Program-made: the position numbers and the translations under genes
Shown here: positions 1-64,000 of the stretch, in pieces
Position numbering within the stretch: position 1 is the stretch's first letter
Layout: the number at the start of each line of letters is the position of its first letter
From: Mariniflexile sp. TRM1-10
GTDB lineage: Bacteria; Bacteroidota; Bacteroidia; Flavobacteriales; Flavobacteriaceae
DNA length: 64,000 nt
NCBI RefSeq assembly: GCF_003425985.1
Contig: NZ_CP022985.1
Location: 719,501 to 783,500 of the forward strand
Direction: 5' to 3'
Notes under the pieces: model-generated
What the model saw: the letters and a program-made list of their open reading frames with translations, nothing else
The model's database searches: none
What the model was told of the DNA's origin: nothing

Positions 1-557
1 AATTGTGAAGTTGCATTCCAAGTAGTAGTGGCTTTGAAGCATTTTACTTCACCGTCTACATTAGTTTGGTAATCAAATTTTATTTCTTTTCCACTGCCCA
101 TTGCCCATACATTTCCTGGTGCTGCTTGTTTAAACACTCTGTTTAAAGGTGATGCTTCCAGTTCCTTTTCACTATAAGGATGGGTTGTACCTCCATTATA
201 GAAACTGTAAAAATTGCTTAATTCAGTAGCAACTGTTGCAGGATTGGTATAATCTAAGGATGGGGTTTGATTGGCGTAAGGCAAATAATCTTTTGTTTGT
301 CTACCAAATGCATCGTATTCAATGTGAGTTACAATGTCATTCCCTGAATTGGACTGTTTATGTGCTACTTGTTGGATGGGTCTTCCCAGACCATCAAAGT
401 AAGTTATTTGAACAACAGCATTAGCTGGATTTGTGACATCCACATTTCCTGAAGTTGTTGGCTTTTTATAGGTTATGGTTTTAATATAATTCTGATCTTG
501 ACTTTGTCCTAAAGCAAGAACAGGGATTAGCATTAGTATGTATAGTAATTTCTTCAT
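1..557 (-). CDS. DUF6443/RHS-type surface protein, N-terminal part (cut by window edge)
   Basis: An open frame reads from an ATG at 557 off the left edge (185 codons seen). It starts with a signal peptide (MKKLLYILMLIPVLALGQ), then a region with the pattern seen at the start of DUF6443/RHS proteins of Bacteroidota: YFDGLGRPIQQVAHKQS and HIEYDAFGRQTKDYLPYA. Such proteins usually continue into long YD/RHS repeats with a variable C-terminal tip, sometimes a toxin; that part lies outside the window. The start is 6 bases after the stop of the upstream YD-repeat gene, so the two are almost certainly co-transcribed. The family call rests on motif recognition only. Function, and whether a toxin tip exists, cannot be judged here. 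Confidence 0.8.
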   Translation of the reverse strand, partial: MKKLLYILMLIPVLALGQSQDQNYIKTITYKKPTTSGNVDVTNPANAVVQITYFDGLGRPIQQVAHKQSNSGNDIVTHIEYDAFGRQTKDYLPYANQTPSLDYTNPATVATELSNFYSFYNGGTTHPYSEKELEASPLNRVFKQAAPGNVWAMGSGKEIKFDYQTNVDGEVKCFKATTTWNATSQ

Positions 558-563
558 CTGGCT

Positions 564-3500
564 TTAGTTTTTATAATGATAGTCGTTCTTACTTAAATTA
601 TTACCGTCTTGGTCTCTTACAAATTCCAAGCGATTGAAGTTATCATAATGATAGGTTATCATGTTCCCTTTTGGGTCGGTAACAGTGCTAATTCCCACCA
701 GTGGCTTATAGGTATAAGTTGTTATTAAGGCATTGGGCAAGGCAGTTCTTAAAGCATCCAAAGCAGTGATTAGATTCCCTTCATTAGTACCATTGGAAAG
801 CGTTTGTAGATTCGCTTCATATTGTTGTACCTCTGCATACGTTGCATTTTCTATTTTGGCAATGGGTAAGGTTTTGTTATAACCCCAGATGTAAGTGACT
901 TTTATGCCACTCTCTTGTTGCACTTCACGTATATTTCCATTTTCATCATAAGCATTAAATATCAACCGGTCTTCAGGTGTTGCTGTTCCTTTAGAGGTTT
1001 TGACAATTTCGGGTGCTAATAACCCATTACCCCAGTCTTTGTATTGTGTTACCTTAGTTGATGTTTTTTCATTATCTCTAAAAGTCTCTGTTTTTAATGG
1101 AATGCTTATCATGTTTTTGTCCACCATAGCTAAGCTTACAGCATCGGTAAATTCAAAAGGATATTTAAAATCTTGAACTAGTGTAGAATTGTTTACAAGA
1201 GATGAAGAAGACTGTAGTAAGTCTCTAGAATTATAGCTATAAGTTGTTTCGGAAACTATACTTTGTCCATTATCAAAATGAAGTGTGTTTATTTCATTTG
1301 ATTTTAATGGCCATTCAATCTGATAATGGTACTGTAATATTTTTCTAGCCACAATTACACTTGGTCCAACTCCAATCACTCCGTTTGGACCGTTAGCAGG
1401 GCCTTTATCTTTAAATGCTTTGATAATAGAACTATAAGTAGAACTGTAATTGATTTCATTTCTTTCTACAAGAGTAGAGTTTTTATATTTATCTATGTAT
1501 TTAATCATTCCATTTTTGTAGTTGATATAACGTGGGGAGTCAGGAAAATTATCGTCAAAAAAATCCGATTCTGTATCATTAAAAAAAGTGTATTTCGTTT
1601 TAGAAACATTATTATTCTCATCAATAATATATTCTTCGACCCAGTCATATCCTATAAAATTTCCATTACTAAATGTTGACAAAGGAGTTTTACTTTCCGA
1701 AACTTGAACAAGACAGTTATCAATAGCCTCGTTAGGAATTCCGAATCGAATACCTTTATAATATAAAACTGGCTCGACTAACATTTGTCCAATTGGGTAA
1801 TTAAATTTTCTAGTTTTTGCATCCGTCTTTATTTCGCTTATTCTAATACCTCCAGCATTATAAGTTGCTCCTGGTGTTATATAAAAATTTTCTTGAATTA
1901 AAAATCTCCAATAAGCAAGTACATCTTTTGGAGGAGTATAAGCTATAAACTCATAAGTACCAGCATCTAATGTAAACTCTTGTTCTGTTAAAGTAACTTC
2001 CTCTCCTTGACCAAATATTTGATTTGATATGCTGTAAGATGTCCCAAAAACGTATGGGCATACATAAGAATAAATAGTACTTGAAGTTGGACTAATTTTC
2101 CTTAATCTACCTAAAGGATTTGAAGTAGAATTATAATTATAATTTAAATCTGGCGTTCCATTTGTGTTTTCTAAATCGCAACTAATTTTTATAGTGGTTG
2201 GATTGTTAATAACAAATGTATGAGTGTCCTGAGAAGGGTATTCATAAGAAGCATTACTTATACTATTAAAAACTGGCAAATCAATAATAGTACTATTTTG
2301 AGTTGATAAAGGATCGTAAGTATGTGTTTCAAAATAGCCAGAGGGCATTTTATTACTTTCAAATTTAAATTCAGCAAAGCCTCCTGTTGGATATGTTATT
2401 CTTTTTAAAGTACCTATTATAGCTTTATCAAAATCTGCATCTTTTACGACTCCGTCAAATGTTAAATCATTATTAATTCTTAATCCTATACAATAATTTG
2501 AGCCATAATTTTTCCCATTTTGATAACCCCAATAATCTACGTTTTTTGAGTTTTTTGGCGGAAAATTACCTGCAAAATAATCAAAAACATAACCGTTGTT
2601 TAATGGATTATTTCCAACATATTCGATTAAAGAATTTAATTTGAGCCTTTTGAAAACGTGTTCATACTGAATATCTCCAGAATAATCATTATTAAAGTAA
2701 GAATAATTGAATCTGTAAGACTTTATTAAATCGTTTTTATTATTATAAATAGCAATTGAATCTAATTTTTTAGCAGTAGTTTTTAAATCTAATCTTGAGG
2801 AACAATTAAACTCAATTTTTCCAAAATCGCCTTCTATTTTGTTTAACCTTAGACCTTCATTTACAACTTTTGATTTGTAGCTATATTGACTATCACTATA
2901 ATTATTTGAACCTATTGGTGTACCATAACGATAGTTTTCACGAGATTCTTGAGTTGGCAGGTGCTGCGTTTCAGAATCATACGTGAAATCTATTTCTCTA
3001 CCTTTACTAGTGATTATTTTTGTTAAGCACCAACTAGTTACATTTGTTGGAGGTCCCATGCCTGAAGAACCCCCATCGCTGCCTAAATCTCCTCTTATAT
3101 TAAACCAATTATTGAAACTTAAAGCACTTGTGTCATATACAGAATTAGAAGAATGTATATTCTGATTTAACCAACCAACAACAGAATAATTTTTAGTAGT
3201 TTCCCATTGATTATATTGATACTGATTTCCTTCTGAATCTGTAATTTTAAATGTCACATTGGATCCTAATCCATTTCTAATTACTTCAACCTTTAAATTA
3301 TGTGATTTATCAAACAACACAGCTCCTCTTGATTTATCTATTAAAAATTTACCATTCATATTTGGCAGGTTGTAGAAAAAAATATCTGGCTCTGGATCGT
3401 AAAATAATTGGTATTCTGGACATCCTGAAGGCCAATAATTACATTCTGAACTACCCTGTTGCCCATAGTGATTGATTAAATTTGAATCAATATCTGGAGC

Positions 3501-3896
3501 GTCATAATAACCTCTAAGCATAAAAGGATAGCCTCTATCTGAAGTCATCATAAAGTCATCAGCTCCATTAATAGTTCTTGATATTCTGCCTCCGACATCA
3601 AGTGACCAACCTAATCCAACCCAAGTTGCTTCCTGATCTACTCTAATTCCTGATGCATGGTAATTCAGTGAAATAGGTAATTTAAAACCATCAACGTTAA
3701 TTTCATAAATTGGAATACTTGTATTTGGTGTACCAGTATAGTATGAAACTGGATAGTCTGCATATTTAGCAAGTTCAGCAGCGTTTGGAGTCATGGGCAC
3801 CACATGTGGATATGCTATATCTTCATTTTGTGAATGTAAAGTTGTTACGAAAACAATTGCAATTAATGAAGTAATTATTTTTGTTATTTTTTTCAT
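564..3896 (-). CDS. Large secreted YD/RHS-repeat-like protein
   Basis: 1110 residues with a signal peptide (cleavage likely near LHSQ). Residues about 30-120 hold a block typical of Bacteroidota RHS-like surface proteins (YTGTPNTSIPIYEINVDGF, GIRVDQEATWVGLGWSLDVG). The C-terminal 150 residues look like YD repeats (VTDPKGNMITYHYDNFNRLE, then RDQDGNNLSKNDYHYKN). No nuclease or other toxin motif and no T9SS sorting domain is visible. It sits 7 bases after a T9SS-sorted protein and 6 bases before a DUF6443/RHS protein, which suggests a cell-surface or contact-related cassette. It could be a delivery or encapsulation partner for the next protein; that is inference. The central part (about codons 150-900) is visibly more AT-rich than its ends. 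Confidence 0.8.
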   Translation of the reverse strand: MKKITKIITSLIAIVFVTTLHSQNEDIAYPHVVPMTPNAAELAKYADYPVSYYTGTPNTSIPIYEINVDGFKLPISLNYHASGIRVDQEATWVGLGWSLDVGGRISRTINGADDFMMTSDRGYPFMLRGYYDAPDIDSNLINHYGQQGSSECNYWPSGCPEYQLFYDPEPDIFFYNLPNMNGKFLIDKSRGAVLFDKSHNLKVEVIRNGLGSNVTFKITDSEGNQYQYNQWETTKNYSVVGWLNQNIHSSNSVYDTSALSFNNWFNIRGDLGSDGGSSGMGPPTNVTSWCLTKIITSKGREIDFTYDSETQHLPTQESRENYRYGTPIGSNNYSDSQYSYKSKVVNEGLRLNKIEGDFGKIEFNCSSRLDLKTTAKKLDSIAIYNNKNDLIKSYRFNYSYFNNDYSGDIQYEHVFKRLKLNSLIEYVGNNPLNNGYVFDYFAGNFPPKNSKNVDYWGYQNGKNYGSNYCIGLRINNDLTFDGVVKDADFDKAIIGTLKRITYPTGGFAEFKFESNKMPSGYFETHTYDPLSTQNSTIIDLPVFNSISNASYEYPSQDTHTFVINNPTTIKISCDLENTNGTPDLNYNYNSTSNPLGRLRKISPTSSTIYSYVCPYVFGTSYSISNQIFGQGEEVTLTEQEFTLDAGTYEFIAYTPPKDVLAYWRFLIQENFYITPGATYNAGGIRISEIKTDAKTRKFNYPIGQMLVEPVLYYKGIRFGIPNEAIDNCLVQVSESKTPLSTFSNGNFIGYDWVEEYIIDENNNVSKTKYTFFNDTESDFFDDNFPDSPRYINYKNGMIKYIDKYKNSTLVERNEINYSSTYSSIIKAFKDKGPANGPNGVIGVGPSVIVARKILQYHYQIEWPLKSNEINTLHFDNGQSIVSETTYSYNSRDLLQSSSSLVNNSTLVQDFKYPFEFTDAVSLAMVDKNMISIPLKTETFRDNEKTSTKVTQYKDWGNGLLAPEIVKTSKGTATPEDRLIFNAYDENGNIREVQQESGIKVTYIWGYNKTLPIAKIENATYAEVQQYEANLQTLSNGTNEGNLITALDALRTALPNALITTYTYKPLVGISTVTDPKGNMITYHYDNFNRLEFVRDQDGNNLSKNDYHYKN

Positions 3897-3903
3897 CTTA
3901 AAT

Positions 3904-5526
3904 TTATTTTTTAATCACTTTTACGCTTCCTGTTTGGGTATTGGTATTTATCTCTACAAGATAAATACCTTGTGGTAGGTGGCTTACTTCCATAGGAATG
4001 GTGTGTTCTCCTTTTAAGGTTTGGGTTTGCAAGCTTCTTCCGTTTAAATCATATAAAGTAGCTGTACCGTCTTGGTAGTCAAAGTTGACTATGACATTGG
4101 TAAAACTAATCGCTGGATTGGGCATCGCTTCTACTGTGATTTTTAGTTCTTCTTCTTTTTCTTTGTCTCTTAGTTTTACTACCCAAAAATCGGTGCCTCC
4201 TTTTGTGGAGTTTTTGTCTCTTGATGCATTTCCGTTTGAAGTTCCTGCTAATAAGTATCCACCATCTCTGGTTTCTAGTAGTTTTTTTAGTACTTCATCA
4301 CCTTTACTTCCTACCGTTTGGTTCCAAATTTCTTCTCCTTTGGCATTGATTTTTAAAGCTATATAATCGTTAATCCCTTCTTTGTCTGATTGCAAACTTT
4401 TCACTTTTGACTTTTGACTTTTCACTTGTGCCTCACTCTGTGCATAGCCTCCAATCAAGTAGCTTCCATCTGGGTTTTCTACAATCGAGGTTAAGACATC
4501 AATTTTACCATAGTTATAGGTTTCTTGCCAATCGATGCCTCCTGTTTTATCCAATTTTAGTACCCAAAAATCAGTACCTTCTTTGTTGGATTTTGATTTG
4601 GAATTCGTAGCTCCAGAATTGGAATTTCCTCCTACTATAAAGCCACCGTCTTTCGTTTGAGAAAGCGCAAATAAGTTGTCGTCTTTATCACCACCTAATG
4701 TGCTTTGCCATTCAATAACACCCTCTTCGTTTAGTTTTACTATCCAGTAATCACCTAATCCGTAATTGGCTTCGGTTTTGTCTCCCGAAATTGGGGAATT
4801 GGAATAACCTCCTAGTATATAACCACCATCTGTAGTTTGGTGGATGCTTTTTAATTCGTCTTGGTATTGCCCTCCAATGGTTTTTTGCCATTGCATCGTG
4901 CCATCTGACTTTAATTTTACTACCCAATAATCTAAATTCCCTCTGGAATCTTCATTTTTGGAGTATTTGTCTTTTTCAATATCTTCCGAAGCATCTGAAC
5001 TGGAAGTGCCTCCTAAAATATAACCACCATCTTTTGTAGGAGCTACACTTAGTAGTTTTTCCATGCTACTGCCTCCTATGGTTTTTTGCCAAATTTCTTG
5101 TCCTTTGGCATTTAATTTTATCACCCAAAAATCTTCTTGTCCTTTTGAAGCTTCTTTTTTGTCGATTCCTTTATCTGAAGTAGAGGTTCCTCCTAATATA
5201 AAACCGCCATCTTGGGTAATGGCAATGCTTTGTAGTAGGTCTACTTGGTTCCCTCCAAAGCTTTTTTGCCAATCGAGATTGCCATTTTCATCCATTTTCC
5301 AAAGCCAATAATCTAGGTCTCCTTTATTATCATCTTCTTTGTTGCCGTTTTTCCCAGAAATAGAGCTTCCTGCTAGAATAAATCCATAGTCTGGTGTAGC
5401 AATGGCATCATATAGAAATTCGGCATGTTTGCCTCCATAGGATTTCTCCCAAAGGATGTCTTGGGCTGACACAATAGTGGTACATAACAGTATCGCTGTT
5501 ATATAAGTACGGGTTAATACAGTCAT
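3904..5526 (-). CDS. Seven-repeat beta-propeller-like protein with T9SS type A sorting domain
   Basis: 540 residues, signal peptide to about residue 21 (IVSAQ). Seven repeats of about 60 residues follow, each with the pattern GG...D.L.SI..T.DGGYILGG.S.S......D(Y/F)WVVKLN..G...WQKT. Seven copies fit a seven-bladed propeller. The last 75 residues form a type A T9SS sorting domain (PNPAISFTNV ... LYDLNGRSLQTQ ... LPQGIYLVEINTN ... VKVIKK), so the protein should be exported through the type IX system and held at or released from the surface. It is first in a minus-strand run with the two RHS-like genes. The ligand is unknown. A 7-bp tandem repeat interrupts the sixth repeat (4398-4425). Confidence 0.85.
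   Translation of the reverse strand: MTVLTRTYITAILLCTTIVSAQDILWEKSYGGKHAEFLYDAIATPDYGFILAGSSISGKNGNKEDDNKGDLDYWLWKMDENGNLDWQKSFGGNQVDLLQSIAITQDGGFILGGTSTSDKGIDKKEASKGQEDFWVIKLNAKGQEIWQKTIGGSSMEKLLSVAPTKDGGYILGGTSSSDASEDIEKDKYSKNEDSRGNLDYWVVKLKSDGTMQWQKTIGGQYQDELKSIHQTTDGGYILGGYSNSPISGDKTEANYGLGDYWIVKLNEEGVIEWQSTLGGDKDDNLFALSQTKDGGFIVGGNSNSGATNSKSKSNKEGTDFWVLKLDKTGGIDWQETYNYGKIDVLTSIVENPDGSYLIGGYAQSEAQVKSQKSKVKSLQSDKEGINDYIALKINAKGEEIWNQTVGSKGDEVLKKLLETRDGGYLLAGTSNGNASRDKNSTKGGTDFWVVKLRDKEKEEELKITVEAMPNPAISFTNVIVNFDYQDGTATLYDLNGRSLQTQTLKGEHTIPMEVSHLPQGIYLVEINTNTQTGSVKVIKK
4398..4425 (-). repeat. Heptanucleotide tandem repeat, four units, inside a coding region
   Basis: On the coding (minus) strand the sequence reads GTGAAAA-GTCAAAA-GTCAAAA-GTGAAAA. 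It encodes a Lys/Ser-rich insert (VKSQKSKVKS) absent from the other six repeats of the propeller protein. Because the unit is 7 bp, gain or loss of one copy would shift the frame. Confidence 0.7.
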
Positions 5527-5916
5527 TTTTACGAGAATTAATTTTTAATAAAATAGAAATTAGCACGTGTTAATAATAACACGAAAATAAAATCGCACAA
5601 TAGTATAAACTTTGTAAGAATAAATTTTACAGTTTTTCTATACTTTTTGTTAAAATTTACACATAAAGAAACAGTAACTTGGTCAACAATCGTTGTTTTT
5701 GAATTCATGACAAATCTATTTGTAGAATGATTCATCTGCAACCAATGATGTGTTGATTTACCGTATTTTCGATATGGATTTTTTGAAAATCCATACTCTT
5801 TTTCTATTAAGAATCTGGAATTTTCAGGAGATAACCTCTATTTTGGGAAAGCTTCCCTTTTTTGAGAAATTCTTATGTATGTCTTTAAAAAATGGGAGAA
5901 GTGGTATTTACTATCC
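5527..5916. other. Intergenic region with one perfect hairpin
   Basis: 390 bases without a convincing gene. It must hold the promoter of the T9SS/RHS run, near 5530-5700, and the 3' end of the sigma-factor transcript. A 10-bp perfect inverted repeat (TATGGATTTT, loop TTG, AAAATCCATA) lies at 5773-5795. On the plus strand it is followed by CTCTTTTTCT, but no plus-strand gene ends here, so its role is unclear. Confidence 0.5.
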
Positions 5917-6501
5917 TTATTTAAAAGGTTTGCGAACAAGCATAAGCAAAGTCATTACTTTTGAGGTAAGTTTGTTTTTCAAGATACTGACGGCTTTTCC
6001 AACCTGATTTTCAACGGTCTTTACAGAGATATCCAATTTTTTGGCGATTTCCTTTTGCGGTATGCCCTCTTGTTTATGGAGCAGGAAAATCTCACGACAA
6101 CGTGGTGGAAGCTTGTCAATGGCTTCTTTTAATTTATTGAGCTTTAATTGCCAAGTTTCCTCACTTTCTTCCAATAGTGGTGTTAGTGCTTGGAATTTAA
6201 AGGCGTCTAGCTCCTCATGATAGCGTTTCTCTTTTCTATATCCATTAATAAACTCATTATAGGTCATTCGATAGAGATAAGCTTTAAGGGAACCATTTGG
6301 ATGGAAGGATTCTCGTTTGGTCCACACCTTTAAAAATACCTCCTGAACAATATCCTCAGCTTTACTTTGGTCAGAAGTGAAAGTTAAGGCATAGTGGTAA
6401 AGACGCTCGTAATAATAATGGAAAAGGGACTGGTAGGCCTGCTGGTTACCACACCTAATTTCGGGGAGTATCCTAAGTTCATATTCAGGTGAAAAATCCA
6501 T
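5917..6501 (-). CDS. ECF-type RNA polymerase sigma factor (FecI-like)
   Basis: 194 residues. Region 2 is at about residues 20-90 (Y..LY.YAL.FTSDQSKAEDIVQEVFLKVW) and region 4 at about 130-180 (LPPRCREIFLLHKQEGIPQKEIAKKLDISVKTVE split over the helix-turn-helix). There is no extra domain, which fits the FecI-like subgroup that works with a FecR anti-sigma factor and a TonB-dependent receptor. The fecR-like gene lies 125 bases away on the opposite strand, followed by an STN-domain SusC, so the presumed target is the susCD operon at 7957-14476. In most such Bacteroidota loci sigma and fecR are collinear; here they are divergent. Confidence 0.93.
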   Translation of the reverse strand: MDFSPEYELRILPEIRCGNQQAYQSLFHYYYERLYHYALTFTSDQSKAEDIVQEVFLKVWTKRESFHPNGSLKAYLYRMTYNEFINGYRKEKRYHEELDAFKFQALTPLLEESEETWQLKLNKLKEAIDKLPPRCREIFLLHKQEGIPQKEIAKKLDISVKTVENQVGKAVSILKNKLTSKVMTLLMLVRKPFK

Positions 6502-6626
6502 TGCCAGTCACGTAACGAAAAAATAAAGATAAGATAACCTTTGTTAAAAAAAAATATTTTTTTCGTAGGGGATTTTAGGAATTATGGCGTGTTATAGATA
6601 AAACAACCGTTATAATCCCATATAAA

Positions 6627-7775
6627 ATGGAAAACAAAGACAATAGGCTTATAGAAGAATTTCTTAACGGCAAACTAAACGAACAGGATGCAGAAACTTT
6701 AAAAAAGTGGATGGAACATCCTGACAATGCCCATTTCCTAAAAGAAGAAACCCAGCTGTATTATCGTCTTAATGCCCTATTACATTCAGTTGATACTGAG
6801 AAAGCCTATAAAAGAAATACCGCTTTGCTCCATAAAAAAGCAACAAGGAGATTCCCATGGGTATCTATATTTAAATATGCAGCCCTTATGGTTATGTTAT
6901 TGGGTTCAGCATGGCTTATACGGTCTTTATTGTTAGCTGGAGATGATAAACTCATAATACCTGAAACGCAGATTACCCTTGAATTGGAGGATGGTTCCTT
7001 AATGAAAATCCAACTAGGAGAAACTCGTGAAATCCAAACAGCAAAAGGTGAAAAAATTTCTACCCAAAAACATGATATCCTGTATTATGACACCACCTCA
7101 AAAGATAATAAAACAACCTATAATACCTTAAAGATACCTTATGGCAAAACCTTTAAAGTACAATTGTCCGATGGTAGTCTTGTACATCTTAATGCTGGGT
7201 CACAGTTAAAATATCCCAATAATTTTACCGAATCTAAACGAAAGGTTTATTTGCAAGGAGAAGCTTATTTTGAGGTAACTCCTAATAAAGACAAACCTTT
7301 TATAGTACAAACATCAGATACTGATATTCAAGTATTAGGCACCAAATTCAATGTTTCTGCATATCCAGACGAAAAGCTAGTTGCCACGGTTTTAGTGGAA
7401 GGCTCAGTAAAAATTACAGAAAAAGAAACCAACAAAAGTACAAATGTTATTCTGCTTCCTGGCCAGCTAGCCTTATGGAATAAAACCACTGAAAAAATAA
7501 ATGTTACTAAGGTAGATGTGGAAGATTACACTTCATGGATAGAAGGAAAACTGGTTTTTGAGAGCAAGACCTTTGAAGAAATGCTTAGGGTGTTGCAGCG
7601 TAAATACAACGTTTCAATCGAAAACCGCTATAGCGAACTCAATACAGGACGCTATAGAGGGCGCTTCGAAGATGAATCCATAGAACAGATCATGAAAACA
7701 TTTGCAAAAAGCCGTCTGTTCAGTTATACCATAAAGAACAATACCTTAATTATTGAAAAACCTGAAAATAAATAA
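6627..7775 (+). CDS. FecR-family anti-sigma factor
   Basis: 382 residues. An N-terminal cytoplasmic segment (residues 1-75) that should bind the sigma factor is followed by one membrane helix (about 76-100, YAALMVMLLGSAWLIRSLLL). A periplasmic FecR domain comes next (about 170-275: FKVQLSDGSLVHLNAGSQLKYP, QGEAYFEVTPNKDKPFIVQ, VLGTKFNVSAY). A C-terminal DUF4974-like domain (about 310-380) resembles the STN fold and should contact the receptor's STN domain. It signals across the inner membrane from the SusC receptor encoded 181 bases downstream to the ECF sigma factor encoded divergently. Start ATG at 6627 follows an A/T-rich spacer. Confidence 0.93.
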   Translation: MENKDNRLIEEFLNGKLNEQDAETLKKWMEHPDNAHFLKEETQLYYRLNALLHSVDTEKAYKRNTALLHKKATRRFPWVSIFKYAALMVMLLGSAWLIRSLLLAGDDKLIIPETQITLELEDGSLMKIQLGETREIQTAKGEKISTQKHDILYYDTTSKDNKTTYNTLKIPYGKTFKVQLSDGSLVHLNAGSQLKYPNNFTESKRKVYLQGEAYFEVTPNKDKPFIVQTSDTDIQVLGTKFNVSAYPDEKLVATVLVEGSVKITEKETNKSTNVILLPGQLALWNKTTEKINVTKVDVEDYTSWIEGKLVFESKTFEEMLRVLQRKYNVSIENRYSELNTGRYRGRFEDESIEQIMKTFAKSRLFSYTIKNNTLIIEKPENK

Positions 7776-7866
7776 CACCCTTAAAACAATTATAGAGATA
7801 TGAAAAGTTTCCCTTTTATTATTAGAAAACCGCCATAGGAAGAACCCCCATTTTTCTTAATTTGAA

Positions 7867-7914
7867 TTAGTCATTAAAAAATCGTGGGATGCGCTAACAT
7901 CCCACGATGACTAA
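7867..7914. promoter_or_regulatory. Strong hairpin in the fecR-susC spacer
   Basis: An 11-bp perfect stem (ATCGTGGGATG at 7881-7891, CATCCCACGAT at 7898-7908, loop CGCTAA) is enclosed by a second 8-bp complementarity (TTAGTCAT 7867-7874, ATGACTAA 7907-7914). It ends 43 bases before the susC ATG. The plus strand has no T-run after it, so it looks more like a 5' leader structure than a terminator. On the minus strand the stem is followed by TTTTTTAATG. Confidence 0.5.
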
Positions 7915-7956
7915 AATTTAGTGATCGTAACAATCAAACCACCAAAAGACAAAAAT

Positions 7957-10900
7957 ATGAAAAATACTTTTTGTACAAGAGGCTTAGTTCCTTGTACTTT
8001 TAAATTTGACCTAAAGATGAAACTCACCGTTTTCTTTGTTGCTGTTTCTTTATTCCAGTTACAGGCTTTTACCTTTTACGGACAAAAGGCAAAAGTAAGC
8101 CTGAATGCGGAAGGGACAACACTTGAAACGGTTTTTAAGGAAATCGAGAAACAGACCGATTATAGGTTTTTCTACAATCTGGAAGATATCGATACCAAGC
8201 GCGCTGTTACCCTTAAAATAAAACAGCAACCTCTTGATGTTGTATTGAAAGCCTTATTTAAAGACACTGTTATTGATTATGACATTGTGGAAAAACAGAT
8301 TGTACTTACTGTAAAAAAGGTAGTTCCCCCAAACCCAAAGGGCGCAGATAATACCAAACCACAACAATCGATACAAGGTAAGGTTTATGACCACGCTGGA
8401 CTTCCCTTCCCCGGAGTAACAGTCCTTATAAAAGGAACTACCAGAGGAACTGCAACAAATTTTGATGGCTCTTACACCATCCTTGTACCCAACCCAGAGA
8501 GCATACTCGTGTTTTCTGCTTTAGCATTTGCACCACAGGAAATAACCGTTGGTAACCAAACAGTGATTAATGTGACACTTATGGAACAGGTGAGTGAATT
8601 GGGAGAAGTGACCTTGAGTTTCAATACAGGATATCAGCACTTGCCAAAAGAACGGGCAACAGGAAGTTTTGTTCATATTGACAGTGCCCTAATTAACAGA
8701 CGCGTCGGGACAAATATTTTAGAAAGGCTGGAAGGTCTGTCAAGTGGCCTTCTATTTAACTCTAGAATTCAGGATGGGAATAATAATTCCAATATTACTA
8801 TACGTGGACGTAGTACCATATTTGCCAATCCTAACCCACTAATTATAGTGGATAATTTTCCTTATGATGGCGATATTAACTCCATTAACCCTAATGATAT
8901 TGAAGATATAACCATTTTAAAAGATGCTGCGGCAGCAAGTATATGGGGAGTTCGTGCAGGAAACGGAGTAATAGTAATAAGTACTAAAAAAGGAAGTCCA
9001 AATACAAAACCTACCATCAACATTAATTCAAATGTTACTGTAGGTCAAAAACCAGACCTTTACTATCCATCCCAAATATCATCTCCTGATTTTATAGGGC
9101 TTGAGAAGTTTCTGTTCGACCAAGGATTTTACGATAATGAGATTAGTAACGGATACTCCGCAATATCCCCAGCTGTAGCATTAATGCAACATTTAAGGGA
9201 GGGAGGGATTTCACAAAATGAATATGGTCGCAAAATAGCACTATTGGCTAGTTATGATGTACGGGATGACCTGAAAAAATATTTTTACAGAAGCAGTATT
9301 AATCAACAACTCAATGTTAATATCAGTGGCGGGAATGATTACCAAAAATATTTTATTTCGGGAGGATTTGACAAAAACCTTGACAACCTGACCACGAATA
9401 GCTTTGAACGGGTAACCATCAATGCCAACAATACCTATAACCTGTTGAGAGACAAGTTACAGGTGTTTACAGGAGTGTATTTCTCCCAAAATACCACAGG
9501 TAGTAATGCAGACACTTACAGGCCATACAGACCCTATGACCGTTTAGCAGACAATAATGGAAACCCTTTGCCAGTAACCGATTACTTCAATCAAAACCTG
9601 AGAGCTTCTTATGTGGATACTGTCGGAAGCGGTAGATTATTGGATTGGCATTATTATCCTTTAAATGAACGCAACGAAAACCGTGAGTCTAAGCTAACAG
9701 GATACCGGTTTCTCTCTGGAATTACCTATAACATTACTGACTACTTAAAACTTCAGGCTAATTATCAATACCAACAGGATGAAAAAAAAGATGTTATTAA
9801 CCGAGATCAGAATTCATTTTACGCCCGTAATTATATCAACAGGTTTTCATCAATCGATGAAACAGGCACGGTAAACCGAGTTGTGGGATTGGGGGCAATA
9901 GTTGACAGGTTTAATACCAGTATCCGTTCCCAGTACGGAAGGATACAACTTAGTTATGACGATGTAATCAATGAAAAACATACCATAACCGCATTAGGCG
10001 GATTTGAGATTAAGGACTATCAGGAAGATTATTTTGCGCAACGTTATTATGGCTATAACCCTGAACTGGGAACCAATAGTAATTCGCAAATCAACCCAAT
10101 GCAATACTATAAGATTTACTATGACCCTTTTGGTTATTCTACCATTGCTACCGACCCATCCGAATCAGGGGCAACAGACCGCTACCGTTCATGGTATTTC
10201 AATGCGGCCTATACCTTTAACAACCTGTATACTATCAGTGGAAGTGTAAGGAAAGACGAGACTAACTTGTTTGGTGTAAAAGCAAACCAGAAAGGAGTGC
10301 CTTTATGGTCTGCCGGAGCTAGCTGGAACATTGGGAAAGAAGCCTTTTATCATAGTGCCTTACTTCCGAATCTAAAACTCAGAATGTCTTTTGGATATAA
10401 CGGCAATGTTGATAAAACTACTTCCGCCTACCTGACAGCTAATGCCTTGTTCTATAATAACTGGAATGTTAACTACAGTACCATTATAAATCCTCCTAAC
10501 CCTTCTTTGGGATGGGAGAAAATTCAAAATGTTAACTTGGGGTTAGATTTCGCATTAAAAAATCATGTTGTTTCCGGTTCATTAGAATATTACCAAAAAA
10601 AGGGAACAGACTTAATAGGTAACAGCCCAATTGCGCCACAAACGGGAGTTACCTATTATAGAGGGAACAATGCTAATAGTGAGATTAATGGATTTGATGC
10701 CACTATCAATTTTATAGCCTTGAACAAAAGGGTTAAATGGGATATTGACTTTCTTTATAGCTATATGTCAAATAAAATTACCAAGTATAAAGCCTTGCAG
10801 GGATACAATGGGGTAATTATAAATGGTAATTATAGCAATCCTTTAGAAGGCTATCCTTATTCTTCCGTTTTCGCCTTCAGATCAGCTGGATTGGATAGTG

Positions 10901-11484
10901 AGGGTAATCCGCAAGGTTATCTTAATGGGGATATTAGTACGGAATATTCAGAGATTTATAACTCAACCGATTCGGATGAATTGATCTTTAAGGGGTCTGC
11001 GGTTCCAATCTCTTTCGGTAGTCTGAGGAATAATTTACAATTTAAGGACTTCTCTTTATCGGTCAATGTTATTTACAAGCTGGATTACTATTTCCGCAGG
11101 ACAGGTGCATTTTCTGGAAGTAATTATAGCAATTATACGCAGGGCGATTTTCCTGACCGATGGCAAAATCAGGGCGATGAATTAACGACTAGGGTTCCGT
11201 CTTTAGTATACCCGCAGAATTACCTGAGAGATCTCTTTTATTTAAGTTCGGAGGATGTAGTGGAAAAGGGTGACCATATCCGACTGCAGGATATAAGACT
11301 TAGTTATCAGCTTAATAAAAACAACCTTAAATGGCTCCCTTTTCACACGATTCAAATCTATAGCTATATCAATAATATAGGTATAATATGGCGAGCCAAT
11401 AAAAAGGGAATTGATCCAGATGTCGGAACGCAGTTAATTCCGGCAGTGAGAACATTTGCATTTGGGGTAAACACAACTTTTTAA
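7957..11484 (+). CDS. SusC/RagA-family TonB-dependent outer-membrane transporter with STN domain
   Basis: 1175 residues from the ATG at 7957. An in-frame GTG at 7921 would add 12 residues that do not look like a signal peptide start. Order: signal peptide with a long positively charged n-region (hydrophobic core at about residues 27-45), STN domain (about 50-115, ETVFKEIEKQTDYRFFYN), carboxypeptidase-regulatory-like domain (about 135-210, VYDHAGLPFPGVTVLIKGTT), plug (about 225-350, with SINPNDIEDITILKDAAAAS), then the beta-barrel. The STN domain allows signalling to FecR, so uptake and sigma activation are coupled. It pairs with the SusD 10 bases downstream. The substrate is unknown; no carbohydrate enzyme lies beside it, and a thioredoxin-like lipoprotein follows. 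Confidence 0.93.
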   Translation: MKNTFCTRGLVPCTFKFDLKMKLTVFFVAVSLFQLQAFTFYGQKAKVSLNAEGTTLETVFKEIEKQTDYRFFYNLEDIDTKRAVTLKIKQQPLDVVLKALFKDTVIDYDIVEKQIVLTVKKVVPPNPKGADNTKPQQSIQGKVYDHAGLPFPGVTVLIKGTTRGTATNFDGSYTILVPNPESILVFSALAFAPQEITVGNQTVINVTLMEQVSELGEVTLSFNTGYQHLPKERATGSFVHIDSALINRRVGTNILERLEGLSSGLLFNSRIQDGNNNSNITIRGRSTIFANPNPLIIVDNFPYDGDINSINPNDIEDITILKDAAAASIWGVRAGNGVIVISTKKGSPNTKPTININSNVTVGQKPDLYYPSQISSPDFIGLEKFLFDQGFYDNEISNGYSAISPAVALMQHLREGGISQNEYGRKIALLASYDVRDDLKKYFYRSSINQQLNVNISGGNDYQKYFISGGFDKNLDNLTTNSFERVTINANNTYNLLRDKLQVFTGVYFSQNTTGSNADTYRPYRPYDRLADNNGNPLPVTDYFNQNLRASYVDTVGSGRLLDWHYYPLNERNENRESKLTGYRFLSGITYNITDYLKLQANYQYQQDEKKDVINRDQNSFYARNYINRFSSIDETGTVNRVVGLGAIVDRFNTSIRSQYGRIQLSYDDVINEKHTITALGGFEIKDYQEDYFAQRYYGYNPELGTNSNSQINPMQYYKIYYDPFGYSTIATDPSESGATDRYRSWYFNAAYTFNNLYTISGSVRKDETNLFGVKANQKGVPLWSAGASWNIGKEAFYHSALLPNLKLRMSFGYNGNVDKTTSAYLTANALFYNNWNVNYSTIINPPNPSLGWEKIQNVNLGLDFALKNHVVSGSLEYYQKKGTDLIGNSPIAPQTGVTYYRGNNANSEINGFDATINFIALNKRVKWDIDFLYSYMSNKITKYKALQGYNGVIINGNYSNPLEGYPYSSVFAFRSAGLDSEGNPQGYLNGDISTEYSEIYNSTDSDELIFKGSAVPISFGSLRNNLQFKDFSLSVNVIYKLDYYFRRTGAFSGSNYSNYTQGDFPDRWQNQGDELTTRVPSLVYPQNYLRDLFYLSSEDVVEKGDHIRLQDIRLSYQLNKNNLKWLPFHTIQIYSYINNIGIIWRANKKGIDPDVGTQLIPAVRTFAFGVNTTF

Positions 11485-11494
11485 AATTCAGGAC

Positions 11495-12880
11495 ATGAAG
11501 AACTATACAAAAAATACAATATGGCTTATCTTTTCCCTTTTTTCTTTCATATACGGTTGTAATGAGGGCTTTCTGGAAGAAAAACCTAGCACTGCCTTAC
11601 AGCAACCGCATACTATTGCTGATTTTGAGCAACTTTTGAGCAATACCGATGTATTCAACCAGACAAGCTCTCTAGTATTGGCTGCTTCAGATGAATACGA
11701 AATCCCTACTTATGAGGCCTATCTTGCCCTTACACAATTAACGGCTCGTAATTCCTATACTTGGGAAAAAGACCTATATGGCGGGCAGGTAAATGTACCA
11801 CAGTGGAACCTTCCTTATACTGCTGTTTTTTACACTAACAATGTACTGGAAGGATTACAAACCTCAAATAATATAGGAACAGCAGATTGGAACAAAATAA
11901 AGGGATGGGCTCTATTTTCACGTGCCTATGCTTTCTATGACCTAGCTCAGAATTTCTGTGAAACCTATGATAGTGATACCGCCGGGAGTACTTTGGGAAT
12001 TCCCATCAGGCTTAAACCTGGTGTCGATGAAATTGTGCAGAGATCAACATTGCAGAAAACCTATGAGCAAATCCTCTCCGATTTGACCCAGGCAGATGAT
12101 TTGCTGGATAACGATATCTCTGAAGATTTTCGTTATCAGCCTTCAAAAGCCGCTGTATACGCTTTTTTTGCAAGGGTTTATCTAAGCATGGGGCAATACG
12201 CTGAAGCCGAAAATTATGCAGACCTTTGTTTGGCCACCTATAACGCGCTTATTGATTACAATACCATTTCGAAAACCGCTTCAACACCGTTTAGGAACTC
12301 AAATGTAGAAAATATTTACTACAGTGTACAAACAACTGACCTGACCGCTGTTTCAGCCTCCTTATCCAGTGCAAAATATACGGTAAAGCCTTCTGTTCTG
12401 GCAATGTACGATTCCAACGATTTGAGAAGGTCGCTTTATTTTTCTTTAGTGGCCAGCGGGAATACCATAAGAAAAAGGACCTATAGCGGGCATCCTTTAT
12501 TCTTTACAGGCTTGGCTACAGATGAAGTGTACCTGATAAAAGCAGAGTGTGCAGCACGAAGGACCGATTATCCTGTGGCATTGGAAACATTAAACACCCT
12601 GTTGGAAAACCGATTTGCTACTGGGACATTTACTCCCCTGACGGTTGGAAACACCCCTAACGTTTTAGCAACCGTATTGGAAGAAAGACAAAAGGAATTG
12701 GTTTTTAGGGGACTGAGATGGTCTGACCTGAAACGTTATAATAAGGAAGGAGCAAATATTACACTCACAAGGGTTCTGAACGGCCAGTCCTATACTTTAG
12801 CTCCAAATGCCCCAAGATATGTCTTTCCTATTCCTTCTGATGAAATAAGCTATAGCGGAATAGAACAAAACCCTAGGTAG
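11495..12880 (+). CDS. RagB/SusD-family nutrient-binding lipoprotein
   Basis: 461 residues, lipoprotein signal peptide (FSFIYGC, lipid Cys near residue 22). The SusD-like N-terminal part (LEEKPSTALQQPHTIADFEQLL) precedes TPR-like helices (WALFSRAYAFYDLAQNFCETY; AAVYAFFARVYLSMGQYAEAENYAD). The SusD C-terminal pattern is clear: DEVYLIKAECAARR, LVFRGLRWSDLKRYNKEG, YVFPIPSDEI. At 461 residues it is on the short side for the family. It caps the SusC barrel encoded just upstream. The ligand cannot be inferred from sequence. Confidence 0.92.
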   Translation: MKNYTKNTIWLIFSLFSFIYGCNEGFLEEKPSTALQQPHTIADFEQLLSNTDVFNQTSSLVLAASDEYEIPTYEAYLALTQLTARNSYTWEKDLYGGQVNVPQWNLPYTAVFYTNNVLEGLQTSNNIGTADWNKIKGWALFSRAYAFYDLAQNFCETYDSDTAGSTLGIPIRLKPGVDEIVQRSTLQKTYEQILSDLTQADDLLDNDISEDFRYQPSKAAVYAFFARVYLSMGQYAEAENYADLCLATYNALIDYNTISKTASTPFRNSNVENIYYSVQTTDLTAVSASLSSAKYTVKPSVLAMYDSNDLRRSLYFSLVASGNTIRKRTYSGHPLFFTGLATDEVYLIKAECAARRTDYPVALETLNTLLENRFATGTFTPLTVGNTPNVLATVLEERQKELVFRGLRWSDLKRYNKEGANITLTRVLNGQSYTLAPNAPRYVFPIPSDEISYSGIEQNPR

Positions 12881-12979
12881 ATCCTAAAAATAAATAATGG
12901 TAGGAAAAATAACCGTCTTTAAATTGTGACGGTACTTACTCTTTTCCTGCTTTTAATAAATGTAGAAACGTTATTTAAG

Positions 12980-14476
12980 ATGAAAACAAATAAAAAATAT
13001 TTTGTACAGAAACTAAATCCCATTATACTTTTGGGCATTATAACCCTGTTACAGTTAACAGCCTGTAAAAAAGCAGATTCAGATACGCCTTTAAACAGAA
13101 ATATTGTCATTTATGGCACTTTAGGCGTAGAAATTAAAGCCTCAGATAGAGAAAAAATTGAAGAAGAAGTTGTTGTGCAATCACAGTTTTTATCAGGATC
13201 TGATCTAAATCATATACAGCGTTGTAAAGTAGAACTTAAAAGCAATAATTTTAGTATCACGATAAAACCCCAAGGTGATTTTAGTTTTGTTAGTTTGGCA
13301 AGTTTTCCCTCAAAGATCTTAAAAAAGGGTTCCTTTTTTATTGTGCCAGGAGACTCCATCCATATTGACATACAGGATAGTGAAAAATGTATAATAAATT
13401 CCAACAACCCCCAATTGCTTCAGTGCCAACTTGATTTAATGGAAGTAAAAAACATCAGTGAATACCCAATAACAGAGAATTCTTCTGCGGTATCAAGGCT
13501 TTCTGATTATAAAGATAGTGCTTTTAATCGTTATGAAGAAATATTCTCCCAGTATGAAGGAAAGGTAGCCCCTGAAGTATTAAACACTTTAAAAATTCAT
13601 TACCAGACACAACAAAACGCTATTTTTATGACCAAGGTGAATAGTTACGCTCTATTTTCCCATAATGATAGCCTTAAATACAAGGCAAAAAGCAGAATAA
13701 TCAGTGATTTTGAAACTTTGGATATTATATCTGATACCCTTCAGGTTAGATACTCCATCAACTATGCCGAATATCTGTTAAGCTATATACGTAACTATCA
13801 TCAACTTACTAGTCCTTTAGCAAATCAGGAGCAGTTGTTTGCGAAAATTTATAAGAATATTGATAAAAACTACCAAGGACTGTTAAGGGATAAGCTATTA
13901 ACAGTGTTGTCTATTAGGTATATGAATTCCAGTAAGGCTTCCTATACCTACCTAAGCCGTAGCCATGCTTCTGTAAAAGATCCTGATTATCGTGAAATAT
14001 TAAGGGTTATAAGAGAAGCAAGAACGGCAGGTAAAAAGGTGTTTCCCTTTGCCCTTCCGGATGTAAACGGTAAAGTCTATACACCCGACGATTTTAAAGG
14101 AAAAGTAGTGGTATGTAAGCTTTGGTTTACCGGTTGCGGAGGTTGTACCTATCTACACAAAGTATTAAAACCCTGGAAACTAAAATATAAGGATAACAAG
14201 GAGGTGGAATTTATCAGTATAAATGTTAACAACAAAAAAGGACAATGGGAAAAAGGGCTACAGTCCGGAGTCTATTGTTCCCCCGATGAAATTAACCTGT
14301 CTACTTTCGGGGAAGGGTTTGATCATCCAATGCTAAAATATTACAACTTTGTGGGTTACCCGCAAGTATTGGTGTTTGATAAAAACGGGAATCTAATCTC
14401 TGCAAATCCAGCAGTAGGAGGAAATTATGAAGTCTTGAAATCAGAGCTTGACAAAATGATTCTTGAGAATTTATAA
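12980..14476 (+). CDS. TlpA-like thioredoxin-fold lipoprotein
   Basis: 498 residues from the ATG at 12980. An earlier in-frame GTG at 12926 would put 18 residues before the obvious signal peptide. The lipobox is LLQLTAC (Cys near residue 28). The N-terminal two thirds match the unclassified lead domain often found before redoxin domains in Bacteroidota lipoproteins. The C-terminal thioredoxin fold (about 350-498) carries the redox pair in WFTGCGGC (Cys386, Cys389) and a cis-Pro region GYPQVLVFDKNG. It probably acts as a thiol-disulfide reductase facing the periplasm or outer membrane. It ends the susCD operon at a strong terminator and faces a MauE-like gene, a membrane partner often linked to thioredoxin-fold proteins. 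Confidence 0.87.
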   Translation: MKTNKKYFVQKLNPIILLGIITLLQLTACKKADSDTPLNRNIVIYGTLGVEIKASDREKIEEEVVVQSQFLSGSDLNHIQRCKVELKSNNFSITIKPQGDFSFVSLASFPSKILKKGSFFIVPGDSIHIDIQDSEKCIINSNNPQLLQCQLDLMEVKNISEYPITENSSAVSRLSDYKDSAFNRYEEIFSQYEGKVAPEVLNTLKIHYQTQQNAIFMTKVNSYALFSHNDSLKYKAKSRIISDFETLDIISDTLQVRYSINYAEYLLSYIRNYHQLTSPLANQEQLFAKIYKNIDKNYQGLLRDKLLTVLSIRYMNSSKASYTYLSRSHASVKDPDYREILRVIREARTAGKKVFPFALPDVNGKVYTPDDFKGKVVVCKLWFTGCGGCTYLHKVLKPWKLKYKDNKEVEFISINVNNKKGQWEKGLQSGVYCSPDEINLSTFGEGFDHPMLKYYNFVGYPQVLVFDKNGNLISANPAVGGNYEVLKSELDKMILENL

Positions 14477-14480
14477 AAAA

Positions 14481-14510
14481 AGGCTCCGGTTTTGCCGGAG
14501 CCTGTTTGTT
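14481..14510. terminator. Bidirectional rho-independent terminator
   Basis: A 9-bp perfect stem (AGGCTCCGG 14481-14489, loop TTTTG, CCGGAGCCT 14495-14503) is followed by GTTTGTTTA on the plus strand and preceded by ATAAAAAA, a U-run for the minus strand. It lies in the 36 bases between two convergent stop codons (14476 plus, 14513 minus) and should end both operons. Confidence 0.9.
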
Positions 14511-14512
14511 TA

Positions 14513-14803
14513 CTAGTCTTGATTCCAAAGTCTGTTACCGCCCGATTCTGTCCCTCCAGGAGGTCGGCTAGAATAGTTAAAGGAAGATACTCCAGGGTCG
14601 TTGGCATATATAATCTTACATCCGTGATCAACCACTTGATCCGGATCGCAAAATCCCTCAGGATTTGTGATTTTTGTGTAATTATCAAGACTTAACTGAT
14701 AAAATGTAACCGAAGCTACGTTCTCTGATGCTCTAAAGGCACTAAATCCAATAGCAAGGACTGCTACCAGCATGCCCATTGCAAGTTTTTGAAAATTTTT
14801 CAT
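14513..14803 (-). CDS. Small secreted protein, DUF6520-like
   Basis: 96 residues with a signal peptide (LAMGMLVAVLAIGFSAFRA) and a mature part containing two Cys (GFCDPDQVVDHGC) and a Gly-rich tail. Size, signal peptide and layout resemble the DUF6520 family of small Bacteroidota proteins, commonly found beside MauE/DoxX-like genes. It starts 3 bases after the MauE-like stop, so both are one transcript. Function unknown. The family call is from general appearance and is not certain. The frame is supported by the signal peptide, the operon spacing and the shared terminator. Confidence 0.75.
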   Translation of the reverse strand: MKNFQKLAMGMLVAVLAIGFSAFRASENVASVTFYQLSLDNYTKITNPEGFCDPDQVVDHGCKIIYANDPGVSSFNYSSRPPGGTESGGNRLWNQD

Positions 14804-14806
14804 AGT

Positions 14807-15271
14807 TTAATTGTTTTTAAAAATTGATTTGCTAAGTCTCAGGGCAATCACAGCTAGTGCAATACATGCACTGTTAAACACTAGATGACCACCCCAGCCT
14901 AGTCTTTCGATAATCAGGTTGCATTGGCATGGAAGCTTTTCAGCCCAGAAATACATGCTAACTATATAGAGTGTAAAGACACCCATTAAACCAGTAAAGG
15001 CATATAGTCCGACACGTTGTGTTTTGGGCATGATAAGCAATAGCGATATAGCGATTTCACTTATCGGAACCATCCAGCCGACAAAAGTTGCCAGTGACCC
15101 AACAAATGTTACCTTAGCAAGGCCTAGGATAAATCTTTCGTGATCCACTATTTTGGTATAAGCAGAAGTTAGAAAAAGAAATACACCACCCAAGCAAATG
15201 ATAAGGACAATCGCATCCTTTAGTCTTGGACTAAGCCGAAAAAAGGACTGTTTATTCACTAAAGTAACCAT
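14807..15271 (-). CDS. MauE/DoxX-like redox-associated membrane protein
   Basis: 154 residues with four predicted membrane helices (about 20-40, 55-80, 82-105, 125-147). The MauE-like pattern LTSAYTKIVDHERFI follows helix 1, and a CQC pair (LPCQCNLIIERLGWGGHLVFN) lies before the last helix. Related proteins hold thiols in the membrane and pass electrons to periplasmic thioredoxin-fold proteins. The convergent TlpA-like gene fits such a partnership, but that is inference. Start ATG at 15271; an upstream extension is not needed. Confidence 0.85.
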   Translation of the reverse strand: MVTLVNKQSFFRLSPRLKDAIVLIICLGGVFLFLTSAYTKIVDHERFILGLAKVTFVGSLATFVGWMVPISEIAISLLLIMPKTQRVGLYAFTGLMGVFTLYIVSMYFWAEKLPCQCNLIIERLGWGGHLVFNSACIALAVIALRLSKSIFKNN

Positions 15272-16033
15272 AATGCAAACCGTTTAAAGATGAGATAAAA
15301 TAGTTGTAAAAAACATACACTGTAGATAGGGCAATAAGGCCTAGGTACCACTTTCCACAATACCAGTAAACTGCGCATTTTACTGATAGCATACTTTTAA
15401 TTCACATCGGTAAAACATAAAAGCCATTAAATGCTTATTTTCTACCGTTACAGTCGGGCAACTACAATAATTTTGCATTGCCAAATCCAATCCATCCCAC
15501 ATTTAATATGAAATAGGGTCGTCATATAACTTGTGCCCTTCCATTAACTTACTAAAAACTGCATAAACAAATAAAAGGACATAAATCAAACAAAATAATT
15601 TCAACGATAATAGAATATGTAGCTTTATTACTTCGCATGATGTAGGTTTTTGATTACTATCCTTATAAAGTTACTAACTATAATCGAAAAAACGGGTATA
15701 CCAAATCAATCATTTAGGGGTACAAAAACAGGCATTTTCGGTGTTTTTTGCTGTTTTTGAAAAAACGAGGCGCGAGCTAGGGCTAATTTTTGAAATTAAA
15801 ATTCAATTTATTCAACTTGTGAATTTTGGAAAAACACCCCGTGGAGAAGTCTTTTAATTTGCACTAAAAAGTTGTGATTTGATAGTATCATTTTGCAATA
15901 GAAAACAATATTTTCCATTACGACAAGTAAATCCTTTTAAAGCCAACTAGCTCCCCTCCTTCTTTAGGTCATAAACAAGTCCATAATTTCATTCTGTATA
16001 GCGGTTTAATAACACCAAGTAAGAAAATGAATT
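15272..16033. other. 762-base region without a recognised gene
   Basis: No frame here looks like a real protein on either strand. It should contain the promoter of the minus-strand MauE-like gene and that of the plus-strand recombinase unit. It may also hold the left end of the recombinase element, but I could not find a copy of the tRNA-Arg 3' end here. The stretch at about 15720-15800 (gggtacaaaaacagg... gaggcgcgagctaggg) is more GC-rich than its surroundings and could be structured. Confidence 0.5.
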
Positions 16034-16222
16034 ATGAAGAATCTTAGTTATAGAACTAAAATGACGTCTGAAAAAATGAGAGAGCTACTTAAAACGCAAG
16101 CTGTGGATATAGATATTGAGTTGGCGACAGAGGTACTGGCGTTTATGAAGAAACTGGCTAAAATAGCCGTATCCGAATATTTAAAGAATGAACAAAATAG
16201 CAGATTTATACATAAGGGTTAG
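16034..16222 (+). CDS. Small helical protein overlapping the first serine recombinase
   Basis: 62 residues, mostly helical and charged: MTSEKMRELLKTQAVDIDIE, then ATEVLAFMKKLAKIAVSEYL. The 3' end overlaps the recombinase start by 35 bases in another frame, which suggests translational coupling. Similar small ORFs before recombinases occur in Bacteroidota from general recollection, but I know no assigned function. A recombination accessory or regulatory protein is possible. Support comes from composition, an in-frame start after an A-rich stretch, and the tight overlap. Confidence 0.65.
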   Translation: MKNLSYRTKMTSEKMRELLKTQAVDIDIELATEVLAFMKKLAKIAVSEYLKNEQNSRFIHKG

Positions 16223-17648
16223 TACAGATGAGCAAGCTGATAAAGGGTATTCGCAACGCAACCAAGAAGAGATGCTATGCAGGTACTGTCAATTGAATGC
16301 TATTGAAATCAGAAATGTAATATTTGAAGACCATTCAGCTAAGTCCTTTAATCGTCCCCAGTGGAAAAAGCTCATTCAAAACTTAAAAAAAAATAAAAAC
16401 AAAACGAATCTCGTTCTCTTTACAAAATGGGATCGGTTTAGCCGTAATGCCAGTGATGCCTATCAAATGATTGGATTATTAAAGCATTTGGGCGTAGAAC
16501 CGCAAGCCATTGAACAACCCTTGGATTTATCAATACCAGAAAATAAAATGATGCTAGCCTTTTATCTAGCTGCTCCGGAAGTAGAAAATGATAGAAGAGC
16601 TTTAAATACTTTTTATGGAATGCGAAGAGCCAAAAAAGAAGGGCGTTACATGGGTTTGGCACCTACTGGATACGAGAATAAGATTCGCGACGACGGTAAA
16701 AAATACATTCGTCCTAAAGAACCTGAAGCTTCAATTATAAAATGGGTCTTTAATGAGCTTTCAAGAGGTATATTCAATACCGAACAGGTTTACAAAATGG
16801 CAAAACAAAAAGGATTGAAAAGTAGTAAAAGTAACTTTTGGACTATAATCCGCAATCCTATATACTGTGGTAAAATTTATGTACCTAAATTTAAAGATGA
16901 AGAAGGTGGATTTGTACAAAGTCAACACCAAGGACTTATTTCCGAAGTGCTTTTTAATCTAGTTCAAGCAATACTGGATGGCAGAGGAAGAACATACAGA
17001 ACAAAAATACAAACAAAAGAAGATTTTCCCTTAAGAGGTTTTTTAAAGTGTCCAAATTGTAACAAGCTACTCACGGCAAGTAAATCAAAAGGAAGAAATA
17101 AATATTACGCCTATTACCATTGTAAAGGAAGCTGTAATTACAGAATAAGAACTGAAGTAATGAATGCAGCCCTTCTTGAAGAGTTAAAAAAATATGTTCC
17201 CAAAGATCCAATGAAAAACGTTTTCAAAACAGTACTTATTGAAACCTATTTCGAAATGACAAAAGAGATGCATCAGCAAAAGAAGCAGGTTTCAAAAGAA
17301 ATATCACACTACCAAGAGCGGTTGTCTTATGCAAAGGAATTATTAATCACAAAAAAAATAGAGCCTACTGAATATTCTGAAATGAAACTGGAGTACAGTC
17401 AAGTTGTAGATACCCTTAAATTGAAATTAACAACACTTAATAGCAATACAATCAAATTGGAAGGTCTATTAAGTAATGGAATAGAAAGAAGTATGTCACT
17501 TCTACTAAATTATAACAAAGGAAATATAGCAAGCCTTCGGAATATCATTGGTTCAATATTCTCCGAGCCAATAACCTTTAATGGAGATCATTTCTTATCT
17601 CCAAAAACGACTAGTGCAATTAGTATCATTTACGATTACAACAGATAA
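16188..17648 (+). CDS. Large serine recombinase 1
   Basis: 486 residues. Resolvase catalytic domain at about 1-145 with the nucleophile Ser12 in YIRVSTDEQ and the conserved WDRFSRN segment. Recombinase (DNA-binding) domain at about 160-260 (APTGYENKI ... IIRNPIYCGKI). Zinc ribbon at about 285-325 (CPNCNKLL ... YYHCKGSCNYR). Coiled-coil tail at about 345-430. This is the domain order of large serine integrases that move phages, conjugative elements or small cargo. It is very like recombinase 2 at 18451 (well over half identical by eye in the first 300 residues). The ATG at 16188 lies within the upstream small ORF and begins exactly at the family's usual N-terminus. Confidence 0.93.
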   Translation: MNKIADLYIRVSTDEQADKGYSQRNQEEMLCRYCQLNAIEIRNVIFEDHSAKSFNRPQWKKLIQNLKKNKNKTNLVLFTKWDRFSRNASDAYQMIGLLKHLGVEPQAIEQPLDLSIPENKMMLAFYLAAPEVENDRRALNTFYGMRRAKKEGRYMGLAPTGYENKIRDDGKKYIRPKEPEASIIKWVFNELSRGIFNTEQVYKMAKQKGLKSSKSNFWTIIRNPIYCGKIYVPKFKDEEGGFVQSQHQGLISEVLFNLVQAILDGRGRTYRTKIQTKEDFPLRGFLKCPNCNKLLTASKSKGRNKYYAYYHCKGSCNYRIRTEVMNAALLEELKKYVPKDPMKNVFKTVLIETYFEMTKEMHQQKKQVSKEISHYQERLSYAKELLITKKIEPTEYSEMKLEYSQVVDTLKLKLTTLNSNTIKLEGLLSNGIERSMSLLLNYNKGNIASLRNIIGSIFSEPITFNGDHFLSPKTTSAISIIYDYNR

Positions 17649-17967
17649 AAATGGGCAAGTCTTCTTTTGCTATTAACCATTCAACTACGTTTACTAAATT
17701 GTAAAAAGTCTAATTAGTTTTTGAAATCAATTTTAAAATCCTCTATTAAAAGTTACTTTTAATTCAGTTTATTGAAGAAGCCGCAAATAAACAAGACTTC
17801 TTTTACCCTTTTAATAAACTGCATATCAAATCAATATAAAGATAGTTTGATTTTTTTATATTGTTGCTTTTTTTATTATATTTGATGCAACATTATGTCC
17901 TTTCTGAAAATAACAGTCACACCATCAAAATTCTTTTTGGATTCTTAACAAAGCAAAATTCACTTTT
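17649..17967. promoter_or_regulatory. Intergenic region with candidate marR promoter/operator
   Basis: 319 bases without a gene. TATATTTG at 17877-17884 fits the Bacteroidota -7 pattern TAnnTTTG. It lies between TGTTGC (17862-17867) and its inverted copy GCAACA (17887-17892), a layout expected of an operator overlapping a promoter, possibly autoregulation by the MarR protein. No clear -33 TTG at the usual spacing is seen. Confidence 0.35.
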
Positions 17968-18411
17968 ATGAATAAGGAAAATAATTATATTCTTGATAGA
18001 CCCGAAGATGATCTAGGCTACTTGTTATTACGTACCACTACGTTATGGCAACGTCAAATGACTATAGAATTACATACACTGGATCTCTCTTTTACCCAAT
18101 GTATGATCTTGATATCACTAGGTTGGCTTTTACAGAATTCCGATGATGTTGTTCAGATGGAAATTTCCAATCATAGCAATTTTGACAGGATGATGGTATC
18201 AAAAACCCTTCGGACTCTACAACAAAGAGGACTTATAAAACGCAAAGAACATGGTACGGATACTAGGGCAAAATGTGTTTTCTTAACTAATAAGGGAATA
18301 GATACTTTAAAAAAGGTAATTGAAATTAAGACAAACATAAACAATTATTTCTTCGAAAAATTGGAGATTAAGGACAGTATTCGCAAAGAGTTAAAAAAGC
18401 TGATAAATTAA
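17968..18411 (+). CDS. MarR-family transcriptional regulator
   Basis: 147 residues with the MarR winged helix: LDLSFTQCMILISLGWLL, then MEISNHSNFDRMMVSKTLRT (recognition helix) and QQRGLIKRKEHGTDTRAKCVFLTNKG (wing, with the Asp-x-Arg pattern). It is a dimeric DNA-binding repressor or activator that commonly senses small phenolic or oxidising ligands. It lies 39 bases before recombinase 2 on the same strand, so it probably controls that recombinase or itself. No efflux or enzyme gene typical of MarR loci is beside it. Confidence 0.88.
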   Translation: MNKENNYILDRPEDDLGYLLLRTTTLWQRQMTIELHTLDLSFTQCMILISLGWLLQNSDDVVQMEISNHSNFDRMMVSKTLRTLQQRGLIKRKEHGTDTRAKCVFLTNKGIDTLKKVIEIKTNINNYFFEKLEIKDSIRKELKKLIN

Positions 18412-18450
18412 AAATCAAAATATTTTAATAGAATAGCAAAATATTAAAAA

Positions 18451-20013
18451 ATGGAAAAAATAGCAGATTTATATATACGGGTAAGTACAGACGAACAAGC
18501 AGATAAAGGATATTCTCAACGAAGCCAACAGGAACTTTTACGAAAGTATTGTGAAATCAATAAAATTACCGTTCGACATATCATTTTTGAAGATTATTCC
18601 GCAAAATCTTTTAACAGACCTGCATGGAAAAAGTACCTTCAGACGCTTAGAAGATACAAGCATAAAACAAATTTGGTGTTATTCCTGAAATGGGACAGGT
18701 TTAGTCGTAATGCAGGGGATGCTTATCAAATGATAAGCACATTAAGAAGATTGGGCGTTGAACCGCAAGCTATAGAACAACCCTTGGATTTATCTATCCC
18801 AGAAAATAAAATGATGTTGGCCTTCTATTTGGCGGCTCCTGAAGTAGAAAACGACAGAAGGTCTTTGAATACTTTCTTTGGCATGCGTAGGGCGAAAAAA
18901 GAAGGTCGCTGTATGGGATCTGCACCCTTAGGATATGAAAATAAAATTACAGAAAATGGAATTAAGTACATAGCTCTCAAAGAACCAAAAGCTTCTCAGG
19001 TTAAATGGATTTTTGAAGAAGTGGCAAAGGGTGTTTTCAATACAAATCAGATTTGGAAAATGGCCAAAGAAAAAGGATATGTAAAAAGTAACAGTCAGGT
19101 TTGGGGAATACTAAGAAATCCAGTGTACTATGGAAAGATATTTATTCCCCAATATAAAGATGAAGAAAGTCAATTGGTAAACGGTCAGCATGAGGCACTT
19201 ATTTCAGAGGATTTATTTTATAGGGTGCAGGATGTACTGGATGGCAGAGGGCGTACCTATCGCGCTAAAGTAGTTGTTGTTGAAGATTTTCCCCTTCGAA
19301 ACTTTTTAATATGCCCTGATTGCGACAAAATACTTACGGGGAGTAAATCCAAAGGACGTAGCAAATATTACGCCTATTATCATTGTAGAAATGGCTGTAA
19401 ACACCGAGTTAATGCCCAACAGGTTAATGAATCATTTGAGGAATATCTGAAAAGCTATCTTCCTAACAGGGATGTTAAAGAACTTTATACATGCTTAATA
19501 ATGGATGCATATAATAAACAAGCTATAACTATGGGCAGTAATAAAAGTGAGATTCTTAAACAAATAAGTGACTACGAAAATAAGCTTTCATATGCAAGAG
19601 AATTATTGGTGACCAAACAAATAGATTCTCTGGATTACAGAGATATGAAAGAGGAATACAATCAAAATATTTCGAAATTGGAAACAAAACTGACCTCAAA
19701 AAAAAGTGATTTGGAAGATGTAGAAGGCTTGCTTGATATTGGCATCAACAATCTGCTAAAACTAAGCGAATCCTTTAAAGACAAAGGCTGGGCAGAAAAT
19801 CGAGATATAATTGGTTCGATTTTTCCTGAAAATCTCACTTTTGAGAATTCCTCAGTTCGAACCAAAAGGATTAACGAAATAACAGGAGCTATATATCAGA
19901 TTAACAAGAAGTTATATAGAAATAAAAACGGGACAAAAAAGGATTTTTCCTCTTTGTCCCGTCAAGTGACCGCGAAGGGATTCGAACCCCCAACCCTCAG
20001 AGCCGAAATCTGA
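18451..20013 (+). CDS. Large serine recombinase 2, C-terminus read into tRNA-Arg
   Basis: 520 residues with the same architecture as recombinase 1: catalytic domain (Ser12 in YIRVSTDEQ), recombinase domain (about 160-260), zinc ribbon (CPDCDKIL ... YYHCRNGCKHR, about 287-325) and coiled coil (about 350-440). The two align to about residue 480. The last residues (SRQVTAKGFEPPTLRAEI) are the antisense translation of the tRNA-Arg terminator and 3' half, so the natural tail has been replaced or extended at the junction. Such endings are expected where an element has joined the 3' end of a tRNA gene. It forms a probable operon with marR. The enzyme looks intact. Confidence 0.92.
   Translation: MEKIADLYIRVSTDEQADKGYSQRSQQELLRKYCEINKITVRHIIFEDYSAKSFNRPAWKKYLQTLRRYKHKTNLVLFLKWDRFSRNAGDAYQMISTLRRLGVEPQAIEQPLDLSIPENKMMLAFYLAAPEVENDRRSLNTFFGMRRAKKEGRCMGSAPLGYENKITENGIKYIALKEPKASQVKWIFEEVAKGVFNTNQIWKMAKEKGYVKSNSQVWGILRNPVYYGKIFIPQYKDEESQLVNGQHEALISEDLFYRVQDVLDGRGRTYRAKVVVVEDFPLRNFLICPDCDKILTGSKSKGRSKYYAYYHCRNGCKHRVNAQQVNESFEEYLKSYLPNRDVKELYTCLIMDAYNKQAITMGSNKSEILKQISDYENKLSYARELLVTKQIDSLDYRDMKEEYNQNISKLETKLTSKKSDLEDVEGLLDIGINNLLKLSESFKDKGWAENRDIIGSIFPENLTFENSSVRTKRINEITGAIYQINKKLYRNKNGTKKDFSSLSRQVTAKGFEPPTLRAEI
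19929..19961 (-). terminator. Rho-independent terminator of tRNA-Arg
   Basis: A 9-bp perfect outer stem (CGGGACAAA 19929-19937 and TTTGTCCCG 19953-19961) has an inner AGGA/TCCT stem. On the minus strand it is followed by TTTTTATT. It starts 6 bases beyond the tRNA 3' end and also lies inside the final codons of recombinase 2. Confidence 0.85.
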
Positions 20014-20040
20014 TATTCTATCCAATTGAACTACGCAGCC
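19967..20040 (-). tRNA. tRNA-Arg (anticodon TCG)
   Basis: The 74-base minus-strand sequence folds as a cloverleaf. The acceptor is GGCTGCG with CGCGGTC (two G-U pairs) and discriminator A. The D arm is GTTC/GAAT, and the anticodon stem TCAGA/TCTGA closes loop TTTCGGC with anticodon TCG (reads CGA). The T arm is GGGGG-TTCGAAT-CCCTT. CCA is not encoded, as usual in Bacteroidota. Its 3' half overlaps the last 47 bases of recombinase 2 on the other strand, making the 3' end the likely attachment site. Confidence 0.93.
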
Positions 20041-20045
20041 GAATT

Positions 20046-20090
20046 ATTCCCGCCTTTCGACTATCGCTCAAGATAAACTTCGGCGGGAAT
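20046..20090 (-). terminator. Hairpin between yqeY and tRNA-Arg, REP-like
   Basis: A 9-bp perfect stem (ATTCCCGCC 20046-20054 and GGCGGGAAT 20082-20090) has a 27-base loop holding TTCGACTATCGCTCAAGATAA. That loop resembles the short TCGAC...GCTCA repeats seen elsewhere in this window. It lies 12 bases after the yqeY stop and may end that transcript, but it lacks a long T-run. Confidence 0.5.
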
Positions 20091-20102
20091 CTTATTTATA
20101 CT

Positions 20103-20552
20103 TTAAGACAACTTAGCTTTTACAATATTGGAAATGGTTTTGCCATCAGCTTGTCCAGCCAATTCTTTACTAACCAATCCCATAACTTTGCCCATATCTT
20201 TCATGCCTTGCGCACCAACTTGGTTTATAATATTTACAACTACTTTTTCAACATCTTCATCGCTTAGCGCAGTTGGTAAAAACTGACTGATAACCTCAGC
20301 TTCGGCTAATTCTGGTGCTGCTAAATCCTCACGTCCTTGCTCCAAATAAATGGCAGCACTATCTCTACGCTGCTTAACTTGTTTTTGAAGTATCTTAAGT
20401 CCCTCCTCTTCTGTTAGTTCTTCCTTTGCTCCGCTTTCTGTTTGCGCCAATAAAATAGCCGATTTTACAGCTCGCAACGCTGTTAATGCTGTTTGATCTT
20501 TAGCTTTCATGGCTTCCTTTAAAGCCACCATAATATCCTGTTGTAAACTCAT
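20103..20552 (-). CDS. yqeY: GatB/YqeY domain protein
   Basis: 149 residues, full length for the family: SLQQDIMVALKEAMKAKDQT at the start, AVKSAILLAQTE, and the C-terminal helical YqeY part (VISQFLPTALSDEDVEKVV, GAQGMKDMGKVMG, GKTISNIVKAKL). The domain is related to the tRNA-binding tail of the amidotransferase subunit GatB. The free-standing form probably binds tRNA or assists aminoacyl-tRNA metabolism; the exact role is not settled. In related Flavobacteriaceae I recall yqeY directly after ftsZ. Here ftsZ lies 30 kb away, and the sequence upstream of this gene carries an ftsZ 3'-end relic. Confidence 0.93.
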   Translation of the reverse strand: MSLQQDIMVALKEAMKAKDQTALTALRAVKSAILLAQTESGAKEELTEEEGLKILQKQVKQRRDSAAIYLEQGREDLAAPELAEAEVISQFLPTALSDEDVEKVVVNIINQVGAQGMKDMGKVMGLVSKELAGQADGKTISNIVKAKLS

Positions 20553-20650
20553 TGCTTTGTTTTATTAGAATGCGAAGATAAAACAAATTTATAATAAAAT
20601 ATAGCTGAAAAACACATTCCTGCCTATATTACGAATGACAAAATTACAGG

Positions 20651-20985
20651 AATAAAAAAACCAAAAAGCCGAGGGATACTCTTCAGGTTCATAACTTAAG
20701 AGATTGTTTAATTTTTTTTCGGAATGTTTTATAGGGTATTTTTTTGCCAGATAGGGCCGAGCGTATATAAAAGGTTTGGGAGACCTTTTTAGCGAAGGAG
20801 CCAGGCTGCCGCGAGGGAGAGGTACATAGCTATGAACCGAAAAATAGCTGATGTATGGCGGAAAAGGCACATAAAAGAGCCAAAGGATAAAACTTATACA
20901 GTCTCTAAGTAAGGTCCGTATTCTTTTAATATAATATTATGTACAAATGAATCATTGCTTAAATCCATACAATATTGTCATTTAC
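20651..20985 (-). pseudogene. Decayed second copy of the ftsZ 3' end and terminator, split by an insert
   Basis: Two blocks match the end of ftsZ. Block 20905-20960 aligns with 50641-50698 (about 80% by eye): shared CTAAGTAAGG, CTTTTAAT and AAATGAAT.ATTGCTT. It includes codons for SN.SF.H of the FtsZ tail, and weaker similarity reaches about 20985. Block 20651-20695 aligns with 50597-50640 (GAGGGATACT.TTC.GGTTCATAAC), the ftsZ terminator, here with a damaged stem. In the intact copy the blocks are contiguous; here 20696-20904 separates them. On the minus strand the order is ftsZ relic, terminator relic, yqeY, as expected if ftsZ once stood here. Confidence 0.75.
20696..20904. repeat. About 205-bp insert splitting the ftsZ-end relic
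   Basis: The insert begins at CTTAAGAGA (20695-20703) and ends at TCTCTAAG (20902-20909), near-inverted ends joined in the intact ftsZ copy as CTAAG. Its core (about 20750-20860) is more GC-rich than its surroundings. It holds two small hairpins (AAAGGT/ACCTTT and GGTaCATAG/CTATGaACC). A 93-codon minus-strand frame across it looks like a chance frame. It could be a small non-autonomous element or a structured RNA. Confidence 0.45.
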
Positions 20986-21072
20986 ATTTACAATTTTGTC
21001 AATCCACAATTTTTACTTTCAAATTAATTAATAATAAAATAAATTGCTATGGTTTATATTCTATTCAAAAAC

Positions 21073-21252
21073 GAACTCATCTTGACTTTTTGTTTTTAAC
21101 CGAAAATGGGATAAAATTTGTACAGATGAGGCGCTTTTTGCAAGGCATAGCGTCGCTACGCATAAAAAAAGTAACGAAATATGGATAAATTTTAGCCATT
21201 CCTGCCTGCCGGCAGGCAGGTTTTAGGAAATAGAAAAAGTCAAGATGAGTTC
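21073..21252. mobile_element. MITE-like inverted-repeat element upstream of the mannan PUL
   Basis: Perfect 19-bp inverted ends (GAACTCATCTTGACTTTTT at 21073-21091, its complement at 21234-21252) enclose a second inverted repeat (AATGGGATAAAATTT 21105-21119, AAATTTTAGCCATT 21187-21200). Inside is a perfect 20-bp palindrome CCTGCCTGCCGGCAGGCAGG at 21201-21220. The element is 180 bp and encodes no protein. It ends 20 bases before the first PUL gene, so it also occupies that gene's promoter region. Confidence 0.75.
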
Positions 21253-21272
21253 ACAACACCATAATCTAAGAC

Positions 21273-22283
21273 ATGAATAATTTTAAAGGCAAATTAATAA
21301 TATGTATTTATTTTTCATATATAACCCTTGGCTTTGCCCAGAGCTCTTTAGAGAGGGTATCGGTTAGTTCAAACAATTTTATTAATGAAAAAGGAAATAT
21401 CCTTGTTTTTAGAGGTTTGAATACAAGCGACCCCGATAAACTGGAATCCCAAGGCCATTGGAACAAATCCTACTTTAAAGAAATAAAAAAATGGGGTGCA
21501 AACATAGTTCGCTTCCCTATACATCCAACAACTTGGACAAAAAGAGGAAAGAAAAATTATCTTAAGCTTCTAGATGATGGTATAAAATGGGCGGAAGAGT
21601 TAGGTCTTTACGTTATAATTGATTGGCATAGCATTGGTAATTTACAAACAGAAATGTATCAGCACGATATGTACGATACCACATTAAAACAAACCTATGA
21701 TTTCTGGAGAACCATCGCTGTAAAATATGGAAAAAACACAACGGTAGCCTTTTATGAGTTATTTAATGAACCTACCACTTACAATAATACTTTAGGGACA
21801 GCAGATTGGGAAACATGGAAAACACTTAATGAGGAAATGATCACCATTGTTAGAGCTAATGGCGGCGAAGGTATTCCGCTTGTGGCAGGTTTCAATTGGG
21901 CCTATGATTTGACTCCAATTATCAATAATCCAATCCATGCAGAAGGTATTGCGTACGTAAGTCACCCTTATCCAGAAAAAAGAGAAAAGCCATGGGAAGA
22001 CGCATGGACAGCAGATTGGGGATTTGTAAAAGAAACATATCCAGTAATACTTACTGAGATTGGGTTTTGTGGCCCTGAAGATATAGGTCAGCACCATCCC
22101 GTTATAGGAGATGAATCTTATGGAGATGCCATAACCAATTATTGTGATGAAAAAGAAATTTCATATGTGATTTGGGTTTTTGATCCTAATTGGGCGCCAA
22201 GATTATTTGAAAACTGGAACTACACCCCATCAAGACATGGGAAGTATTTTAAGAAAAAACTTCAAAGCTATAACTACAATTAA
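21273..22283 (+). CDS. GH5 glycoside hydrolase (endo-beta-glucanase or mannanase)
   Basis: 336 residues with a signal peptide (SYITLGFAQ). A single GH5 (beta/alpha)8 domain: RGLNTSD, WGANIVRFPIHP, YVIIDWHS. The catalytic acid is Glu166 in FYELFNEPT, the conserved HPYP follows strand 6, and the nucleophile is Glu262 in ILTEIGF. The retaining endo-hydrolase is probably periplasmic or secreted. The subfamily is not clear to me; the sequence is unlike the GH5 at 27072. In this PUL it may cut glucose-containing stretches of glucomannan, while the GH26 enzymes cut mannan. It begins the run GH5-CE2-SASA-GH3. Confidence 0.88.
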   Translation: MNNFKGKLIICIYFSYITLGFAQSSLERVSVSSNNFINEKGNILVFRGLNTSDPDKLESQGHWNKSYFKEIKKWGANIVRFPIHPTTWTKRGKKNYLKLLDDGIKWAEELGLYVIIDWHSIGNLQTEMYQHDMYDTTLKQTYDFWRTIAVKYGKNTTVAFYELFNEPTTYNNTLGTADWETWKTLNEEMITIVRANGGEGIPLVAGFNWAYDLTPIINNPIHAEGIAYVSHPYPEKREKPWEDAWTADWGFVKETYPVILTEIGFCGPEDIGQHHPVIGDESYGDAITNYCDEKEISYVIWVFDPNWAPRLFENWNYTPSRHGKYFKKKLQSYNYN

Positions 22284-22313
22284 TAAAGGGTCCGTAGATT
22301 AAAAATACCATAT

Positions 22314-23408
22314 ATGAACATACACCTTCTTCAAATACTCATGCTTTCATTATTATTTAATTGCAATGAAACACTGCCAACAAAATATGGTGCAGGCAAC
22401 AAGAATTTTCAATATAATGGCAGATATGACCTTATTGAAAATGGTGCCGCATTAATATCTCCGGGAGCCTCTGTATCTATCAACTTTTCAGGGAATGTTT
22501 GCGAAATATATTTAAAGGCTGAAAAAGTCCCCTATAATTACGTAGCATTTGAATTAGATGGGAAATATCTCGGCAGAAAAAAAATTGAAAGCGAAACCAC
22601 TGAACCTTATGTTTTAGAAGTCTCTTCAAAAGAAAAGATACATACCTTAAAAATTATTAAAGAGTCTGAAGCCAGTAATGGATTTGTCTTATTTAGCGGG
22701 ATTAAGGTAGAGAAAGTTATGGGCTATACTCAACAACGAAAATATTATATTGAATATATTGGCGATTCCATTACATGTGGTGCCGTATCAGATGACAGTG
22801 TGATGCCTTGTGATGAAGGGAACTATTTTGACCATGAAAATGTATATTATTCTTATGGCGCCAATATGGCCAGAGCATTACAAGCTGATTTTATGCTAAG
22901 CTCTGTATCAGGCATCGGAATGTACAGAAATTGGAACGATGAAAACATAGAAGAACCCATCATGCCACAGGTTTATGAAAACTTATATCTAGATACGAAT
23001 CATTCAAAAAAATATAATTTTGAACGCAAGCCAAACATTGTTAGTATTTGTTTAGGAACCAATGATTTATCAAATGGTGATGGTATAAAACCTCGCTTAG
23101 CTTTTAATAAAGAAAAGTACACAGCCAATTACATTAACTTTGTAAAAACAGTCTATAACCACTATCCCAACACACAAATAGTTTTACTGAACAGCCCCAT
23201 GGTTGGTGGCGAAAATAATATATTATTGCTTTCATGTTTAAAAGAAGTACAATCCTATTTTGCTGAAAACAATAATAAATCTATTTTATTATTTGAGTTT
23301 GACAAAACATATACAAACGGTTGTTTATGGCATCCCAGTGTTGAAGATCATAGACAAATAGCCGAAAAACTAACGCCTTTTTTTAAAAACATTTTAAATA
23401 CTAAATAA
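22314..23408 (+). CDS. CE2-like SGNH carbohydrate acetylesterase, lipoprotein
   Basis: 364 residues with a lipobox (LSLLFNC, Cys near 18). An N-terminal beta-sandwich (about 30-135, INFSGNVCEIYLKAEKVPYNYVAF) precedes an SGNH hydrolase domain (about 140-360). The nucleophile is Ser152 in YIGDSITCG, the Asn block is ICLGTNDLSNGDG, and the His is His340 in LWHPSVEDH. This sandwich-plus-SGNH order is that of carbohydrate esterase family 2, whose members remove acetyl groups from mannose and glucose O-6 positions of glucomannan. It shares a TAATG stop/start with the next esterase. Confidence 0.85.
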   Translation: MNIHLLQILMLSLLFNCNETLPTKYGAGNKNFQYNGRYDLIENGAALISPGASVSINFSGNVCEIYLKAEKVPYNYVAFELDGKYLGRKKIESETTEPYVLEVSSKEKIHTLKIIKESEASNGFVLFSGIKVEKVMGYTQQRKYYIEYIGDSITCGAVSDDSVMPCDEGNYFDHENVYYSYGANMARALQADFMLSSVSGIGMYRNWNDENIEEPIMPQVYENLYLDTNHSKKYNFERKPNIVSICLGTNDLSNGDGIKPRLAFNKEKYTANYINFVKTVYNHYPNTQIVLLNSPMVGGENNILLLSCLKEVQSYFAENNNKSILLFEFDKTYTNGCLWHPSVEDHRQIAEKLTPFFKNILNTK

Positions 23409-24781
23409 TGAAGTTCTTAAAAATCATCGTGCTGTTATTGGTTGCAAAAGTATCCTATGCAAATGTGATTCTACCTTCAGTTTTTTCAGACCATATGGTT
23501 TTGCAACAACAAGACAACGTGAGGTTCTGGGGTTGGGCAAATCCAGATGAAGAAGTGGTTATATCACCATCTTGGACAGATGAAGATTACAAAACAAAAG
23601 CAACCAATCAAGCGTTTTGGGAACTTACCATAAAGACCCCGAAATTTGGCGGACCATTTACCATTGTAATTAAAGGCTATAATGAAATTGTTTTAAAGGA
23701 CATCTTAATTGGAGAAGTATGGTTGTGCTCGGGGCAATCCAATATGGAAATGTCGGCCAGCTGGGGAATTGAAAATGGTATAGAGGAAATAGCTGAAGCC
23801 AATCATCCAAACATTCGATTTTTCACAGTTCCAAAGGCTTCTGCTGAAAAACCTCAGAATAATTTAATAGCCAATTGGCAAGTCTGCACCTCCGAGAGCA
23901 TGGAACACACGAGTGCCTTGGCTTATTTTTTTGCCAAAAGAATACAGGAAAACCTAAACGATGTGCCCGTTGGACTATTGGTTTCTGCATGGGGCGGAAC
24001 ACCTGCCGAAATTTGGATGCCTGAAGAAATTATAAAAAGAGATTCTATATTGAATAAAGCCGCAAATAAATTAGCACCTACCACATATGGTCCCATAAAG
24101 CCAGCTAGAGCCTTTAATGCTATGATCAATCCGCTAATTGGTTACAACATCTCAGGTGTACTTTGGTATCAAGGAGAATCGAATGTGGGTTCAAAGGTAT
24201 ATGATAAAACCCTTGAAGCATTAATTCAATCTTGGCGCCATTTATGGCAGAAAAATGTTCCTTTTTATTTTGTCCAAATAGCTCCCTACACGTATGGGGA
24301 AAATCATTTTTCAGGTGTTGAAGTTAGGGATGCACAACGCAAAGTCACTGATAAAATTGAAAATACCGGCATGGTCGTTATCAGTGACATATCTCCTATA
24401 GATGACATTCATCCAAAGGACAAAAAATCAGTGGGCATTAGATTAGCTAATTTAGCTTTAAAAAAACATTATAACACGTTGGATGGATTGGTTGAAAGTC
24501 CAAGCTTTTCTAATGTAACATTCAAAAAAAACAAAGCCATTGTTTCTTTTAAAAATGCCGAAGGACTTTACTTAAAAGACAAGAAATCGTTATTTGAGAT
24601 TGCCGAAGCTGATAAAATGTTTTACCATGCTACTTATAAGATACAGGGCACAGATATTATCCTTTCATCAAATAAAATTACAACCCCCAAATACGTTAGA
24701 TTCGCTTGGGGAAACACTTTACAATCCAATCTGTTTAACAAGGCTGACCTACCAGCTTCCAGTTTTACAACAGAAAAATAA
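23408..24781 (+). CDS. SASA-type (DUF303) carbohydrate acetylesterase
   Basis: 457 residues with a signal peptide (LLLVAKVSYA). Family features of sialate/carbohydrate O-acetylesterases: LPSVFSDHMVLQQQ near the N-terminus, nucleophile Ser111 in CSGQSNMEM, LVSAWGGTPAEIWM, LWYQGESN, and the C-terminal His region IDDIHPKDKKSVGIRLA. It starts inside the stop of the CE2-like gene (TAATG), so the two are translationally coupled. The family name refers to sialic acid, but in PULs such enzymes deacetylate plant polysaccharides. Here it most likely removes acetyl groups the CE2-like enzyme does not. Confidence 0.87.
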   Translation: MKFLKIIVLLLVAKVSYANVILPSVFSDHMVLQQQDNVRFWGWANPDEEVVISPSWTDEDYKTKATNQAFWELTIKTPKFGGPFTIVIKGYNEIVLKDILIGEVWLCSGQSNMEMSASWGIENGIEEIAEANHPNIRFFTVPKASAEKPQNNLIANWQVCTSESMEHTSALAYFFAKRIQENLNDVPVGLLVSAWGGTPAEIWMPEEIIKRDSILNKAANKLAPTTYGPIKPARAFNAMINPLIGYNISGVLWYQGESNVGSKVYDKTLEALIQSWRHLWQKNVPFYFVQIAPYTYGENHFSGVEVRDAQRKVTDKIENTGMVVISDISPIDDIHPKDKKSVGIRLANLALKKHYNTLDGLVESPSFSNVTFKKNKAIVSFKNAEGLYLKDKKSLFEIAEADKMFYHATYKIQGTDIILSSNKITTPKYVRFAWGNTLQSNLFNKADLPASSFTTEK

Positions 24782-24799
24782 AAACGTAGATTAGATATC

Positions 24800-27088
24800 A
24801 TGAATTTAAAAAAATCGCAACTCATTTTCACTTTAATACTCATAGCTTTTATGAGTTGCCATGCACAAAAACCAACACCAATGAATACGAAAAACACCAT
24901 AGAACAAAAAATTGATGCCCTTTTAAAACGAATGACCGTAGAAGAAAAAGTAGGTCAAATGAATCAATACAATGGGTTTTGGGACGTTACTGGGCCTGCA
25001 CCTGAAGGAGGTAGTGCAGAAAAAAAATACGCCCATTTACGAAAGGGATGGGTCGGTTCCATGCTTACGGTAAGAGGCGCAAAAGCAGTAAGAGCTGTTC
25101 AAAAAATAGCCGTAGAAGAAACACGCTTGGGCATTCCATTAATTATAGGTTTTGATGTGATCCATGGATATAAAACGCTAAGTCCCATTCCATTGGCCGA
25201 AGCTGCCAGTTGGGACTTAGAAGCCATCAAAAAATCGGCTCAAACAGCGGCAGCCGAAGCATCAGCTTCTGGAATAAATTGGACCTTTGGCCCTATGGTT
25301 GACATCTCACGTGATGCTCGTTGGGGACGTGTTATGGAAGGTGCAGGTGAAGATCCGTTCTTAGGAAGCAAAATCGCCGAAGCCAGAATAAAAGGGTTTC
25401 AAGGTGACGACCTATCTGCAGTAAACACCATTGCCGCCTGTGCCAAACATTTTGCTGGGTACGGTTTTTCAGAAGCTGGAAAAGAATATAACACCGTTGA
25501 TATTGGGACTTCAACCTTGCATAATATAGTATTACCACCATTTAAAACAGCAGTTGATGTAGGGGTTAGAACATTAATGAACTCTTTTAATGAAGTAAAT
25601 GGCATACCAGCTACAGGAAACGCTTACTTACAAAGAGACATTTTAAAAGGCGCATGGCATTTTGATGGTTTTGTAGTTTCAGATTGGGCTTCCTTAAATG
25701 AAATGATTACTTGGGGATATGCCAAAGACAAACGTGAAGCTGCAAAAATAGCAGCTACAGCAGGTTCGGACATGGATATGGAAGGCTATGTGTATATTGA
25801 AGCATTAGCACAATTGGTAAAAGATGGTGTTGTAAGCGAATCGCTAGTAGATGATGCCGTTAGAAGGATATTAAGAGTAAAATTTGAGTTGGGTCTATTT
25901 GATGATCCTTATAAATATTGCGATGAAACACGTGAAAAGGAAACCATAGGCAGCTCAAAAAACCATGAAGTGGTATTGGATATGGCTAAAAAATCCATTG
26001 TGCTTTTAAAAAACGATAACAAGTTGCTTCCGTTAAAAAAAGAAGGGCAAGAAATCGCTTTGATTGGCGCATTGGCTAATGACAAATCCAGTCCTTTAGG
26101 AAGCTGGAGAATTGCCGCCGAAGACGATACAGCCGTATCTGTTTTAGAAGGAATGCAGCGATACAAAGGCAATACACTGACCTATGCTAAAGGAGCAGAT
26201 ATAACAACTGAAAAGGCCACCTTTGTTCAAGAAGTAGTTATCAATACAACCGACAAAAATGGGTTTGACGAAGCCCTTGCCATCGCTAAGCAATCTGATG
26301 TTGTGGTGATGGTTTTAGGTGAACATGGATTTCAAACTGGTGAAGGCAGAAGCAGAACCAATTTACTGTTACCTGGCGTGCAACAGGAGTTATTGGAAGC
26401 AGTGTATAAAGTAAACCCAAATATTGTTTTAGTATTAAATAACGGTCGGCCATTAGCTATCAATTGGGCTGATGAACATATTCCAGCGATTGTTGAAGCT
26501 TGGCAGTTAGGTACAGAAACCGGTAACGCCGTTGCCCAGGTTTTATATGGTGATTACAACCCAAGCGGAAAATTGCCAATGACATTTCCTAGAAACGTCG
26601 GCCAAATACCCATTTATTACAATTATAAAAACACAGGACGTCCCACAAATAAAGACAATAATGTGTTTTGGTCGCATTACACCGATGTAGAAAAAACGCC
26701 TTTATATCCTTTTGGATACGGGTTAAGTTATACCACTTTTGAATATTCTAATTTAAAATTGAATGGGAATTCCTTTAAAATGGGTGAAGATGTAAAAGTA
26801 TCTGTTACTTTAAAAAATACGGGGGACCTTACAGGAAAAGAAGTGGTACAGTTATATATTAGGGATTTATTTGCCTCTGTAACACGACCTGTAAAAGAGT
26901 TAAAAGGCTTCGAATTGGTTGAATTAAAAGCTGGGGAAACAAAAACCATTCATTTCACCTTAAACAAAGAAACCTTAGGGTTCTACGATAATGATGGAAC
27001 ATATATTGTAGAACCAGGGGATTTCAAAGTATTTGTTGGGGGAAGCTCTATAACAACTCTAGAGGCAGACTTTAATTTGATTGATTAA
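24800..27088 (+). CDS. GH3 beta-glucosidase-type exo-hydrolase, lipoprotein
   Basis: 762 residues, lipobox IAFMSC (Cys near residue 15-20). The GH3 N-terminal TIM barrel (about 35-380) has KVGQMNQ, GINWTFGPMVDISRDARWGR, KHFAGYG, and the nucleophile Asp295 in GFVVSDWASL. The C-terminal alpha/beta sandwich (about 400-620) and fibronectin-III-like domain (about 680-755) follow. Domain order and length fit BglX-type enzymes. In this locus it should remove terminal beta-1,4 glucose from glucomannan oligosaccharides. Its last 17 bases overlap the convergent GH5_7-like gene. Confidence 0.92.
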   Translation: MNLKKSQLIFTLILIAFMSCHAQKPTPMNTKNTIEQKIDALLKRMTVEEKVGQMNQYNGFWDVTGPAPEGGSAEKKYAHLRKGWVGSMLTVRGAKAVRAVQKIAVEETRLGIPLIIGFDVIHGYKTLSPIPLAEAASWDLEAIKKSAQTAAAEASASGINWTFGPMVDISRDARWGRVMEGAGEDPFLGSKIAEARIKGFQGDDLSAVNTIAACAKHFAGYGFSEAGKEYNTVDIGTSTLHNIVLPPFKTAVDVGVRTLMNSFNEVNGIPATGNAYLQRDILKGAWHFDGFVVSDWASLNEMITWGYAKDKREAAKIAATAGSDMDMEGYVYIEALAQLVKDGVVSESLVDDAVRRILRVKFELGLFDDPYKYCDETREKETIGSSKNHEVVLDMAKKSIVLLKNDNKLLPLKKEGQEIALIGALANDKSSPLGSWRIAAEDDTAVSVLEGMQRYKGNTLTYAKGADITTEKATFVQEVVINTTDKNGFDEALAIAKQSDVVVMVLGEHGFQTGEGRSRTNLLLPGVQQELLEAVYKVNPNIVLVLNNGRPLAINWADEHIPAIVEAWQLGTETGNAVAQVLYGDYNPSGKLPMTFPRNVGQIPIYYNYKNTGRPTNKDNNVFWSHYTDVEKTPLYPFGYGLSYTTFEYSNLKLNGNSFKMGEDVKVSVTLKNTGDLTGKEVVQLYIRDLFASVTRPVKELKGFELVELKAGETKTIHFTLNKETLGFYDNDGTYIVEPGDFKVFVGGSSITTLEADFNLID

Positions 27089-28403
27089 CCAACGCCTTAT
27101 TGGCTGTTTTTATCAGTTCCAAGGTTGAACTATCTGTGGCAAAAACGGAGTTCAAACCTTGGGGTTCTTGTGGCGGATCTGCCGTAAAATCATCGCCGTG
27201 TTGCCATTTGCCTTTTTCAGGATTGGTTTTAGCAAACCCTGCAAATCCCCAAAAGTTTAATCCCGCAAGAATCTCTTGCTTTGTATGGCTTTCGGTAATT
27301 CTGACAAAAATAGCGTTGTAAAATATATTTCGATTTTCTATAGAAGCCTCTAGAGACAAACTTTCTTTTTCACGTGGAAAACCAAATTCAGACACCACAA
27401 TGGGCTTATTGAGTTTCTTGGCTATTTCGATATGTTCATCCATATATTCATAAGCTTTTACAATGGATTCTTGTGTCGTTTGTTTTTCATTATTGATATC
27501 ATACCAACTCCAATTTTTAGGCCACATGTGCATGGTTAAATAATCAATGTTCTTGTTGGAATGCAATCTTTCGTACATCTTGATGTCATCTAAATAACTA
27601 GCTTTTCCTTCTGCTCCTGTAGACACCAAGTGGTTTGGATCTAGAGACTTAATTAAATCAACGGTTTCATTTAGCCAACTAGCAAAGGCTTTTTCGTGAT
27701 TGGGAGTCATTAACACTCTAGGCTCATTAGCAACTTGCCAAGACATGATCGTATTATCATTCACATATTTTATCCCAGAATATTTATTGGTTCTGCCAAT
27801 AATAAATTTAAGATGATTATAATAAGCCTCTTTACATGGTTTACAGCTATGAAATTGTTTGGTGTAATTCATATACTCATCCCAAGAATATTGTTCTAAA
27901 AAGGGGTTTGGAACTTCCCCATAGCCATTCCATTTTAGATATTCGGACATACCTCCAGACCAAATCCAATTATTGTTTAAATATAAAACGGCATACATCT
28001 GTCGTTTACGCATTTCTGCCATCAAAAAATCCAAACCATCTAATAAATCCTTATTATAAACCCCTTGTTCTGGTTGTAAAGTTGGATATACTTTAGAATC
28101 CCCTCCATCGCCTTCTGCTCCAACTAGAATACGTAAATTGTCAATACCTACTTCTTTCATTAAGTCCAATTCTTTAATGAGGCGATCCCTATCCCCACTA
28201 TTTTTAGCCGCTATTAATGGGCCATACCAATAATTTGCACCAACAAAATAATAGGGCTTACCATCTTTTATAAACTGGGAATCCTGAACCCTAATTTGGT
28301 CGATATCTACACTTCTTACAGCTTTTCTATATTGAGCACTTTTACAAGCCGAAAAAAGCACAATTGTAGAAATGAACAGGATAAATTTATTTATTTTCAT
28401 CAT
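27072..28403 (-). CDS. GH5 (subfamily 7-like) endo-beta-1,4-mannanase, lipoprotein
   Basis: 443 residues, lipobox IVLFSAC (Cys near 20). The mature start FIKDGKPYYFVGANYWYGPL and DLMKEVGIDNLRILVGAEG are typical of GH5_7 mannanases. The catalytic acid is Glu227 (SWQVANEPRV) and the nucleophile Glu339 (VVSEFGFPRE). It should cut internal mannosyl linkages at the cell surface. It is last of the six-gene minus-strand operon (GH26-SSS-GH130-AGE-GH26-GH5) and lies 9 bases after the preceding GH26. It overlaps the convergent GH3 stop by 17 bases. Confidence 0.92.
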   Translation of the reverse strand: MMKINKFILFISTIVLFSACKSAQYRKAVRSVDIDQIRVQDSQFIKDGKPYYFVGANYWYGPLIAAKNSGDRDRLIKELDLMKEVGIDNLRILVGAEGDGGDSKVYPTLQPEQGVYNKDLLDGLDFLMAEMRKRQMYAVLYLNNNWIWSGGMSEYLKWNGYGEVPNPFLEQYSWDEYMNYTKQFHSCKPCKEAYYNHLKFIIGRTNKYSGIKYVNDNTIMSWQVANEPRVLMTPNHEKAFASWLNETVDLIKSLDPNHLVSTGAEGKASYLDDIKMYERLHSNKNIDYLTMHMWPKNWSWYDINNEKQTTQESIVKAYEYMDEHIEIAKKLNKPIVVSEFGFPREKESLSLEASIENRNIFYNAIFVRITESHTKQEILAGLNFWGFAGFAKTNPEKGKWQHGDDFTADPPQEPQGLNSVFATDSSTLELIKTANKALVNQSN

Positions 28404-28412
28404 AAATGGGTT

Positions 28413-29654
28413 TTAGTTTGGTAACGTATACATAGTAGGCAATTCATTTTGAAGTACCGTTTTTGGTTTATTTGCAAAGGCAATAAAATCAGCAGTATCT
28501 GGTAACCCTGGTGCGGGTGTACAGTATGTAGTCTCCGTGTTATACCAAAACATCATATAACCAATTTCAGTATTATTAGCTGTTATGGCATTATACAAGT
28601 TTATTGAATAAAAATCAGGAATTGGATTATTTGTTCCAGGTGTGATAAAATAACCCGTTTCGGTGAGTGCAGCTATTTTAACCTTTTCTATCACCAAATT
28701 TGAAATAATTTGAAGTTTTTTATTGGCATTATTAACGCCAGTTTGTCCTTGGTTATTTAAATCGCCATAATTATCCATTCCAAGAATATCTACATAACTA
28801 TCCCCTGGATATCTTTCTAAATATTCAATTGAAGAATCAAAGCTATTATCGGGAGAAAAAGCAAAAAGAATATTATTAACATTCAAAATATCTCTTAAAT
28901 ATTCAACGGTAAATTGCCAAAGAGAAATAAATTGTTGCGGTGTGCAATATGATTTTCCCCACCAAAACCAATCACCATCAAACTCATGAAAAGGCCTAAA
29001 TATAAATGGCACTAATTTACCATCGTCACCGAACATACTTTTGGCAACTTCAGCAACTTTTTCAAGTTTTTGTTTATAATATTCATGATTATCCCCTCCA
29101 GGTAAAATACTAATAAAGGCATTGCTTTTCTGGAAATCTGTCATTTCACTGGTGTAAAAAGATACACCTTCATAAGGTTCTCTTAAGTGCCAACTAAATG
29201 CATTTACCATGCCTTTATTGTAGGCTTCAATGGCATCGGATTTAATGCGTTGTTCTTGCTGATAAAACCAATTTGAAGATGCCCCATCATTCAGGTCGTC
29301 TGTAATAAACAAAAAATCCGATCCTAATAATCCTGGATCACTCCCGGTTGTCTTCTTAATATCGGAATCTCCTGCAATGTTATTATAAAAATCATGAAAC
29401 GCATTATGCTGACCAACGATAAAGTGTGTTCTTGATAGTGTTTTAAGATTGTAAAACAAAGCAACTGTTTCGGCTGTAGCATTTGGGTTTACCATATATA
29501 ATCTAGTGTCTTGTGGTTGTAACACAAAAGTAGCATCTGGATTTGGAGGATCTTCTGGGAGTTCATCCTTAGCACAACCCGCTGTTAATAAGATCATAGC
29601 AAATAATCTATAAGTCCTGGTTTTATTTAATAATAGTTTACTTTGGTTTTTCAT
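28413..29654 (-). CDS. GH26 endo-beta-1,4-mannanase, lipoprotein
   Basis: 413 residues with a lipobox (LLTAGC, Cys near 27) and an acidic, Pro-rich linker after it (KDELPEDPPNPD) that may tether the enzyme to the surface. The GH26 barrel has GQHNAFHDF, the acid Glu224 in FRPFHEFDGDWFWWG, and the nucleophile Glu332 in ALTETGYF. It hydrolyses beta-mannan with retention. It follows the epimerase by 23 bases. With the other GH26 at 33908 it brackets the intracellular pathway genes; one may act on polymer outside and the other on oligosaccharides in the periplasm, as known for paired GH26 enzymes. Confidence 0.92.
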   Translation of the reverse strand: MKNQSKLLLNKTRTYRLFAMILLTAGCAKDELPEDPPNPDATFVLQPQDTRLYMVNPNATAETVALFYNLKTLSRTHFIVGQHNAFHDFYNNIAGDSDIKKTTGSDPGLLGSDFLFITDDLNDGASSNWFYQQEQRIKSDAIEAYNKGMVNAFSWHLREPYEGVSFYTSEMTDFQKSNAFISILPGGDNHEYYKQKLEKVAEVAKSMFGDDGKLVPFIFRPFHEFDGDWFWWGKSYCTPQQFISLWQFTVEYLRDILNVNNILFAFSPDNSFDSSIEYLERYPGDSYVDILGMDNYGDLNNQGQTGVNNANKKLQIISNLVIEKVKIAALTETGYFITPGTNNPIPDFYSINLYNAITANNTEIGYMMFWYNTETTYCTPAPGLPDTADFIAFANKPKTVLQNELPTMYTLPN

Positions 29655-29677
29655 CTTATTAAATGTAGTGAAAAGTT

Positions 29678-30856
29678 TTATTCATTTAAAACTATACATG
29701 CCCTAGATGTGTGGTAAGGTGCTTTCCACATACTTACCTTATTTTCTTCCGTATAAACATTTCCTTTTTTATCTACCCTAAAAAACCATTCCCCGTTTTC
29801 ATGATCTATGAGATGGTTTTTAGTGTAATTCCATATTTTAATAGAGGCATTCCTATAACTTTCATCGGGTTCTAAATGATTGGCATATTTTAATCCTATT
29901 AAAGCTTCCACTTGTGGCCACCAATGCTTATCTGTATCTATATGGTTTGTGATTAAATTTTTTTCGTTTAAAACAGCGCCATCATCATCAATAGCTTCAC
30001 TTAAAAAGGTATTAACCACTTTTATGGCTATAACATTCGCTTGATTTACCAAATCTTCATTATTCAATTGTTTTGCTGCTTCAATAACCAACCATGCGGT
30101 TTCAATATCATGACCATAAGACACTGTACGGCTTAATAAAGTCCAAGTGTCATCAAAAAATAAATCGTAATGATTTTGATTGTTCAAGAATTTTTTAAAA
30201 AACAGGTTTATAAGTGTTTTTAAAGAATCTCTTAATTGAATAGTGTCATAAATTTTAAGCAATGTCGTATAAGCTTCCAAAACATGTAAATGTGTATTCA
30301 TTGTTTTGGAAGCATTCATGTCTTTATCACTTAATCGCATATCTTCTATCGGACTCCAATCTTCATTAAAAGCTTCGAAATAACCTCTATGTAATGGGTC
30401 TTTTGCATGCTTCTCTATAAGTTCAAAAATTTCTATAGCCCACTTTTTGGCAGCCTCATTTTTTGTGAAGATATAATATTCAGATAATGCATAAATAGTA
30501 AATGCTTGCGCATAAATTTGTTTTCTTTTATTTATTGGTTGCCCTTTATAGTCTAACTCCCAAAAAACACCTTTATGGGTGTGATCACGAAAATAAGTGT
30601 TTAAATAATTGAATGCTCTATCTGAAATTGTTCGATATTCATTTGTTTTTAAATAATTGGAAGCTGCTGAAAAAGACCAAAGAATGCGTGAATTTAAAAT
30701 AATACCCTTGGGGGCTTCTGAAACAACTTTATTATAATGATTAATTTTGCCTACAAACCCTCCATGTTCTAAATCTAATGTGTTATTAGTCCAATAACTT
30801 AGTATGTTTTTTAATTCAGAATTCAGCTCTGATTTAAGTTGGTTGTAGGCGTCCAT
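29678..30856 (-). CDS. AGE-family cellobiose/mannobiose 2-epimerase
   Basis: 392 residues, no signal peptide, so cytoplasmic. An (alpha/alpha)6 barrel of the N-acylglucosamine 2-epimerase superfamily. Active-site signatures of cellobiose 2-epimerases: NSRILWSFSAA, QAFTIYALSEYY, MNTHLHVLEAYT, SYGHDIETAWL, KHWWPQVEAL and WKAPYHTSRAC, including the catalytic His residues. It interconverts the reducing-end sugar of mannobiose and mannosylglucose. Its place 2 bases after the GH130 gene and in the same operon as a symporter matches the known Bacteroides fragilis arrangement, so mannobiose is the expected substrate. Confidence 0.92.
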   Translation of the reverse strand: MDAYNQLKSELNSELKNILSYWTNNTLDLEHGGFVGKINHYNKVVSEAPKGIILNSRILWSFSAASNYLKTNEYRTISDRAFNYLNTYFRDHTHKGVFWELDYKGQPINKRKQIYAQAFTIYALSEYYIFTKNEAAKKWAIEIFELIEKHAKDPLHRGYFEAFNEDWSPIEDMRLSDKDMNASKTMNTHLHVLEAYTTLLKIYDTIQLRDSLKTLINLFFKKFLNNQNHYDLFFDDTWTLLSRTVSYGHDIETAWLVIEAAKQLNNEDLVNQANVIAIKVVNTFLSEAIDDDGAVLNEKNLITNHIDTDKHWWPQVEALIGLKYANHLEPDESYRNASIKIWNYTKNHLIDHENGEWFFRVDKKGNVYTEENKVSMWKAPYHTSRACIVLNE

Positions 30857-30858
30857 AA

Positions 30859-32034
30859 TTAATACAAACCTTTATTTTTTTCTATGAGATTTAAAATTGT
30901 TTGTACAGACCCCGCTGAAGTAAATTTATCTTCTGGTGTGTTCATACAATAATCCACTAACTTTTCAATGGTTGAAGTTGCTACATGCATTCTTGTATCG
31001 CATGATGCATAGTAAATATATACAGTGCCATCCTTATCGGCTATCCAACCATTTGAAAATAATACGTTAGACACATCTCCTACTCTTTCTTCATTTTCCG
31101 GCGCCATAAAATAACCGGCTGGGTGGTGAATTACTTTTGAGATGTCGTTTAAATCTGTCATAAACATATACAAGGTATAACGCAATCCTGCAGCTGTATT
31201 TCTTACTCCATGCGCAAGATGCAACCAACCTTTATCTGTCTTAATTGGTGCTGGACCCAAACCGTTTTTAAGTTCGTAGATTGTATGGTATACTTTATTA
31301 TTGATTATTCTTTCACCTTTTACAACTGGATTCGTCATATCATCAATATACCCCAAGCCAATGCCGCCGCCACTTCCAACATCTATAAACCCTTGTTGTG
31401 GCCTTGTATAAACAGCGTACTTTCCATCAACAAACTCAGGATGAAGTACAACATTGCGTTGCTGTCCGGTATTTGAAATTAAATCTGGCAATCGCTCCCA
31501 ATTGATCAAATCTTTTGTTCTTACAATTCCAGCATTAGCAATAGCACTACTAGTGTCTTCTGGCGGAACATTCGGATCCTTTCGTTCTGTGCAGAAAATA
31601 CCATAAATCCAACCATCTTCATGAGTTATTAAGCGCATATCGTATATATTGGTATCTGGATTTTCCTCAATTTGGGGTATCACACAAGGCTTATCCCAAA
31701 ACTCAAAATTATCAATACCATTCGGGCTTTCAGCCATGGCAAAAAATGATTTTCTATCATTACCTTCTGTTCGAAGACACAATACATACTTATCATGCCA
31801 TTTTATTGCCCCCGAATTCATTACCGCATTGAACCCTATTCTTTCCAAAGCATTTGGGTTTGTTTCTGGATTTAAATCATATCTCCAATGGATTGGAATA
31901 TGCTCGGCAGTTACAACTGGATTTTTATATCTATTATAAACGCCATTTGATTTAGAAATAGGCTCATTTTCTCTACAAATTAATCTTTGATGAGCCATTT
32001 TCACATCTTCTATATGGTTAATTATTTTGTACAA
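30859..32034 (-). CDS. GH130 4-O-beta-D-mannosyl-D-glucose phosphorylase
   Basis: The sequence is close to the characterised Bacteroides fragilis enzyme as I recall it: ERIGFNAVMNSGAIKWHDKY, DRKSFFAMAESPNGIDNF, the catalytic Asp in NIYDMRL, GYFMAPENEERVGDVSNVLF, DTRMHVATSTIEKLVDYC. It phosphorolyses mannosylglucose to mannose-1-phosphate and glucose in the cytoplasm. The start is uncertain. I favour TTG at 32034, which lies 20 bases after the symporter stop, is preceded by an A-rich stretch, and gives the family's N-terminal length. An ATG at 32112 would add 26 poorly conserved residues overlapping the symporter by 58 bases; an ATG at 31998 would be short. Confidence 0.9.
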   Translation of the reverse strand: MYKIINHIEDVKMAHQRLICRENEPISKSNGVYNRYKNPVVTAEHIPIHWRYDLNPETNPNALERIGFNAVMNSGAIKWHDKYVLCLRTEGNDRKSFFAMAESPNGIDNFEFWDKPCVIPQIEENPDTNIYDMRLITHEDGWIYGIFCTERKDPNVPPEDTSSAIANAGIVRTKDLINWERLPDLISNTGQQRNVVLHPEFVDGKYAVYTRPQQGFIDVGSGGGIGLGYIDDMTNPVVKGERIINNKVYHTIYELKNGLGPAPIKTDKGWLHLAHGVRNTAAGLRYTLYMFMTDLNDISKVIHHPAGYFMAPENEERVGDVSNVLFSNGWIADKDGTVYIYYASCDTRMHVATSTIEKLVDYCMNTPEDKFTSAGSVQTILNLIEKNKGLY

Positions 32035-32054
32035 TGTATTATTTTTAAAAGTTA

Positions 32055-33893
32055 CTAATCTAATTTTTCTTCTAATGTATTCCACCAATATTTCTTTAAT
32101 AGAACAATACAAACGATTAAAACTATCATGGATATATATAGTGGTGTATTCTGCCTAAATATGAGATACATGGGGATAATCACTAAAGCTGTTTGGGCTA
32201 TAATACCTATGGCAACATTGAACATGTCTCTCCCAAAATCTGAGTTCTTTTTAAAGTCTGGATTTTCGAGTTTTAATTTCTCATAAATCGGCGCCCAAAA
32301 GCCCCAGGGCCTTACGTTTTTATAAAATGTTTTTAAAACAGCTTCCTCGGTTGGAGGCGCAGAATAAGTCCCTATAATAGAGCCAATAATTGATATCACA
32401 AGTAAAATAGGAAACAGATATAAACCTAAAACATCTGGAAATAATTCTGGAACAATAGCTGCTGCCAAGAGTCCTGACGCCATGCCCCAAAAGAACCCTT
32501 CCCCATTAAAACGCCACCAATGCCATTTTAAAATATTAGCCCCTACATAACTACCGTATAACACGGAAACTATCCACTGTAATACAGAGTTAACATCTTT
32601 TGCAAACAACCCTAATACGATACTAATAAAAACCACAATAATGCCAGTAGCATAATTCATGGTTTTTAATTGGTTGGGACTGGCCTCTGGATTTTTATAT
32701 TTTAAATAAATATCATTTACCAAATAAGCTTGTGCTGCGTTTAAGGTTCCAGCAAAAGTCGACATAAACGCTGCGATAAGACCAGCTAACAAAAGACCTA
32801 ATAAGCCAACAGGGACAAATTCTTTTATGGCAGTTGGTAGGATTAACTCAAAATCAATATTACCAGAAACTGTTAACAAATCTAATTTTTCATAATACAC
32901 TAAGGCTAAAGCTGCAAATCCTGCAATCATCAAATAACGAATTGGCATTAAGATGACAGATACAAATCCGCTCATTTTTGATGCTTCCGCAGAAGATTTT
33001 GTTGAGAGTATCTTTTGCATATCATAGGTAGGCGCTGGACCTGCGACACTTACCAAAACGCCTTTAAAAACCATCATCATAAAGAAAATAGTGAATAAGT
33101 TAAAACCGTCTTCTTTGATCTTTTGATTGACCTCAGGAATGATTGAACTCCAATCCATATTTAATTTCCAATCAAAAAACGGACTTAACCAACCATTTGG
33201 CACAACAAGTGTGTTTGCACCAATTGCCATATATCCTAAATATCCAATTACCAATGCAGCAATCGTCATAATCGCAAATTGAACAACATCTGCCCAAACA
33301 ATACCAGACATCCCACCAAGAAGTGAGTAGAACACTGCAAAAAGTGTAAAAATAATACCGTAAAAATGAGGGACAAATTCTGGAGTTACTGAGAAAGGAA
33401 TATATTCGCTTATAACTTCCCAAGGAATAAAGATTTCTATAAATTTACCTAAACCTATAAACCCGTAAGCCAAATAACCTAAACACATAATTAAAGCAAA
33501 AACCACAACAATGATATGCGATAGTTTCGCTCCTTTTTTAAATCCAAACCGCGTACCTATCCATTCTGCTCCCGTTGTGGCATTAGACCGTCTCAACCAT
33601 TTAGACAAATAAACCATTAAAAATATCTGATTAAACACGGGCCATAACCAAGGAATCCAAGCACTTTTAATACCATAAACAAACATGATGGTAACAAGCC
33701 AAATGGTACCGGAAATATCAAACATTCCCGATGCATTGGAAAGACCAAGCAAATACCAAGGAATCGTTTTACCTCCTAATAGATAATCGTCTTTACTACG
33801 CTGAGCTCTTTTCCTAAGTACTAATCCTATAACAATAATGGTCACTAAATAAGCAGCTATAATTAATATATCTACAGTATGGAGAAATTTCAT
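32055..33893 (-). CDS. SSS-family sodium/sugar symporter
   Basis: 612 residues with about 14 hydrophobic helices and the solute:sodium symporter pattern: RSKDDYLLGGKTIPWYLLGLS, ASGMFDISGTIW, GAEWIGTRFG, SLLGGMSGIVWADVVQF, GLLLAGLIAAFMSTFAGTLN. It should carry mannobiose or mannosylglucose across the inner membrane with sodium. It lies 14 bases after the GH26 gene and is followed at once by the GH130 phosphorylase, as in the B. fragilis mannan operon. The substrate is inferred from context. Confidence 0.92.
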   Translation of the reverse strand: MKFLHTVDILIIAAYLVTIIVIGLVLRKRAQRSKDDYLLGGKTIPWYLLGLSNASGMFDISGTIWLVTIMFVYGIKSAWIPWLWPVFNQIFLMVYLSKWLRRSNATTGAEWIGTRFGFKKGAKLSHIIVVVFALIMCLGYLAYGFIGLGKFIEIFIPWEVISEYIPFSVTPEFVPHFYGIIFTLFAVFYSLLGGMSGIVWADVVQFAIMTIAALVIGYLGYMAIGANTLVVPNGWLSPFFDWKLNMDWSSIIPEVNQKIKEDGFNLFTIFFMMMVFKGVLVSVAGPAPTYDMQKILSTKSSAEASKMSGFVSVILMPIRYLMIAGFAALALVYYEKLDLLTVSGNIDFELILPTAIKEFVPVGLLGLLLAGLIAAFMSTFAGTLNAAQAYLVNDIYLKYKNPEASPNQLKTMNYATGIIVVFISIVLGLFAKDVNSVLQWIVSVLYGSYVGANILKWHWWRFNGEGFFWGMASGLLAAAIVPELFPDVLGLYLFPILLVISIIGSIIGTYSAPPTEEAVLKTFYKNVRPWGFWAPIYEKLKLENPDFKKNSDFGRDMFNVAIGIIAQTALVIIPMYLIFRQNTPLYISMIVLIVCIVLLKKYWWNTLEEKLD

Positions 33894-33907
33894 AAAATTC
33901 GTTTAGG

Positions 33908-35086
33908 TTAGTATTTTATATTATTAATGTCTTTTAAAAATAATGCTTGGGGCTGTTTTGCAAATGCTTTAAAATCCGCTTCACTCTTATGAGTTTTGTT
34001 TGGCATGTATTGTTCGCCTCCGCTGCCATTTCTCCAAAAAAGCACCCAGGAAATCCCTGAATTTTCAAGATTTGGGTACAACACGTTATTAAACCAATTC
34101 TGGTCAGGATAAGATGATTCTGTAAACCAGTTTATGCCACCTGATTTATGTATCCCCGTTTCTGTAAGTGCATATAGTTTATATTTTTCGTTTGCAATAT
34201 TTTTTATAATTCCCAAATCGTTTACAACAGAGTTACTGTATTCAACAGCATTTTGAAAGTCATAAATATCAATACCTAAAACATCTACAAAAGTATCCCC
34301 AGGGTAATAATCCAAATAATTATCGTTAGGATTTAATTTGTTTGGAGCATACACATATATTAAATTATGAACCTGATACTTGTCTCTTAGTGAATAGACC
34401 GTATTTCGCCATAATTGTATGTACTCTATTGAATTACAATTAGGATTACCCCACCAAAACCATCCGCCGTTCATTTCATGATAAGGTCTAAATATGATCG
34501 GAATTTCTCTTCCCTTATATTTTACGGATTTTAGAAAAGCGGCTACTTTGCTCAACCATGACTCATATTTTTCAACAAGTGCGCCTTCTCCTATAATTTC
34601 ATTTACAGCTGGTGTTGTATCCCAAGAATTACTATTGGTTTTTGGATTATCGGCATGCCAACTTACCGTTATGATACCCCCTTTACTATATGCATCAACC
34701 ATTAAGACTTTCATCGTATTAAAAGGGACACCATCAATATTATTGGCATTCCCTAATTCAACACCACTGATGTCAAATCCGTAAACGGCAGGAAAATCTT
34801 CTACCATATCATACACATCACTTTTAATGAGATTTGGAAAATCAGCATGTTTCCAGCCAATACCATAAGCTGTGGCATCTTGATGACCAACAGCAAATCC
34901 TTCTTTTGAAAGGTAAAATAATTTTTTATGTAGTGTTTTTACTCGCTTTGACGCTTTAGCATCAACCAATAGGGGCTTTTTATAAACCGTATTATAAAAA
35001 GGCTTACAGGAATTAAAAATAGTTATGAATCCCATAATTAAAATCGTTGCTAGTCTTTTTTGAAAATCACATATTTTACAACCCAT
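33908..35086 (-). CDS. GH26 endo-beta-mannanase, lipoprotein, first gene of the minus-strand operon
   Basis: 392 residues. Lipobox IFNSC (Cys near residue 27) after a Lys/Arg-containing n-region; an internal ATG at MGFITIFNSC would give a very short leader, so the longer start is kept. GH26 features: EGFAVGHQDATAYG, the acid Glu204 in FRPYHEMNGGWFWWG, and the nucleophile Glu309 in ALTETGIH. Likely mannanase or mannobiohydrolase feeding the symporter 14 bases downstream. It is divergent from the AraC gene, so the 157-base spacer should carry both promoters. Confidence 0.92.
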   Translation of the reverse strand: MGCKICDFQKRLATILIMGFITIFNSCKPFYNTVYKKPLLVDAKASKRVKTLHKKLFYLSKEGFAVGHQDATAYGIGWKHADFPNLIKSDVYDMVEDFPAVYGFDISGVELGNANNIDGVPFNTMKVLMVDAYSKGGIITVSWHADNPKTNSNSWDTTPAVNEIIGEGALVEKYESWLSKVAAFLKSVKYKGREIPIIFRPYHEMNGGWFWWGNPNCNSIEYIQLWRNTVYSLRDKYQVHNLIYVYAPNKLNPNDNYLDYYPGDTFVDVLGIDIYDFQNAVEYSNSVVNDLGIIKNIANEKYKLYALTETGIHKSGGINWFTESSYPDQNWFNNVLYPNLENSGISWVLFWRNGSGGEQYMPNKTHKSEADFKAFAKQPQALFLKDINNIKY

Positions 35087-35207
35087 ACTTATTTAATAAC
35101 CATTTTTTGATAATTTCATATTACATTAAATATAAAATATATAATTTTACCTCGACAATTTTATGAAAGTCAAAATTAGCAATTATATAGAGTCCATCTA
35201 TGATATT

Positions 35208-35228
35208 ATTTTATCAATATGATAAAAT
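35208..35228. promoter_or_regulatory. Palindromic candidate operator before araC-type gene
   Basis: A perfect 8-bp inverted repeat ATTTTATC-AATAT-GATAAAAT ends 15 bases before the AraC-family ATG, in the spacer shared with the divergent mannanase operon. It could be the regulator's own binding site. It is AT-rich, so chance is possible. Confidence 0.35.
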
Positions 35229-35243
35229 ATAATTACAACTAAA

Positions 35244-36122
35244 ATGAATATCTTAAATAAACTACACAGAGAAATAACACCCCTATCTCCAGAAGACAGT
35301 TTTTTAGTTTTCGACAGAGTTAAGGATGAGTTTGATTTTCCTATCCATTTCCATCCTGAATATGAATTGAATTTTATTAGCAATGGCAAAGGGGTTAATA
35401 GAGTTGTTGGCGATAGCATTGAGGAGATTGACAATATCGAACTTGTTTTAGTAGGCCCAAATCTCCATCATGGCTGGTTAACCCACAATTGCAAAAGCAA
35501 AGAAATTCGCGAAATCACTATTCAGTTTCATGATAACCTATTCAACAATGAGTTTTTATCAAGAAAGATAATGAAACCTATTAAAGATATGTTTGACAGA
35601 TCTATACATGGTATTTTATTTTCTAAAAAAGTAAGCACTGATATGTTTGAACGTATTTCGCAAGTTTCTAAATTAGATAGCATGGACTACTTTTTGGAAA
35701 TAATCTCCATTCTGCATGATCTAGCTAATTCTAGAAACCAAAGACTTCTTTCCAGCTATACTACAAATCGGGATAGTTTTGAAAACAGTGATAAAATTAA
35801 AAGGATCTACGAATACGTTCAGGAAAATTACGACAAAAAGATAACACTTGCCGAAGCTTCTGAACTTGTGAATATGAGTCAAGTATCTTTTAATAGATTT
35901 ATGAAAAAAAGAACTGGTAAGACTTTTGTTGATTATGTTAACGATGTTAGAATTGGTTATGCTTCCATTAGATTAATCGAAAAAGATGTAAGCATATCTG
36001 AAATCGCATTTAACTGTGGTTTCAATAATATAGCCAATTTTAATAGAGTCTTTAAAAAATCTAAAAAATGCACACCAAGTCAATATAAAAATGACTTTTC
36101 CGGAATCAAAAGGATTCTATAA
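35244..36122 (+). CDS. AraC-family transcriptional regulator
   Basis: 292 residues. An N-terminal cupin sensor domain (about 15-110: FPIHFHPEYELNFISNGKG, VLVGPNLHHGW) is followed by a C-terminal double helix-turn-helix (about 190-290: RIYEYVQENYDKKITLAEAS, MSQVSFNRFMKKRTGKTF, ISEIAFNCGFNNIANFNRVF). No membrane helix or signal peptide, so it senses a sugar in the cytoplasm, perhaps mannobiose or mannosylglucose. It lies between the degradative operon (minus) and susCD (plus) and is the only regulator in the PUL. Many Bacteroidota PULs use a hybrid two-component sensor or ECF sigma instead. Confidence 0.92.
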   Translation: MNILNKLHREITPLSPEDSFLVFDRVKDEFDFPIHFHPEYELNFISNGKGVNRVVGDSIEEIDNIELVLVGPNLHHGWLTHNCKSKEIREITIQFHDNLFNNEFLSRKIMKPIKDMFDRSIHGILFSKKVSTDMFERISQVSKLDSMDYFLEIISILHDLANSRNQRLLSSYTTNRDSFENSDKIKRIYEYVQENYDKKITLAEASELVNMSQVSFNRFMKKRTGKTFVDYVNDVRIGYASIRLIEKDVSISEIAFNCGFNNIANFNRVFKKSKKCTPSQYKNDFSGIKRIL

Positions 36123-36309
36123 TTTAATAACCTTGATAATACTTTTTTATCAAAATATCCCTTTTAAAACATTTAAAAGTTCACTCAAAGAAGAGTGTTC
36201 ACTTCTACAAATAGCTCTTTATTAAATAAATAATTATAAGAAGCGCATTCATACCTGTCTTTGGCGAAAATATTTTATTGGTAATTGACAAAATAATATT
36301 AACGTTAGC

Positions 36310-36330
36310 TTAGCTTTTAAGCTAATTTTG
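36310..36330 (+). promoter_or_regulatory. Candidate promoter/operator of the mannan susC operon
   Basis: TAATTTTG at 36323-36330 fits the Bacteroidota -7 pattern TAnnTTTG. It overlaps a 7-bp inverted repeat TTAGCTT-TT-AAGCTAA (36310-36325), a plausible regulator site. It lies 88 bases before the susC ATG. No TTG lies at the standard -33 distance, as may be expected for an activator-dependent promoter. Confidence 0.35.
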
Positions 36331-36418
36331 AAATTAACAAAAAACTAAGTGACTAATTATATATATCGTAAAATAGTTAGTTATAAAATCAACAATTAAC
36401 ACCACTAAACTAAAAGAC

Positions 36419-39400
36419 ATGCGAAAAACATTTTTTAAAAATATGCATGGTGGCGTAAATCATTACTTGCCATTATTATTATTTTTTCTAGTTAGCCAAA
36501 TTGCTTTAGCCCAAATTCAGGTTAAAGGCATTGTAAATGACTCAAAAGGCTTAGCACTCCCTGGAGTAACTATACTTGAAATGGGTACCAGTAACGGTAC
36601 AACAACCGATTTTGACGGCAACTACACCATCACGGTCAAAAATAATTCTACGTTGGTTTTTAGCTATTTAGGATTTCAAACCCAACAAGTTTTGGTCAAT
36701 GGCAAATCTAAAATCGATGTTACTTTAATAGAATCTATTGAAGATCTGGGAGAGGTGGTTGTAATTGGTTATGGAACCCAAAGAAGAAGCGATGTTAATA
36801 GTGCCATTTCATCTATTAAAGCGAAGGATATTGAAGATATTAAAGCGCCTTCTTTTGAACAAATGATGCAAGGTAAAGCCGCTGGTGTTGTTATAAGCAA
36901 CAACTCTGGCCAACCAGGAAGTAATGTCTCTGTAAGGATTAGAGGGGTTTCTTCATTAACTGGCACAAATGAACCTTTATATGTAATTGATGGTGTTCCT
37001 ATTTCTGGAGACGCTAGAAATTCATCTACTTCAGGAAGAAATGCTGAGGGTAATTCCAATTTTTCAAATGCCGGTAACATAACAATTAGTCCGTTATCTT
37101 CAATAAACCCTAACGACATAGAGTCTATCGATATACTAAAAGATGCATCGGCGACTGCCATATATGGATCTCGTGGCTCTAATGGTGTTATTATAGTTAC
37201 CACTAAATCTGGTAAAAAAGGGGCCGGAAAATTTGCTTTTGATCATTCTACATCATTCAGTAGTATTCCAAAACAATTGAATGCTATGAATTTAAGAGAA
37301 TATGCAGCGCATCAAAATGCTTTATCAAATGTTTATGACCCTTCTACGCTTCGTGTAGAGTTTGCCAATCCATCTGCTTTGGGCGAGGGTACAAACTGGC
37401 AAGATGAAATCTACAAAACAGGTATCATGACTACGACCCAATTGTCTTTTTCAGGCGGAAAGGAAGGCATTAACTATTATATATCTGGGGGTCAATTAAA
37501 ACAAGATGGGATTGTTATTGAATCTGGCTTTAAAAGGTATAACATCAGAGCCAATGTTAATGCAGATATCAATAAATTTATAAAAGTGGGACTGAATGTT
37601 AGTGGTGCTCTTACTGATGAAAAATTAACCTTAAATGGTCAATTTAACGGTGTAGTTGCTACCTCATTATTAAGCACACCAGATGTACCTGTTAGAGATC
37701 TGTCTGGTGCTTTTGCTGGCCCTCCATCTGGTGGGAATACGTCTTTTGTTAACCCAGTGGCCGTATCATTATTAGGTTCAAACAACCTGGTTAGAAAAAA
37801 CTATTCCGGTAATTTTTACACACAAATTAAGTTAATAGAGGGCTTAGATTACCGTTTCGAACTAGGAGGCTATTTAAGCAATAATTTAAGCAAAGAGTTC
37901 AATCCCATGTACGAGTTAGGTAATGCCGTAAAAAGTTTTGCCAACTTATATTACCGACCATCAGATTCCAACTCTTGGAATTTAAAAAACATGCTTACTT
38001 ATAACAAGAGCATCGGTAAACATCGTTTTACTTTACTGGCAGTACAAGAATCAAATAGAAGCCACTGGGAAGGCTATTCTTTAACAGGTCATGGATACAA
38101 AGACAATAGTGACCAAGAACTTACTGGGTCTGATTTATCTAAAGCAGTGTTAGATGGCGTTTATCAAGGAACACAAACTTTATCGTCTTATTTAGGACGT
38201 GTTGTGTATGACTATGATAATAAATATGGGATTTCAGCAGCTATAAGAACGGATGGGTCTTCAAAATTTTTCGTTGGAAACAAATGGGGTGTGTTTAGAT
38301 CATTTGGCGCTTCTTGGAAACTTTCGAACGAAAGCTTCATGAGTGACACTAAAAAATATATTGATAATATAAAATTCAGGTTTGGTTATGGTGAAACTGG
38401 AAATAATCAAATTGGGAACAATTTGTATGACTCCAATTTGCATTTGGTCAATAGCCCTATTGGAAATTCTTTTCTTCCATCAAATACGCCTAACAAAGAT
38501 TTAAAGTGGGAAACACAAGTACAAACCAACCTAGGATTAGATTTCACTTTATTTGACTCTAGATTAACTGCAACTGTCGATTGGTATAGAAAAGTTTCTG
38601 AAGATTTCTTATATCAAGTACCATTACCACTTTTCCTTTCTGGAGGTGGTGATTATGAAGGTGGTATAAATCCACCATATTTTAACCTAGGAAGCATGCT
38701 TAATAAAGGTTTGGAATTTACAATCGGCTATAACACTAAATTTTCCGATAACTTTTCTTGGAACGCCAATCTCAACTTTTCTAAATATGAAAATACGGTT
38801 ACCAATATGGCTGGTTTAAATATTGTAAAAACCCAAGGCACACTTGCATTTAATACCGTGTCGGTTTCAAGAACTCAAGAAGGTCTACCAATTGGATCCT
38901 ATATTGGTTATGAAGCTTTAGGGATTTACAGAACAGATGACGATTTACTTACCTATGGTTTTACAGATGCTAATGACCAACGAGTTCCTTTAAAAGATGG
39001 AACAAATTCTTTGACGCCCAATTTCGCCAAAGGAGATATGATTTATAAAGATCAAAATAATGATGGTATTATTGACACCAAAGATTTAGTGAATATTGGA
39101 AATCCTAATCCAGACTTTACCTATGGGTTCACCAATAACTTTAAATATAAAAACTTAGAGTTATCTATTTTCTTCCAAGGTTCTTATGGCAACAAATTAA
39201 TGAATTTAACCCGTTTATCTGGAACTTTAAATAGCTTTGTTGGCACAAATTATTTAGTAGAAGCTGCAGATTTTTATTCAGCCACAAATACAGATGCAAG
39301 CTTACCAAGACCTTCAGCTTACAACCATATTAATAATGCCGTATCAACGCGTCTTATTGAAGATGGCTCTTATTTAAGACTACAGAACATTACTTTAGGC

Positions 39401-39610
39401 TATACATTACCTACAGATGTATTATCGCAAATAAAACTATCTAAATTAAGGATATACGCTACAGCACAAAACCTATTCACAATAACCAATTATTCTGGTT
39501 ATGATCCCGAAATTGGTTCTTATAACCAAGACGCTCTGATAACAGGTGTGGATAACGGCCGTTACCCTACGCCTAGATTAATCTCTATTGGTTGTAATAT
39601 TGAATTCTAA
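36419..39610 (+). CDS. SusC-family TonB-dependent transporter of the mannan PUL
   Basis: 1063 residues. Signal peptide ends near LVSQIALAQ (about residue 32). The carboxypeptidase-regulatory-like domain (about 35-110, VNDSKGLALPGVTILEMGTS) has no STN domain before it, unlike the SusC at 7957, so no anti-sigma signalling is expected. The plug (about 115-265) has EVVVIGYGTQRRSDV, GKAAGVVISNNSGQPGS, VRIRGVSSL, EPLYVIDGVPI and SIDILKDASATAIYGSRGSNG. The beta-barrel fills the rest. It imports mannan oligosaccharides with the SusD 12 bases downstream. Confidence 0.94.
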   Translation: MRKTFFKNMHGGVNHYLPLLLFFLVSQIALAQIQVKGIVNDSKGLALPGVTILEMGTSNGTTTDFDGNYTITVKNNSTLVFSYLGFQTQQVLVNGKSKIDVTLIESIEDLGEVVVIGYGTQRRSDVNSAISSIKAKDIEDIKAPSFEQMMQGKAAGVVISNNSGQPGSNVSVRIRGVSSLTGTNEPLYVIDGVPISGDARNSSTSGRNAEGNSNFSNAGNITISPLSSINPNDIESIDILKDASATAIYGSRGSNGVIIVTTKSGKKGAGKFAFDHSTSFSSIPKQLNAMNLREYAAHQNALSNVYDPSTLRVEFANPSALGEGTNWQDEIYKTGIMTTTQLSFSGGKEGINYYISGGQLKQDGIVIESGFKRYNIRANVNADINKFIKVGLNVSGALTDEKLTLNGQFNGVVATSLLSTPDVPVRDLSGAFAGPPSGGNTSFVNPVAVSLLGSNNLVRKNYSGNFYTQIKLIEGLDYRFELGGYLSNNLSKEFNPMYELGNAVKSFANLYYRPSDSNSWNLKNMLTYNKSIGKHRFTLLAVQESNRSHWEGYSLTGHGYKDNSDQELTGSDLSKAVLDGVYQGTQTLSSYLGRVVYDYDNKYGISAAIRTDGSSKFFVGNKWGVFRSFGASWKLSNESFMSDTKKYIDNIKFRFGYGETGNNQIGNNLYDSNLHLVNSPIGNSFLPSNTPNKDLKWETQVQTNLGLDFTLFDSRLTATVDWYRKVSEDFLYQVPLPLFLSGGGDYEGGINPPYFNLGSMLNKGLEFTIGYNTKFSDNFSWNANLNFSKYENTVTNMAGLNIVKTQGTLAFNTVSVSRTQEGLPIGSYIGYEALGIYRTDDDLLTYGFTDANDQRVPLKDGTNSLTPNFAKGDMIYKDQNNDGIIDTKDLVNIGNPNPDFTYGFTNNFKYKNLELSIFFQGSYGNKLMNLTRLSGTLNSFVGTNYLVEAADFYSATNTDASLPRPSAYNHINNAVSTRLIEDGSYLRLQNITLGYTLPTDVLSQIKLSKLRIYATAQNLFTITNYSGYDPEIGSYNQDALITGVDNGRYPTPRLISIGCNIEF

Positions 39611-39622
39611 AAAATTATTAAA

Positions 39623-41227
39623 ATGAAAAATATAAAAGGATTAAAAATAAATTTGATTCTAATGTTAATTATAACGTTAGCAATCTCATCATCTTGTTCC
39701 GAAGACTTTATTGATGTTCCCGCAGAAGGAGCACCTACTATGGGTAATTATTATGATTCTGACGAGAAAGTTGACAACGCCACAAATGGTCTTTATGGTT
39801 TGGTTTGGTTTAATTTAAACTCATCCGCCTTTTATGGCATTACCGATGTTCTTTCTGGAAACATGTATGCTGGACCTTATAATGAATTTGGTAAATTCAC
39901 CGATTTGAGTTTCACAAGCTCACAAACCTTTATTAAAGATGCTTGGAGATCTTGTTTTGGAGCCATCGCTAATTCTAACGCATACCTAAACAATTTGCCA
40001 CAAAGTGTCGGGCCTAACGTCAGTGATGAAGCGCTGAATAATGCATTGGGTGAATGCCGTTTTATTAGAGCGTTCGCTTATTTTTTCTTGGTAAGAACTT
40101 ATGGCAATGTACCAATCATTGAAAATAACGCAGAGTATTCTCAAAACTTTGTGATTCCAAGTAATCCCGTTGCAGACGTTTATAAATTTATTGAAAACGA
40201 TTTGCTATTTGCCATCGAAAATTTAAGAACTAAAAACAGAGGGTCTAATTATGCCGATAATGCTCATGTCTCTAGCGGATCAGCAAAAGCCTATTTAGCA
40301 AAAGTTTATTTATACCAAAAAAGATATGCTGAAGCAAGAGCTTTAGCCGAAGAAGTTATAAACAGTGGTGAATTTAAATTATTGGGTGGTGAAACATTAC
40401 CAAATATGTCTTTCGCCGATTTATTTTTGCAAAAAAATAACAATAATGAAGAATCTATTTTTGCATGGCAATGGACAGGCGCAGGAACTTATTTCGACGG
40501 AAGCTTTACAAACACATTATTTGCTCCTGAGAATAGATTGGTAGAAACTACCTATTCTGGACAAATAGCACCTTCCCAAGATTTAATCGAAAATGGTTTT
40601 GTCGCTGGAGACAGAAGAAGAAAAGAAACATTTATGCTACCAGGAGATTATTACCCTAACTTAAGTTATGCCGAAACACTAGAACTAAACGCTCCTATAT
40701 TACTAGGTTACACTTTTGAAGAGGAATATGAAGCACAAAATTCTGGAGCAGGATTTAAAAAATATGTTATAGGTAAAGAGAATCTTCCTATAACTGGCAA
40801 ATTCAACCCACAATTTAATGGGGAAAGTAGCATGAACACTTATATGATGCGTTATGCTGAGTTATTACTAATTCATGCCGAAGCCATATTAGGAGGACAA
40901 TCGGGAACAACTTCAGACCCTGCTGCCCTTAAATCATTTAATGCTGTTCATAATAGAGCTGGATTGCCATCGGTTACCGAAATTTCTTTTGAAGATATTT
41001 TTAAAGAAAGACGTGCTGAATTAGCTGGTGAAGGCGATTATTATTTTGATTTAGGACGCCTCCCTTTTAGTCAAGCTAAAACTATCTTAGAAAGTCAGAA
41101 TAGAGGCGATCAAGACACGGAAAACTACATCACTATTACTGGAACTAGCCTTTTACTACCTTATCCTGAAGAGGATTTGATTAAAAATCCAAAATTAACA
41201 GAAGTTGAACCTTACACTTTTAATTAA
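39623..41227 (+). CDS. SusD-family glycan-binding lipoprotein of the mannan PUL
   Basis: 534 residues, lipobox AISSSC (Cys near 25). Family features: EDFIDVPAEGAPTMGNYYDS, ALGECRFIRAFAYFFLVRTYGNVPI, SAKAYLAKVYLYQKRYAEARALAEEV, MRYAELLLIHAEAI, FKERRAELAGEGDYYFDLGR and LLPYPEEDLIKNPKL. Aromatic-rich loops (FAWQWTGAGTYFDGSF) may stack on mannose. It forms the lid of the SusC transporter. Middle gene of susC-susD-SGBP. Confidence 0.93.
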   Translation: MKNIKGLKINLILMLIITLAISSSCSEDFIDVPAEGAPTMGNYYDSDEKVDNATNGLYGLVWFNLNSSAFYGITDVLSGNMYAGPYNEFGKFTDLSFTSSQTFIKDAWRSCFGAIANSNAYLNNLPQSVGPNVSDEALNNALGECRFIRAFAYFFLVRTYGNVPIIENNAEYSQNFVIPSNPVADVYKFIENDLLFAIENLRTKNRGSNYADNAHVSSGSAKAYLAKVYLYQKRYAEARALAEEVINSGEFKLLGGETLPNMSFADLFLQKNNNNEESIFAWQWTGAGTYFDGSFTNTLFAPENRLVETTYSGQIAPSQDLIENGFVAGDRRRKETFMLPGDYYPNLSYAETLELNAPILLGYTFEEEYEAQNSGAGFKKYVIGKENLPITGKFNPQFNGESSMNTYMMRYAELLLIHAEAILGGQSGTTSDPAALKSFNAVHNRAGLPSVTEISFEDIFKERRAELAGEGDYYFDLGRLPFSQAKTILESQNRGDQDTENYITITGTSLLLPYPEEDLIKNPKLTEVEPYTFN

Positions 41228-41244
41228 CCATAAAAGCTAAAATT

Positions 41245-42357
41245 ATGAAAAGATTAAAAACAAAATTATTAGTGGTTTTCCTTTTGGCAACCATTCCTAT
41301 GGCACTATTTTATTCATGTGATTCAAATTCAGATGAAGACATGAATGACAATCCTCAAATAGCAGGCGTATACAAATATGCTTATGTGCGACCATCTGAA
41401 AACGCTCCTATTGATTATTCAGCGCCACTAGATTCTTTAACTACTATAGGGTATTCTGGAATAAGTTATTTAGTTAGAGGCACAGGGTTGTTAACTGCAA
41501 AAAAAATCACGGTTAATGGCATGGAAATAGATTTTAATCCAACCTTGGTTACCAATAATCAAATTTTTATAGTGCTTCCTGCTGGAGTACCATATTCTAA
41601 TGACAGTACACCAAATGATTTACGCATTGAAACGGCGTTTGGTGAAATAGCGACGCCATTTATTATAGGACAGCCATATCCAACTATAAGCGCGCAACCA
41701 TTGGCATTAATTGGTGGCGAAACGGTAACAATTAAAGGGTCGGATTTTAATAATTTAGAAGAAGTTAGATTTGGAACCATTATAAACGGTGTTGATAATA
41801 CTGTCATGGGCGAAATCATTTCATTCGATGAAAAAAACATTACAGTAAAAGTTCCTGATGTGATTCCATCTACAGGCAATATTTTTGTAAAGACTCCTGG
41901 TGGTACGGCTGCCGCTCCTGTTGTCTATGGTGCTGATTACCCTCTTTTTGAAGAGTCTGAATTATTTAATGATTGGAGCTGGTGTCCCATACACGAACCA
42001 TCAACCGAACAAGTTAGAGACGGTGTGTATTCAGAGAAATTAGTATTTAATGGTTGGGATGCTTTATATATGAATTTAAGCAACGATCCTTTCAATAATC
42101 CAATAGTATTATCAGATTACAAATATCTTAAAATCTCTTTCTATTCTGCAACAAATACCACTGTAAGGATATTTATGGATTGGGATGCTAACAGCAAAAA
42201 AGATATAAATATCGCAGAAGGAAAATGGACGGATTACTTGATACCTGTTTCAGAAATATCAAATAATCTAACTGGTGCTTCAGGCGATTTTGTTATTCAA
42301 GAATTTACAGGTAGTGCTGGTACTGTTTACGTTGATAGTGTTGGATTTATTAAATAA
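41245..42357 (+). CDS. Surface glycan-binding protein with two TIG/IPT domains
   Basis: 370 residues, lipobox MALFYSC (Cys near 25) with an acidic stretch after it (SDEDMNDN), a pattern linked to surface exposure in Bacteroidota. Two IPT/TIG folds, about residues 40-130 (ISYLVRGTGLLTAKKITVNG) and 135-220 (PLALIGGETVTIKGSDFNNLEEVRFG split by a loop). A C-terminal carbohydrate-binding-like region (about 225-370) is rich in Trp and Tyr (WSWCPIHEPS, FNGWDALYMNL). This layout is that of SGBP-B type proteins. It should hold mannan at the surface for SusCD. Seventeen bases follow susD. Confidence 0.87.
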   Translation: MKRLKTKLLVVFLLATIPMALFYSCDSNSDEDMNDNPQIAGVYKYAYVRPSENAPIDYSAPLDSLTTIGYSGISYLVRGTGLLTAKKITVNGMEIDFNPTLVTNNQIFIVLPAGVPYSNDSTPNDLRIETAFGEIATPFIIGQPYPTISAQPLALIGGETVTIKGSDFNNLEEVRFGTIINGVDNTVMGEIISFDEKNITVKVPDVIPSTGNIFVKTPGGTAAAPVVYGADYPLFEESELFNDWSWCPIHEPSTEQVRDGVYSEKLVFNGWDALYMNLSNDPFNNPIVLSDYKYLKISFYSATNTTVRIFMDWDANSKKDINIAEGKWTDYLIPVSEISNNLTGASGDFVIQEFTGSAGTVYVDSVGFIK

Positions 42358-42389
42358 ATTTAGTTTAGTTTATTGTTTAGTTTAAAAAG

Positions 42390-42424
42390 AAGAACCCTAA
42401 ACAGTTATTTTAGGGTTCTTTTTA
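42390..42424 (+). terminator. Terminator/attenuator between SGBP and GH27 genes
   Basis: A 12-bp perfect stem (AAGAACCCTAAA 42390-42401 and TTTAGGGTTCTT 42409-42420, loop CAGTTAT) is followed by TTTATTTATT. It ends only 15-20 bases before the GH27 ATG at 42440, so the hairpin and the ribosome binding region are adjacent. It should end most susC-operon transcripts and let a fraction read through, unless GH27 has its own promoter within the spacer. Confidence 0.85.
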
Positions 42425-42439
42425 TTTATTAAAATTATT

Positions 42440-43642
42440 ATGAAAAAGACAACTATACTATTTTTGTTATTAGCAATGGCATTAAGTCATGCCCAAAAAT
42501 TTGAAAACCTAGCACAAACCCCACCATTAGGCTGGAACAGCTGGAACACTTTTGGCACGGACATAAATGAAGAATTGGTAAAAGGCATTGCAGACAAATT
42601 TGTTGAATTAGGTCTCAAAGATGCCGGATATCAATATATTGTTTTAGATGATGGCTGGATGTCGAAAGAGCGTGATGCCAATGGTAATCTCGTTGCAGAT
42701 CCAATAAAATTCCCAAACGGCATGAAAGCCTTAGCGGATTATATCCATTCCAAAGGTCTAAAATTCGGACTTTATAATTGCGCAGGGGCTACTACATGTG
42801 CCGGTTATCCCGGTAGTAGAGGGCATGAATATCAAGACGCACGTACGTATGCATCATGGGATGTCGATTATCTTAAATACGACTGGTGCAATACGGATAA
42901 AATAAATGCAGAAAGCGCATACACAACCATGAGAGATGCTTTGTATAAAGCAGGAAGACCTGTCGTTTTTAGTATTTGTGAATGGGGTGATAATGAGCCT
43001 TGGAAATGGGCGAAGGACATTGGACATCTATGGCGCGTTACTGGAGATATTATTAATTGTTGGGATTGCGAAGTTGGCCATGGCTCTTGGTCTTCATCAG
43101 GTATTTGGAAAATTATTAATATGAGAAAGGATATCCGTAAAGCTGCTGGTCCTGGCCATTGGAACGATTTTGATATGATGGAAGTTGGCAATGGCATGAC
43201 GGGTGCCGAAGATAGAACTCATTTTGCCATGTGGAGTATGTTGGCGTCACCATTAATTATGGGTAATGATTTAAGAACTGCTTCTAAAGAAACCATAAAA
43301 ACACTATCCAATAAAGAAGTAATTGCCGTAAATCAAGATAAATTAGGCATTCAAGGATTTCGTTTTACCAATGAAAACAATATGGAAATATGGTTAAAGC
43401 CACTTGACAATAATCAATGGGCCATGACTTTTATAAATATGAGTGATAATCCTGTAGATTTTGTTTTTGATTGGAAAAAACATAACATTGGTGATGATGT
43501 AAATGGTCGCTATGTAGACATGAAAAAAAACGTTTTTAAAATAAGAGATGTATTCAACCATAAAAATTTAGGGGACACCTCCACCAATTTAAAAGCAAAA
43601 ATAGAACCTCATGATGTATTGATGGTGACTTTGAAAGAATAA
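42440..43642 (+). CDS. GH27 alpha-galactosidase
   Basis: 400 residues with a signal peptide (LLLAMALSHAQ). GH27 signatures: PPLGWNSWNTFG, YIVLDDGWM, GLKFGLYNCAGATTCAGYPGS, the nucleophile Asp148 in DYLKYDWCN, SICEWGDNEPW, GHWNDFDMMEVG and MWSMLASPLIMG. It removes alpha-1,6-galactose from galactomannan or galactoglucomannan, which points to a plant storage or wood mannan as substrate. Separated from the SGBP gene by the hairpin at 42390. Confidence 0.94.
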   Translation: MKKTTILFLLLAMALSHAQKFENLAQTPPLGWNSWNTFGTDINEELVKGIADKFVELGLKDAGYQYIVLDDGWMSKERDANGNLVADPIKFPNGMKALADYIHSKGLKFGLYNCAGATTCAGYPGSRGHEYQDARTYASWDVDYLKYDWCNTDKINAESAYTTMRDALYKAGRPVVFSICEWGDNEPWKWAKDIGHLWRVTGDIINCWDCEVGHGSWSSSGIWKIINMRKDIRKAAGPGHWNDFDMMEVGNGMTGAEDRTHFAMWSMLASPLIMGNDLRTASKETIKTLSNKEVIAVNQDKLGIQGFRFTNENNMEIWLKPLDNNQWAMTFINMSDNPVDFVFDWKKHNIGDDVNGRYVDMKKNVFKIRDVFNHKNLGDTSTNLKAKIEPHDVLMVTLKE

Positions 43643-43718
43643 TAACTTATATAAACGTGAGTTTGATTCAAACACAAGGATAAATATTACTATTACTGCT
43701 AATTATCGCCTTTAGGAC

Positions 43719-43820
43719 AGTCGAAAAGTTCTGAACATCGATAGTTTTTTAGGTTTCGACTACGCTTAACTTAATATTTAAATCCAGCTTCTATAAGCTG
43801 AACGTTAAAAAAAAAAAAAA
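43719..43820. repeat. Inverted repeat and A14 tract upstream of the GH2 gene
   Basis: AGTCGAAA (43719-43726) and TTTCGACT (43754-43761) form a perfect 8-bp inverted repeat; TTTCGACTACGCTTAACTT resembles the short TCGAC...GCTCA repeats near the murein genes. A run of 14 A (43807-43820) follows, ending 15 bases before the GH2 ATG, where the ribosome binding region should be. Confidence 0.6.
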
Positions 43821-43835
43821 GCTATAAAAAATAGT

Positions 43836-46616
43836 ATGAAGAATATTTATCTCATTTTTTTGTTAATTTATGTGTCTTGCAATTCTAACAAAGAAGATTA
43901 TAGAGCGCGTCTTGATCTTGAAGGCGCATGGCAATTTTCTCTAGACTCTTTAAATATTGGTATGGAACAGCAATGGTATAATAGCAACTTAAATGATGTT
44001 GTTAAATTACCTGGGACTACAGATACCAATCAAAAAGGCATTCACAATAAAGACACGACCACCATGCACCTTAATAGAGTGTATAAATATGAAGGAGTCG
44101 CATGGTATCGAAAAAAAGTGGCCGTCCCCAAGAATTTTAACAATAAACATATTCAACTTTTTTTAGAACGCACCAAAGCATCAAAAATATGGATAGACAG
44201 TAGTTTTGTTGGAGAATCCAAACTACTTCAATCTGCTCAAACTTTCAATGTTTCTAATTATCTATCGCCTGGTGAGCATTATATAACTATTCAAATAAAT
44301 AATGATTTGAAACAAACGCCGTATGGCAATGTTCATATTTATTCAGATGACACACAAACCAACTGGAACGGTATCATTGGCGACATATACTTAGAAGCAT
44401 CGCCTAAAACCTATATTTCAAACCTTCAAGTATATCCAAATGTAGATGAAGATAAATTTGATGTTGAATTGGAAATAGAAAATCCTTTAAACTATAGCAC
44501 ATTTAATATTGAACTTGTTGTTGAAAAGACATATAAAGGTAAAACCACAAAACTAAAGTCACACAAATCGACCATCGATTATAAACCGAAAACAAAGTTA
44601 GTTTATGTATTTGATGAAAAACCAGACTTATGGGATGAATACGAGCAACCACTATATCTCTTAAAAGCAATCATATCCAACGAAAAAACGAAAGATGCTA
44701 AAACGGTTGGTTTTGGCATGCGAAAATTTGAAACGAAGGGTACACAATTTGCGATAAATGGGCGCACAACCTTTTTAAGAGGGAAACATGAAGCAGCCGT
44801 TTTTCCGTTAACCGGATATACACCCATGAATGTTGATGATTGGCTACGCGTTTTTAAAATTGCAAAATCCTATGGAATAAACCATTATCGCTTTCACACG
44901 TATTGTCCGCCAGAAGCTGCTTTTACCGCTGCCGACCAAGAAGGCATCTATATTCAAGCCGAGTTGCCATTCTGGGGTGGTTTGGAATCCCATACCATTG
45001 CCCAGGAGTTAAAAAAAGAAGGACTTGCCATGTTAAAAGCCTATGCAAATCACCCCTCGTTCGTTATGTTTTCACCTGGTAACGAAATATGGGATGGACA
45101 CGACAAGGTCGAAAAAATGATGCTTGCCTTTAAAAAGTTTGACTCTAGACCACTTTACACCATGGGTTCCAACAATAATATTGGTTATATGCCACCCACA
45201 GATTATGCCGATTTTTTTGTGGGCGCACGTATTCCTACAAACGGAAACACCATACAAGGACATACCCGATTAACCCATGCTTTTGCCGATGCCAATGACG
45301 GTGGCATATTGAATACTCTACAACCTTCAACCGAAATTAATTTCGACGATGCGGTTTCGCAATTAAGCATCCCAATTGTTGGCCATGAAATAGGGCAATA
45401 TCAAATATATCCAAACTATAAAGAAATTCACAAATACACAGGTGTTTTACGAGCTTGGAATTTAGAAGTTTTTAAGAATCGTCTTAAAAAATCTGGAATG
45501 CAAGAAATGGATAGTCTGTTTCAAAAAGCATCTGGAGCATGGTCTGCACTTTGCTACAAAGCAGAAATAGAAGCTGCTTTACGAACAAAAGGATTGGCAG
45601 GATTTCAGCTATTGGATTTACAGGATTTCCCTGGACAAGGCACTGCTCTTGTTGGTATTTTAGATGCCTTTATGGATAGTAAAAATGTCGTTACCCCGAA
45701 AGATTGGAAACAATCATGTAACGAATTAGCCATACTACCAGAGTTCCCCAAATACTGTTATATTAATAAAGAAAACTTCCAAGCAAAAATTAAAGTAGCA
45801 AATTATTCCAACACAACCATTAGTAACCCACTGCATTGGGAACTAAGAAAACAAGATGGAACCATGATACAGCAAGGTCATTTTTTAAATTTAAAGATTA
45901 TAAATGGACTAAATGATGTTGGAAGCATTAACATCCGTCTTTCGAGTATTTCTGAAGCTGAGAAATTAACCCTTCACACATATATAGTTAATACCAAATA
46001 TTCCAATTCCCATCCTATTTGGGTGTATCCAGCGAAAACAACTATTCAAATCCCTAATGATATTTTAGTAACAGAGGATTTAAATAATAATATACGCACC
46101 AAATTAAATCATGGAGCTAAAGTATTGCTATTTCCTCAAACCGAAGATGTAAAATCAACCAGTTTGCCAGGACATTTTCCTCCCGAATTTTGGAACTATG
46201 GCATGTTTAAAACCATTAGTGAACATGTAAACAGGCCTGTATCCCCAGGGACTTTGGGACTCTTAATGAATCCTGACCATAAGCTATTTAATTCTTTTCC
46301 AACCGATTTCCATACCAATTGGCAATGGTTTTCCATAATTAAAGCAAGTAATTCGTTGATTCTGGATAGTACCGCTAATGATTATTACCCGATTGTACAG
46401 GTAATTGATAACCTTGAAAGAAATCACAAATTGGGTTTAATCTTTGAATTTAAAGTTGGTAAAGGAAAATTGATAATTTGTATGTCTCAGCTAAACAAAA
46501 TGTTGGATAAACCAGAAGCGCTTCAATTGTATCAATCCATAATTAACTATATGAATTCTGAGGATTTTAAACCTAATTTTACACTGACTTCAAAAGAATT
46601 GGAAGAATTATTATAG
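43836..46616 (+). CDS. GH2-family glycoside hydrolase, lipoprotein, specificity uncertain
   Basis: 926 residues, lipobox IYVSC (Cys near 13). GH2 order: jelly-roll sugar-binding domain (about 25-190, GAWQFSLDSL, VAWYRKKVAVPKNF, WNGIIGDIYLEA), an Ig-like domain (about 195-290), then a TIM barrel (about 300-560; LRGKHEAAVFPLTG, GINHYRFHTYCPPEAAFTAAD). Likely acid Glu417 in SPGNEIWDG and likely nucleophile Glu518 in IVGHEIGQYQ. The C-terminal 350 residues are unassigned. GH2 beta-mannosidase would suit this locus, but the usual beta-mannosidase SEFG-type nucleophile motif is absent. Beta-galactosidase or another activity is possible. Confidence 0.85.
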   Translation: MKNIYLIFLLIYVSCNSNKEDYRARLDLEGAWQFSLDSLNIGMEQQWYNSNLNDVVKLPGTTDTNQKGIHNKDTTTMHLNRVYKYEGVAWYRKKVAVPKNFNNKHIQLFLERTKASKIWIDSSFVGESKLLQSAQTFNVSNYLSPGEHYITIQINNDLKQTPYGNVHIYSDDTQTNWNGIIGDIYLEASPKTYISNLQVYPNVDEDKFDVELEIENPLNYSTFNIELVVEKTYKGKTTKLKSHKSTIDYKPKTKLVYVFDEKPDLWDEYEQPLYLLKAIISNEKTKDAKTVGFGMRKFETKGTQFAINGRTTFLRGKHEAAVFPLTGYTPMNVDDWLRVFKIAKSYGINHYRFHTYCPPEAAFTAADQEGIYIQAELPFWGGLESHTIAQELKKEGLAMLKAYANHPSFVMFSPGNEIWDGHDKVEKMMLAFKKFDSRPLYTMGSNNNIGYMPPTDYADFFVGARIPTNGNTIQGHTRLTHAFADANDGGILNTLQPSTEINFDDAVSQLSIPIVGHEIGQYQIYPNYKEIHKYTGVLRAWNLEVFKNRLKKSGMQEMDSLFQKASGAWSALCYKAEIEAALRTKGLAGFQLLDLQDFPGQGTALVGILDAFMDSKNVVTPKDWKQSCNELAILPEFPKYCYINKENFQAKIKVANYSNTTISNPLHWELRKQDGTMIQQGHFLNLKIINGLNDVGSINIRLSSISEAEKLTLHTYIVNTKYSNSHPIWVYPAKTTIQIPNDILVTEDLNNNIRTKLNHGAKVLLFPQTEDVKSTSLPGHFPPEFWNYGMFKTISEHVNRPVSPGTLGLLMNPDHKLFNSFPTDFHTNWQWFSIIKASNSLILDSTANDYYPIVQVIDNLERNHKLGLIFEFKVGKGKLIICMSQLNKMLDKPEALQLYQSIINYMNSEDFKPNFTLTSKELEELL

Positions 46617-47048
46617 TAAAATACGAACGCATCATATTATCTAAAAATAATTACAATTTTAGGCTCAAACAAATTCAAATACGCCCTCTTTTAGAATCAA
46701 ATAAAATAATCCCCTAACAAAGTAAAACCTTAAAATATTATAATTTCCAAGGTTTTTGTAACCACTCGTTGAAAGTTAATTAAAGTGACCAGACTGGGCC
46801 TGAGATCTTATTTAAATACAACTTGTTTTTATTTTATTTAAACTGTTTTTTAATGCTTACTCTTAACGTTACTAACTGTAAGTTAGTGATAGCCCCCACT
46901 AAGGAACAACGGGAAGCCACAGACTTCGTCTAAAGCCTTATCAAACCCATACATAAATTTATTCAGCTGTCCATTGGAGATAAACATCGGCAACTCTCGA
47001 AAATCCAATTCCGAAATAGTTTTAAAATCAGTTGTAACGTTTAGACCC
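46617..47048. other. Intergenic region with a possible gene remnant
   Basis: 432 bases. On the minus strand an open stretch ending at the stop at 46883 reads LDFRELPMFISNGQLNKFMY, then GFDKALDEVCGFPLFLSGGY. This looks protein-like but has only a 34-codon ATG-initiated part (46987-46883), so it may be the tail of a lost gene. I do not recognise the family. The rest (46617-46880) holds nothing I can name; it should contain the GH2 transcript end. Confidence 0.35.
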
Positions 47049-47273
47049 TTAAAAAGTCAGAACATTTACCCATTTCAAAAGAAACATTATTGCAATCGCA
47101 AGTCCTCCACTAATGAATAAGGCAGCCGTCCAATAAAAAGTTCTCGTTCCCCATTGTTTCCACATTTTTTTGCCATATTCTTTTTCAGCATAGCCACCAG
47201 TTAGCTTCCAATAAAGAAAAGTAACCACTAAAAAAATCAAGATTGCCATTCCTATAATCCAATTTTTTTCCAT
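47049..47273 (-). CDS. Small two-helix membrane protein
   Basis: 74 residues: helix 1 at about 5-25 (WIIGMAILIFLVVTFLYW), a charged loop (YAEKEYGKKMWKQWG), helix 2 at about 46-68. Sensible composition, an ATG after an A/T-rich stretch and a membrane topology with a basic loop support a real gene. I do not recognise a family. It is on the opposite strand to its PUL neighbours and next to apparent gene remnants, so it may be a passenger from an earlier insertion. Confidence 0.6.
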   Translation of the reverse strand: MEKNWIIGMAILIFLVVTFLYWKLTGGYAEKEYGKKMWKQWGTRTFYWTAALFISGGLAIAIMFLLKWVNVLTF

Positions 47274-47696
47274 TTTTCAAATTTTTAATTTATCTGTTTT
47301 TAGTTGTTGTCAACGGTTACTATATAGCACTAAACTAAGCATTTTTTATATACAATGTTACCAGCCGCACTCACTTTTTTAGGATTTTTATTACGCAAAT
47401 ATATGCCGTTCCGAAATTCAGTGGCACGTTTTGGTTGCGCTTATTATGCCAGTCGGATTTATCTTTTGCGCACATAAAGCAGCCTTTATTCAGGACGTGG
47501 CACTTATTCCGTTGTATAGATTATCGCACTTTTGTTGCAAATCCAGTGGTACACTATGTCCGTTTTTGCACATGTAAGTACAGGACAGATATAATAGAAA
47601 TTAAAAATATATTTGTTTACATACCAACTAATAAGTGCATTATTTAAATGCATAAAAACCAAGCTTCGGCTTAAAAAATAACCAATTAAACTAATT
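47274..47696. other. Intergenic region before the PL11 gene
   Basis: 423 bases without a convincing gene; short frames here have unlikely composition. The part at about 47400-47580 (ccgttccgaaattcagtggcacg...gtggtacactatg) is more GC-rich than the PUL spacers and looks like decayed coding DNA or insertion debris. The PL11 promoter should lie at about 47600-47690. Confidence 0.35.
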
Positions 47697-50360
47697 ATGA
47701 AAACAAAACTTACCATTAAAAACACCCCGTTAGTTCATCAATTCACGGTTAAAAAACTATTTAAAAATAGGTTCCTTATGAGCCTGTCTTTAATTAGCAT
47801 CATGGCTCTTTGGAGTTGCTCACTTTTCGGACAACGTTACATGGAAAACCTTGACAGAGGATTAATTGCCATGCGAACCAATACTAACTCCGTGCTAATA
47901 AGTTGGCGGATTCCCGGTGACGAATACACCCAGAATGCTACCTACAATCTATATCGTGGGTCAACACTAATCGCTTCCAATCTTAACGTTTCAAATTATG
48001 TTGATGCAATCAGTACCGATAATTCTTATAGTGTAGCTGCTGTTATTGGAGGAACAGAGCAAGCACTTTCTGGCGCTACAGGTGTTAGGGGAAGTGGGTA
48101 TTTCACTATTCCCGTCAGATCGGTTAACGGTGGATACACTACCCATCATCTGAATGATGCCTCTGTTGGCGATCTGGATGGGGACGGGGAATACGAAATT
48201 GTTATAAAAAGACTCTCCAATGATGAATCCCCTACCTCACCCTATAATCACTATCTTGAAGCTTATGAACTTGACGGCACATTTATGTGGGCCATTGATT
48301 TGGGGCCCAATTTGTTACACGCGGTAGAGGTAAACTTTTTGGTATACGATTTTGATAATGATGGAAAGGCCGAAGTTGCTACCAGAACTTCAGATGGTAT
48401 GATAGACGGCTTAGGAAATAATATTGGCGACAGAGATGGGGACGGACAAATCAGCTATCGTTCTACAGCGTCACAAAATGGTCCTTTTTGGTTTAGAACC
48501 GAAGGACCCGATTACATATCAATATTTGATGGCGAAACAGGAGCAGAAATTGCATGGGATTGGTACATCGGTCTGGAACCAATAGCACAATGGGGGCTAC
48601 CGGGCCAAAACCTTTCTCAACTTGGTCACAGGGCTACCAAATGCATGTGGGCAGTTGCCTATCTCGATGGTGTAAATCCAAGCTTTGTAATCGGTAGAGG
48701 AATCTATAATCGAATAAAACTTGAAGCGTGGCATTTTAGAAATGGCTCTTTAACACAGGAGTGGGCTTGGGATAGCGATCCTAATGGTGTAGCCACTGCC
48801 TATACCGGACAAGGAAACCATAATCTTGCTGCCGGTGATGTTGATGGTGACGGGAGAGACGAGATAACTTATGGAGGCATGGCGGTTGATGAAAATGGCA
48901 ATGGTCTTTACTCCACCAGTTTTGGTCATGGCGATGCTGCTCATTTAGCAGATATTAACCCTGATATTGCCGGTCTGGAATATTTTAGCTGTCAAGAGTA
49001 TGCGAATGGCTCAACAATCCCGGGTATATCATTAAGAAATGCTGCTAATGGTACTATACAATGGGCAAATTGGTCCAGTGGTGATATTGGAAGATGTATG
49101 GCCGCAGATATAGATCCAAATTACAAAGGCATGGAAATATGGGGTTCTGATGGCTCTGGTCTTCGCAGCTGCACAGGTCAACTTATATCAACTGCAATAC
49201 CAACTTCTACGGGTGGTGGTGCTTCTTATAATTTTGGTATTTGGTGGGATGGCGATGTTCAACGTGAAATACTCGACAAAACTGTAATTGGTAAATGGAA
49301 TGGAACCGGGACCGGCAGAGTAGCCACATTATATAATATGGCGCCAATTTCTGATAATAATTCATCTAAATCCAATCCTAGCCTTATGGCCGATATTTTG
49401 GGTGACTGGCGGGAAGAAGTCATATACAGACGTACTGACAACACAGGTTTGATTGTTTTTGTTACTCCTTTCGTTACTAACCAAAGAATGTACACCTTAA
49501 TGCATGACCCTAACTACAGGTCAGCTATTGCATGGCAGAACAATTCGTATAACCAGCCTCCAAATCTTGGGTTTTATTTTGGTGGCGGAATGGATACACC
49601 ACCATCTCCTAATATTCAATTGGTAAATACTACCAGCGTTACCAACTATTATCAAATACAAAACCGAGGAACAGGTTTAGTAGTAGATGGATATGGTAAA
49701 ACGGGTAATGGTGATGACTGCAATCAATATGCCAACTCCACGAACCACAATAATTCATATTGGGAAATGGTAGATGTTGGTAATGGTTATGTACAGTTTG
49801 TAAACCGTGGAACAGGGATGATTCTTGATGGTATGGGACGTACTGCTAATGGATCTAATTGCGGCCAGTGGGCCAATACAACTAGTAATAATTCACAATG
49901 GTCCGTGCAACAATATAACGGCGATTATTACAGAATTCAAAATCGTGCTACAGGGTTGTTTTTAGATGGCATGGGAAGGACTGCTAATGGGTCTGTTGTT
50001 GGGCAATATGCAAATACTACCCATGTAAATGCACAATGGCTTTTAGTGGGCGACCCAGCCAATGCCAGTAAAGCAGCTTCATCTAAAAATTCGCTTGGTT
50101 TAGTTGTTAATGATGTTAAGCCCGAAGTGAAGATTTATCCCGTGCCATTTAAAAATGAATTTTATATAGATTTAGCTAAGGCAGGGAAGGTCAAACAAAT
50201 TGAGGTATTCAATATGCTTGGACAGCAAGTACGTTTAATAAAAGCAAATGACATTATAAATAAAATCACGAAAGTGAGTATTAATAGCGGTACAGGCATA
50301 TTCGCAGTTCAGATAGTTACAGAAAATGGCACTATAAATAAGACCATCATCAAAGAATAG
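47697..50360 (+). CDS. PL11-type rhamnogalacturonan lyase with ricin-like lectin and T9SS sorting domains
   Basis: 887 residues. Signal peptide with a late start (hydrophobic core about 28-45, SLISIMALWSC; cleavage near LFGQ). PL11 catalytic part at about 50-640: MENLDRGLIAMRT, DASVGDLDGDGEYEIVIKR, AAGDVDGDGRDEITYGGMA and LADILGDWREEVIYR, with Asp-rich calcium-binding loops of the eight-bladed propeller. A ricin-B-like lectin region (about 650-785) has three repeats of YYQIQNRGTGLVVDG type. A type A T9SS sorting domain ends the protein (about 815-887, YPVPFKNEFYIDL). It cleaves rhamnogalacturonan-I of pectin, a different substrate from the rest of the PUL. Confidence 0.9.
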   Translation: MKTKLTIKNTPLVHQFTVKKLFKNRFLMSLSLISIMALWSCSLFGQRYMENLDRGLIAMRTNTNSVLISWRIPGDEYTQNATYNLYRGSTLIASNLNVSNYVDAISTDNSYSVAAVIGGTEQALSGATGVRGSGYFTIPVRSVNGGYTTHHLNDASVGDLDGDGEYEIVIKRLSNDESPTSPYNHYLEAYELDGTFMWAIDLGPNLLHAVEVNFLVYDFDNDGKAEVATRTSDGMIDGLGNNIGDRDGDGQISYRSTASQNGPFWFRTEGPDYISIFDGETGAEIAWDWYIGLEPIAQWGLPGQNLSQLGHRATKCMWAVAYLDGVNPSFVIGRGIYNRIKLEAWHFRNGSLTQEWAWDSDPNGVATAYTGQGNHNLAAGDVDGDGRDEITYGGMAVDENGNGLYSTSFGHGDAAHLADINPDIAGLEYFSCQEYANGSTIPGISLRNAANGTIQWANWSSGDIGRCMAADIDPNYKGMEIWGSDGSGLRSCTGQLISTAIPTSTGGGASYNFGIWWDGDVQREILDKTVIGKWNGTGTGRVATLYNMAPISDNNSSKSNPSLMADILGDWREEVIYRRTDNTGLIVFVTPFVTNQRMYTLMHDPNYRSAIAWQNNSYNQPPNLGFYFGGGMDTPPSPNIQLVNTTSVTNYYQIQNRGTGLVVDGYGKTGNGDDCNQYANSTNHNNSYWEMVDVGNGYVQFVNRGTGMILDGMGRTANGSNCGQWANTTSNNSQWSVQQYNGDYYRIQNRATGLFLDGMGRTANGSVVGQYANTTHVNAQWLLVGDPANASKAASSKNSLGLVVNDVKPEVKIYPVPFKNEFYIDLAKAGKVKQIEVFNMLGQQVRLIKANDIINKITKVSINSGTGIFAVQIVTENGTINKTIIKE

Positions 50361-50389
50361 AACATAGTATCAATATTTATTATATTTCT

Positions 50390-50427
50390 AAACCTATCAG
50401 AAACCGTCGGTTTCTGATAGGTTTTTT
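50390..50427 (+). terminator. Rho-independent terminator after the PL11 gene
   Basis: A 16-bp perfect stem (AAACCTATCAGAAACC 50390-50405 and its complement 50409-50424, loop GTC) is followed by TTTTCT; the T-run begins in the stem. It starts 30 bases after the PL11 stop and can also act on the other strand. Confidence 0.9.
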
Positions 50428-50504
50428 TCTATGGTTTTTAAACGGCTTCCAATAAGAATGAAAGCTACAAAATATAATACCAAAATTCAGTAGACAAAAA
50501 AAAC

Positions 50505-50617
50505 ACGAATGTTGAATCTGTCAATGCCAAAATAAAAGCTTTTAAAATCCTGTTCAGAGGAGGAAAATCTAGCGCAGATGCCTCTGTAAAAAATCAATTA
50601 AAAAACCCGAAAAGCTG
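50505..50617 (+). pseudogene. Transposase C-terminal relic at the PUL/ftsZ junction
   Basis: An open plus-strand stretch without a start reads TNVESVNAKIKAFKILFRGG, then KSSADASVKNQLKNPKS and stop. The block ES.NAKIKAF...FRG is the pattern seen near the C-terminus of ISAon1-like DDE transposases of Bacteroidota, as I recall it. After FRGG the similarity is lost. The frame runs straight into the ftsZ terminator. This looks like the remnant of an insertion sequence at the right edge of the PUL. Confidence 0.6.
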
Positions 50618-50635
50618 AGGGATACTTTTCGGGTT
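50597..50635 (-). terminator. Terminator of ftsZ and the dcw cluster
   Basis: An 11-bp perfect stem (AACCCGAAAAG 50604-50614 and CTTTTCGGGTT 50625-50635) on the minus strand is followed by TTTTTAATTG. It lies 26 bases after the ftsZ stop. A decayed copy of this hairpin is present at 20651-20695. Confidence 0.88.
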
Positions 50636-50661
50636 CATAACTAAGTAAGGCCAGTATGCTT

Positions 50662-52659
50662 TTAATCTACATTATCATGTAAAAATGAATTATTGCTTCT
50701 TATTTGGATATCATCATTATCATCAAACCCAACGCTAGATCTAGACAAATCTGTTTCAGAAGAATGTTTTGCTTCATCTAAATTAACGCCTTGACGCTTA
50801 TAAGCTGGCACTCTTTCTATATCATCAATCTTGGCATTGTTGAATTTATAGTTAAAGTCTTTCATTTTACGTCTGCGTTCTTCAGCGCGCTCTTTAAGCA
50901 TTTCTGAAATAGGACTATTCATTGGATCTAATTCATCATCAGTGCTTTCTTCTTGAACAGGTGATTTAACCACTTTCTTTTCGAATACGACCTCTTGGTC
51001 AAATTCTTCTATCATCTCTTTGGCTTTTGCTTGCTTTTTGTTCATTGAAGATTCTACTTCTATATAATCTTCCAAAGCATAACGCATATCACCTTTTTCG
51101 GTTGTTTCGTTAACTGGTATTAACTCCACATAATCATTCACCGAAATTTTCTTAACATCATCGTCTAACTGAAATGATGTTATTTGGTCTTCTTCTTTTT
51201 CAACTTTATCGTTGGAAGATAAAGGTAAATCAAACGTTAATGTGATTTGTTTCTCTTCTTCAATATAATCTGAAACCACTTCTATATCGGCAATATCTTT
51301 GTCTTTTTTAGACATTCTAGTAACTGGTTTAATAATGAAATCGTCATCCTCCTGAACGTTTGCTCTTACCTCTTCATAAACTACTTGAATGTTTTTTATA
51401 AGTTCTGAAGTTGGTATTAAATCTATATTGTTGTCAATCGAAGGATTGCTAACTTTTTCTTCGTTTACAATCGTTTTTTCAGATTTAACAGGCTCATCTT
51501 CTTCAATATCAAAATCCAAAGTGTGCTTTACAACTGTGGGCTCTTTCTTTTCTTTTAACTCAATAACGGGAGCGATAATGACAGGTTCTTTTTCTTTAGG
51601 GCTGAAATCTAAATCTTCACTAACCAATGAATGCACAACCTTTTTTGTTTCGGTATTGGAAATTTCGTCTTGTTGCTCTATATTAAAACCTGTCGCAATA
51701 ATAGTTACAGCAATAGATTCTTCTAAACTTTCATCTTCCCCAACACCCATAATGATATTAGCACCATGACCCGCTTCATTTTGAATGTGGTCGTTTATTT
51801 CACCTATTTCATCAATGGTAATTTCGTGAGTTCCAGAAACTATTAGCAGCAATACATTTTTAGCTCCAGTAATTTTATTGTCATTTAACAATGGTGAATC
51901 CAAAGCTTTACGGATAGCATCTTGTGCACGGCTTTTCCCTGATGCCAATGCAGATCCCATAATAGCTGTTCCACTATTGCTTAATACGGTTTTAGCATCG
52001 CGTAAATCGATATTTTGTGTATAGTGGTGTGTAATAACTTCTGCTATACCACGAGCAGCTGTGGAAAGCACCTCATCGGCTTTAGAGAATCCTGCTTTAA
52101 AACCAAGATTGCCATATACTTCACGAAGCTTGTTGTTATTTATTACGATTAACGAATCCACCACATTTCTTAATTTCTCAATGCCAATTTGGGATTGCTC
52201 AATACGCATTTTGCCTTCAAACTGAAATGGCATGGTTACAATTCCTACGGTTAAGATATCTAAATCTTTAGCCATTTTAGCTATAATAGGTGCTGCACCG
52301 GTGCCCGTTCCACCTCCCATACCCGCTGTTATGAAAACCATTTTGGTATTGGTATCAAGCATATTTGAAATATCCTCGAAACTTTCAACCGCAGATTGTT
52401 CTCCAACTTGTGGGTTTGCTCCTGCTCCCAGCCCTTCAGTCAGGTTTACCCCTAATTGAATTTTGTTTGGTACACCGCTATTTTGAAGCGCTTGTGCATC
52501 TGTATTACAGATGTAAAAATCGACGCCTTTAATGCCTTGTTGGAACATGTGGTTAATGGCATTACTGCCGCCACCGCCAACACCAATAACCTTAATAACA
52601 TTTGATTGATTTTTTGGTAAATCAAATGCAATACTTTCGAATTCTTTCTTGCTGCTCAT
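50662..52659 (-). CDS. ftsZ: Cell-division protein FtsZ
   Basis: 665 residues. The tubulin-like GTPase core is at about 15-330: GVGGGGSNAINHM, the signature MGGGTGTGAAPIIAKMAKDL (about 110-130) and NNNKLREVYG. An unusually long, Asp/Glu/Lys-rich linker of roughly 300 residues follows, then a C-terminal tail (DDIQIRSNNSFLHDNVD) that should bind FtsA. Long linkers are common in Bacteroidota FtsZ. It polymerises at mid-cell to form the Z-ring. It follows ftsA by 56 bases and is the last dcw gene; its 3' end is duplicated in decayed form at 20.9 kb. Confidence 0.97.
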   Translation of the reverse strand: MSSKKEFESIAFDLPKNQSNVIKVIGVGGGGSNAINHMFQQGIKGVDFYICNTDAQALQNSGVPNKIQLGVNLTEGLGAGANPQVGEQSAVESFEDISNMLDTNTKMVFITAGMGGGTGTGAAPIIAKMAKDLDILTVGIVTMPFQFEGKMRIEQSQIGIEKLRNVVDSLIVINNNKLREVYGNLGFKAGFSKADEVLSTAARGIAEVITHHYTQNIDLRDAKTVLSNSGTAIMGSALASGKSRAQDAIRKALDSPLLNDNKITGAKNVLLLIVSGTHEITIDEIGEINDHIQNEAGHGANIIMGVGEDESLEESIAVTIIATGFNIEQQDEISNTETKKVVHSLVSEDLDFSPKEKEPVIIAPVIELKEKKEPTVVKHTLDFDIEEDEPVKSEKTIVNEEKVSNPSIDNNIDLIPTSELIKNIQVVYEEVRANVQEDDDFIIKPVTRMSKKDKDIADIEVVSDYIEEEKQITLTFDLPLSSNDKVEKEEDQITSFQLDDDVKKISVNDYVELIPVNETTEKGDMRYALEDYIEVESSMNKKQAKAKEMIEEFDQEVVFEKKVVKSPVQEESTDDELDPMNSPISEMLKERAEERRRKMKDFNYKFNNAKIDDIERVPAYKRQGVNLDEAKHSSETDLSRSSVGFDDNDDIQIRSNNSFLHDNVD

Positions 52660-52715
52660 AAATTCTGTTTTACTGGTATTATACTTTTACTTTTTGTTCT
52701 ATGGATATTTTTCTA

Positions 52716-54026
52716 TTACTCTGCGTTGTCTAAAAAATCTTTAACACGCTCGGTTAATTTGTCTAGAAAAGAACGGCGTTCTTTTACTGGTTTTTCTTTA
52801 ATTTCTTCAATAGGCTTTTCATTTTCCGCCTCTTGCTTTTTCTCTTGCAGTTCAATCTTTTTTCGTTCGTTACGCTTTAAACCATCTAAAACCAAACCAA
52901 CGGCAGTGGCGTATAACGGACTTGTAACATCATCATCACTATTACCCGCCAAATGTTCGTTAGGGTAACCTATTCTGGTGTCCATTCCTGTTATGTACTC
53001 CACTAACTGCTTTAAATGTTTTAATTGACTACCACCACCTGTTAAAACGATACCGGCAATCAATTTTTTCTTTTGTTCTTCGTGTCCGTAGTTTTTAATT
53101 TCTACATATACTTGCTCAATGATTTCAACAATACGCGCATGAATTATTTTAGAGAGATTTTTAAGGGTTATCTCTTTTGGTTCCCTGCCACGTAAACCTG
53201 GAATGGATACTATTTCATTATCCTTATTTTCTCCTGGCCATGCAGAACCAAATTTTATCTTTAATAATTCGGCTTGTTTTTCTATAATGGAACACCCTTC
53301 CTTGATGTCTTCCGTAATAACGTTTCCGCCGAAAGGAATGACCGCTGTATGACGGATGATACCATCTCTAAAAATGGCTAAATCGGTTGTACCGCCTCCT
53401 ATATCAATAAGTGCAACACCTGCTTCTTTTTCTTCCTGACTTAATACGGCATTTGCCGATGCTAAAGGCTCTAACGTAATGCCTTCTAAATTTAAACCGG
53501 AGCTTTGCACACAACGACCTACGTTCCTTATAGACGATACTTGACCGACTACCACATGGAAATTGGCTTCTAAACGGCCGCCATACATCCCGATAGGTTC
53601 TTTAATTTCACCTTGCCCATCTACTTTATATTCTTGTGGCAATACGTGAATAATTTCTTCACCCGGAAGCATTACTAGTTTATGCACTTGGTTTATTAAC
53701 TTGTCAATATCTTCTTCATCAATAACCGTTTCAGAATTTGCTCTGGTTATATAATCGCTGTGCTGCAGACTACGTATATGCTGACCTGCAATACCTACTG
53801 TTACACCTTCAATTTTAATATCGGAAGCCACTTCTGCCTCTTGAACCGCTTGCTGTATAGATTGAATGGTTTGTGTAATATTATTTACCACACCACGATG
53901 CACGCCCAAGCTTTTAGACCTACCAATGCCTAAAATTTCAACTTTTCCGTACTCGTTTTTACGACCAATCATAGCCACAATTTTTGTGGTTCCTATGTCT
54001 AATCCTACTGCTAAATTATGCTCCAT
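52716..54026 (-). CDS. ftsA: Cell-division protein FtsA
   Basis: 436 residues, actin-like ATPase fold: phosphate 1 motif VGLDIGTTKIVAMIG, the 1C domain (about 85-170), phosphate 2 VALIDIGGGTTDLAIF and adenosine motif AGIVLTGGGSQLKHLK. A linker rich in Lys/Glu (about 385-420) leads to a C-terminal amphipathic helix (FLDKLTERVKDFLDNAE) for membrane attachment. It tethers FtsZ to the membrane. It begins 3 bases after ftsQ. Confidence 0.96.
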   Translation of the reverse strand: MEHNLAVGLDIGTTKIVAMIGRKNEYGKVEILGIGRSKSLGVHRGVVNNITQTIQSIQQAVQEAEVASDIKIEGVTVGIAGQHIRSLQHSDYITRANSETVIDEEDIDKLINQVHKLVMLPGEEIIHVLPQEYKVDGQGEIKEPIGMYGGRLEANFHVVVGQVSSIRNVGRCVQSSGLNLEGITLEPLASANAVLSQEEKEAGVALIDIGGGTTDLAIFRDGIIRHTAVIPFGGNVITEDIKEGCSIIEKQAELLKIKFGSAWPGENKDNEIVSIPGLRGREPKEITLKNLSKIIHARIVEIIEQVYVEIKNYGHEEQKKKLIAGIVLTGGGSQLKHLKQLVEYITGMDTRIGYPNEHLAGNSDDDVTSPLYATAVGLVLDGLKRNERKKIELQEKKQEAENEKPIEEIKEKPVKERRSFLDKLTERVKDFLDNAE

Positions 54027-54029
54027 GGC

Positions 54030-54749
54030 TTATATTTTGGTACATACTACTTGGTTATCAAACTGCAAATTGACTTTACTATAACTATCGAGTGCTTTAT
54101 CTTTTAGGTTTTTTTGATAAAACGCTTTTAGGTTATTAACTTTTTTATCTAAAAATGTCACATCTCCCAGTTGCACTAAAAATTGGCATTGTCTCAGTTT
54201 TAAATACACAACCTTGTCTATGCCTTGATGAATTTCTATTACATGCTTTTTTAAAAACTCATCTTTGTTAATTTTACTTGCAACGATATAAATGTTTTTT
54301 AAATTATTTTTTTCAACATAACCAGTAACTAGTGGCACTCTAGCAGAATAATTATCAGATAATGGCATATAAAAACCGTCATCATCTATATAATAAGACG
54401 CACTTGTACTTACTCTTGCAATAGGCGTTTTTTGTTCAACTTCAGCATTAAGTGTACCATTTACAGTAACATACACTTCTGCCGTTTTTATCATTGGATT
54501 AGATTTTAGGGCAATTTCTAACTCATTCAAATCTAAAGTTTCTTTAGGTATATTTTTAGCTCCTTTAAAACTTTGTATTAACAATTTACTAACATTCTCG
54601 TTTGTTATAAACAGATTGTTTTCTCCAATAAACACCACATTAGGTTTAGATATTTTTCTAACAGAATTTCTTGCTGATGCAAAAGCAAACAAAAAGGTTA
54701 CTAAACCTAGTAAAGCAAACATCTTTATGTAATTCCAGTTAATTTTCAA
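54030..54749 (-). CDS. ftsQ: Cell-division protein FtsQ
   Basis: 239 residues: short cytoplasmic N-terminus, one membrane helix (about 8-25, IKMFALLGLVTFLFAFASA), a POTRA-like part (about 38-110, VFIGENNLFITNENV, LNELEIALKSNPMIKTAEVYV) and a FtsQ beta domain (VSTSASYYIDDDGFYMPLSDN; QLGDVTFLDKKVNNLKAFYQ). Divisome scaffold in the periplasm. The start overlaps the murC stop by 11 bases. Sequence is weakly conserved, but order and topology are decisive. Confidence 0.92.
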   Translation of the reverse strand: MKINWNYIKMFALLGLVTFLFAFASARNSVRKISKPNVVFIGENNLFITNENVSKLLIQSFKGAKNIPKETLDLNELEIALKSNPMIKTAEVYVTVNGTLNAEVEQKTPIARVSTSASYYIDDDGFYMPLSDNYSARVPLVTGYVEKNNLKNIYIVASKINKDEFLKKHVIEIHQGIDKVVYLKLRQCQFLVQLGDVTFLDKKVNNLKAFYQKNLKDKALDSYSKVNLQFDNQVVCTKI

Positions 54750-56091
54750 GGCTAAATTCTTTTTTTATGTGTTTTACTTCTTCCCCAATATCTCCTGCAC
54801 CAATAGTTAGTACAATCTGCGCATTACTTTCATGTATTTTTTGCAATAAATCTGCTTTGCTAACTAGTTGTTTGTTTTCATTAGTCATTTTGCTTAATAG
54901 CCACGCCGAAGTGACCCCTTCCATTGGCAATTCCCTAGCTGGATAAATATCCAATAATAAGACCTCATCAAACTGCGATAAACTTTTTGCGAAACCATCA
55001 ATAAAATCGCGGGTTCGACTGAATAAATGTGGTTGAAAAATGGCCAACACTTTTTTGTTAGGATACATTTCCCGCACCGCTTGGTGCACAGCATTAATCT
55101 CTTCCGGATGATGCGCATAATCATCAATATAAACGAAATTATCCGTTTTAATTTGATAGGTGAATCGTCGCTTTACGCCTTTAAAAGACGCTAATGCTTT
55201 GGCGAGCTGCCGGTGAGGGCAACCATATTCTACAGCCATCGCCAAGGCTATTAGTGCATTAGACAGATTATGTCTACCAGGTAGGTTAAATTGTATATTT
55301 TCAAGCACTGTTTTTGGTGTTTTCACATCAAAAACATAACTACCGTTCTTTATTTTTATGTTTTGAACCGAATAATCGGAGTCGTCTTCAATACCGTAAG
55401 TAATGCCATGGATAGGTAAACCGTTCCTAACAAATAATTTCCCGTTAGGCTTGATTTTTTTTGAAAAATCCTCGAATGACTTTATTAATTCTGAAGCATC
55501 TCCATAAATATCCAAATGGTCTGCATCCATAGAGGTAATGCAGGCTAAATTTGGCGATAAGGTTAAAAATGAGCGATCGAATTCGTCTGCTTCAACCACC
55601 GAAACTTCGGTACCATTAATAATTAAATTGGAGTTATAATTTTCGCAAATGCCTCCTAAAAAAGCAGTCAACGGCACATCGCATTCATTCAACAAATGCC
55701 CCAAAATACTGGAGGTTGTTGTTTTTCCATGCGTTCCTGCAACCGCTAAACAAAAGGTGTTTTCAGTTATTAAGCCTAAAACTTGGGAACGTTTTAATAT
55801 TTGAAAATTATTGGTTTTAAAATATTCCAATTCAAAATGACCTTGTGGAATTGCTGGTGTATAAACAACCAACGTGTTTTCCTTATTTAAACAAGCTTGA
55901 GGAATATTTTTAACCGCATCTTCAAAATGAACTTCAATACCTAAAGCTCTTAAACTATCGGTAATATCAGAAGGTGTTTTATCATAACCAGCAACCACCT
56001 TCCCATTGGCAACAAAATAGCGTGCCAAAGCACTCATGCCAATACCGCCAATGCCAATAAAATAAACGTTATGTTTGGTTTTTAAATTCAT
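54739..56091 (-). CDS. murC: UDP-N-acetylmuramate-L-alanine ligase MurC
   Basis: 450 residues. Mur ligase with an N-terminal Rossmann domain ([17 protein letters not shown]), a central ATPase ([29 protein letters not shown]) and a C-terminal domain ([25 protein letters not shown]). It adds L-Ala to UDP-MurNAc in the cytoplasm. It shares an ATGA overlap with murG (start 56091, murG stop 56088) and overlaps ftsQ by 11 bases, so translation is coupled. Confidence 0.97.
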
Positions 56092-57194
56092 TTACTCTTT
56101 AAAAGCTTTTCAACCTCATCGGCTATTTGTTTTGTTGCATTTACTAATGCTAACTTTTTTATGTTACTTCCTAATTTCTTTTGTTTTTCTGGCGAAGCAA
56201 TAAGCTGCGAAAATTTATTTTCAAAATCGGCTTCTAAATCCTCTTCTTTAATGATCATAGCAGCATCTTTATCTACAATCGCCATAGCATTTTTTGTCTG
56301 ATGATCTTCTGCAACATTTGGCGATGGCACAAAAATGACTGGCTTACCAACAATACAAAGCTCTGAAACAGAACTCGCGCCTGCTCTTGAAATCACAATA
56401 TCGGCAGCAGCATAAGCAAAATCCATATTATTTAAAAATTCGTAAACCTGCACGTTATTCGTGTTGTTATAAATTTTATACTGACTATAATACAGCCTAC
56501 CGCATTGCCATATAACTTGAACGTTTTGTGTATCCAAAAAATCCAGTTTTTTTTCAATTAACTGATTTATACGTCTAGAACCTAAACTACCACCCAAAAC
56601 CAAGAGCGTATATTTTCCGTGTTTTAAATCGAAAAAGTTCTTGGCTTCAACAGTTTTTGTTTCAACATCCAATAAGCCTTTACGAACCGGATTTCCCGTT
56701 TTTATGATTTTATCTTTTGGAAAGAAACGCTCCAACCCATCATAAGCCACACAAATTTTTTGAGCTTTTTTAGCAAGCATTTTATTGGTAATTCCGGGGT
56801 AAGAATTTTGCTCTTGTATTAAGTACGGAATTTTATTGGCAGCAGCTATCTGTAACAAGGGTCCGCTTGCAAAACCACCTGTACCTATCGCCACATCTGG
56901 TTTGAACGCCTTAACTATTTTTCTAGCATTCCAAAGACTACTGATCAACTTAAAAGGAAACTTTAAGTTCTTCCATGTTAACTGCCGCTGAATTCCAGAA
57001 ATCCAAAGCCCTTTGATTTCGTATCCCGCTTGTGGCACTTTTTCCATTTCCATTCTATCTTTGGCTCCAACAAACAAAAATTCTGCATCTGGAAAACGCA
57101 ACTTCAACTCGTTTGCAATAGCAATAGCAGGATAGATATGACCACCTGTGCCCCCACCCGATAATATGATTTTATATGTTTTAGATTTTTCCAC
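56088..57194 (-). CDS. murG: Undecaprenyldiphospho-muramoylpentapeptide beta-GlcNAc transferase MurG
   Basis: 368 residues, two Rossmann-like GT-B domains. N-terminal loops [20 protein letters not shown] and [16 protein letters not shown]-terminal UDP-GlcNAc site [36 protein letters not shown] split by the helix, and EDHQTKNA. It makes lipid II from lipid I on the inner face of the membrane. A 251-base spacer to ftsW, with a short dispersed repeat, precedes it. Confidence 0.97.
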
Positions 57195-57291
57195 TAATGC
57201 ACAAATGTTTGTTTTATAACTTCAGAAAAATAAATTCAAAATTCCAGTTTACACTTCAACATGCTACCAATGACGCTTTTAAATTAGGACT

Positions 57292-57311
57292 TCGACAAGC
57301 TCAGTCTGACA
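57292..57311. repeat. Short dispersed repeat between ftsW and murG
   Basis: TCGACAAGCTCAGTCTGACA. It differs at two positions from 58676-58695. Both lie in spacers of the dcw cluster and resemble short intergenic repeats common in Flavobacteriaceae. Confidence 0.7.
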
Positions 57312-57445
57312 AACTAAACGTCATTTTACATTGCTCTTTTTTAGAATAAAAAACACCTTAATATAACATGTTTGTATTATTTCTCTTTATTCTTTTCTCT
57401 ATTTTCTATTTTCTTTCATCTTCACAAATCGTAAATCTTCATTCC

Positions 57446-58639
57446 TCATATCGTTTCCGAAAGAATTTCCAAAGGGTTATCTTCCATAGTTTCTTGCTCC
57501 TTTATTTCTTCCCTCTTAGAACTAACACTTAATATAATTCCTATTGCTAAACAGGTCATCCAAATAGATGTTCCTCCACTACTTATTAAAGGTAATGTTT
57601 GCCCTGTTACTGGAAATAGCTCCACTGCTACCGCCATATTGATTAATGCCTGAAATACAATGGGCAGCCCTACACCCAACACCAATAATTTCCCAAAAAT
57701 GGTATCGGCTTTTTGCGCTACTATAACAACCCTAAACAACAACCACATGTAAAGTATCATTATAAAAAAACCGCCTACAATACCATATTCTTCTATAATA
57801 ATGGCGAAAATAAAATCGGAGGATGATTGTGGTAAAAAGTTTTTTTGAATACTTTTACCCGGACCCACACCAAAAACATCGCCCGAGGCTATCGCTATTT
57901 TAGCTTTTTCTATTTGATAATCAGCTTCGGTATCTTCATTGTTTGAATAGTTCTTAATTCTGTTTTCCCAAGTTTCAACTTTAACACTTAATGGCCCCGT
58001 CGTTAATTTGGCAACCATTACAAAAAGCACTAAGGCTATTAAACCCAACCCCAGTATAATTCCTATATAACGCATGGGGTAGCCTCCTAAAAAAACCAAG
58101 ATCAACACCATTAAAAATATAATGGCAGTGGTTGAAAAATTTGAAGGCAGTATTAATGCCAAAATCATAAACACAGGCACCCAAAGCGGTAAAATTGAGC
58201 TCTTAAAAGTGATGTCTTTATCTTTTATTTTGGACATATACCTCGCCACATAAATCATGAGCACCACCGATGCCAAAGTAGATGTTTGAAAAGACACGCC
58301 TACTATGGGTATTTGAATCCATCTACTAGCACTTGCGCCCTCAATGGTGGTTCCTTGCAACATAGTAATTCCCAATAAAACCAATACAATAGGAATCATG
58401 ATCAACGACAAGCCTTTAAAATATCTGTACGGTATTTTATGAACACCATACATAATCCCAAACCCTAATCCTAAATGCACTAAATGCTTAACAAAAAAGG
58501 TAAACGTATTTCCGCCAACGCTTTTATATGCCAAATTACTAGCAGCACTATAAACTGGCAAGAACGACACAATTGCTAACAACGCAACTATTGCCCAAAT
58601 TAACCTATCGCCTTTTATGTTATTAAACAGTGTTTGCAC
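57446..58639 (-). CDS. ftsW: Peptidoglycan polymerase FtsW (SEDS family)
   Basis: 397 residues with about ten membrane helices. SEDS features: KHLVHLGLGFGIMYG, ASRWIQIPIVGVSFQTSTLA (catalytic-region loop), QSSSDFIFAIIIEEYGIVGG and FPVTGQTLPLISSGGTS near the C-terminus. The lipid II polymerase works with the transpeptidase FtsI encoded upstream in the same cluster. RodA is the alternative, but the dcw position decides for FtsW. C-terminal tail is acidic. Confidence 0.95.
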   Translation of the reverse strand: MQTLFNNIKGDRLIWAIVALLAIVSFLPVYSAASNLAYKSVGGNTFTFFVKHLVHLGLGFGIMYGVHKIPYRYFKGLSLIMIPIVLVLLGITMLQGTTIEGASASRWIQIPIVGVSFQTSTLASVVLMIYVARYMSKIKDKDITFKSSILPLWVPVFMILALILPSNFSTTAIIFLMVLILVFLGGYPMRYIGIILGLGLIALVLFVMVAKLTTGPLSVKVETWENRIKNYSNNEDTEADYQIEKAKIAIASGDVFGVGPGKSIQKNFLPQSSSDFIFAIIIEEYGIVGGFFIMILYMWLLFRVVIVAQKADTIFGKLLVLGVGLPIVFQALINMAVAVELFPVTGQTLPLISSGGTSIWMTCLAIGIILSVSSKREEIKEQETMEDNPLEILSETI

Positions 58640-58675
58640 TTTTTATATTTCTAATTTCTATTATAATGAGATGCA

Positions 58676-58695
58676 TCGACAAGCTCAGCATGACA
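58676..58695. repeat. Short dispersed repeat between murD and ftsW
   Basis: TCGACAAGCTCAGCATGACA, same family and orientation as 57292-57311. It fills part of the 69-base spacer between murD and ftsW. Confidence 0.7.
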
Positions 58696-58708
58696 AAAAC
58701 ATAATTTA

Positions 58709-60040
58709 TTATAAGTTTCTTACAGCCTCTTTAAATTGGCGCCCTCTATCTTCATAATTTTCAAATAAATCGAAACTGGCACATGCTGGAGACAATAACA
58801 CATTATCACCTGCCTCGGTTAGCTTATAAGCTATTTTAACAGCTTCATTCATTGACTGGGTTTCTATAATAACATCAACCATCCCTCCAAAAGCATTCAT
58901 AAGTTTTTCATTATCAACACCTAAACAAATAATAGCTTTCACTTTTTCGTTAATAAAGGGAAATAACTCTTCATAGTTATTGCCTTTATCTACTCCTCCA
59001 ACGATCCAAACCGTTGGTGCATCCATACTTTCTAAGGCGTAATAGGTCGCATTTACGTTGGTTGCTTTAGAATCGTTTATGTATTGCACTTTATTAATTT
59101 TAAGCACATGCTCCAAACGATGTTCTACTCCTTGGAAATTTTCAAGGCTTTCGCGTATGGTTTGCTTTCTAATTTTTAATAAGTGAGCCACAGTAGAAGC
59201 AGCCATCGCATTTTTAACGTTATGATTTCCTTCTAAAGTAAGACTTGATGTTGGCATAATTATTTGTGTGTTATTTATTGTTATTATTATATTTTTATCT
59301 TTTAAATAGGCGCCATTTTCAATAGTTTTTGTTAATGAAAAGGGCAATAATGTGGATTGAACTGGGTGGTTTTTTAACCAATTTGTTAGCACTTCATCAT
59401 CGGCATCGTAAATCAAATAATCATCTTTCGTTTGATTTTCAGTAATCCTAAACTTTGAAGCGATATAATTTTCAAATTTGTAATCATATCTATCTAAATG
59501 GTCGGGCGTAATGTTTGTGATTACAGCTATTTTCGGTTTAAAATCAACAATATCATCTAACTGAAAACTACTGATCTCTAACACATAGTTTGGATAATCT
59601 TTTTCCAGAATTTGTTTTGCAAAGCTATCCCCTATGTTACCTGCCAGCCCCACTTGCAGCTCTTCTTTTAAAAGATGATGCGTTAAAGTTGCCGTGGTTG
59701 TTTTACCATTACTTCCTGTAATACCCACGATGGTTGCGTTTGTAAATTTGGCAGCAAACTCTATTTCAGAAACCACTAAAATTCCTTGTTTGCGAATTTG
59801 TTTTAACAAAGGTGCTTTATCTGGGATTCCTGGACTTTTCATTACGATGTCGGCATTCAGTATTTTCTCTTCTGAATGCTTTTCATCTTCCCATTCAATC
59901 TCATTATGTATAAGAACTTCTTTGTACTTATCTTTAATTTTTCCTTTATCGGAAACAAAAACGTGGTAGCCTTTTGCTTTTCCTAAAAGTGCTGTTCCTA
60001 CACCACTTTCTCCGCCTCCTAATACAACTAAACGCCCCAT
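58709..60040 (-). CDS. murD: UDP-N-acetylmuramoylalanine-D-glutamate ligase MurD
   Basis: 443 residues. N-terminal LVVLGGGESGVGTALLGKAK, ATP site GITGSNGKTTTATLTHHLL, AGNIGDSF, SSFQLDDIVDFKP, NITPDHLDRYDYKF, FQGVEHRLEHV, NDSKATNVNATYYAL, and LLSPACASFDLFENYEDRGR near the C-terminus, all hallmarks of MurD. It adds D-Glu to UDP-MurNAc-L-Ala. The 176-base spacer to mraY includes an imperfect hairpin at 60047-60067. Confidence 0.97.
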   Translation of the reverse strand: MGRLVVLGGGESGVGTALLGKAKGYHVFVSDKGKIKDKYKEVLIHNEIEWEDEKHSEEKILNADIVMKSPGIPDKAPLLKQIRKQGILVVSEIEFAAKFTNATIVGITGSNGKTTTATLTHHLLKEELQVGLAGNIGDSFAKQILEKDYPNYVLEISSFQLDDIVDFKPKIAVITNITPDHLDRYDYKFENYIASKFRITENQTKDDYLIYDADDEVLTNWLKNHPVQSTLLPFSLTKTIENGAYLKDKNIIITINNTQIIMPTSSLTLEGNHNVKNAMAASTVAHLLKIRKQTIRESLENFQGVEHRLEHVLKINKVQYINDSKATNVNATYYALESMDAPTVWIVGGVDKGNNYEELFPFINEKVKAIICLGVDNEKLMNAFGGMVDVIIETQSMNEAVKIAYKLTEAGDNVLLSPACASFDLFENYEDRGRQFKEAVRNL

Positions 60041-60046
60041 CCTAAA

Positions 60047-60067
60047 TCCTTCCCCAAAGGGTAAGGA
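60047..60067. repeat. Imperfect hairpin in the mraY-murD spacer
   Basis: TCCTTCCCC-AAA-GGGTAAGGA forms a 9-bp arm with one mismatch. It lies 7 bases upstream of the murD ATG, so it could affect murD translation, or it is another dispersed repeat copy. No T-run follows on the minus strand. Confidence 0.4.
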
Positions 60068-60216
60068 CTTACCACTCTGCTTTTGTTAATTTCTTTTATG
60101 TGAACTTCTTTTATCACTTTTTTTAATTCTATTTTTTTCTGTAATTGTGAAATCTATTCTTTAAAGCTTCTTTCATTAACAATTCGTAATTCTAAAATCG
60201 TAATTCGTAAATTCAT

Positions 60217-61458
60217 TTATCTTATTTTCAATGTCACTATAGATAGGATGGCTAGCAAAATGCCTACAATCCAAAAACGAGTAGCTATTTTACTTTCATG
60301 GTATCCAATTTTTTGATAGTGATGATGTAATGGTGCCATTTTAAAAATGCGTCGTCCTTCACCACATTTTTTCTTGGTATATTTAAACCAACTCACCTGC
60401 ATAACCACCGATAAATTTTCTGCTAAAAAGATACCGCACAGTACCGGAATCAGCCATTCTTTTCTCACCGCAATAGCAATAACCGCTATTATACCTCCAA
60501 TAGTTAAACTACCCGTATCTCCCATAAATACTTGTGCCGGATAGGTATTGTACCATAAAAACCCAATAAGCGCACCCACAAAAGCAGCGATGTAAATGGT
60601 GATTTCCTCGACCCTTGGGATGTACATAATATTGAGATAATCTGAAAAAATAATATTACCCGACACCCAGGCAAAAATGCCTAAGGTAAGTACGATGATA
60701 GCGGAAGTTCCTGCCGCTAACCCATCGATACCATCGGTTAGATTTGCTCCATTTGAAACCGCTGTAATGATGAAAATCGAAATTATTATGAATATAACCC
60801 AGCCATAATCTTCCAACTTAGGACTTATCCAAGTGATTATATTCTTATAATCAAACTCATTTCCTTTTACAAAAGGAATGGTTGTTTTGGTTGATTTTGT
60901 TTCTGCTTTAAAAAATTGAGTTGGAGACACATTAGGGTCCTCTATTAACATTTGCTGACGTACTTCAACGGGTAGCTTCTCCTTAATCGTGACGTTTGGA
61001 TTAAAATACAGGGTAGCGCCCACAATAATCCCTAAACCTACTTGACCAAGTACTTTAAAACGTCCTTTTAATCCTTCTTTATCTTTTTTGAATTTCTTGA
61101 TATAATCATCTATAAACCCAATAACCCCCATCCAAATCGTGGTGACGATCAATAAAATAATATAAACATTACCTAATTTTGCTAATAATAATACCGGAAT
61201 GAGCGTTGCAAGAATAATGATAATTCCGCCCATTGTTGGGGTACCTGCTTTTTCGTTCTGTCCTACCAAACCTAAGTCCCTAATGGTTTCACCTACCTGT
61301 TGTTTTTGTAAAAAACGAATGATTCGCTTTCCGTAAATAGTAGAAATTAACAACGACAAAATCATGGCTGTGGCAGCCCTAAAGGTTATAAACCCAAAAA
61401 GAGATGCTCCTGGTAATTGAAATTGTTTTTCTAAATAATCAAACAGGTAATACAGCAT
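60217..61458 (-). CDS. mraY: Phospho-N-acetylmuramoyl-pentapeptide transferase MraY
   Basis: 413 residues, ten membrane helices. MraY motifs: [59 protein letters not shown] and [13 protein letters not shown]. It joins UDP-MurNAc-pentapeptide to undecaprenyl phosphate, making lipid I. It is about 50 residues longer than the E. coli enzyme because of an insert at about 150-215 ([19 protein letters not shown]), normal for Bacteroidota. It lies 62 bases after murE. Confidence 0.97.
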
Positions 61459-61486
61459 TTGGTTATTGGTTATTTATTATTATGAA

Positions 61487-61508
61487 ACCTCTCGACTGTG
61501 CTCGAGGT
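61487..61508. repeat. Short inverted repeat in the murE-mraY spacer
   Basis: ACCTC(TCGACTGTGCTC)GAGGT is a 5-bp stem around a TCGACTGTGCTCGA core, another member-like copy of the TCGAC...GCTC dispersed sequences. It could fold in the polycistronic mRNA. Confidence 0.5.
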
Positions 61509-61520
61509 GTAACAATTATG

Positions 61521-62984
61521 TTATTTACTTAACTGGTTTAAAAACTCTTGTACTATTTTAAAATCATCAAAATCGAAACGTTCGCCTTTTATTTCTTGAT
61601 AGGTTTCATGCCCTTTGCCTGCTATAAGAATAATATCATTTGGCTGTGCCATTTGGCAGGCTGTTTTTATAGCCTGAAGCCTATCGGTAATGGTTAATGT
61701 TTTTTTATAATTTTGAGGTTCTACTCCTTTTTCAATGTCTTTTAGAATGGCTTCTGGCTCTTCACTTCGTGGATTATCACTAGTAAAAATAACCTTGGTG
61801 CTTAAAGCCGTAGCAATATGCCCCATTTTAGGACGCTTGGTTTTATCTCTATCACCACCACAACCTACAACAGTTATTAACTCTTCGTTTTTTGTACGGA
61901 TGCTATTAATGGTTTCCAATACGTTTTTAAGTGCGTCGGGTGTATGTGCATAATCAACAATCGCTGTGATTTTTTCGTTTGAAATGACATACTGAAAACG
62001 GCCACTTACACTTTCCAATTCGCTTATAAAACGCAGAATCTCCACTTTTTCAAGACCTAACAATTCTGCTGTTGCGTAAATTGCCAAGATATTATAAGCA
62101 TTAAAATTCCCTATAAGTCGTGTCCAAACTTCAGCATCATTTATCTTTAACAATAAGCCTCCAAATTGATTTTCCAAAATTTGGGATTTATAATCGGCAT
62201 ACCCTTTTAAAGCATAAGTGTATTTTCGTGCTTTGGTATTTTGCAGCATCACCAATCCGTTCTTATCATCCGTGTTCACAAGAGCGAATGCTTTTTCCGG
62301 AAGCGCATCAAAAAAGGATTTTTTCACATCGCGGTATTCGGAAAATGTATTGTGATAGTCTAAATGATCGTGCGTTAGATTGGTAAAAATACCACCTTCA
62401 AACCGCAAGCCTTCTGTTCTATGTTGATGAATGCCATGAGAGCTTACTTCCATAAAGCAAAACTCAACACCTTCAGTATTCATCGCTTGTAAATACTTAT
62501 TGATAGTTAAAGAATCGGGAGTCGTATGGGTGGCTTTATACTCGATAGTATCAACCATAATTTTTACGGTAGACAACAATCCCACTTTATAACCTGCTTT
62601 TTTGAATAACTGATACAACAAACTTGCGACTGTCGTTTTTCCGTTAGTACCCGTAACACCAACCAACTTTAAATTCCCTGAAGGGTTTTCATAATAATTT
62701 GAAGCCATTATCGCTAAGGCTTTACTGCTATTGTCTACCTCAACATACGTAACTCCATCACTTAGTTTTTCGGGCAAAACTTCACAAATCACGGCAACCG
62801 CGCCTTGTTTTATGGCAACATCAATAAACTTATGACCATCTGAAACACTTCCTTTAATAGCAACAAACACATAGCCGCCCTTAATATTCCTAGAGTCGAA
62901 ATCAATAGCAGTCACTCCAACACCCGTAGAACCTACCACAGCGTTAATAGTTACTTTATATAATATGTCTTTTAATATGGTCAT
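61521..62984 (-). CDS. murE: UDP-MurNAc-tripeptide synthetase MurE
   Basis: 487 residues. N-terminal domain with DSRNIKGGYVFVAIKGSVSD, ATP site GVTGTNGKTTVASLLYQLF, the carbamoylated-Lys region, YAHTPDALKNVLE, GCGGDRDKTKRPKMG, and the substrate motif DNPRSEEPEAI, which indicates meso-diaminopimelate rather than lysine. Start overlaps the ftsI stop by 4 bases (ATGA), so the two are coupled. Confidence 0.97.
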   Translation of the reverse strand: MTILKDILYKVTINAVVGSTGVGVTAIDFDSRNIKGGYVFVAIKGSVSDGHKFIDVAIKQGAVAVICEVLPEKLSDGVTYVEVDNSSKALAIMASNYYENPSGNLKLVGVTGTNGKTTVASLLYQLFKKAGYKVGLLSTVKIMVDTIEYKATHTTPDSLTINKYLQAMNTEGVEFCFMEVSSHGIHQHRTEGLRFEGGIFTNLTHDHLDYHNTFSEYRDVKKSFFDALPEKAFALVNTDDKNGLVMLQNTKARKYTYALKGYADYKSQILENQFGGLLLKINDAEVWTRLIGNFNAYNILAIYATAELLGLEKVEILRFISELESVSGRFQYVISNEKITAIVDYAHTPDALKNVLETINSIRTKNEELITVVGCGGDRDKTKRPKMGHIATALSTKVIFTSDNPRSEEPEAILKDIEKGVEPQNYKKTLTITDRLQAIKTACQMAQPNDIILIAGKGHETYQEIKGERFDFDDFKIVQEFLNQLSK

Positions 62985-64000
62985 GAAGCTTTTAAAACGA
63001 CTACTTGGTTATTCTTTAACTTTATATTTTGTTCTACGGACTGCTTTTTAACAATACCATTTCCTTCTAATTTCACTTTTACCTTAACCTGCATATTTTC
63101 CAGCAATGCCAAAGCATCCATAGCGGGTAAACCAACCACATTTGGCATAATGGTTTTGTACGTTTGGGCTGTTTTATAGAAACTTTCATATTCGGTTTCT
63201 ACCGAAGCTACTCTAACATCCAAAGACTTCACCTCGTCTATAATGGGCGTATCAGTAAATATTTTCTGGGCTATTCTTTTGAATACTGGACCAGATACAT
63301 CGGCACCATAATACCCCACACTTTTATCGGGCTCGTGAATAACCACAATACATGAATATTTTGGGTTCTCAGCAGGAAAATAACCTGCAAATGATGAGAT
63401 ATAACTTAACTTATCTTTATTAGCATAATCTTTTTGACTGGTTCCTGTTTTCCCTGCCATCGAGAAGTTTTCAGAATACAACCTGTGTCCAGTACCATGT
63501 TTTTTCTCCACGACATTTTTAAGTAATTGCTTTACTTTTAAAATGGTTTCTTTTGAACAAATTTGCTCGTTTAACACTTCCTTTTTAAAAGGCACCACCA
63601 CATCGTCAAACTCTTTTACCTCCCTTAAAAATTGAGGCTTAACCATTTCTCCATCATTAGCAATGGCGTTATAAAAGGTTAAAGTTTGTAGAGGTGTGAG
63701 AGACACGCCATAACCATAAGCCATCCACTGCAAAGCAATACCACTCCAACGCCCGTTTTTAACTCGTGGGTCTGGAATAACAGGCTTAGGCTCTCCAATA
63801 ATAGGTAGGTCTAAATCATTATTAAGATTCATGGCGTATAACCTATCAACAAATTTGCTCGGTGATTTACCATAAGCTTTATCAATAGCCTTTACAATTC
63901 CTGTGTTCGAAGACACCTCAAACGCTTTAGATACCGTAATTTTACCATAACCACCACGATGCGAATCTTCAACCGATTCACCGTAGAATTTTATAATCCC
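62981..64000 (-). CDS. ftsI: Divisome transpeptidase FtsI/PBP3 with PASTA domain, C-terminal part
   Basis: The frame stays open to the right edge; 340 codons are visible, not only those after the first internal GTG at 63916. Transpeptidase motifs: SxN in VSSNTGIVKAI and KTG in MAGKTGTSQKD. The active-site SxxK, the dimerisation domain and the N-terminal membrane anchor lie outside the window. The end is a PASTA domain (IMPNVVGLPAMDALALLENM ... NNQVVVLKAS), usual for Bacteroidota FtsI. It cross-links septal peptidoglycan with FtsW. Confidence 0.95.
   Translation of the reverse strand, partial: GIIKFYGESVEDSHRGGYGKITVSKAFEVSSNTGIVKAIDKAYGKSPSKFVDRLYAMNLNNDLDLPIIGEPKPVIPDPRVKNGRWSGIALQWMAYGYGVSLTPLQTLTFYNAIANDGEMVKPQFLREVKEFDDVVVPFKKEVLNEQICSKETILKVKQLLKNVVEKKHGTGHRLYSENFSMAGKTGTSQKDYANKDKLSYISSFAGYFPAENPKYSCIVVIHEPDKSVGYYGADVSGPVFKRIAQKIFTDTPIIDEVKSLDVRVASVETEYESFYKTAQTYKTIMPNVVGLPAMDALALLENMQVKVKVKLEGNGIVKKQSVEQNIKLKNNQVVVLKAS

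Follow-up and report, generated by a model that had tools for sequence, protein, structure and literature searches.

Two described systems come closest to the locus reported here. In E. coli K-12 the e14 prophage lies in icd and, in the passages of PMC11148124 that describe it, 165 bp are duplicated on its far side with 12 base differences; Muricauda sp. MAR_2010_75 and its relatives carry a beta-mannan PUL, as described in PMC9860051. We analysed a 64,000-nucleotide stretch (the window) of Mariniflexile sp. TRM1-10, which according to PMC11278836 comes from the tomato rhizosphere and is close to M. soesokkakense, and found a direct repeat of ~100 bp, made up of the last 11 ftsZ codons, the stop and the terminator, in two copies of the same orientation that border a ~29.6 kb block with a galactoglucomannan-type PUL (Table 1). 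The copy at ftsZ is intact, and the one adjoining yqeY has decayed, a dispersed repeat of ~206 bp interrupting it.

Table 1. Positions in the window of the repeat copies, the block between them and the neighbouring genes.
Feature	Position	Strand	Basis
Second large serine recombinase	16188..17648	+	
Large serine recombinase, 3' end running into tRNA-Arg	18451..20013	+	
tRNA-Arg(TCG), conserved behind yqeY	19966..20040	-	locus comparison
yqeY, ancestral downstream neighbour of ftsZ	20103..20552	-	Pfam PF09424; locus comparison
ftsZ 3' end relic, terminator part	20651..20698	-	BLASTN; -9.1 kcal/mol
MITE-like dispersed repeat inside relic; terminal inverted repeats AGAGAYTGT, TAA at both flanks	20699..20905	.	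genome search, alignment
ftsZ 3' end relic, coding part: ~11 codons, 2-base deletion, degraded stop region	20905..20960	-	BLASTN, alignment
Second MITE-like repeat, 25-base terminal inverted repeats	21073..21252	.	genome search
GH5 (cellulase family)	21273..22283	+	profile match
CE2 acetylesterase	22314..23408	+	profile match
SASA-domain acetylesterase	23408..24781	+	profile match
GH3 beta-glucosidase	24800..27088	+	BglX model above cut-off
Conserved PUL protein, no Pfam family, weak glycosidase similarity only	27072..28403	-	
GH26 mannanase	28413..29654	-	profile match
AGE-family epimerase	29678..30856	-	nearest model cellobiose 2-epimerase, below cut-off
GH130 phosphorylase	30859..32112	-	profile match
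Sodium:solute symporter	32055..33893	-	profile match
GH26, second copy	33908..35086	-	profile match
AraC-type regulator	35244..36122	+	profile match
SusC, SusD, IPT/TIG-domain surface protein (three ORFs)	36419..42357	+	profile match
GH27 alpha-galactosidase	42440..43642	+	profile match
GH2	43836..46616	+	profile match
PL11 rhamnogalacturonan lyase with ricin-type lectin	47697..50360	+	profile match
Terminator-like site of PL11 gene	50390..50424	+	
Probable decayed 3' fragment of ISL3-type transposase, touching ftsZ terminator	50478..50597	+	weak
Intact copy of direct repeat (last 11 codons, stop, terminator)	50597..50698	-	BLASTN and genus comparison
Intact ftsZ terminator, 13-pair stem	50603..50636	-	-18.1 kcal/mol for 50597-50640
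ftsZ, intact, 665 aa	50662..52659	-	NCBIfam TIGR00065 above cut-off; 87-91% aa identity to 5 other genus copies

The original prediction held that a diverged partial copy of the ftsZ end lies in the same orientation beside yqeY, and BLASTN of the flanks recovers it at nearly identical coordinates, with positions 20653-20696 matching 50599-50642 (88.6%, E = 2e-11) and 20905-20960 matching 50641-50698 (82.8%, E = 2e-11). Both pieces are collinear and in the same orientation, with the coding and terminator parts in the correct order and spacing. The first piece and the start of the second are nearly as first drawn, the second being supported to ~20960 and not to 20985. The gap between them (~20699-20905) is occupied by a member of a dispersed repeat family with 57 matching stretches in the genome, this one counted (8 copies aligned); the second MITE-like repeat likewise has 88, own copy included. 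The direct repeat starts ~11 codons before the ftsZ stop and ends just past the terminator T-run; deeper ftsZ similarity in the relic was not above chance at any of 7 lengths tested, and no terminator-like site was found in the relic's terminator part. With the interrupting repeat removed, relic and intact copy give a local alignment score of 121, whereas 3000 equally long segments drawn at random from the window reach at most 29, so the match stands far above what chance would give. A search of the whole 4.86 Mb chromosome with the ftsZ end (50560-50760) yields 35 matches, of which only the query itself and then piece 1 of the relic (3.2e-9) have a low E, the next having E = 0.13; the ftsZ end is therefore not a dispersed repeat found beside other genes, and the relic is single.

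All five other genomes of the genus examined have an empty site, with the ftsZ end 161-174 bp before yqeY. At 72 of another 80 yqeY loci the two genes are separated by 5-288 bp, as expected from the neighbour pair that the original prediction had named and the empty site it had foreseen. The GH26 of the PUL is missing from the same five genomes (E <= 1e-10). The relic continues into genus-type spacer as far as yqeY and the intact copy departs from genus sequence right past the T-run; since it is the relic and not the intact copy that continues into this spacer, the old end is the one at yqeY and the intact end the one at ftsZ. Twelve alignment columns are changed in the relic where the intact copy equals all five genus rows, and none in the reverse direction. 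In a tree the two copies group with a bootstrap of 74/100, a support based on ~100 columns, with a branch length of ~0 for the intact copy and 0.16 for the relic, and among 15 candidate rows the relic is closest to the intact copy in 1901 of 2000 resamplings. Because each copy is the other's closest relative and it is the relic that carries the clear changes, the duplication of the ftsZ end is placed by these alignments within the lineage of this Mariniflexile strain, in line with the earlier proposal that the old end was left to decay beside yqeY. As candidate donors of the ftsZ end we rejected two PUL-bearing genomes: the end in G066 matches the intact copy at 88/100 and the relic at 76/99, and that in G034 at 63/100 and 54/99. 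Intact copy and relic agree at 85/98, which puts the relic nearer to the intact copy than to the G066 end. A new end for ftsZ, which the insertion was said to have either brought or created, is supported. Since the two copies stem from the present lineage, delivery of that end by a distant donor is disfavoured. On sequence grounds we regard the empty sites in relatives and the repeat, with its direction, age order and decay, as established.

Within the block, SusC/SusD, GH26, GH130, GH27, GH5, CE2, the regulator and the symporter all occur in one cluster, the combination used to recognise a beta-mannan PUL, and by its gene content the cluster is a PUL of galactoglucomannan type. It is collinear in G066 and somewhat reordered in other PUL genomes. 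The PL11 region has a GC content of 42.8% (48001-50000), and PL11 was not found alongside the PUL in 12 other PUL genomes; because PL11 differs in GC and in company, stepwise assembly of the block is possible. The insertion at the ftsZ 3' end is supported as predicted, and instead of a single 30 kb unit the block may be a mosaic. Over 24 aa the fragment touching the ftsZ terminator shares 58% with ORFs of the genus genome G003 (E = 0.0066), where the ORF is PF01610, and it had no Pfam match itself. Plant mannan and pectin would presumably be food in the tomato rhizosphere.

Our leading explanation, to which we give an even chance, is an insertion into the ftsZ 3' end that left the ~100 bp direct repeat, the repeat being an attachment-type core from an incoming ftsZ end and the integrase being lost or acting in trans. 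What entered the chromosome at the ftsZ 3' end would have been a block of foreign or relocated DNA, today ~29.6 kb long (window positions 20.96-50.6 kb), whose own ftsZ 3' end recombined with the chromosomal one. On its side ftsZ would have retained a complete end that works, and the other copy, still attached to the old spacer and yqeY, would have become non-functional, gained a MITE-like repeat and decayed; the integrase may later have been lost, or may have acted in trans. We count in its favour that the extent of the repeat is exactly what a new ftsZ end would require, and that a probable transposase remnant touches the right-hand junction. Against it we count that a profile scan of the 17 main block ORFs found no recombinase family, that no convincing second ftsZ end turned up in 288 other family genomes having a match, and that no att-like relic or circular form is known. 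Att-like integration as for e14 in icd, with subsequent integrase loss, appears the most likely mechanism and is not proven.

A serious rival, which we nevertheless think unlikely, is tandem duplication followed by deletion. The PUL would first have stood behind tRNA-Arg, as in G034, the unit ftsZ end-yqeY-tRNA-PUL would have been duplicated in tandem, and the first yqeY-tRNA and the second PUL lost, leaving ftsZ-end-PUL-end-yqeY-tRNA and a direct repeat made with no integrase. The consecutive order ftsZ-yqeY-tRNA-Arg-mannan PUL in G034, the common lineage of both ftsZ ends and a block lacking a recombinase all fit this course of events. However, the PUL is oriented relative to ftsZ opposite to G034 and G066, so that an inversion would also be needed, no trace of yqeY or old spacer was seen past the intact terminator, and the PUL (by its GH26) is absent from the five congeners. 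Lower again we place an illegitimate or partly homologous insertion with no attachment site, in which either linear foreign DNA became enclosed when a staggered break of ~100 bases was filled in, or a fragment bearing an ftsZ end recombined one-sidedly. This would account for the missing integrase, for a one-off event and for the self-derived nature of the duplication. A 100-base fill-in running from the last codons to just past the terminator would be a coincidence, although this is the result to be expected under selection to keep ftsZ working. Chance similarity or a dispersed terminator-like repeat, with no duplication of the ftsZ end, draws on an AT-rich region and on the mutual likeness of terminators, and the E of each piece, the scores of 121 and 29, the single genome match and the correct order of parts make it wholly implausible.

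The original prediction further supposed that the ftsZ end was targeted as an integration site, and two signs of such site-specific targeting were not found: a recombinase among the main ORFs of the block, and a convincing second ftsZ end among the 288 further genomes of the family in which an ftsZ end matched, a survey that scored only 2 candidates per genome and would overlook relics that are short or old in distant genera. Two matches occurred in four of the 289 matching family genomes; outside this strain these were two pieces of one site (G175), two strands of one place (G271) and a 51 bp match inside another ORF (G232, E = 5.9e-6) that we take as chance. Within the genus, G003 has a second match of 26 bases (E = 0.0012) covering the coding part only. 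As a phage carrier of the ftsZ end we rejected the single exact-pattern match in IMG/VR, a prophage-like stretch behind yqeY and tRNA-Arg with a complete ftsZ; a search for yqeY relatives in IMG/VR was insensitive, finding none although the matched contig encodes one. No published island at an ftsZ end was found in the literature searched, nearly all of it below full-text level. Nothing yet marks the ftsZ end as a regular landing site, and the insertion itself looks real.

The tRNA-Arg(TCG) behind yqeY is evidently a landing site at this locus, with a recombinase gene near it in the window, at 8 other loci and on one IMG/VR contig. The serine recombinase that runs into this tRNA ends ~640 bp from the relic, the nearest such gene, and belongs to the neighbouring tRNA site and not to the mannan block; no copy of the tRNA-Arg 3' end was found as an island border within ~99 kb to the tRNA's left. 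In G034 the same PUL lies just past the tRNA, in G066 it separates rpoD from pnp, and these positions are parts of one ancestral locus, its order with rpe, rpoD and pnp being based on G005, G034 and G066; beyond the tRNA in G000, G001, G003 and G004 these three genes were not found within the 38-99 kb examined. A wider and rather doubtful proposal is that ftsZ-yqeY-tRNA-Arg-rpe-rpoD-pnp forms a PUL landing zone in Flavobacteriaceae, used by the same mannan PUL at a different joint in each of three genera (at ftsZ/yqeY here, at tRNA-Arg/rpe in G034 and at rpoD/pnp in G066), and that the ftsZ 3' end once served as an attachment site for a recombinase acting in trans, possibly one of the serine recombinases of the tRNA-Arg island.

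Under both att-like integration and duplication-deletion the locus offers a clean before-and-after picture. If the former is true, the end of an essential division gene, whose last codons are conserved family-wide, can serve as an attachment site, and an entire carbohydrate pathway can be added there with no harm to division; if the latter, we see the footprint of PUL movement within a chromosome in the absence of an integrase, seldom caught so datable. By the comparison of loci, the tRNA-Arg(TCG) that follows yqeY is where PUL traffic in the Flavobacteriaceae might be sought. Similar to tRNA-gene islands with serine or tyrosine recombinases, a recombinase gene stands near tRNA-Arg(TCG) here, but yqeY separates this tRNA from the mannan block, which carries no recombinase among its main ORFs. 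Its cargo resembles the Muricauda PUL, for which PMC9860051 gives at least two GH26, GH5, GH27, GH130, an epimerase, CE2 in the search set, a symporter, an AraC regulator and SusCD, whereas PL11 and an ftsZ junction do not appear in the passages that describe it, which are also silent on where in the chromosome it sits and on its transfer. Judged by the passages on e14 in PMC11148124, both insertions lie at the 3' end of a housekeeping gene, with a complete end on the gene side and a partial copy on the far side; however, e14 is a prophage with an integrase gene, whereas the mannan block, in which no recombinase was found, carries a PUL as its cargo and is bordered by a relic that is decayed noncoding DNA.

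Comparison of the window with itself and with related genomes shows that the 3' end of ftsZ is present twice in the same orientation, once intact at the gene and once as a decayed relic in two pieces adjoining yqeY, with a block of ~29.6 kb bearing a mannan polysaccharide utilization locus (PUL) between them. With the dispersed-repeat insert left out, the two copies align with a score of 121, where 3000 random window segments reached a maximum of 29, and no further comparable match to the ftsZ end was found anywhere in the chromosome (4,858,325 bases, one contig); the second ftsZ end of the original prediction therefore stands well above chance similarity. The duplicated stretch begins ~11 codons upstream of the ftsZ stop and finishes past the terminator T-run, and thus comprises ~100 bp; farther into ftsZ the similarity was not above chance in stretches of 20 to 100 bases.

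Features of the window and recombinases found near tRNA-Arg(TCG) in compared yqeY loci (L-handles)
Feature	Position or locus	Strand	Basis or match
Sigma factor, FecR, SusC/SusD, thioredoxin-like genes, RHS-repeat protein, MauE-like protein	564-15271
Two tandem large serine recombinases	16188-20013
yqeY	20103-20552		PF09424
Relic piece 1	20653-20696		50599-50642, 88.6% identity, E = 2e-11
Dispersed MITE-like repeat, ~206 bp, between the relic pieces	20699-20905
Relic piece 2	20905-20960		50641-50698, 82.8% identity, E = 2e-11
Second MITE-like repeat, ~180 bp	21073-21252
SusC, SusD and surface protein genes	36419-42357
GH2-PL11 interval	46617-47696
ftsZ terminator, strong	50603-50636		terminator scan
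ftsZ	50662-52659	minus	NCBIfam TIGR00065
Serine recombinases	L024, L073, L081
Tyrosine recombinases	L076, L085, L093, L107, L115, L120

The ancestral arrangement is seen in relatives, where ftsZ and yqeY lie 161-174 bp apart in all five other genus genomes. Among 80 further yqeY loci (one of which, L054, is probably from the same genome as G002), ftsZ was found in 73, with a gap of 5-288 bp in 72 and of 1749 bp in L097, which has one extra ORF there; the seven loci without ftsZ in the available DNA include two where that DNA is short (L069, L098) and four from Polaribacter or similar with a different gene ahead of yqeY. Past the T-run the intact copy departs from the sequence shared by the genus, and the relic retains the genus-type spacer as far as yqeY. 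Together, the direct repeat, the empty sites and the retained spacer bear out an insertion of ~30 kb at the ftsZ 3' end, as had been proposed, and we regard this event with its duplication as nearly certain.

The older end was also expected to be decaying beside yqeY, and this is what we find: the relic deviates in 12 columns where the intact copy equals all five genus rows, with no column showing the reverse, and its terminator, which escaped the terminator scan, has an energy of -9.1 kcal/mol compared with -18.1 kcal/mol for the intact one. In a tree of the ~100 bp the two copies group together (bootstrap 74), the intact branch being almost without change and the relic branch 0.16 substitutions per site; in one column they agree with each other against all five genus rows, and with more outgroups, PUL-bearing genera included, the intact copy was the nearest row to the relic in 1901 of 2000 resamplings. 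Because ftsZ of the window differs from other species by 0.38-0.56 at fourfold sites, the second copy seems to have arisen after these species separated, although this dating is rough given the small number of columns. The repeat within the relic has AGAGAYTGT inverted ends with TAA on either side, and its family is matched by 57 stretches of the chromosome, itself included, several of which are two parts of one shortened copy. The second family, with 25-base inverted ends, has 88 in the genome, some being self-complementary parts of one copy.

The 17 main ORFs of the block encode GH5, CE2, a SASA esterase, GH3, a PUL protein without family assignment, two GH26, an epimerase, GH130, a symporter, an AraC regulator, SusC, SusD, a surface protein, GH27, GH2 and a PL11 pectin lyase. 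Judged by its predicted genes this PUL is of the galactoglucomannan type, similar to that of Muricauda sp. MAR_2010_75 (PMC9860051); Mariniflexile sp. TRM1-10 is listed as coming from tomato rhizosphere (PMC11278836, Table 1). The first GH26 occurs in 13 of 299 family genomes, its own counted (E <= 1e-120), and in none of the five other genus members at E <= 1e-10. Genes from GH5 through GH27 run collinear in genome G066 at 74-94% identity, the exceptions being SusC (55%), SusD (49%) and the surface protein (27%). Since SusC (72%) and SusD (75%) are nearer to those of G132, though the remaining PUL of G132 is more distant, the comparison suggests that uptake genes were exchanged inside a conserved PUL. 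In none of the 12 other PUL genomes did we see PL11 close to the PUL, and its stretch here has 42.8% GC where the rest of the window has 32-39%, so the block is possibly a mosaic. The GH2-PL11 interval, 1.1 kb without any 80-aa ORF, is possibly a scar joining two separately acquired parts. At the right edge, abutting the ftsZ terminator, a fragment matches ORFs of genome G003 (58% over 24 aa, E = 0.0066) that belong to PF01610; it has no Pfam match itself and is a probable remnant of an ISL3-type transposase.

This real, clean and dated insertion adjoins an essential gene; events of this kind are already known, and the larger claim, that the ftsZ end serves as an integration site, depends on its being used again. 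The ftsZ end was matched at E <= 1e-4 in 289 of 397 family genomes, its own counted, and neither the three others with two matches nor the rest of the 288 gave a convincing second end, in a survey that scored only two candidates per genome and in which a short relic, or an old one, from a distant genus would go unnoticed. Rather than ftsZ, the evident landing site in the compared sequences is tRNA-Arg(TCG), because recombinase genes, sought with three query proteins, lie near it in 9 of 85 loci (seven confirmed by Pfam; for L115 the match covers 50 residues at a distance of 2.2 kb), and in one IMG/VR contig a prophage-like stretch with an integrase follows a complete ftsZ, yqeY and tRNA-Arg. 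The recombinase genes of L024 and L081 extend into the tRNA, like the second of the tandem pair in the window. L145 is also among the recombinase cases at this tRNA behind yqeY, which span several genera and the IMG/VR contig. A copy of the tRNA-Arg end was not found within ~99 kb to the left. The tRNA is no more than 400 bp from yqeY in 79 of the 85 loci and at 484-2206 bp in four, and is absent from two whose DNA stops just past yqeY.

The neighbourhood also bears on how the block arrived. In G005 the order is ftsZ-yqeY-tRNA-Arg-rpe-rpoD-pnp-rpsO over ~8 kb (rpe, pnp, rpsO and fbaA passed their NCBIfam cut-offs; for the sigma factor and accD the names are best matches that fell short of them). 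The same mannan PUL lies directly behind tRNA-Arg, ahead of rpe and rpoD, in G034 and between rpoD and pnp in G066; in G054 it lies ~40 kb away on the opposite side of ftsZ, and none of these anchor genes was found in the 60-80 kb around the PUL in each of the other nine PUL genomes. The chance of two of 12 PULs falling within a ~60 kb locus of 4 Mb is ~0.013, for a locus picked after the data were seen. The G034 arrangement lends some support to a tandem duplication followed by loss of one yqeY-tRNA, which would yield the same structure without an integrase; however, it requires that the PUL be turned round, and we consider it rather unlikely. Some other illegitimate insertion is slightly less probable still.

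We give about even weight to an att-like event, in which an incoming element would bring a replacement ftsZ end by recombination with the chromosomal one, leaving the old end past the element. Unlike e14 in icd, the block showed no recombinase in a scan of its 17 main ORFs, and no other cases at ftsZ were found. Nonetheless e14 is the nearest known picture: it supplies icd with a substitute end, and the original end (165 bp, 12 differences) is found on its far side (PMC11148124); the window likewise has a complete end at ftsZ and a decayed one past the insert.
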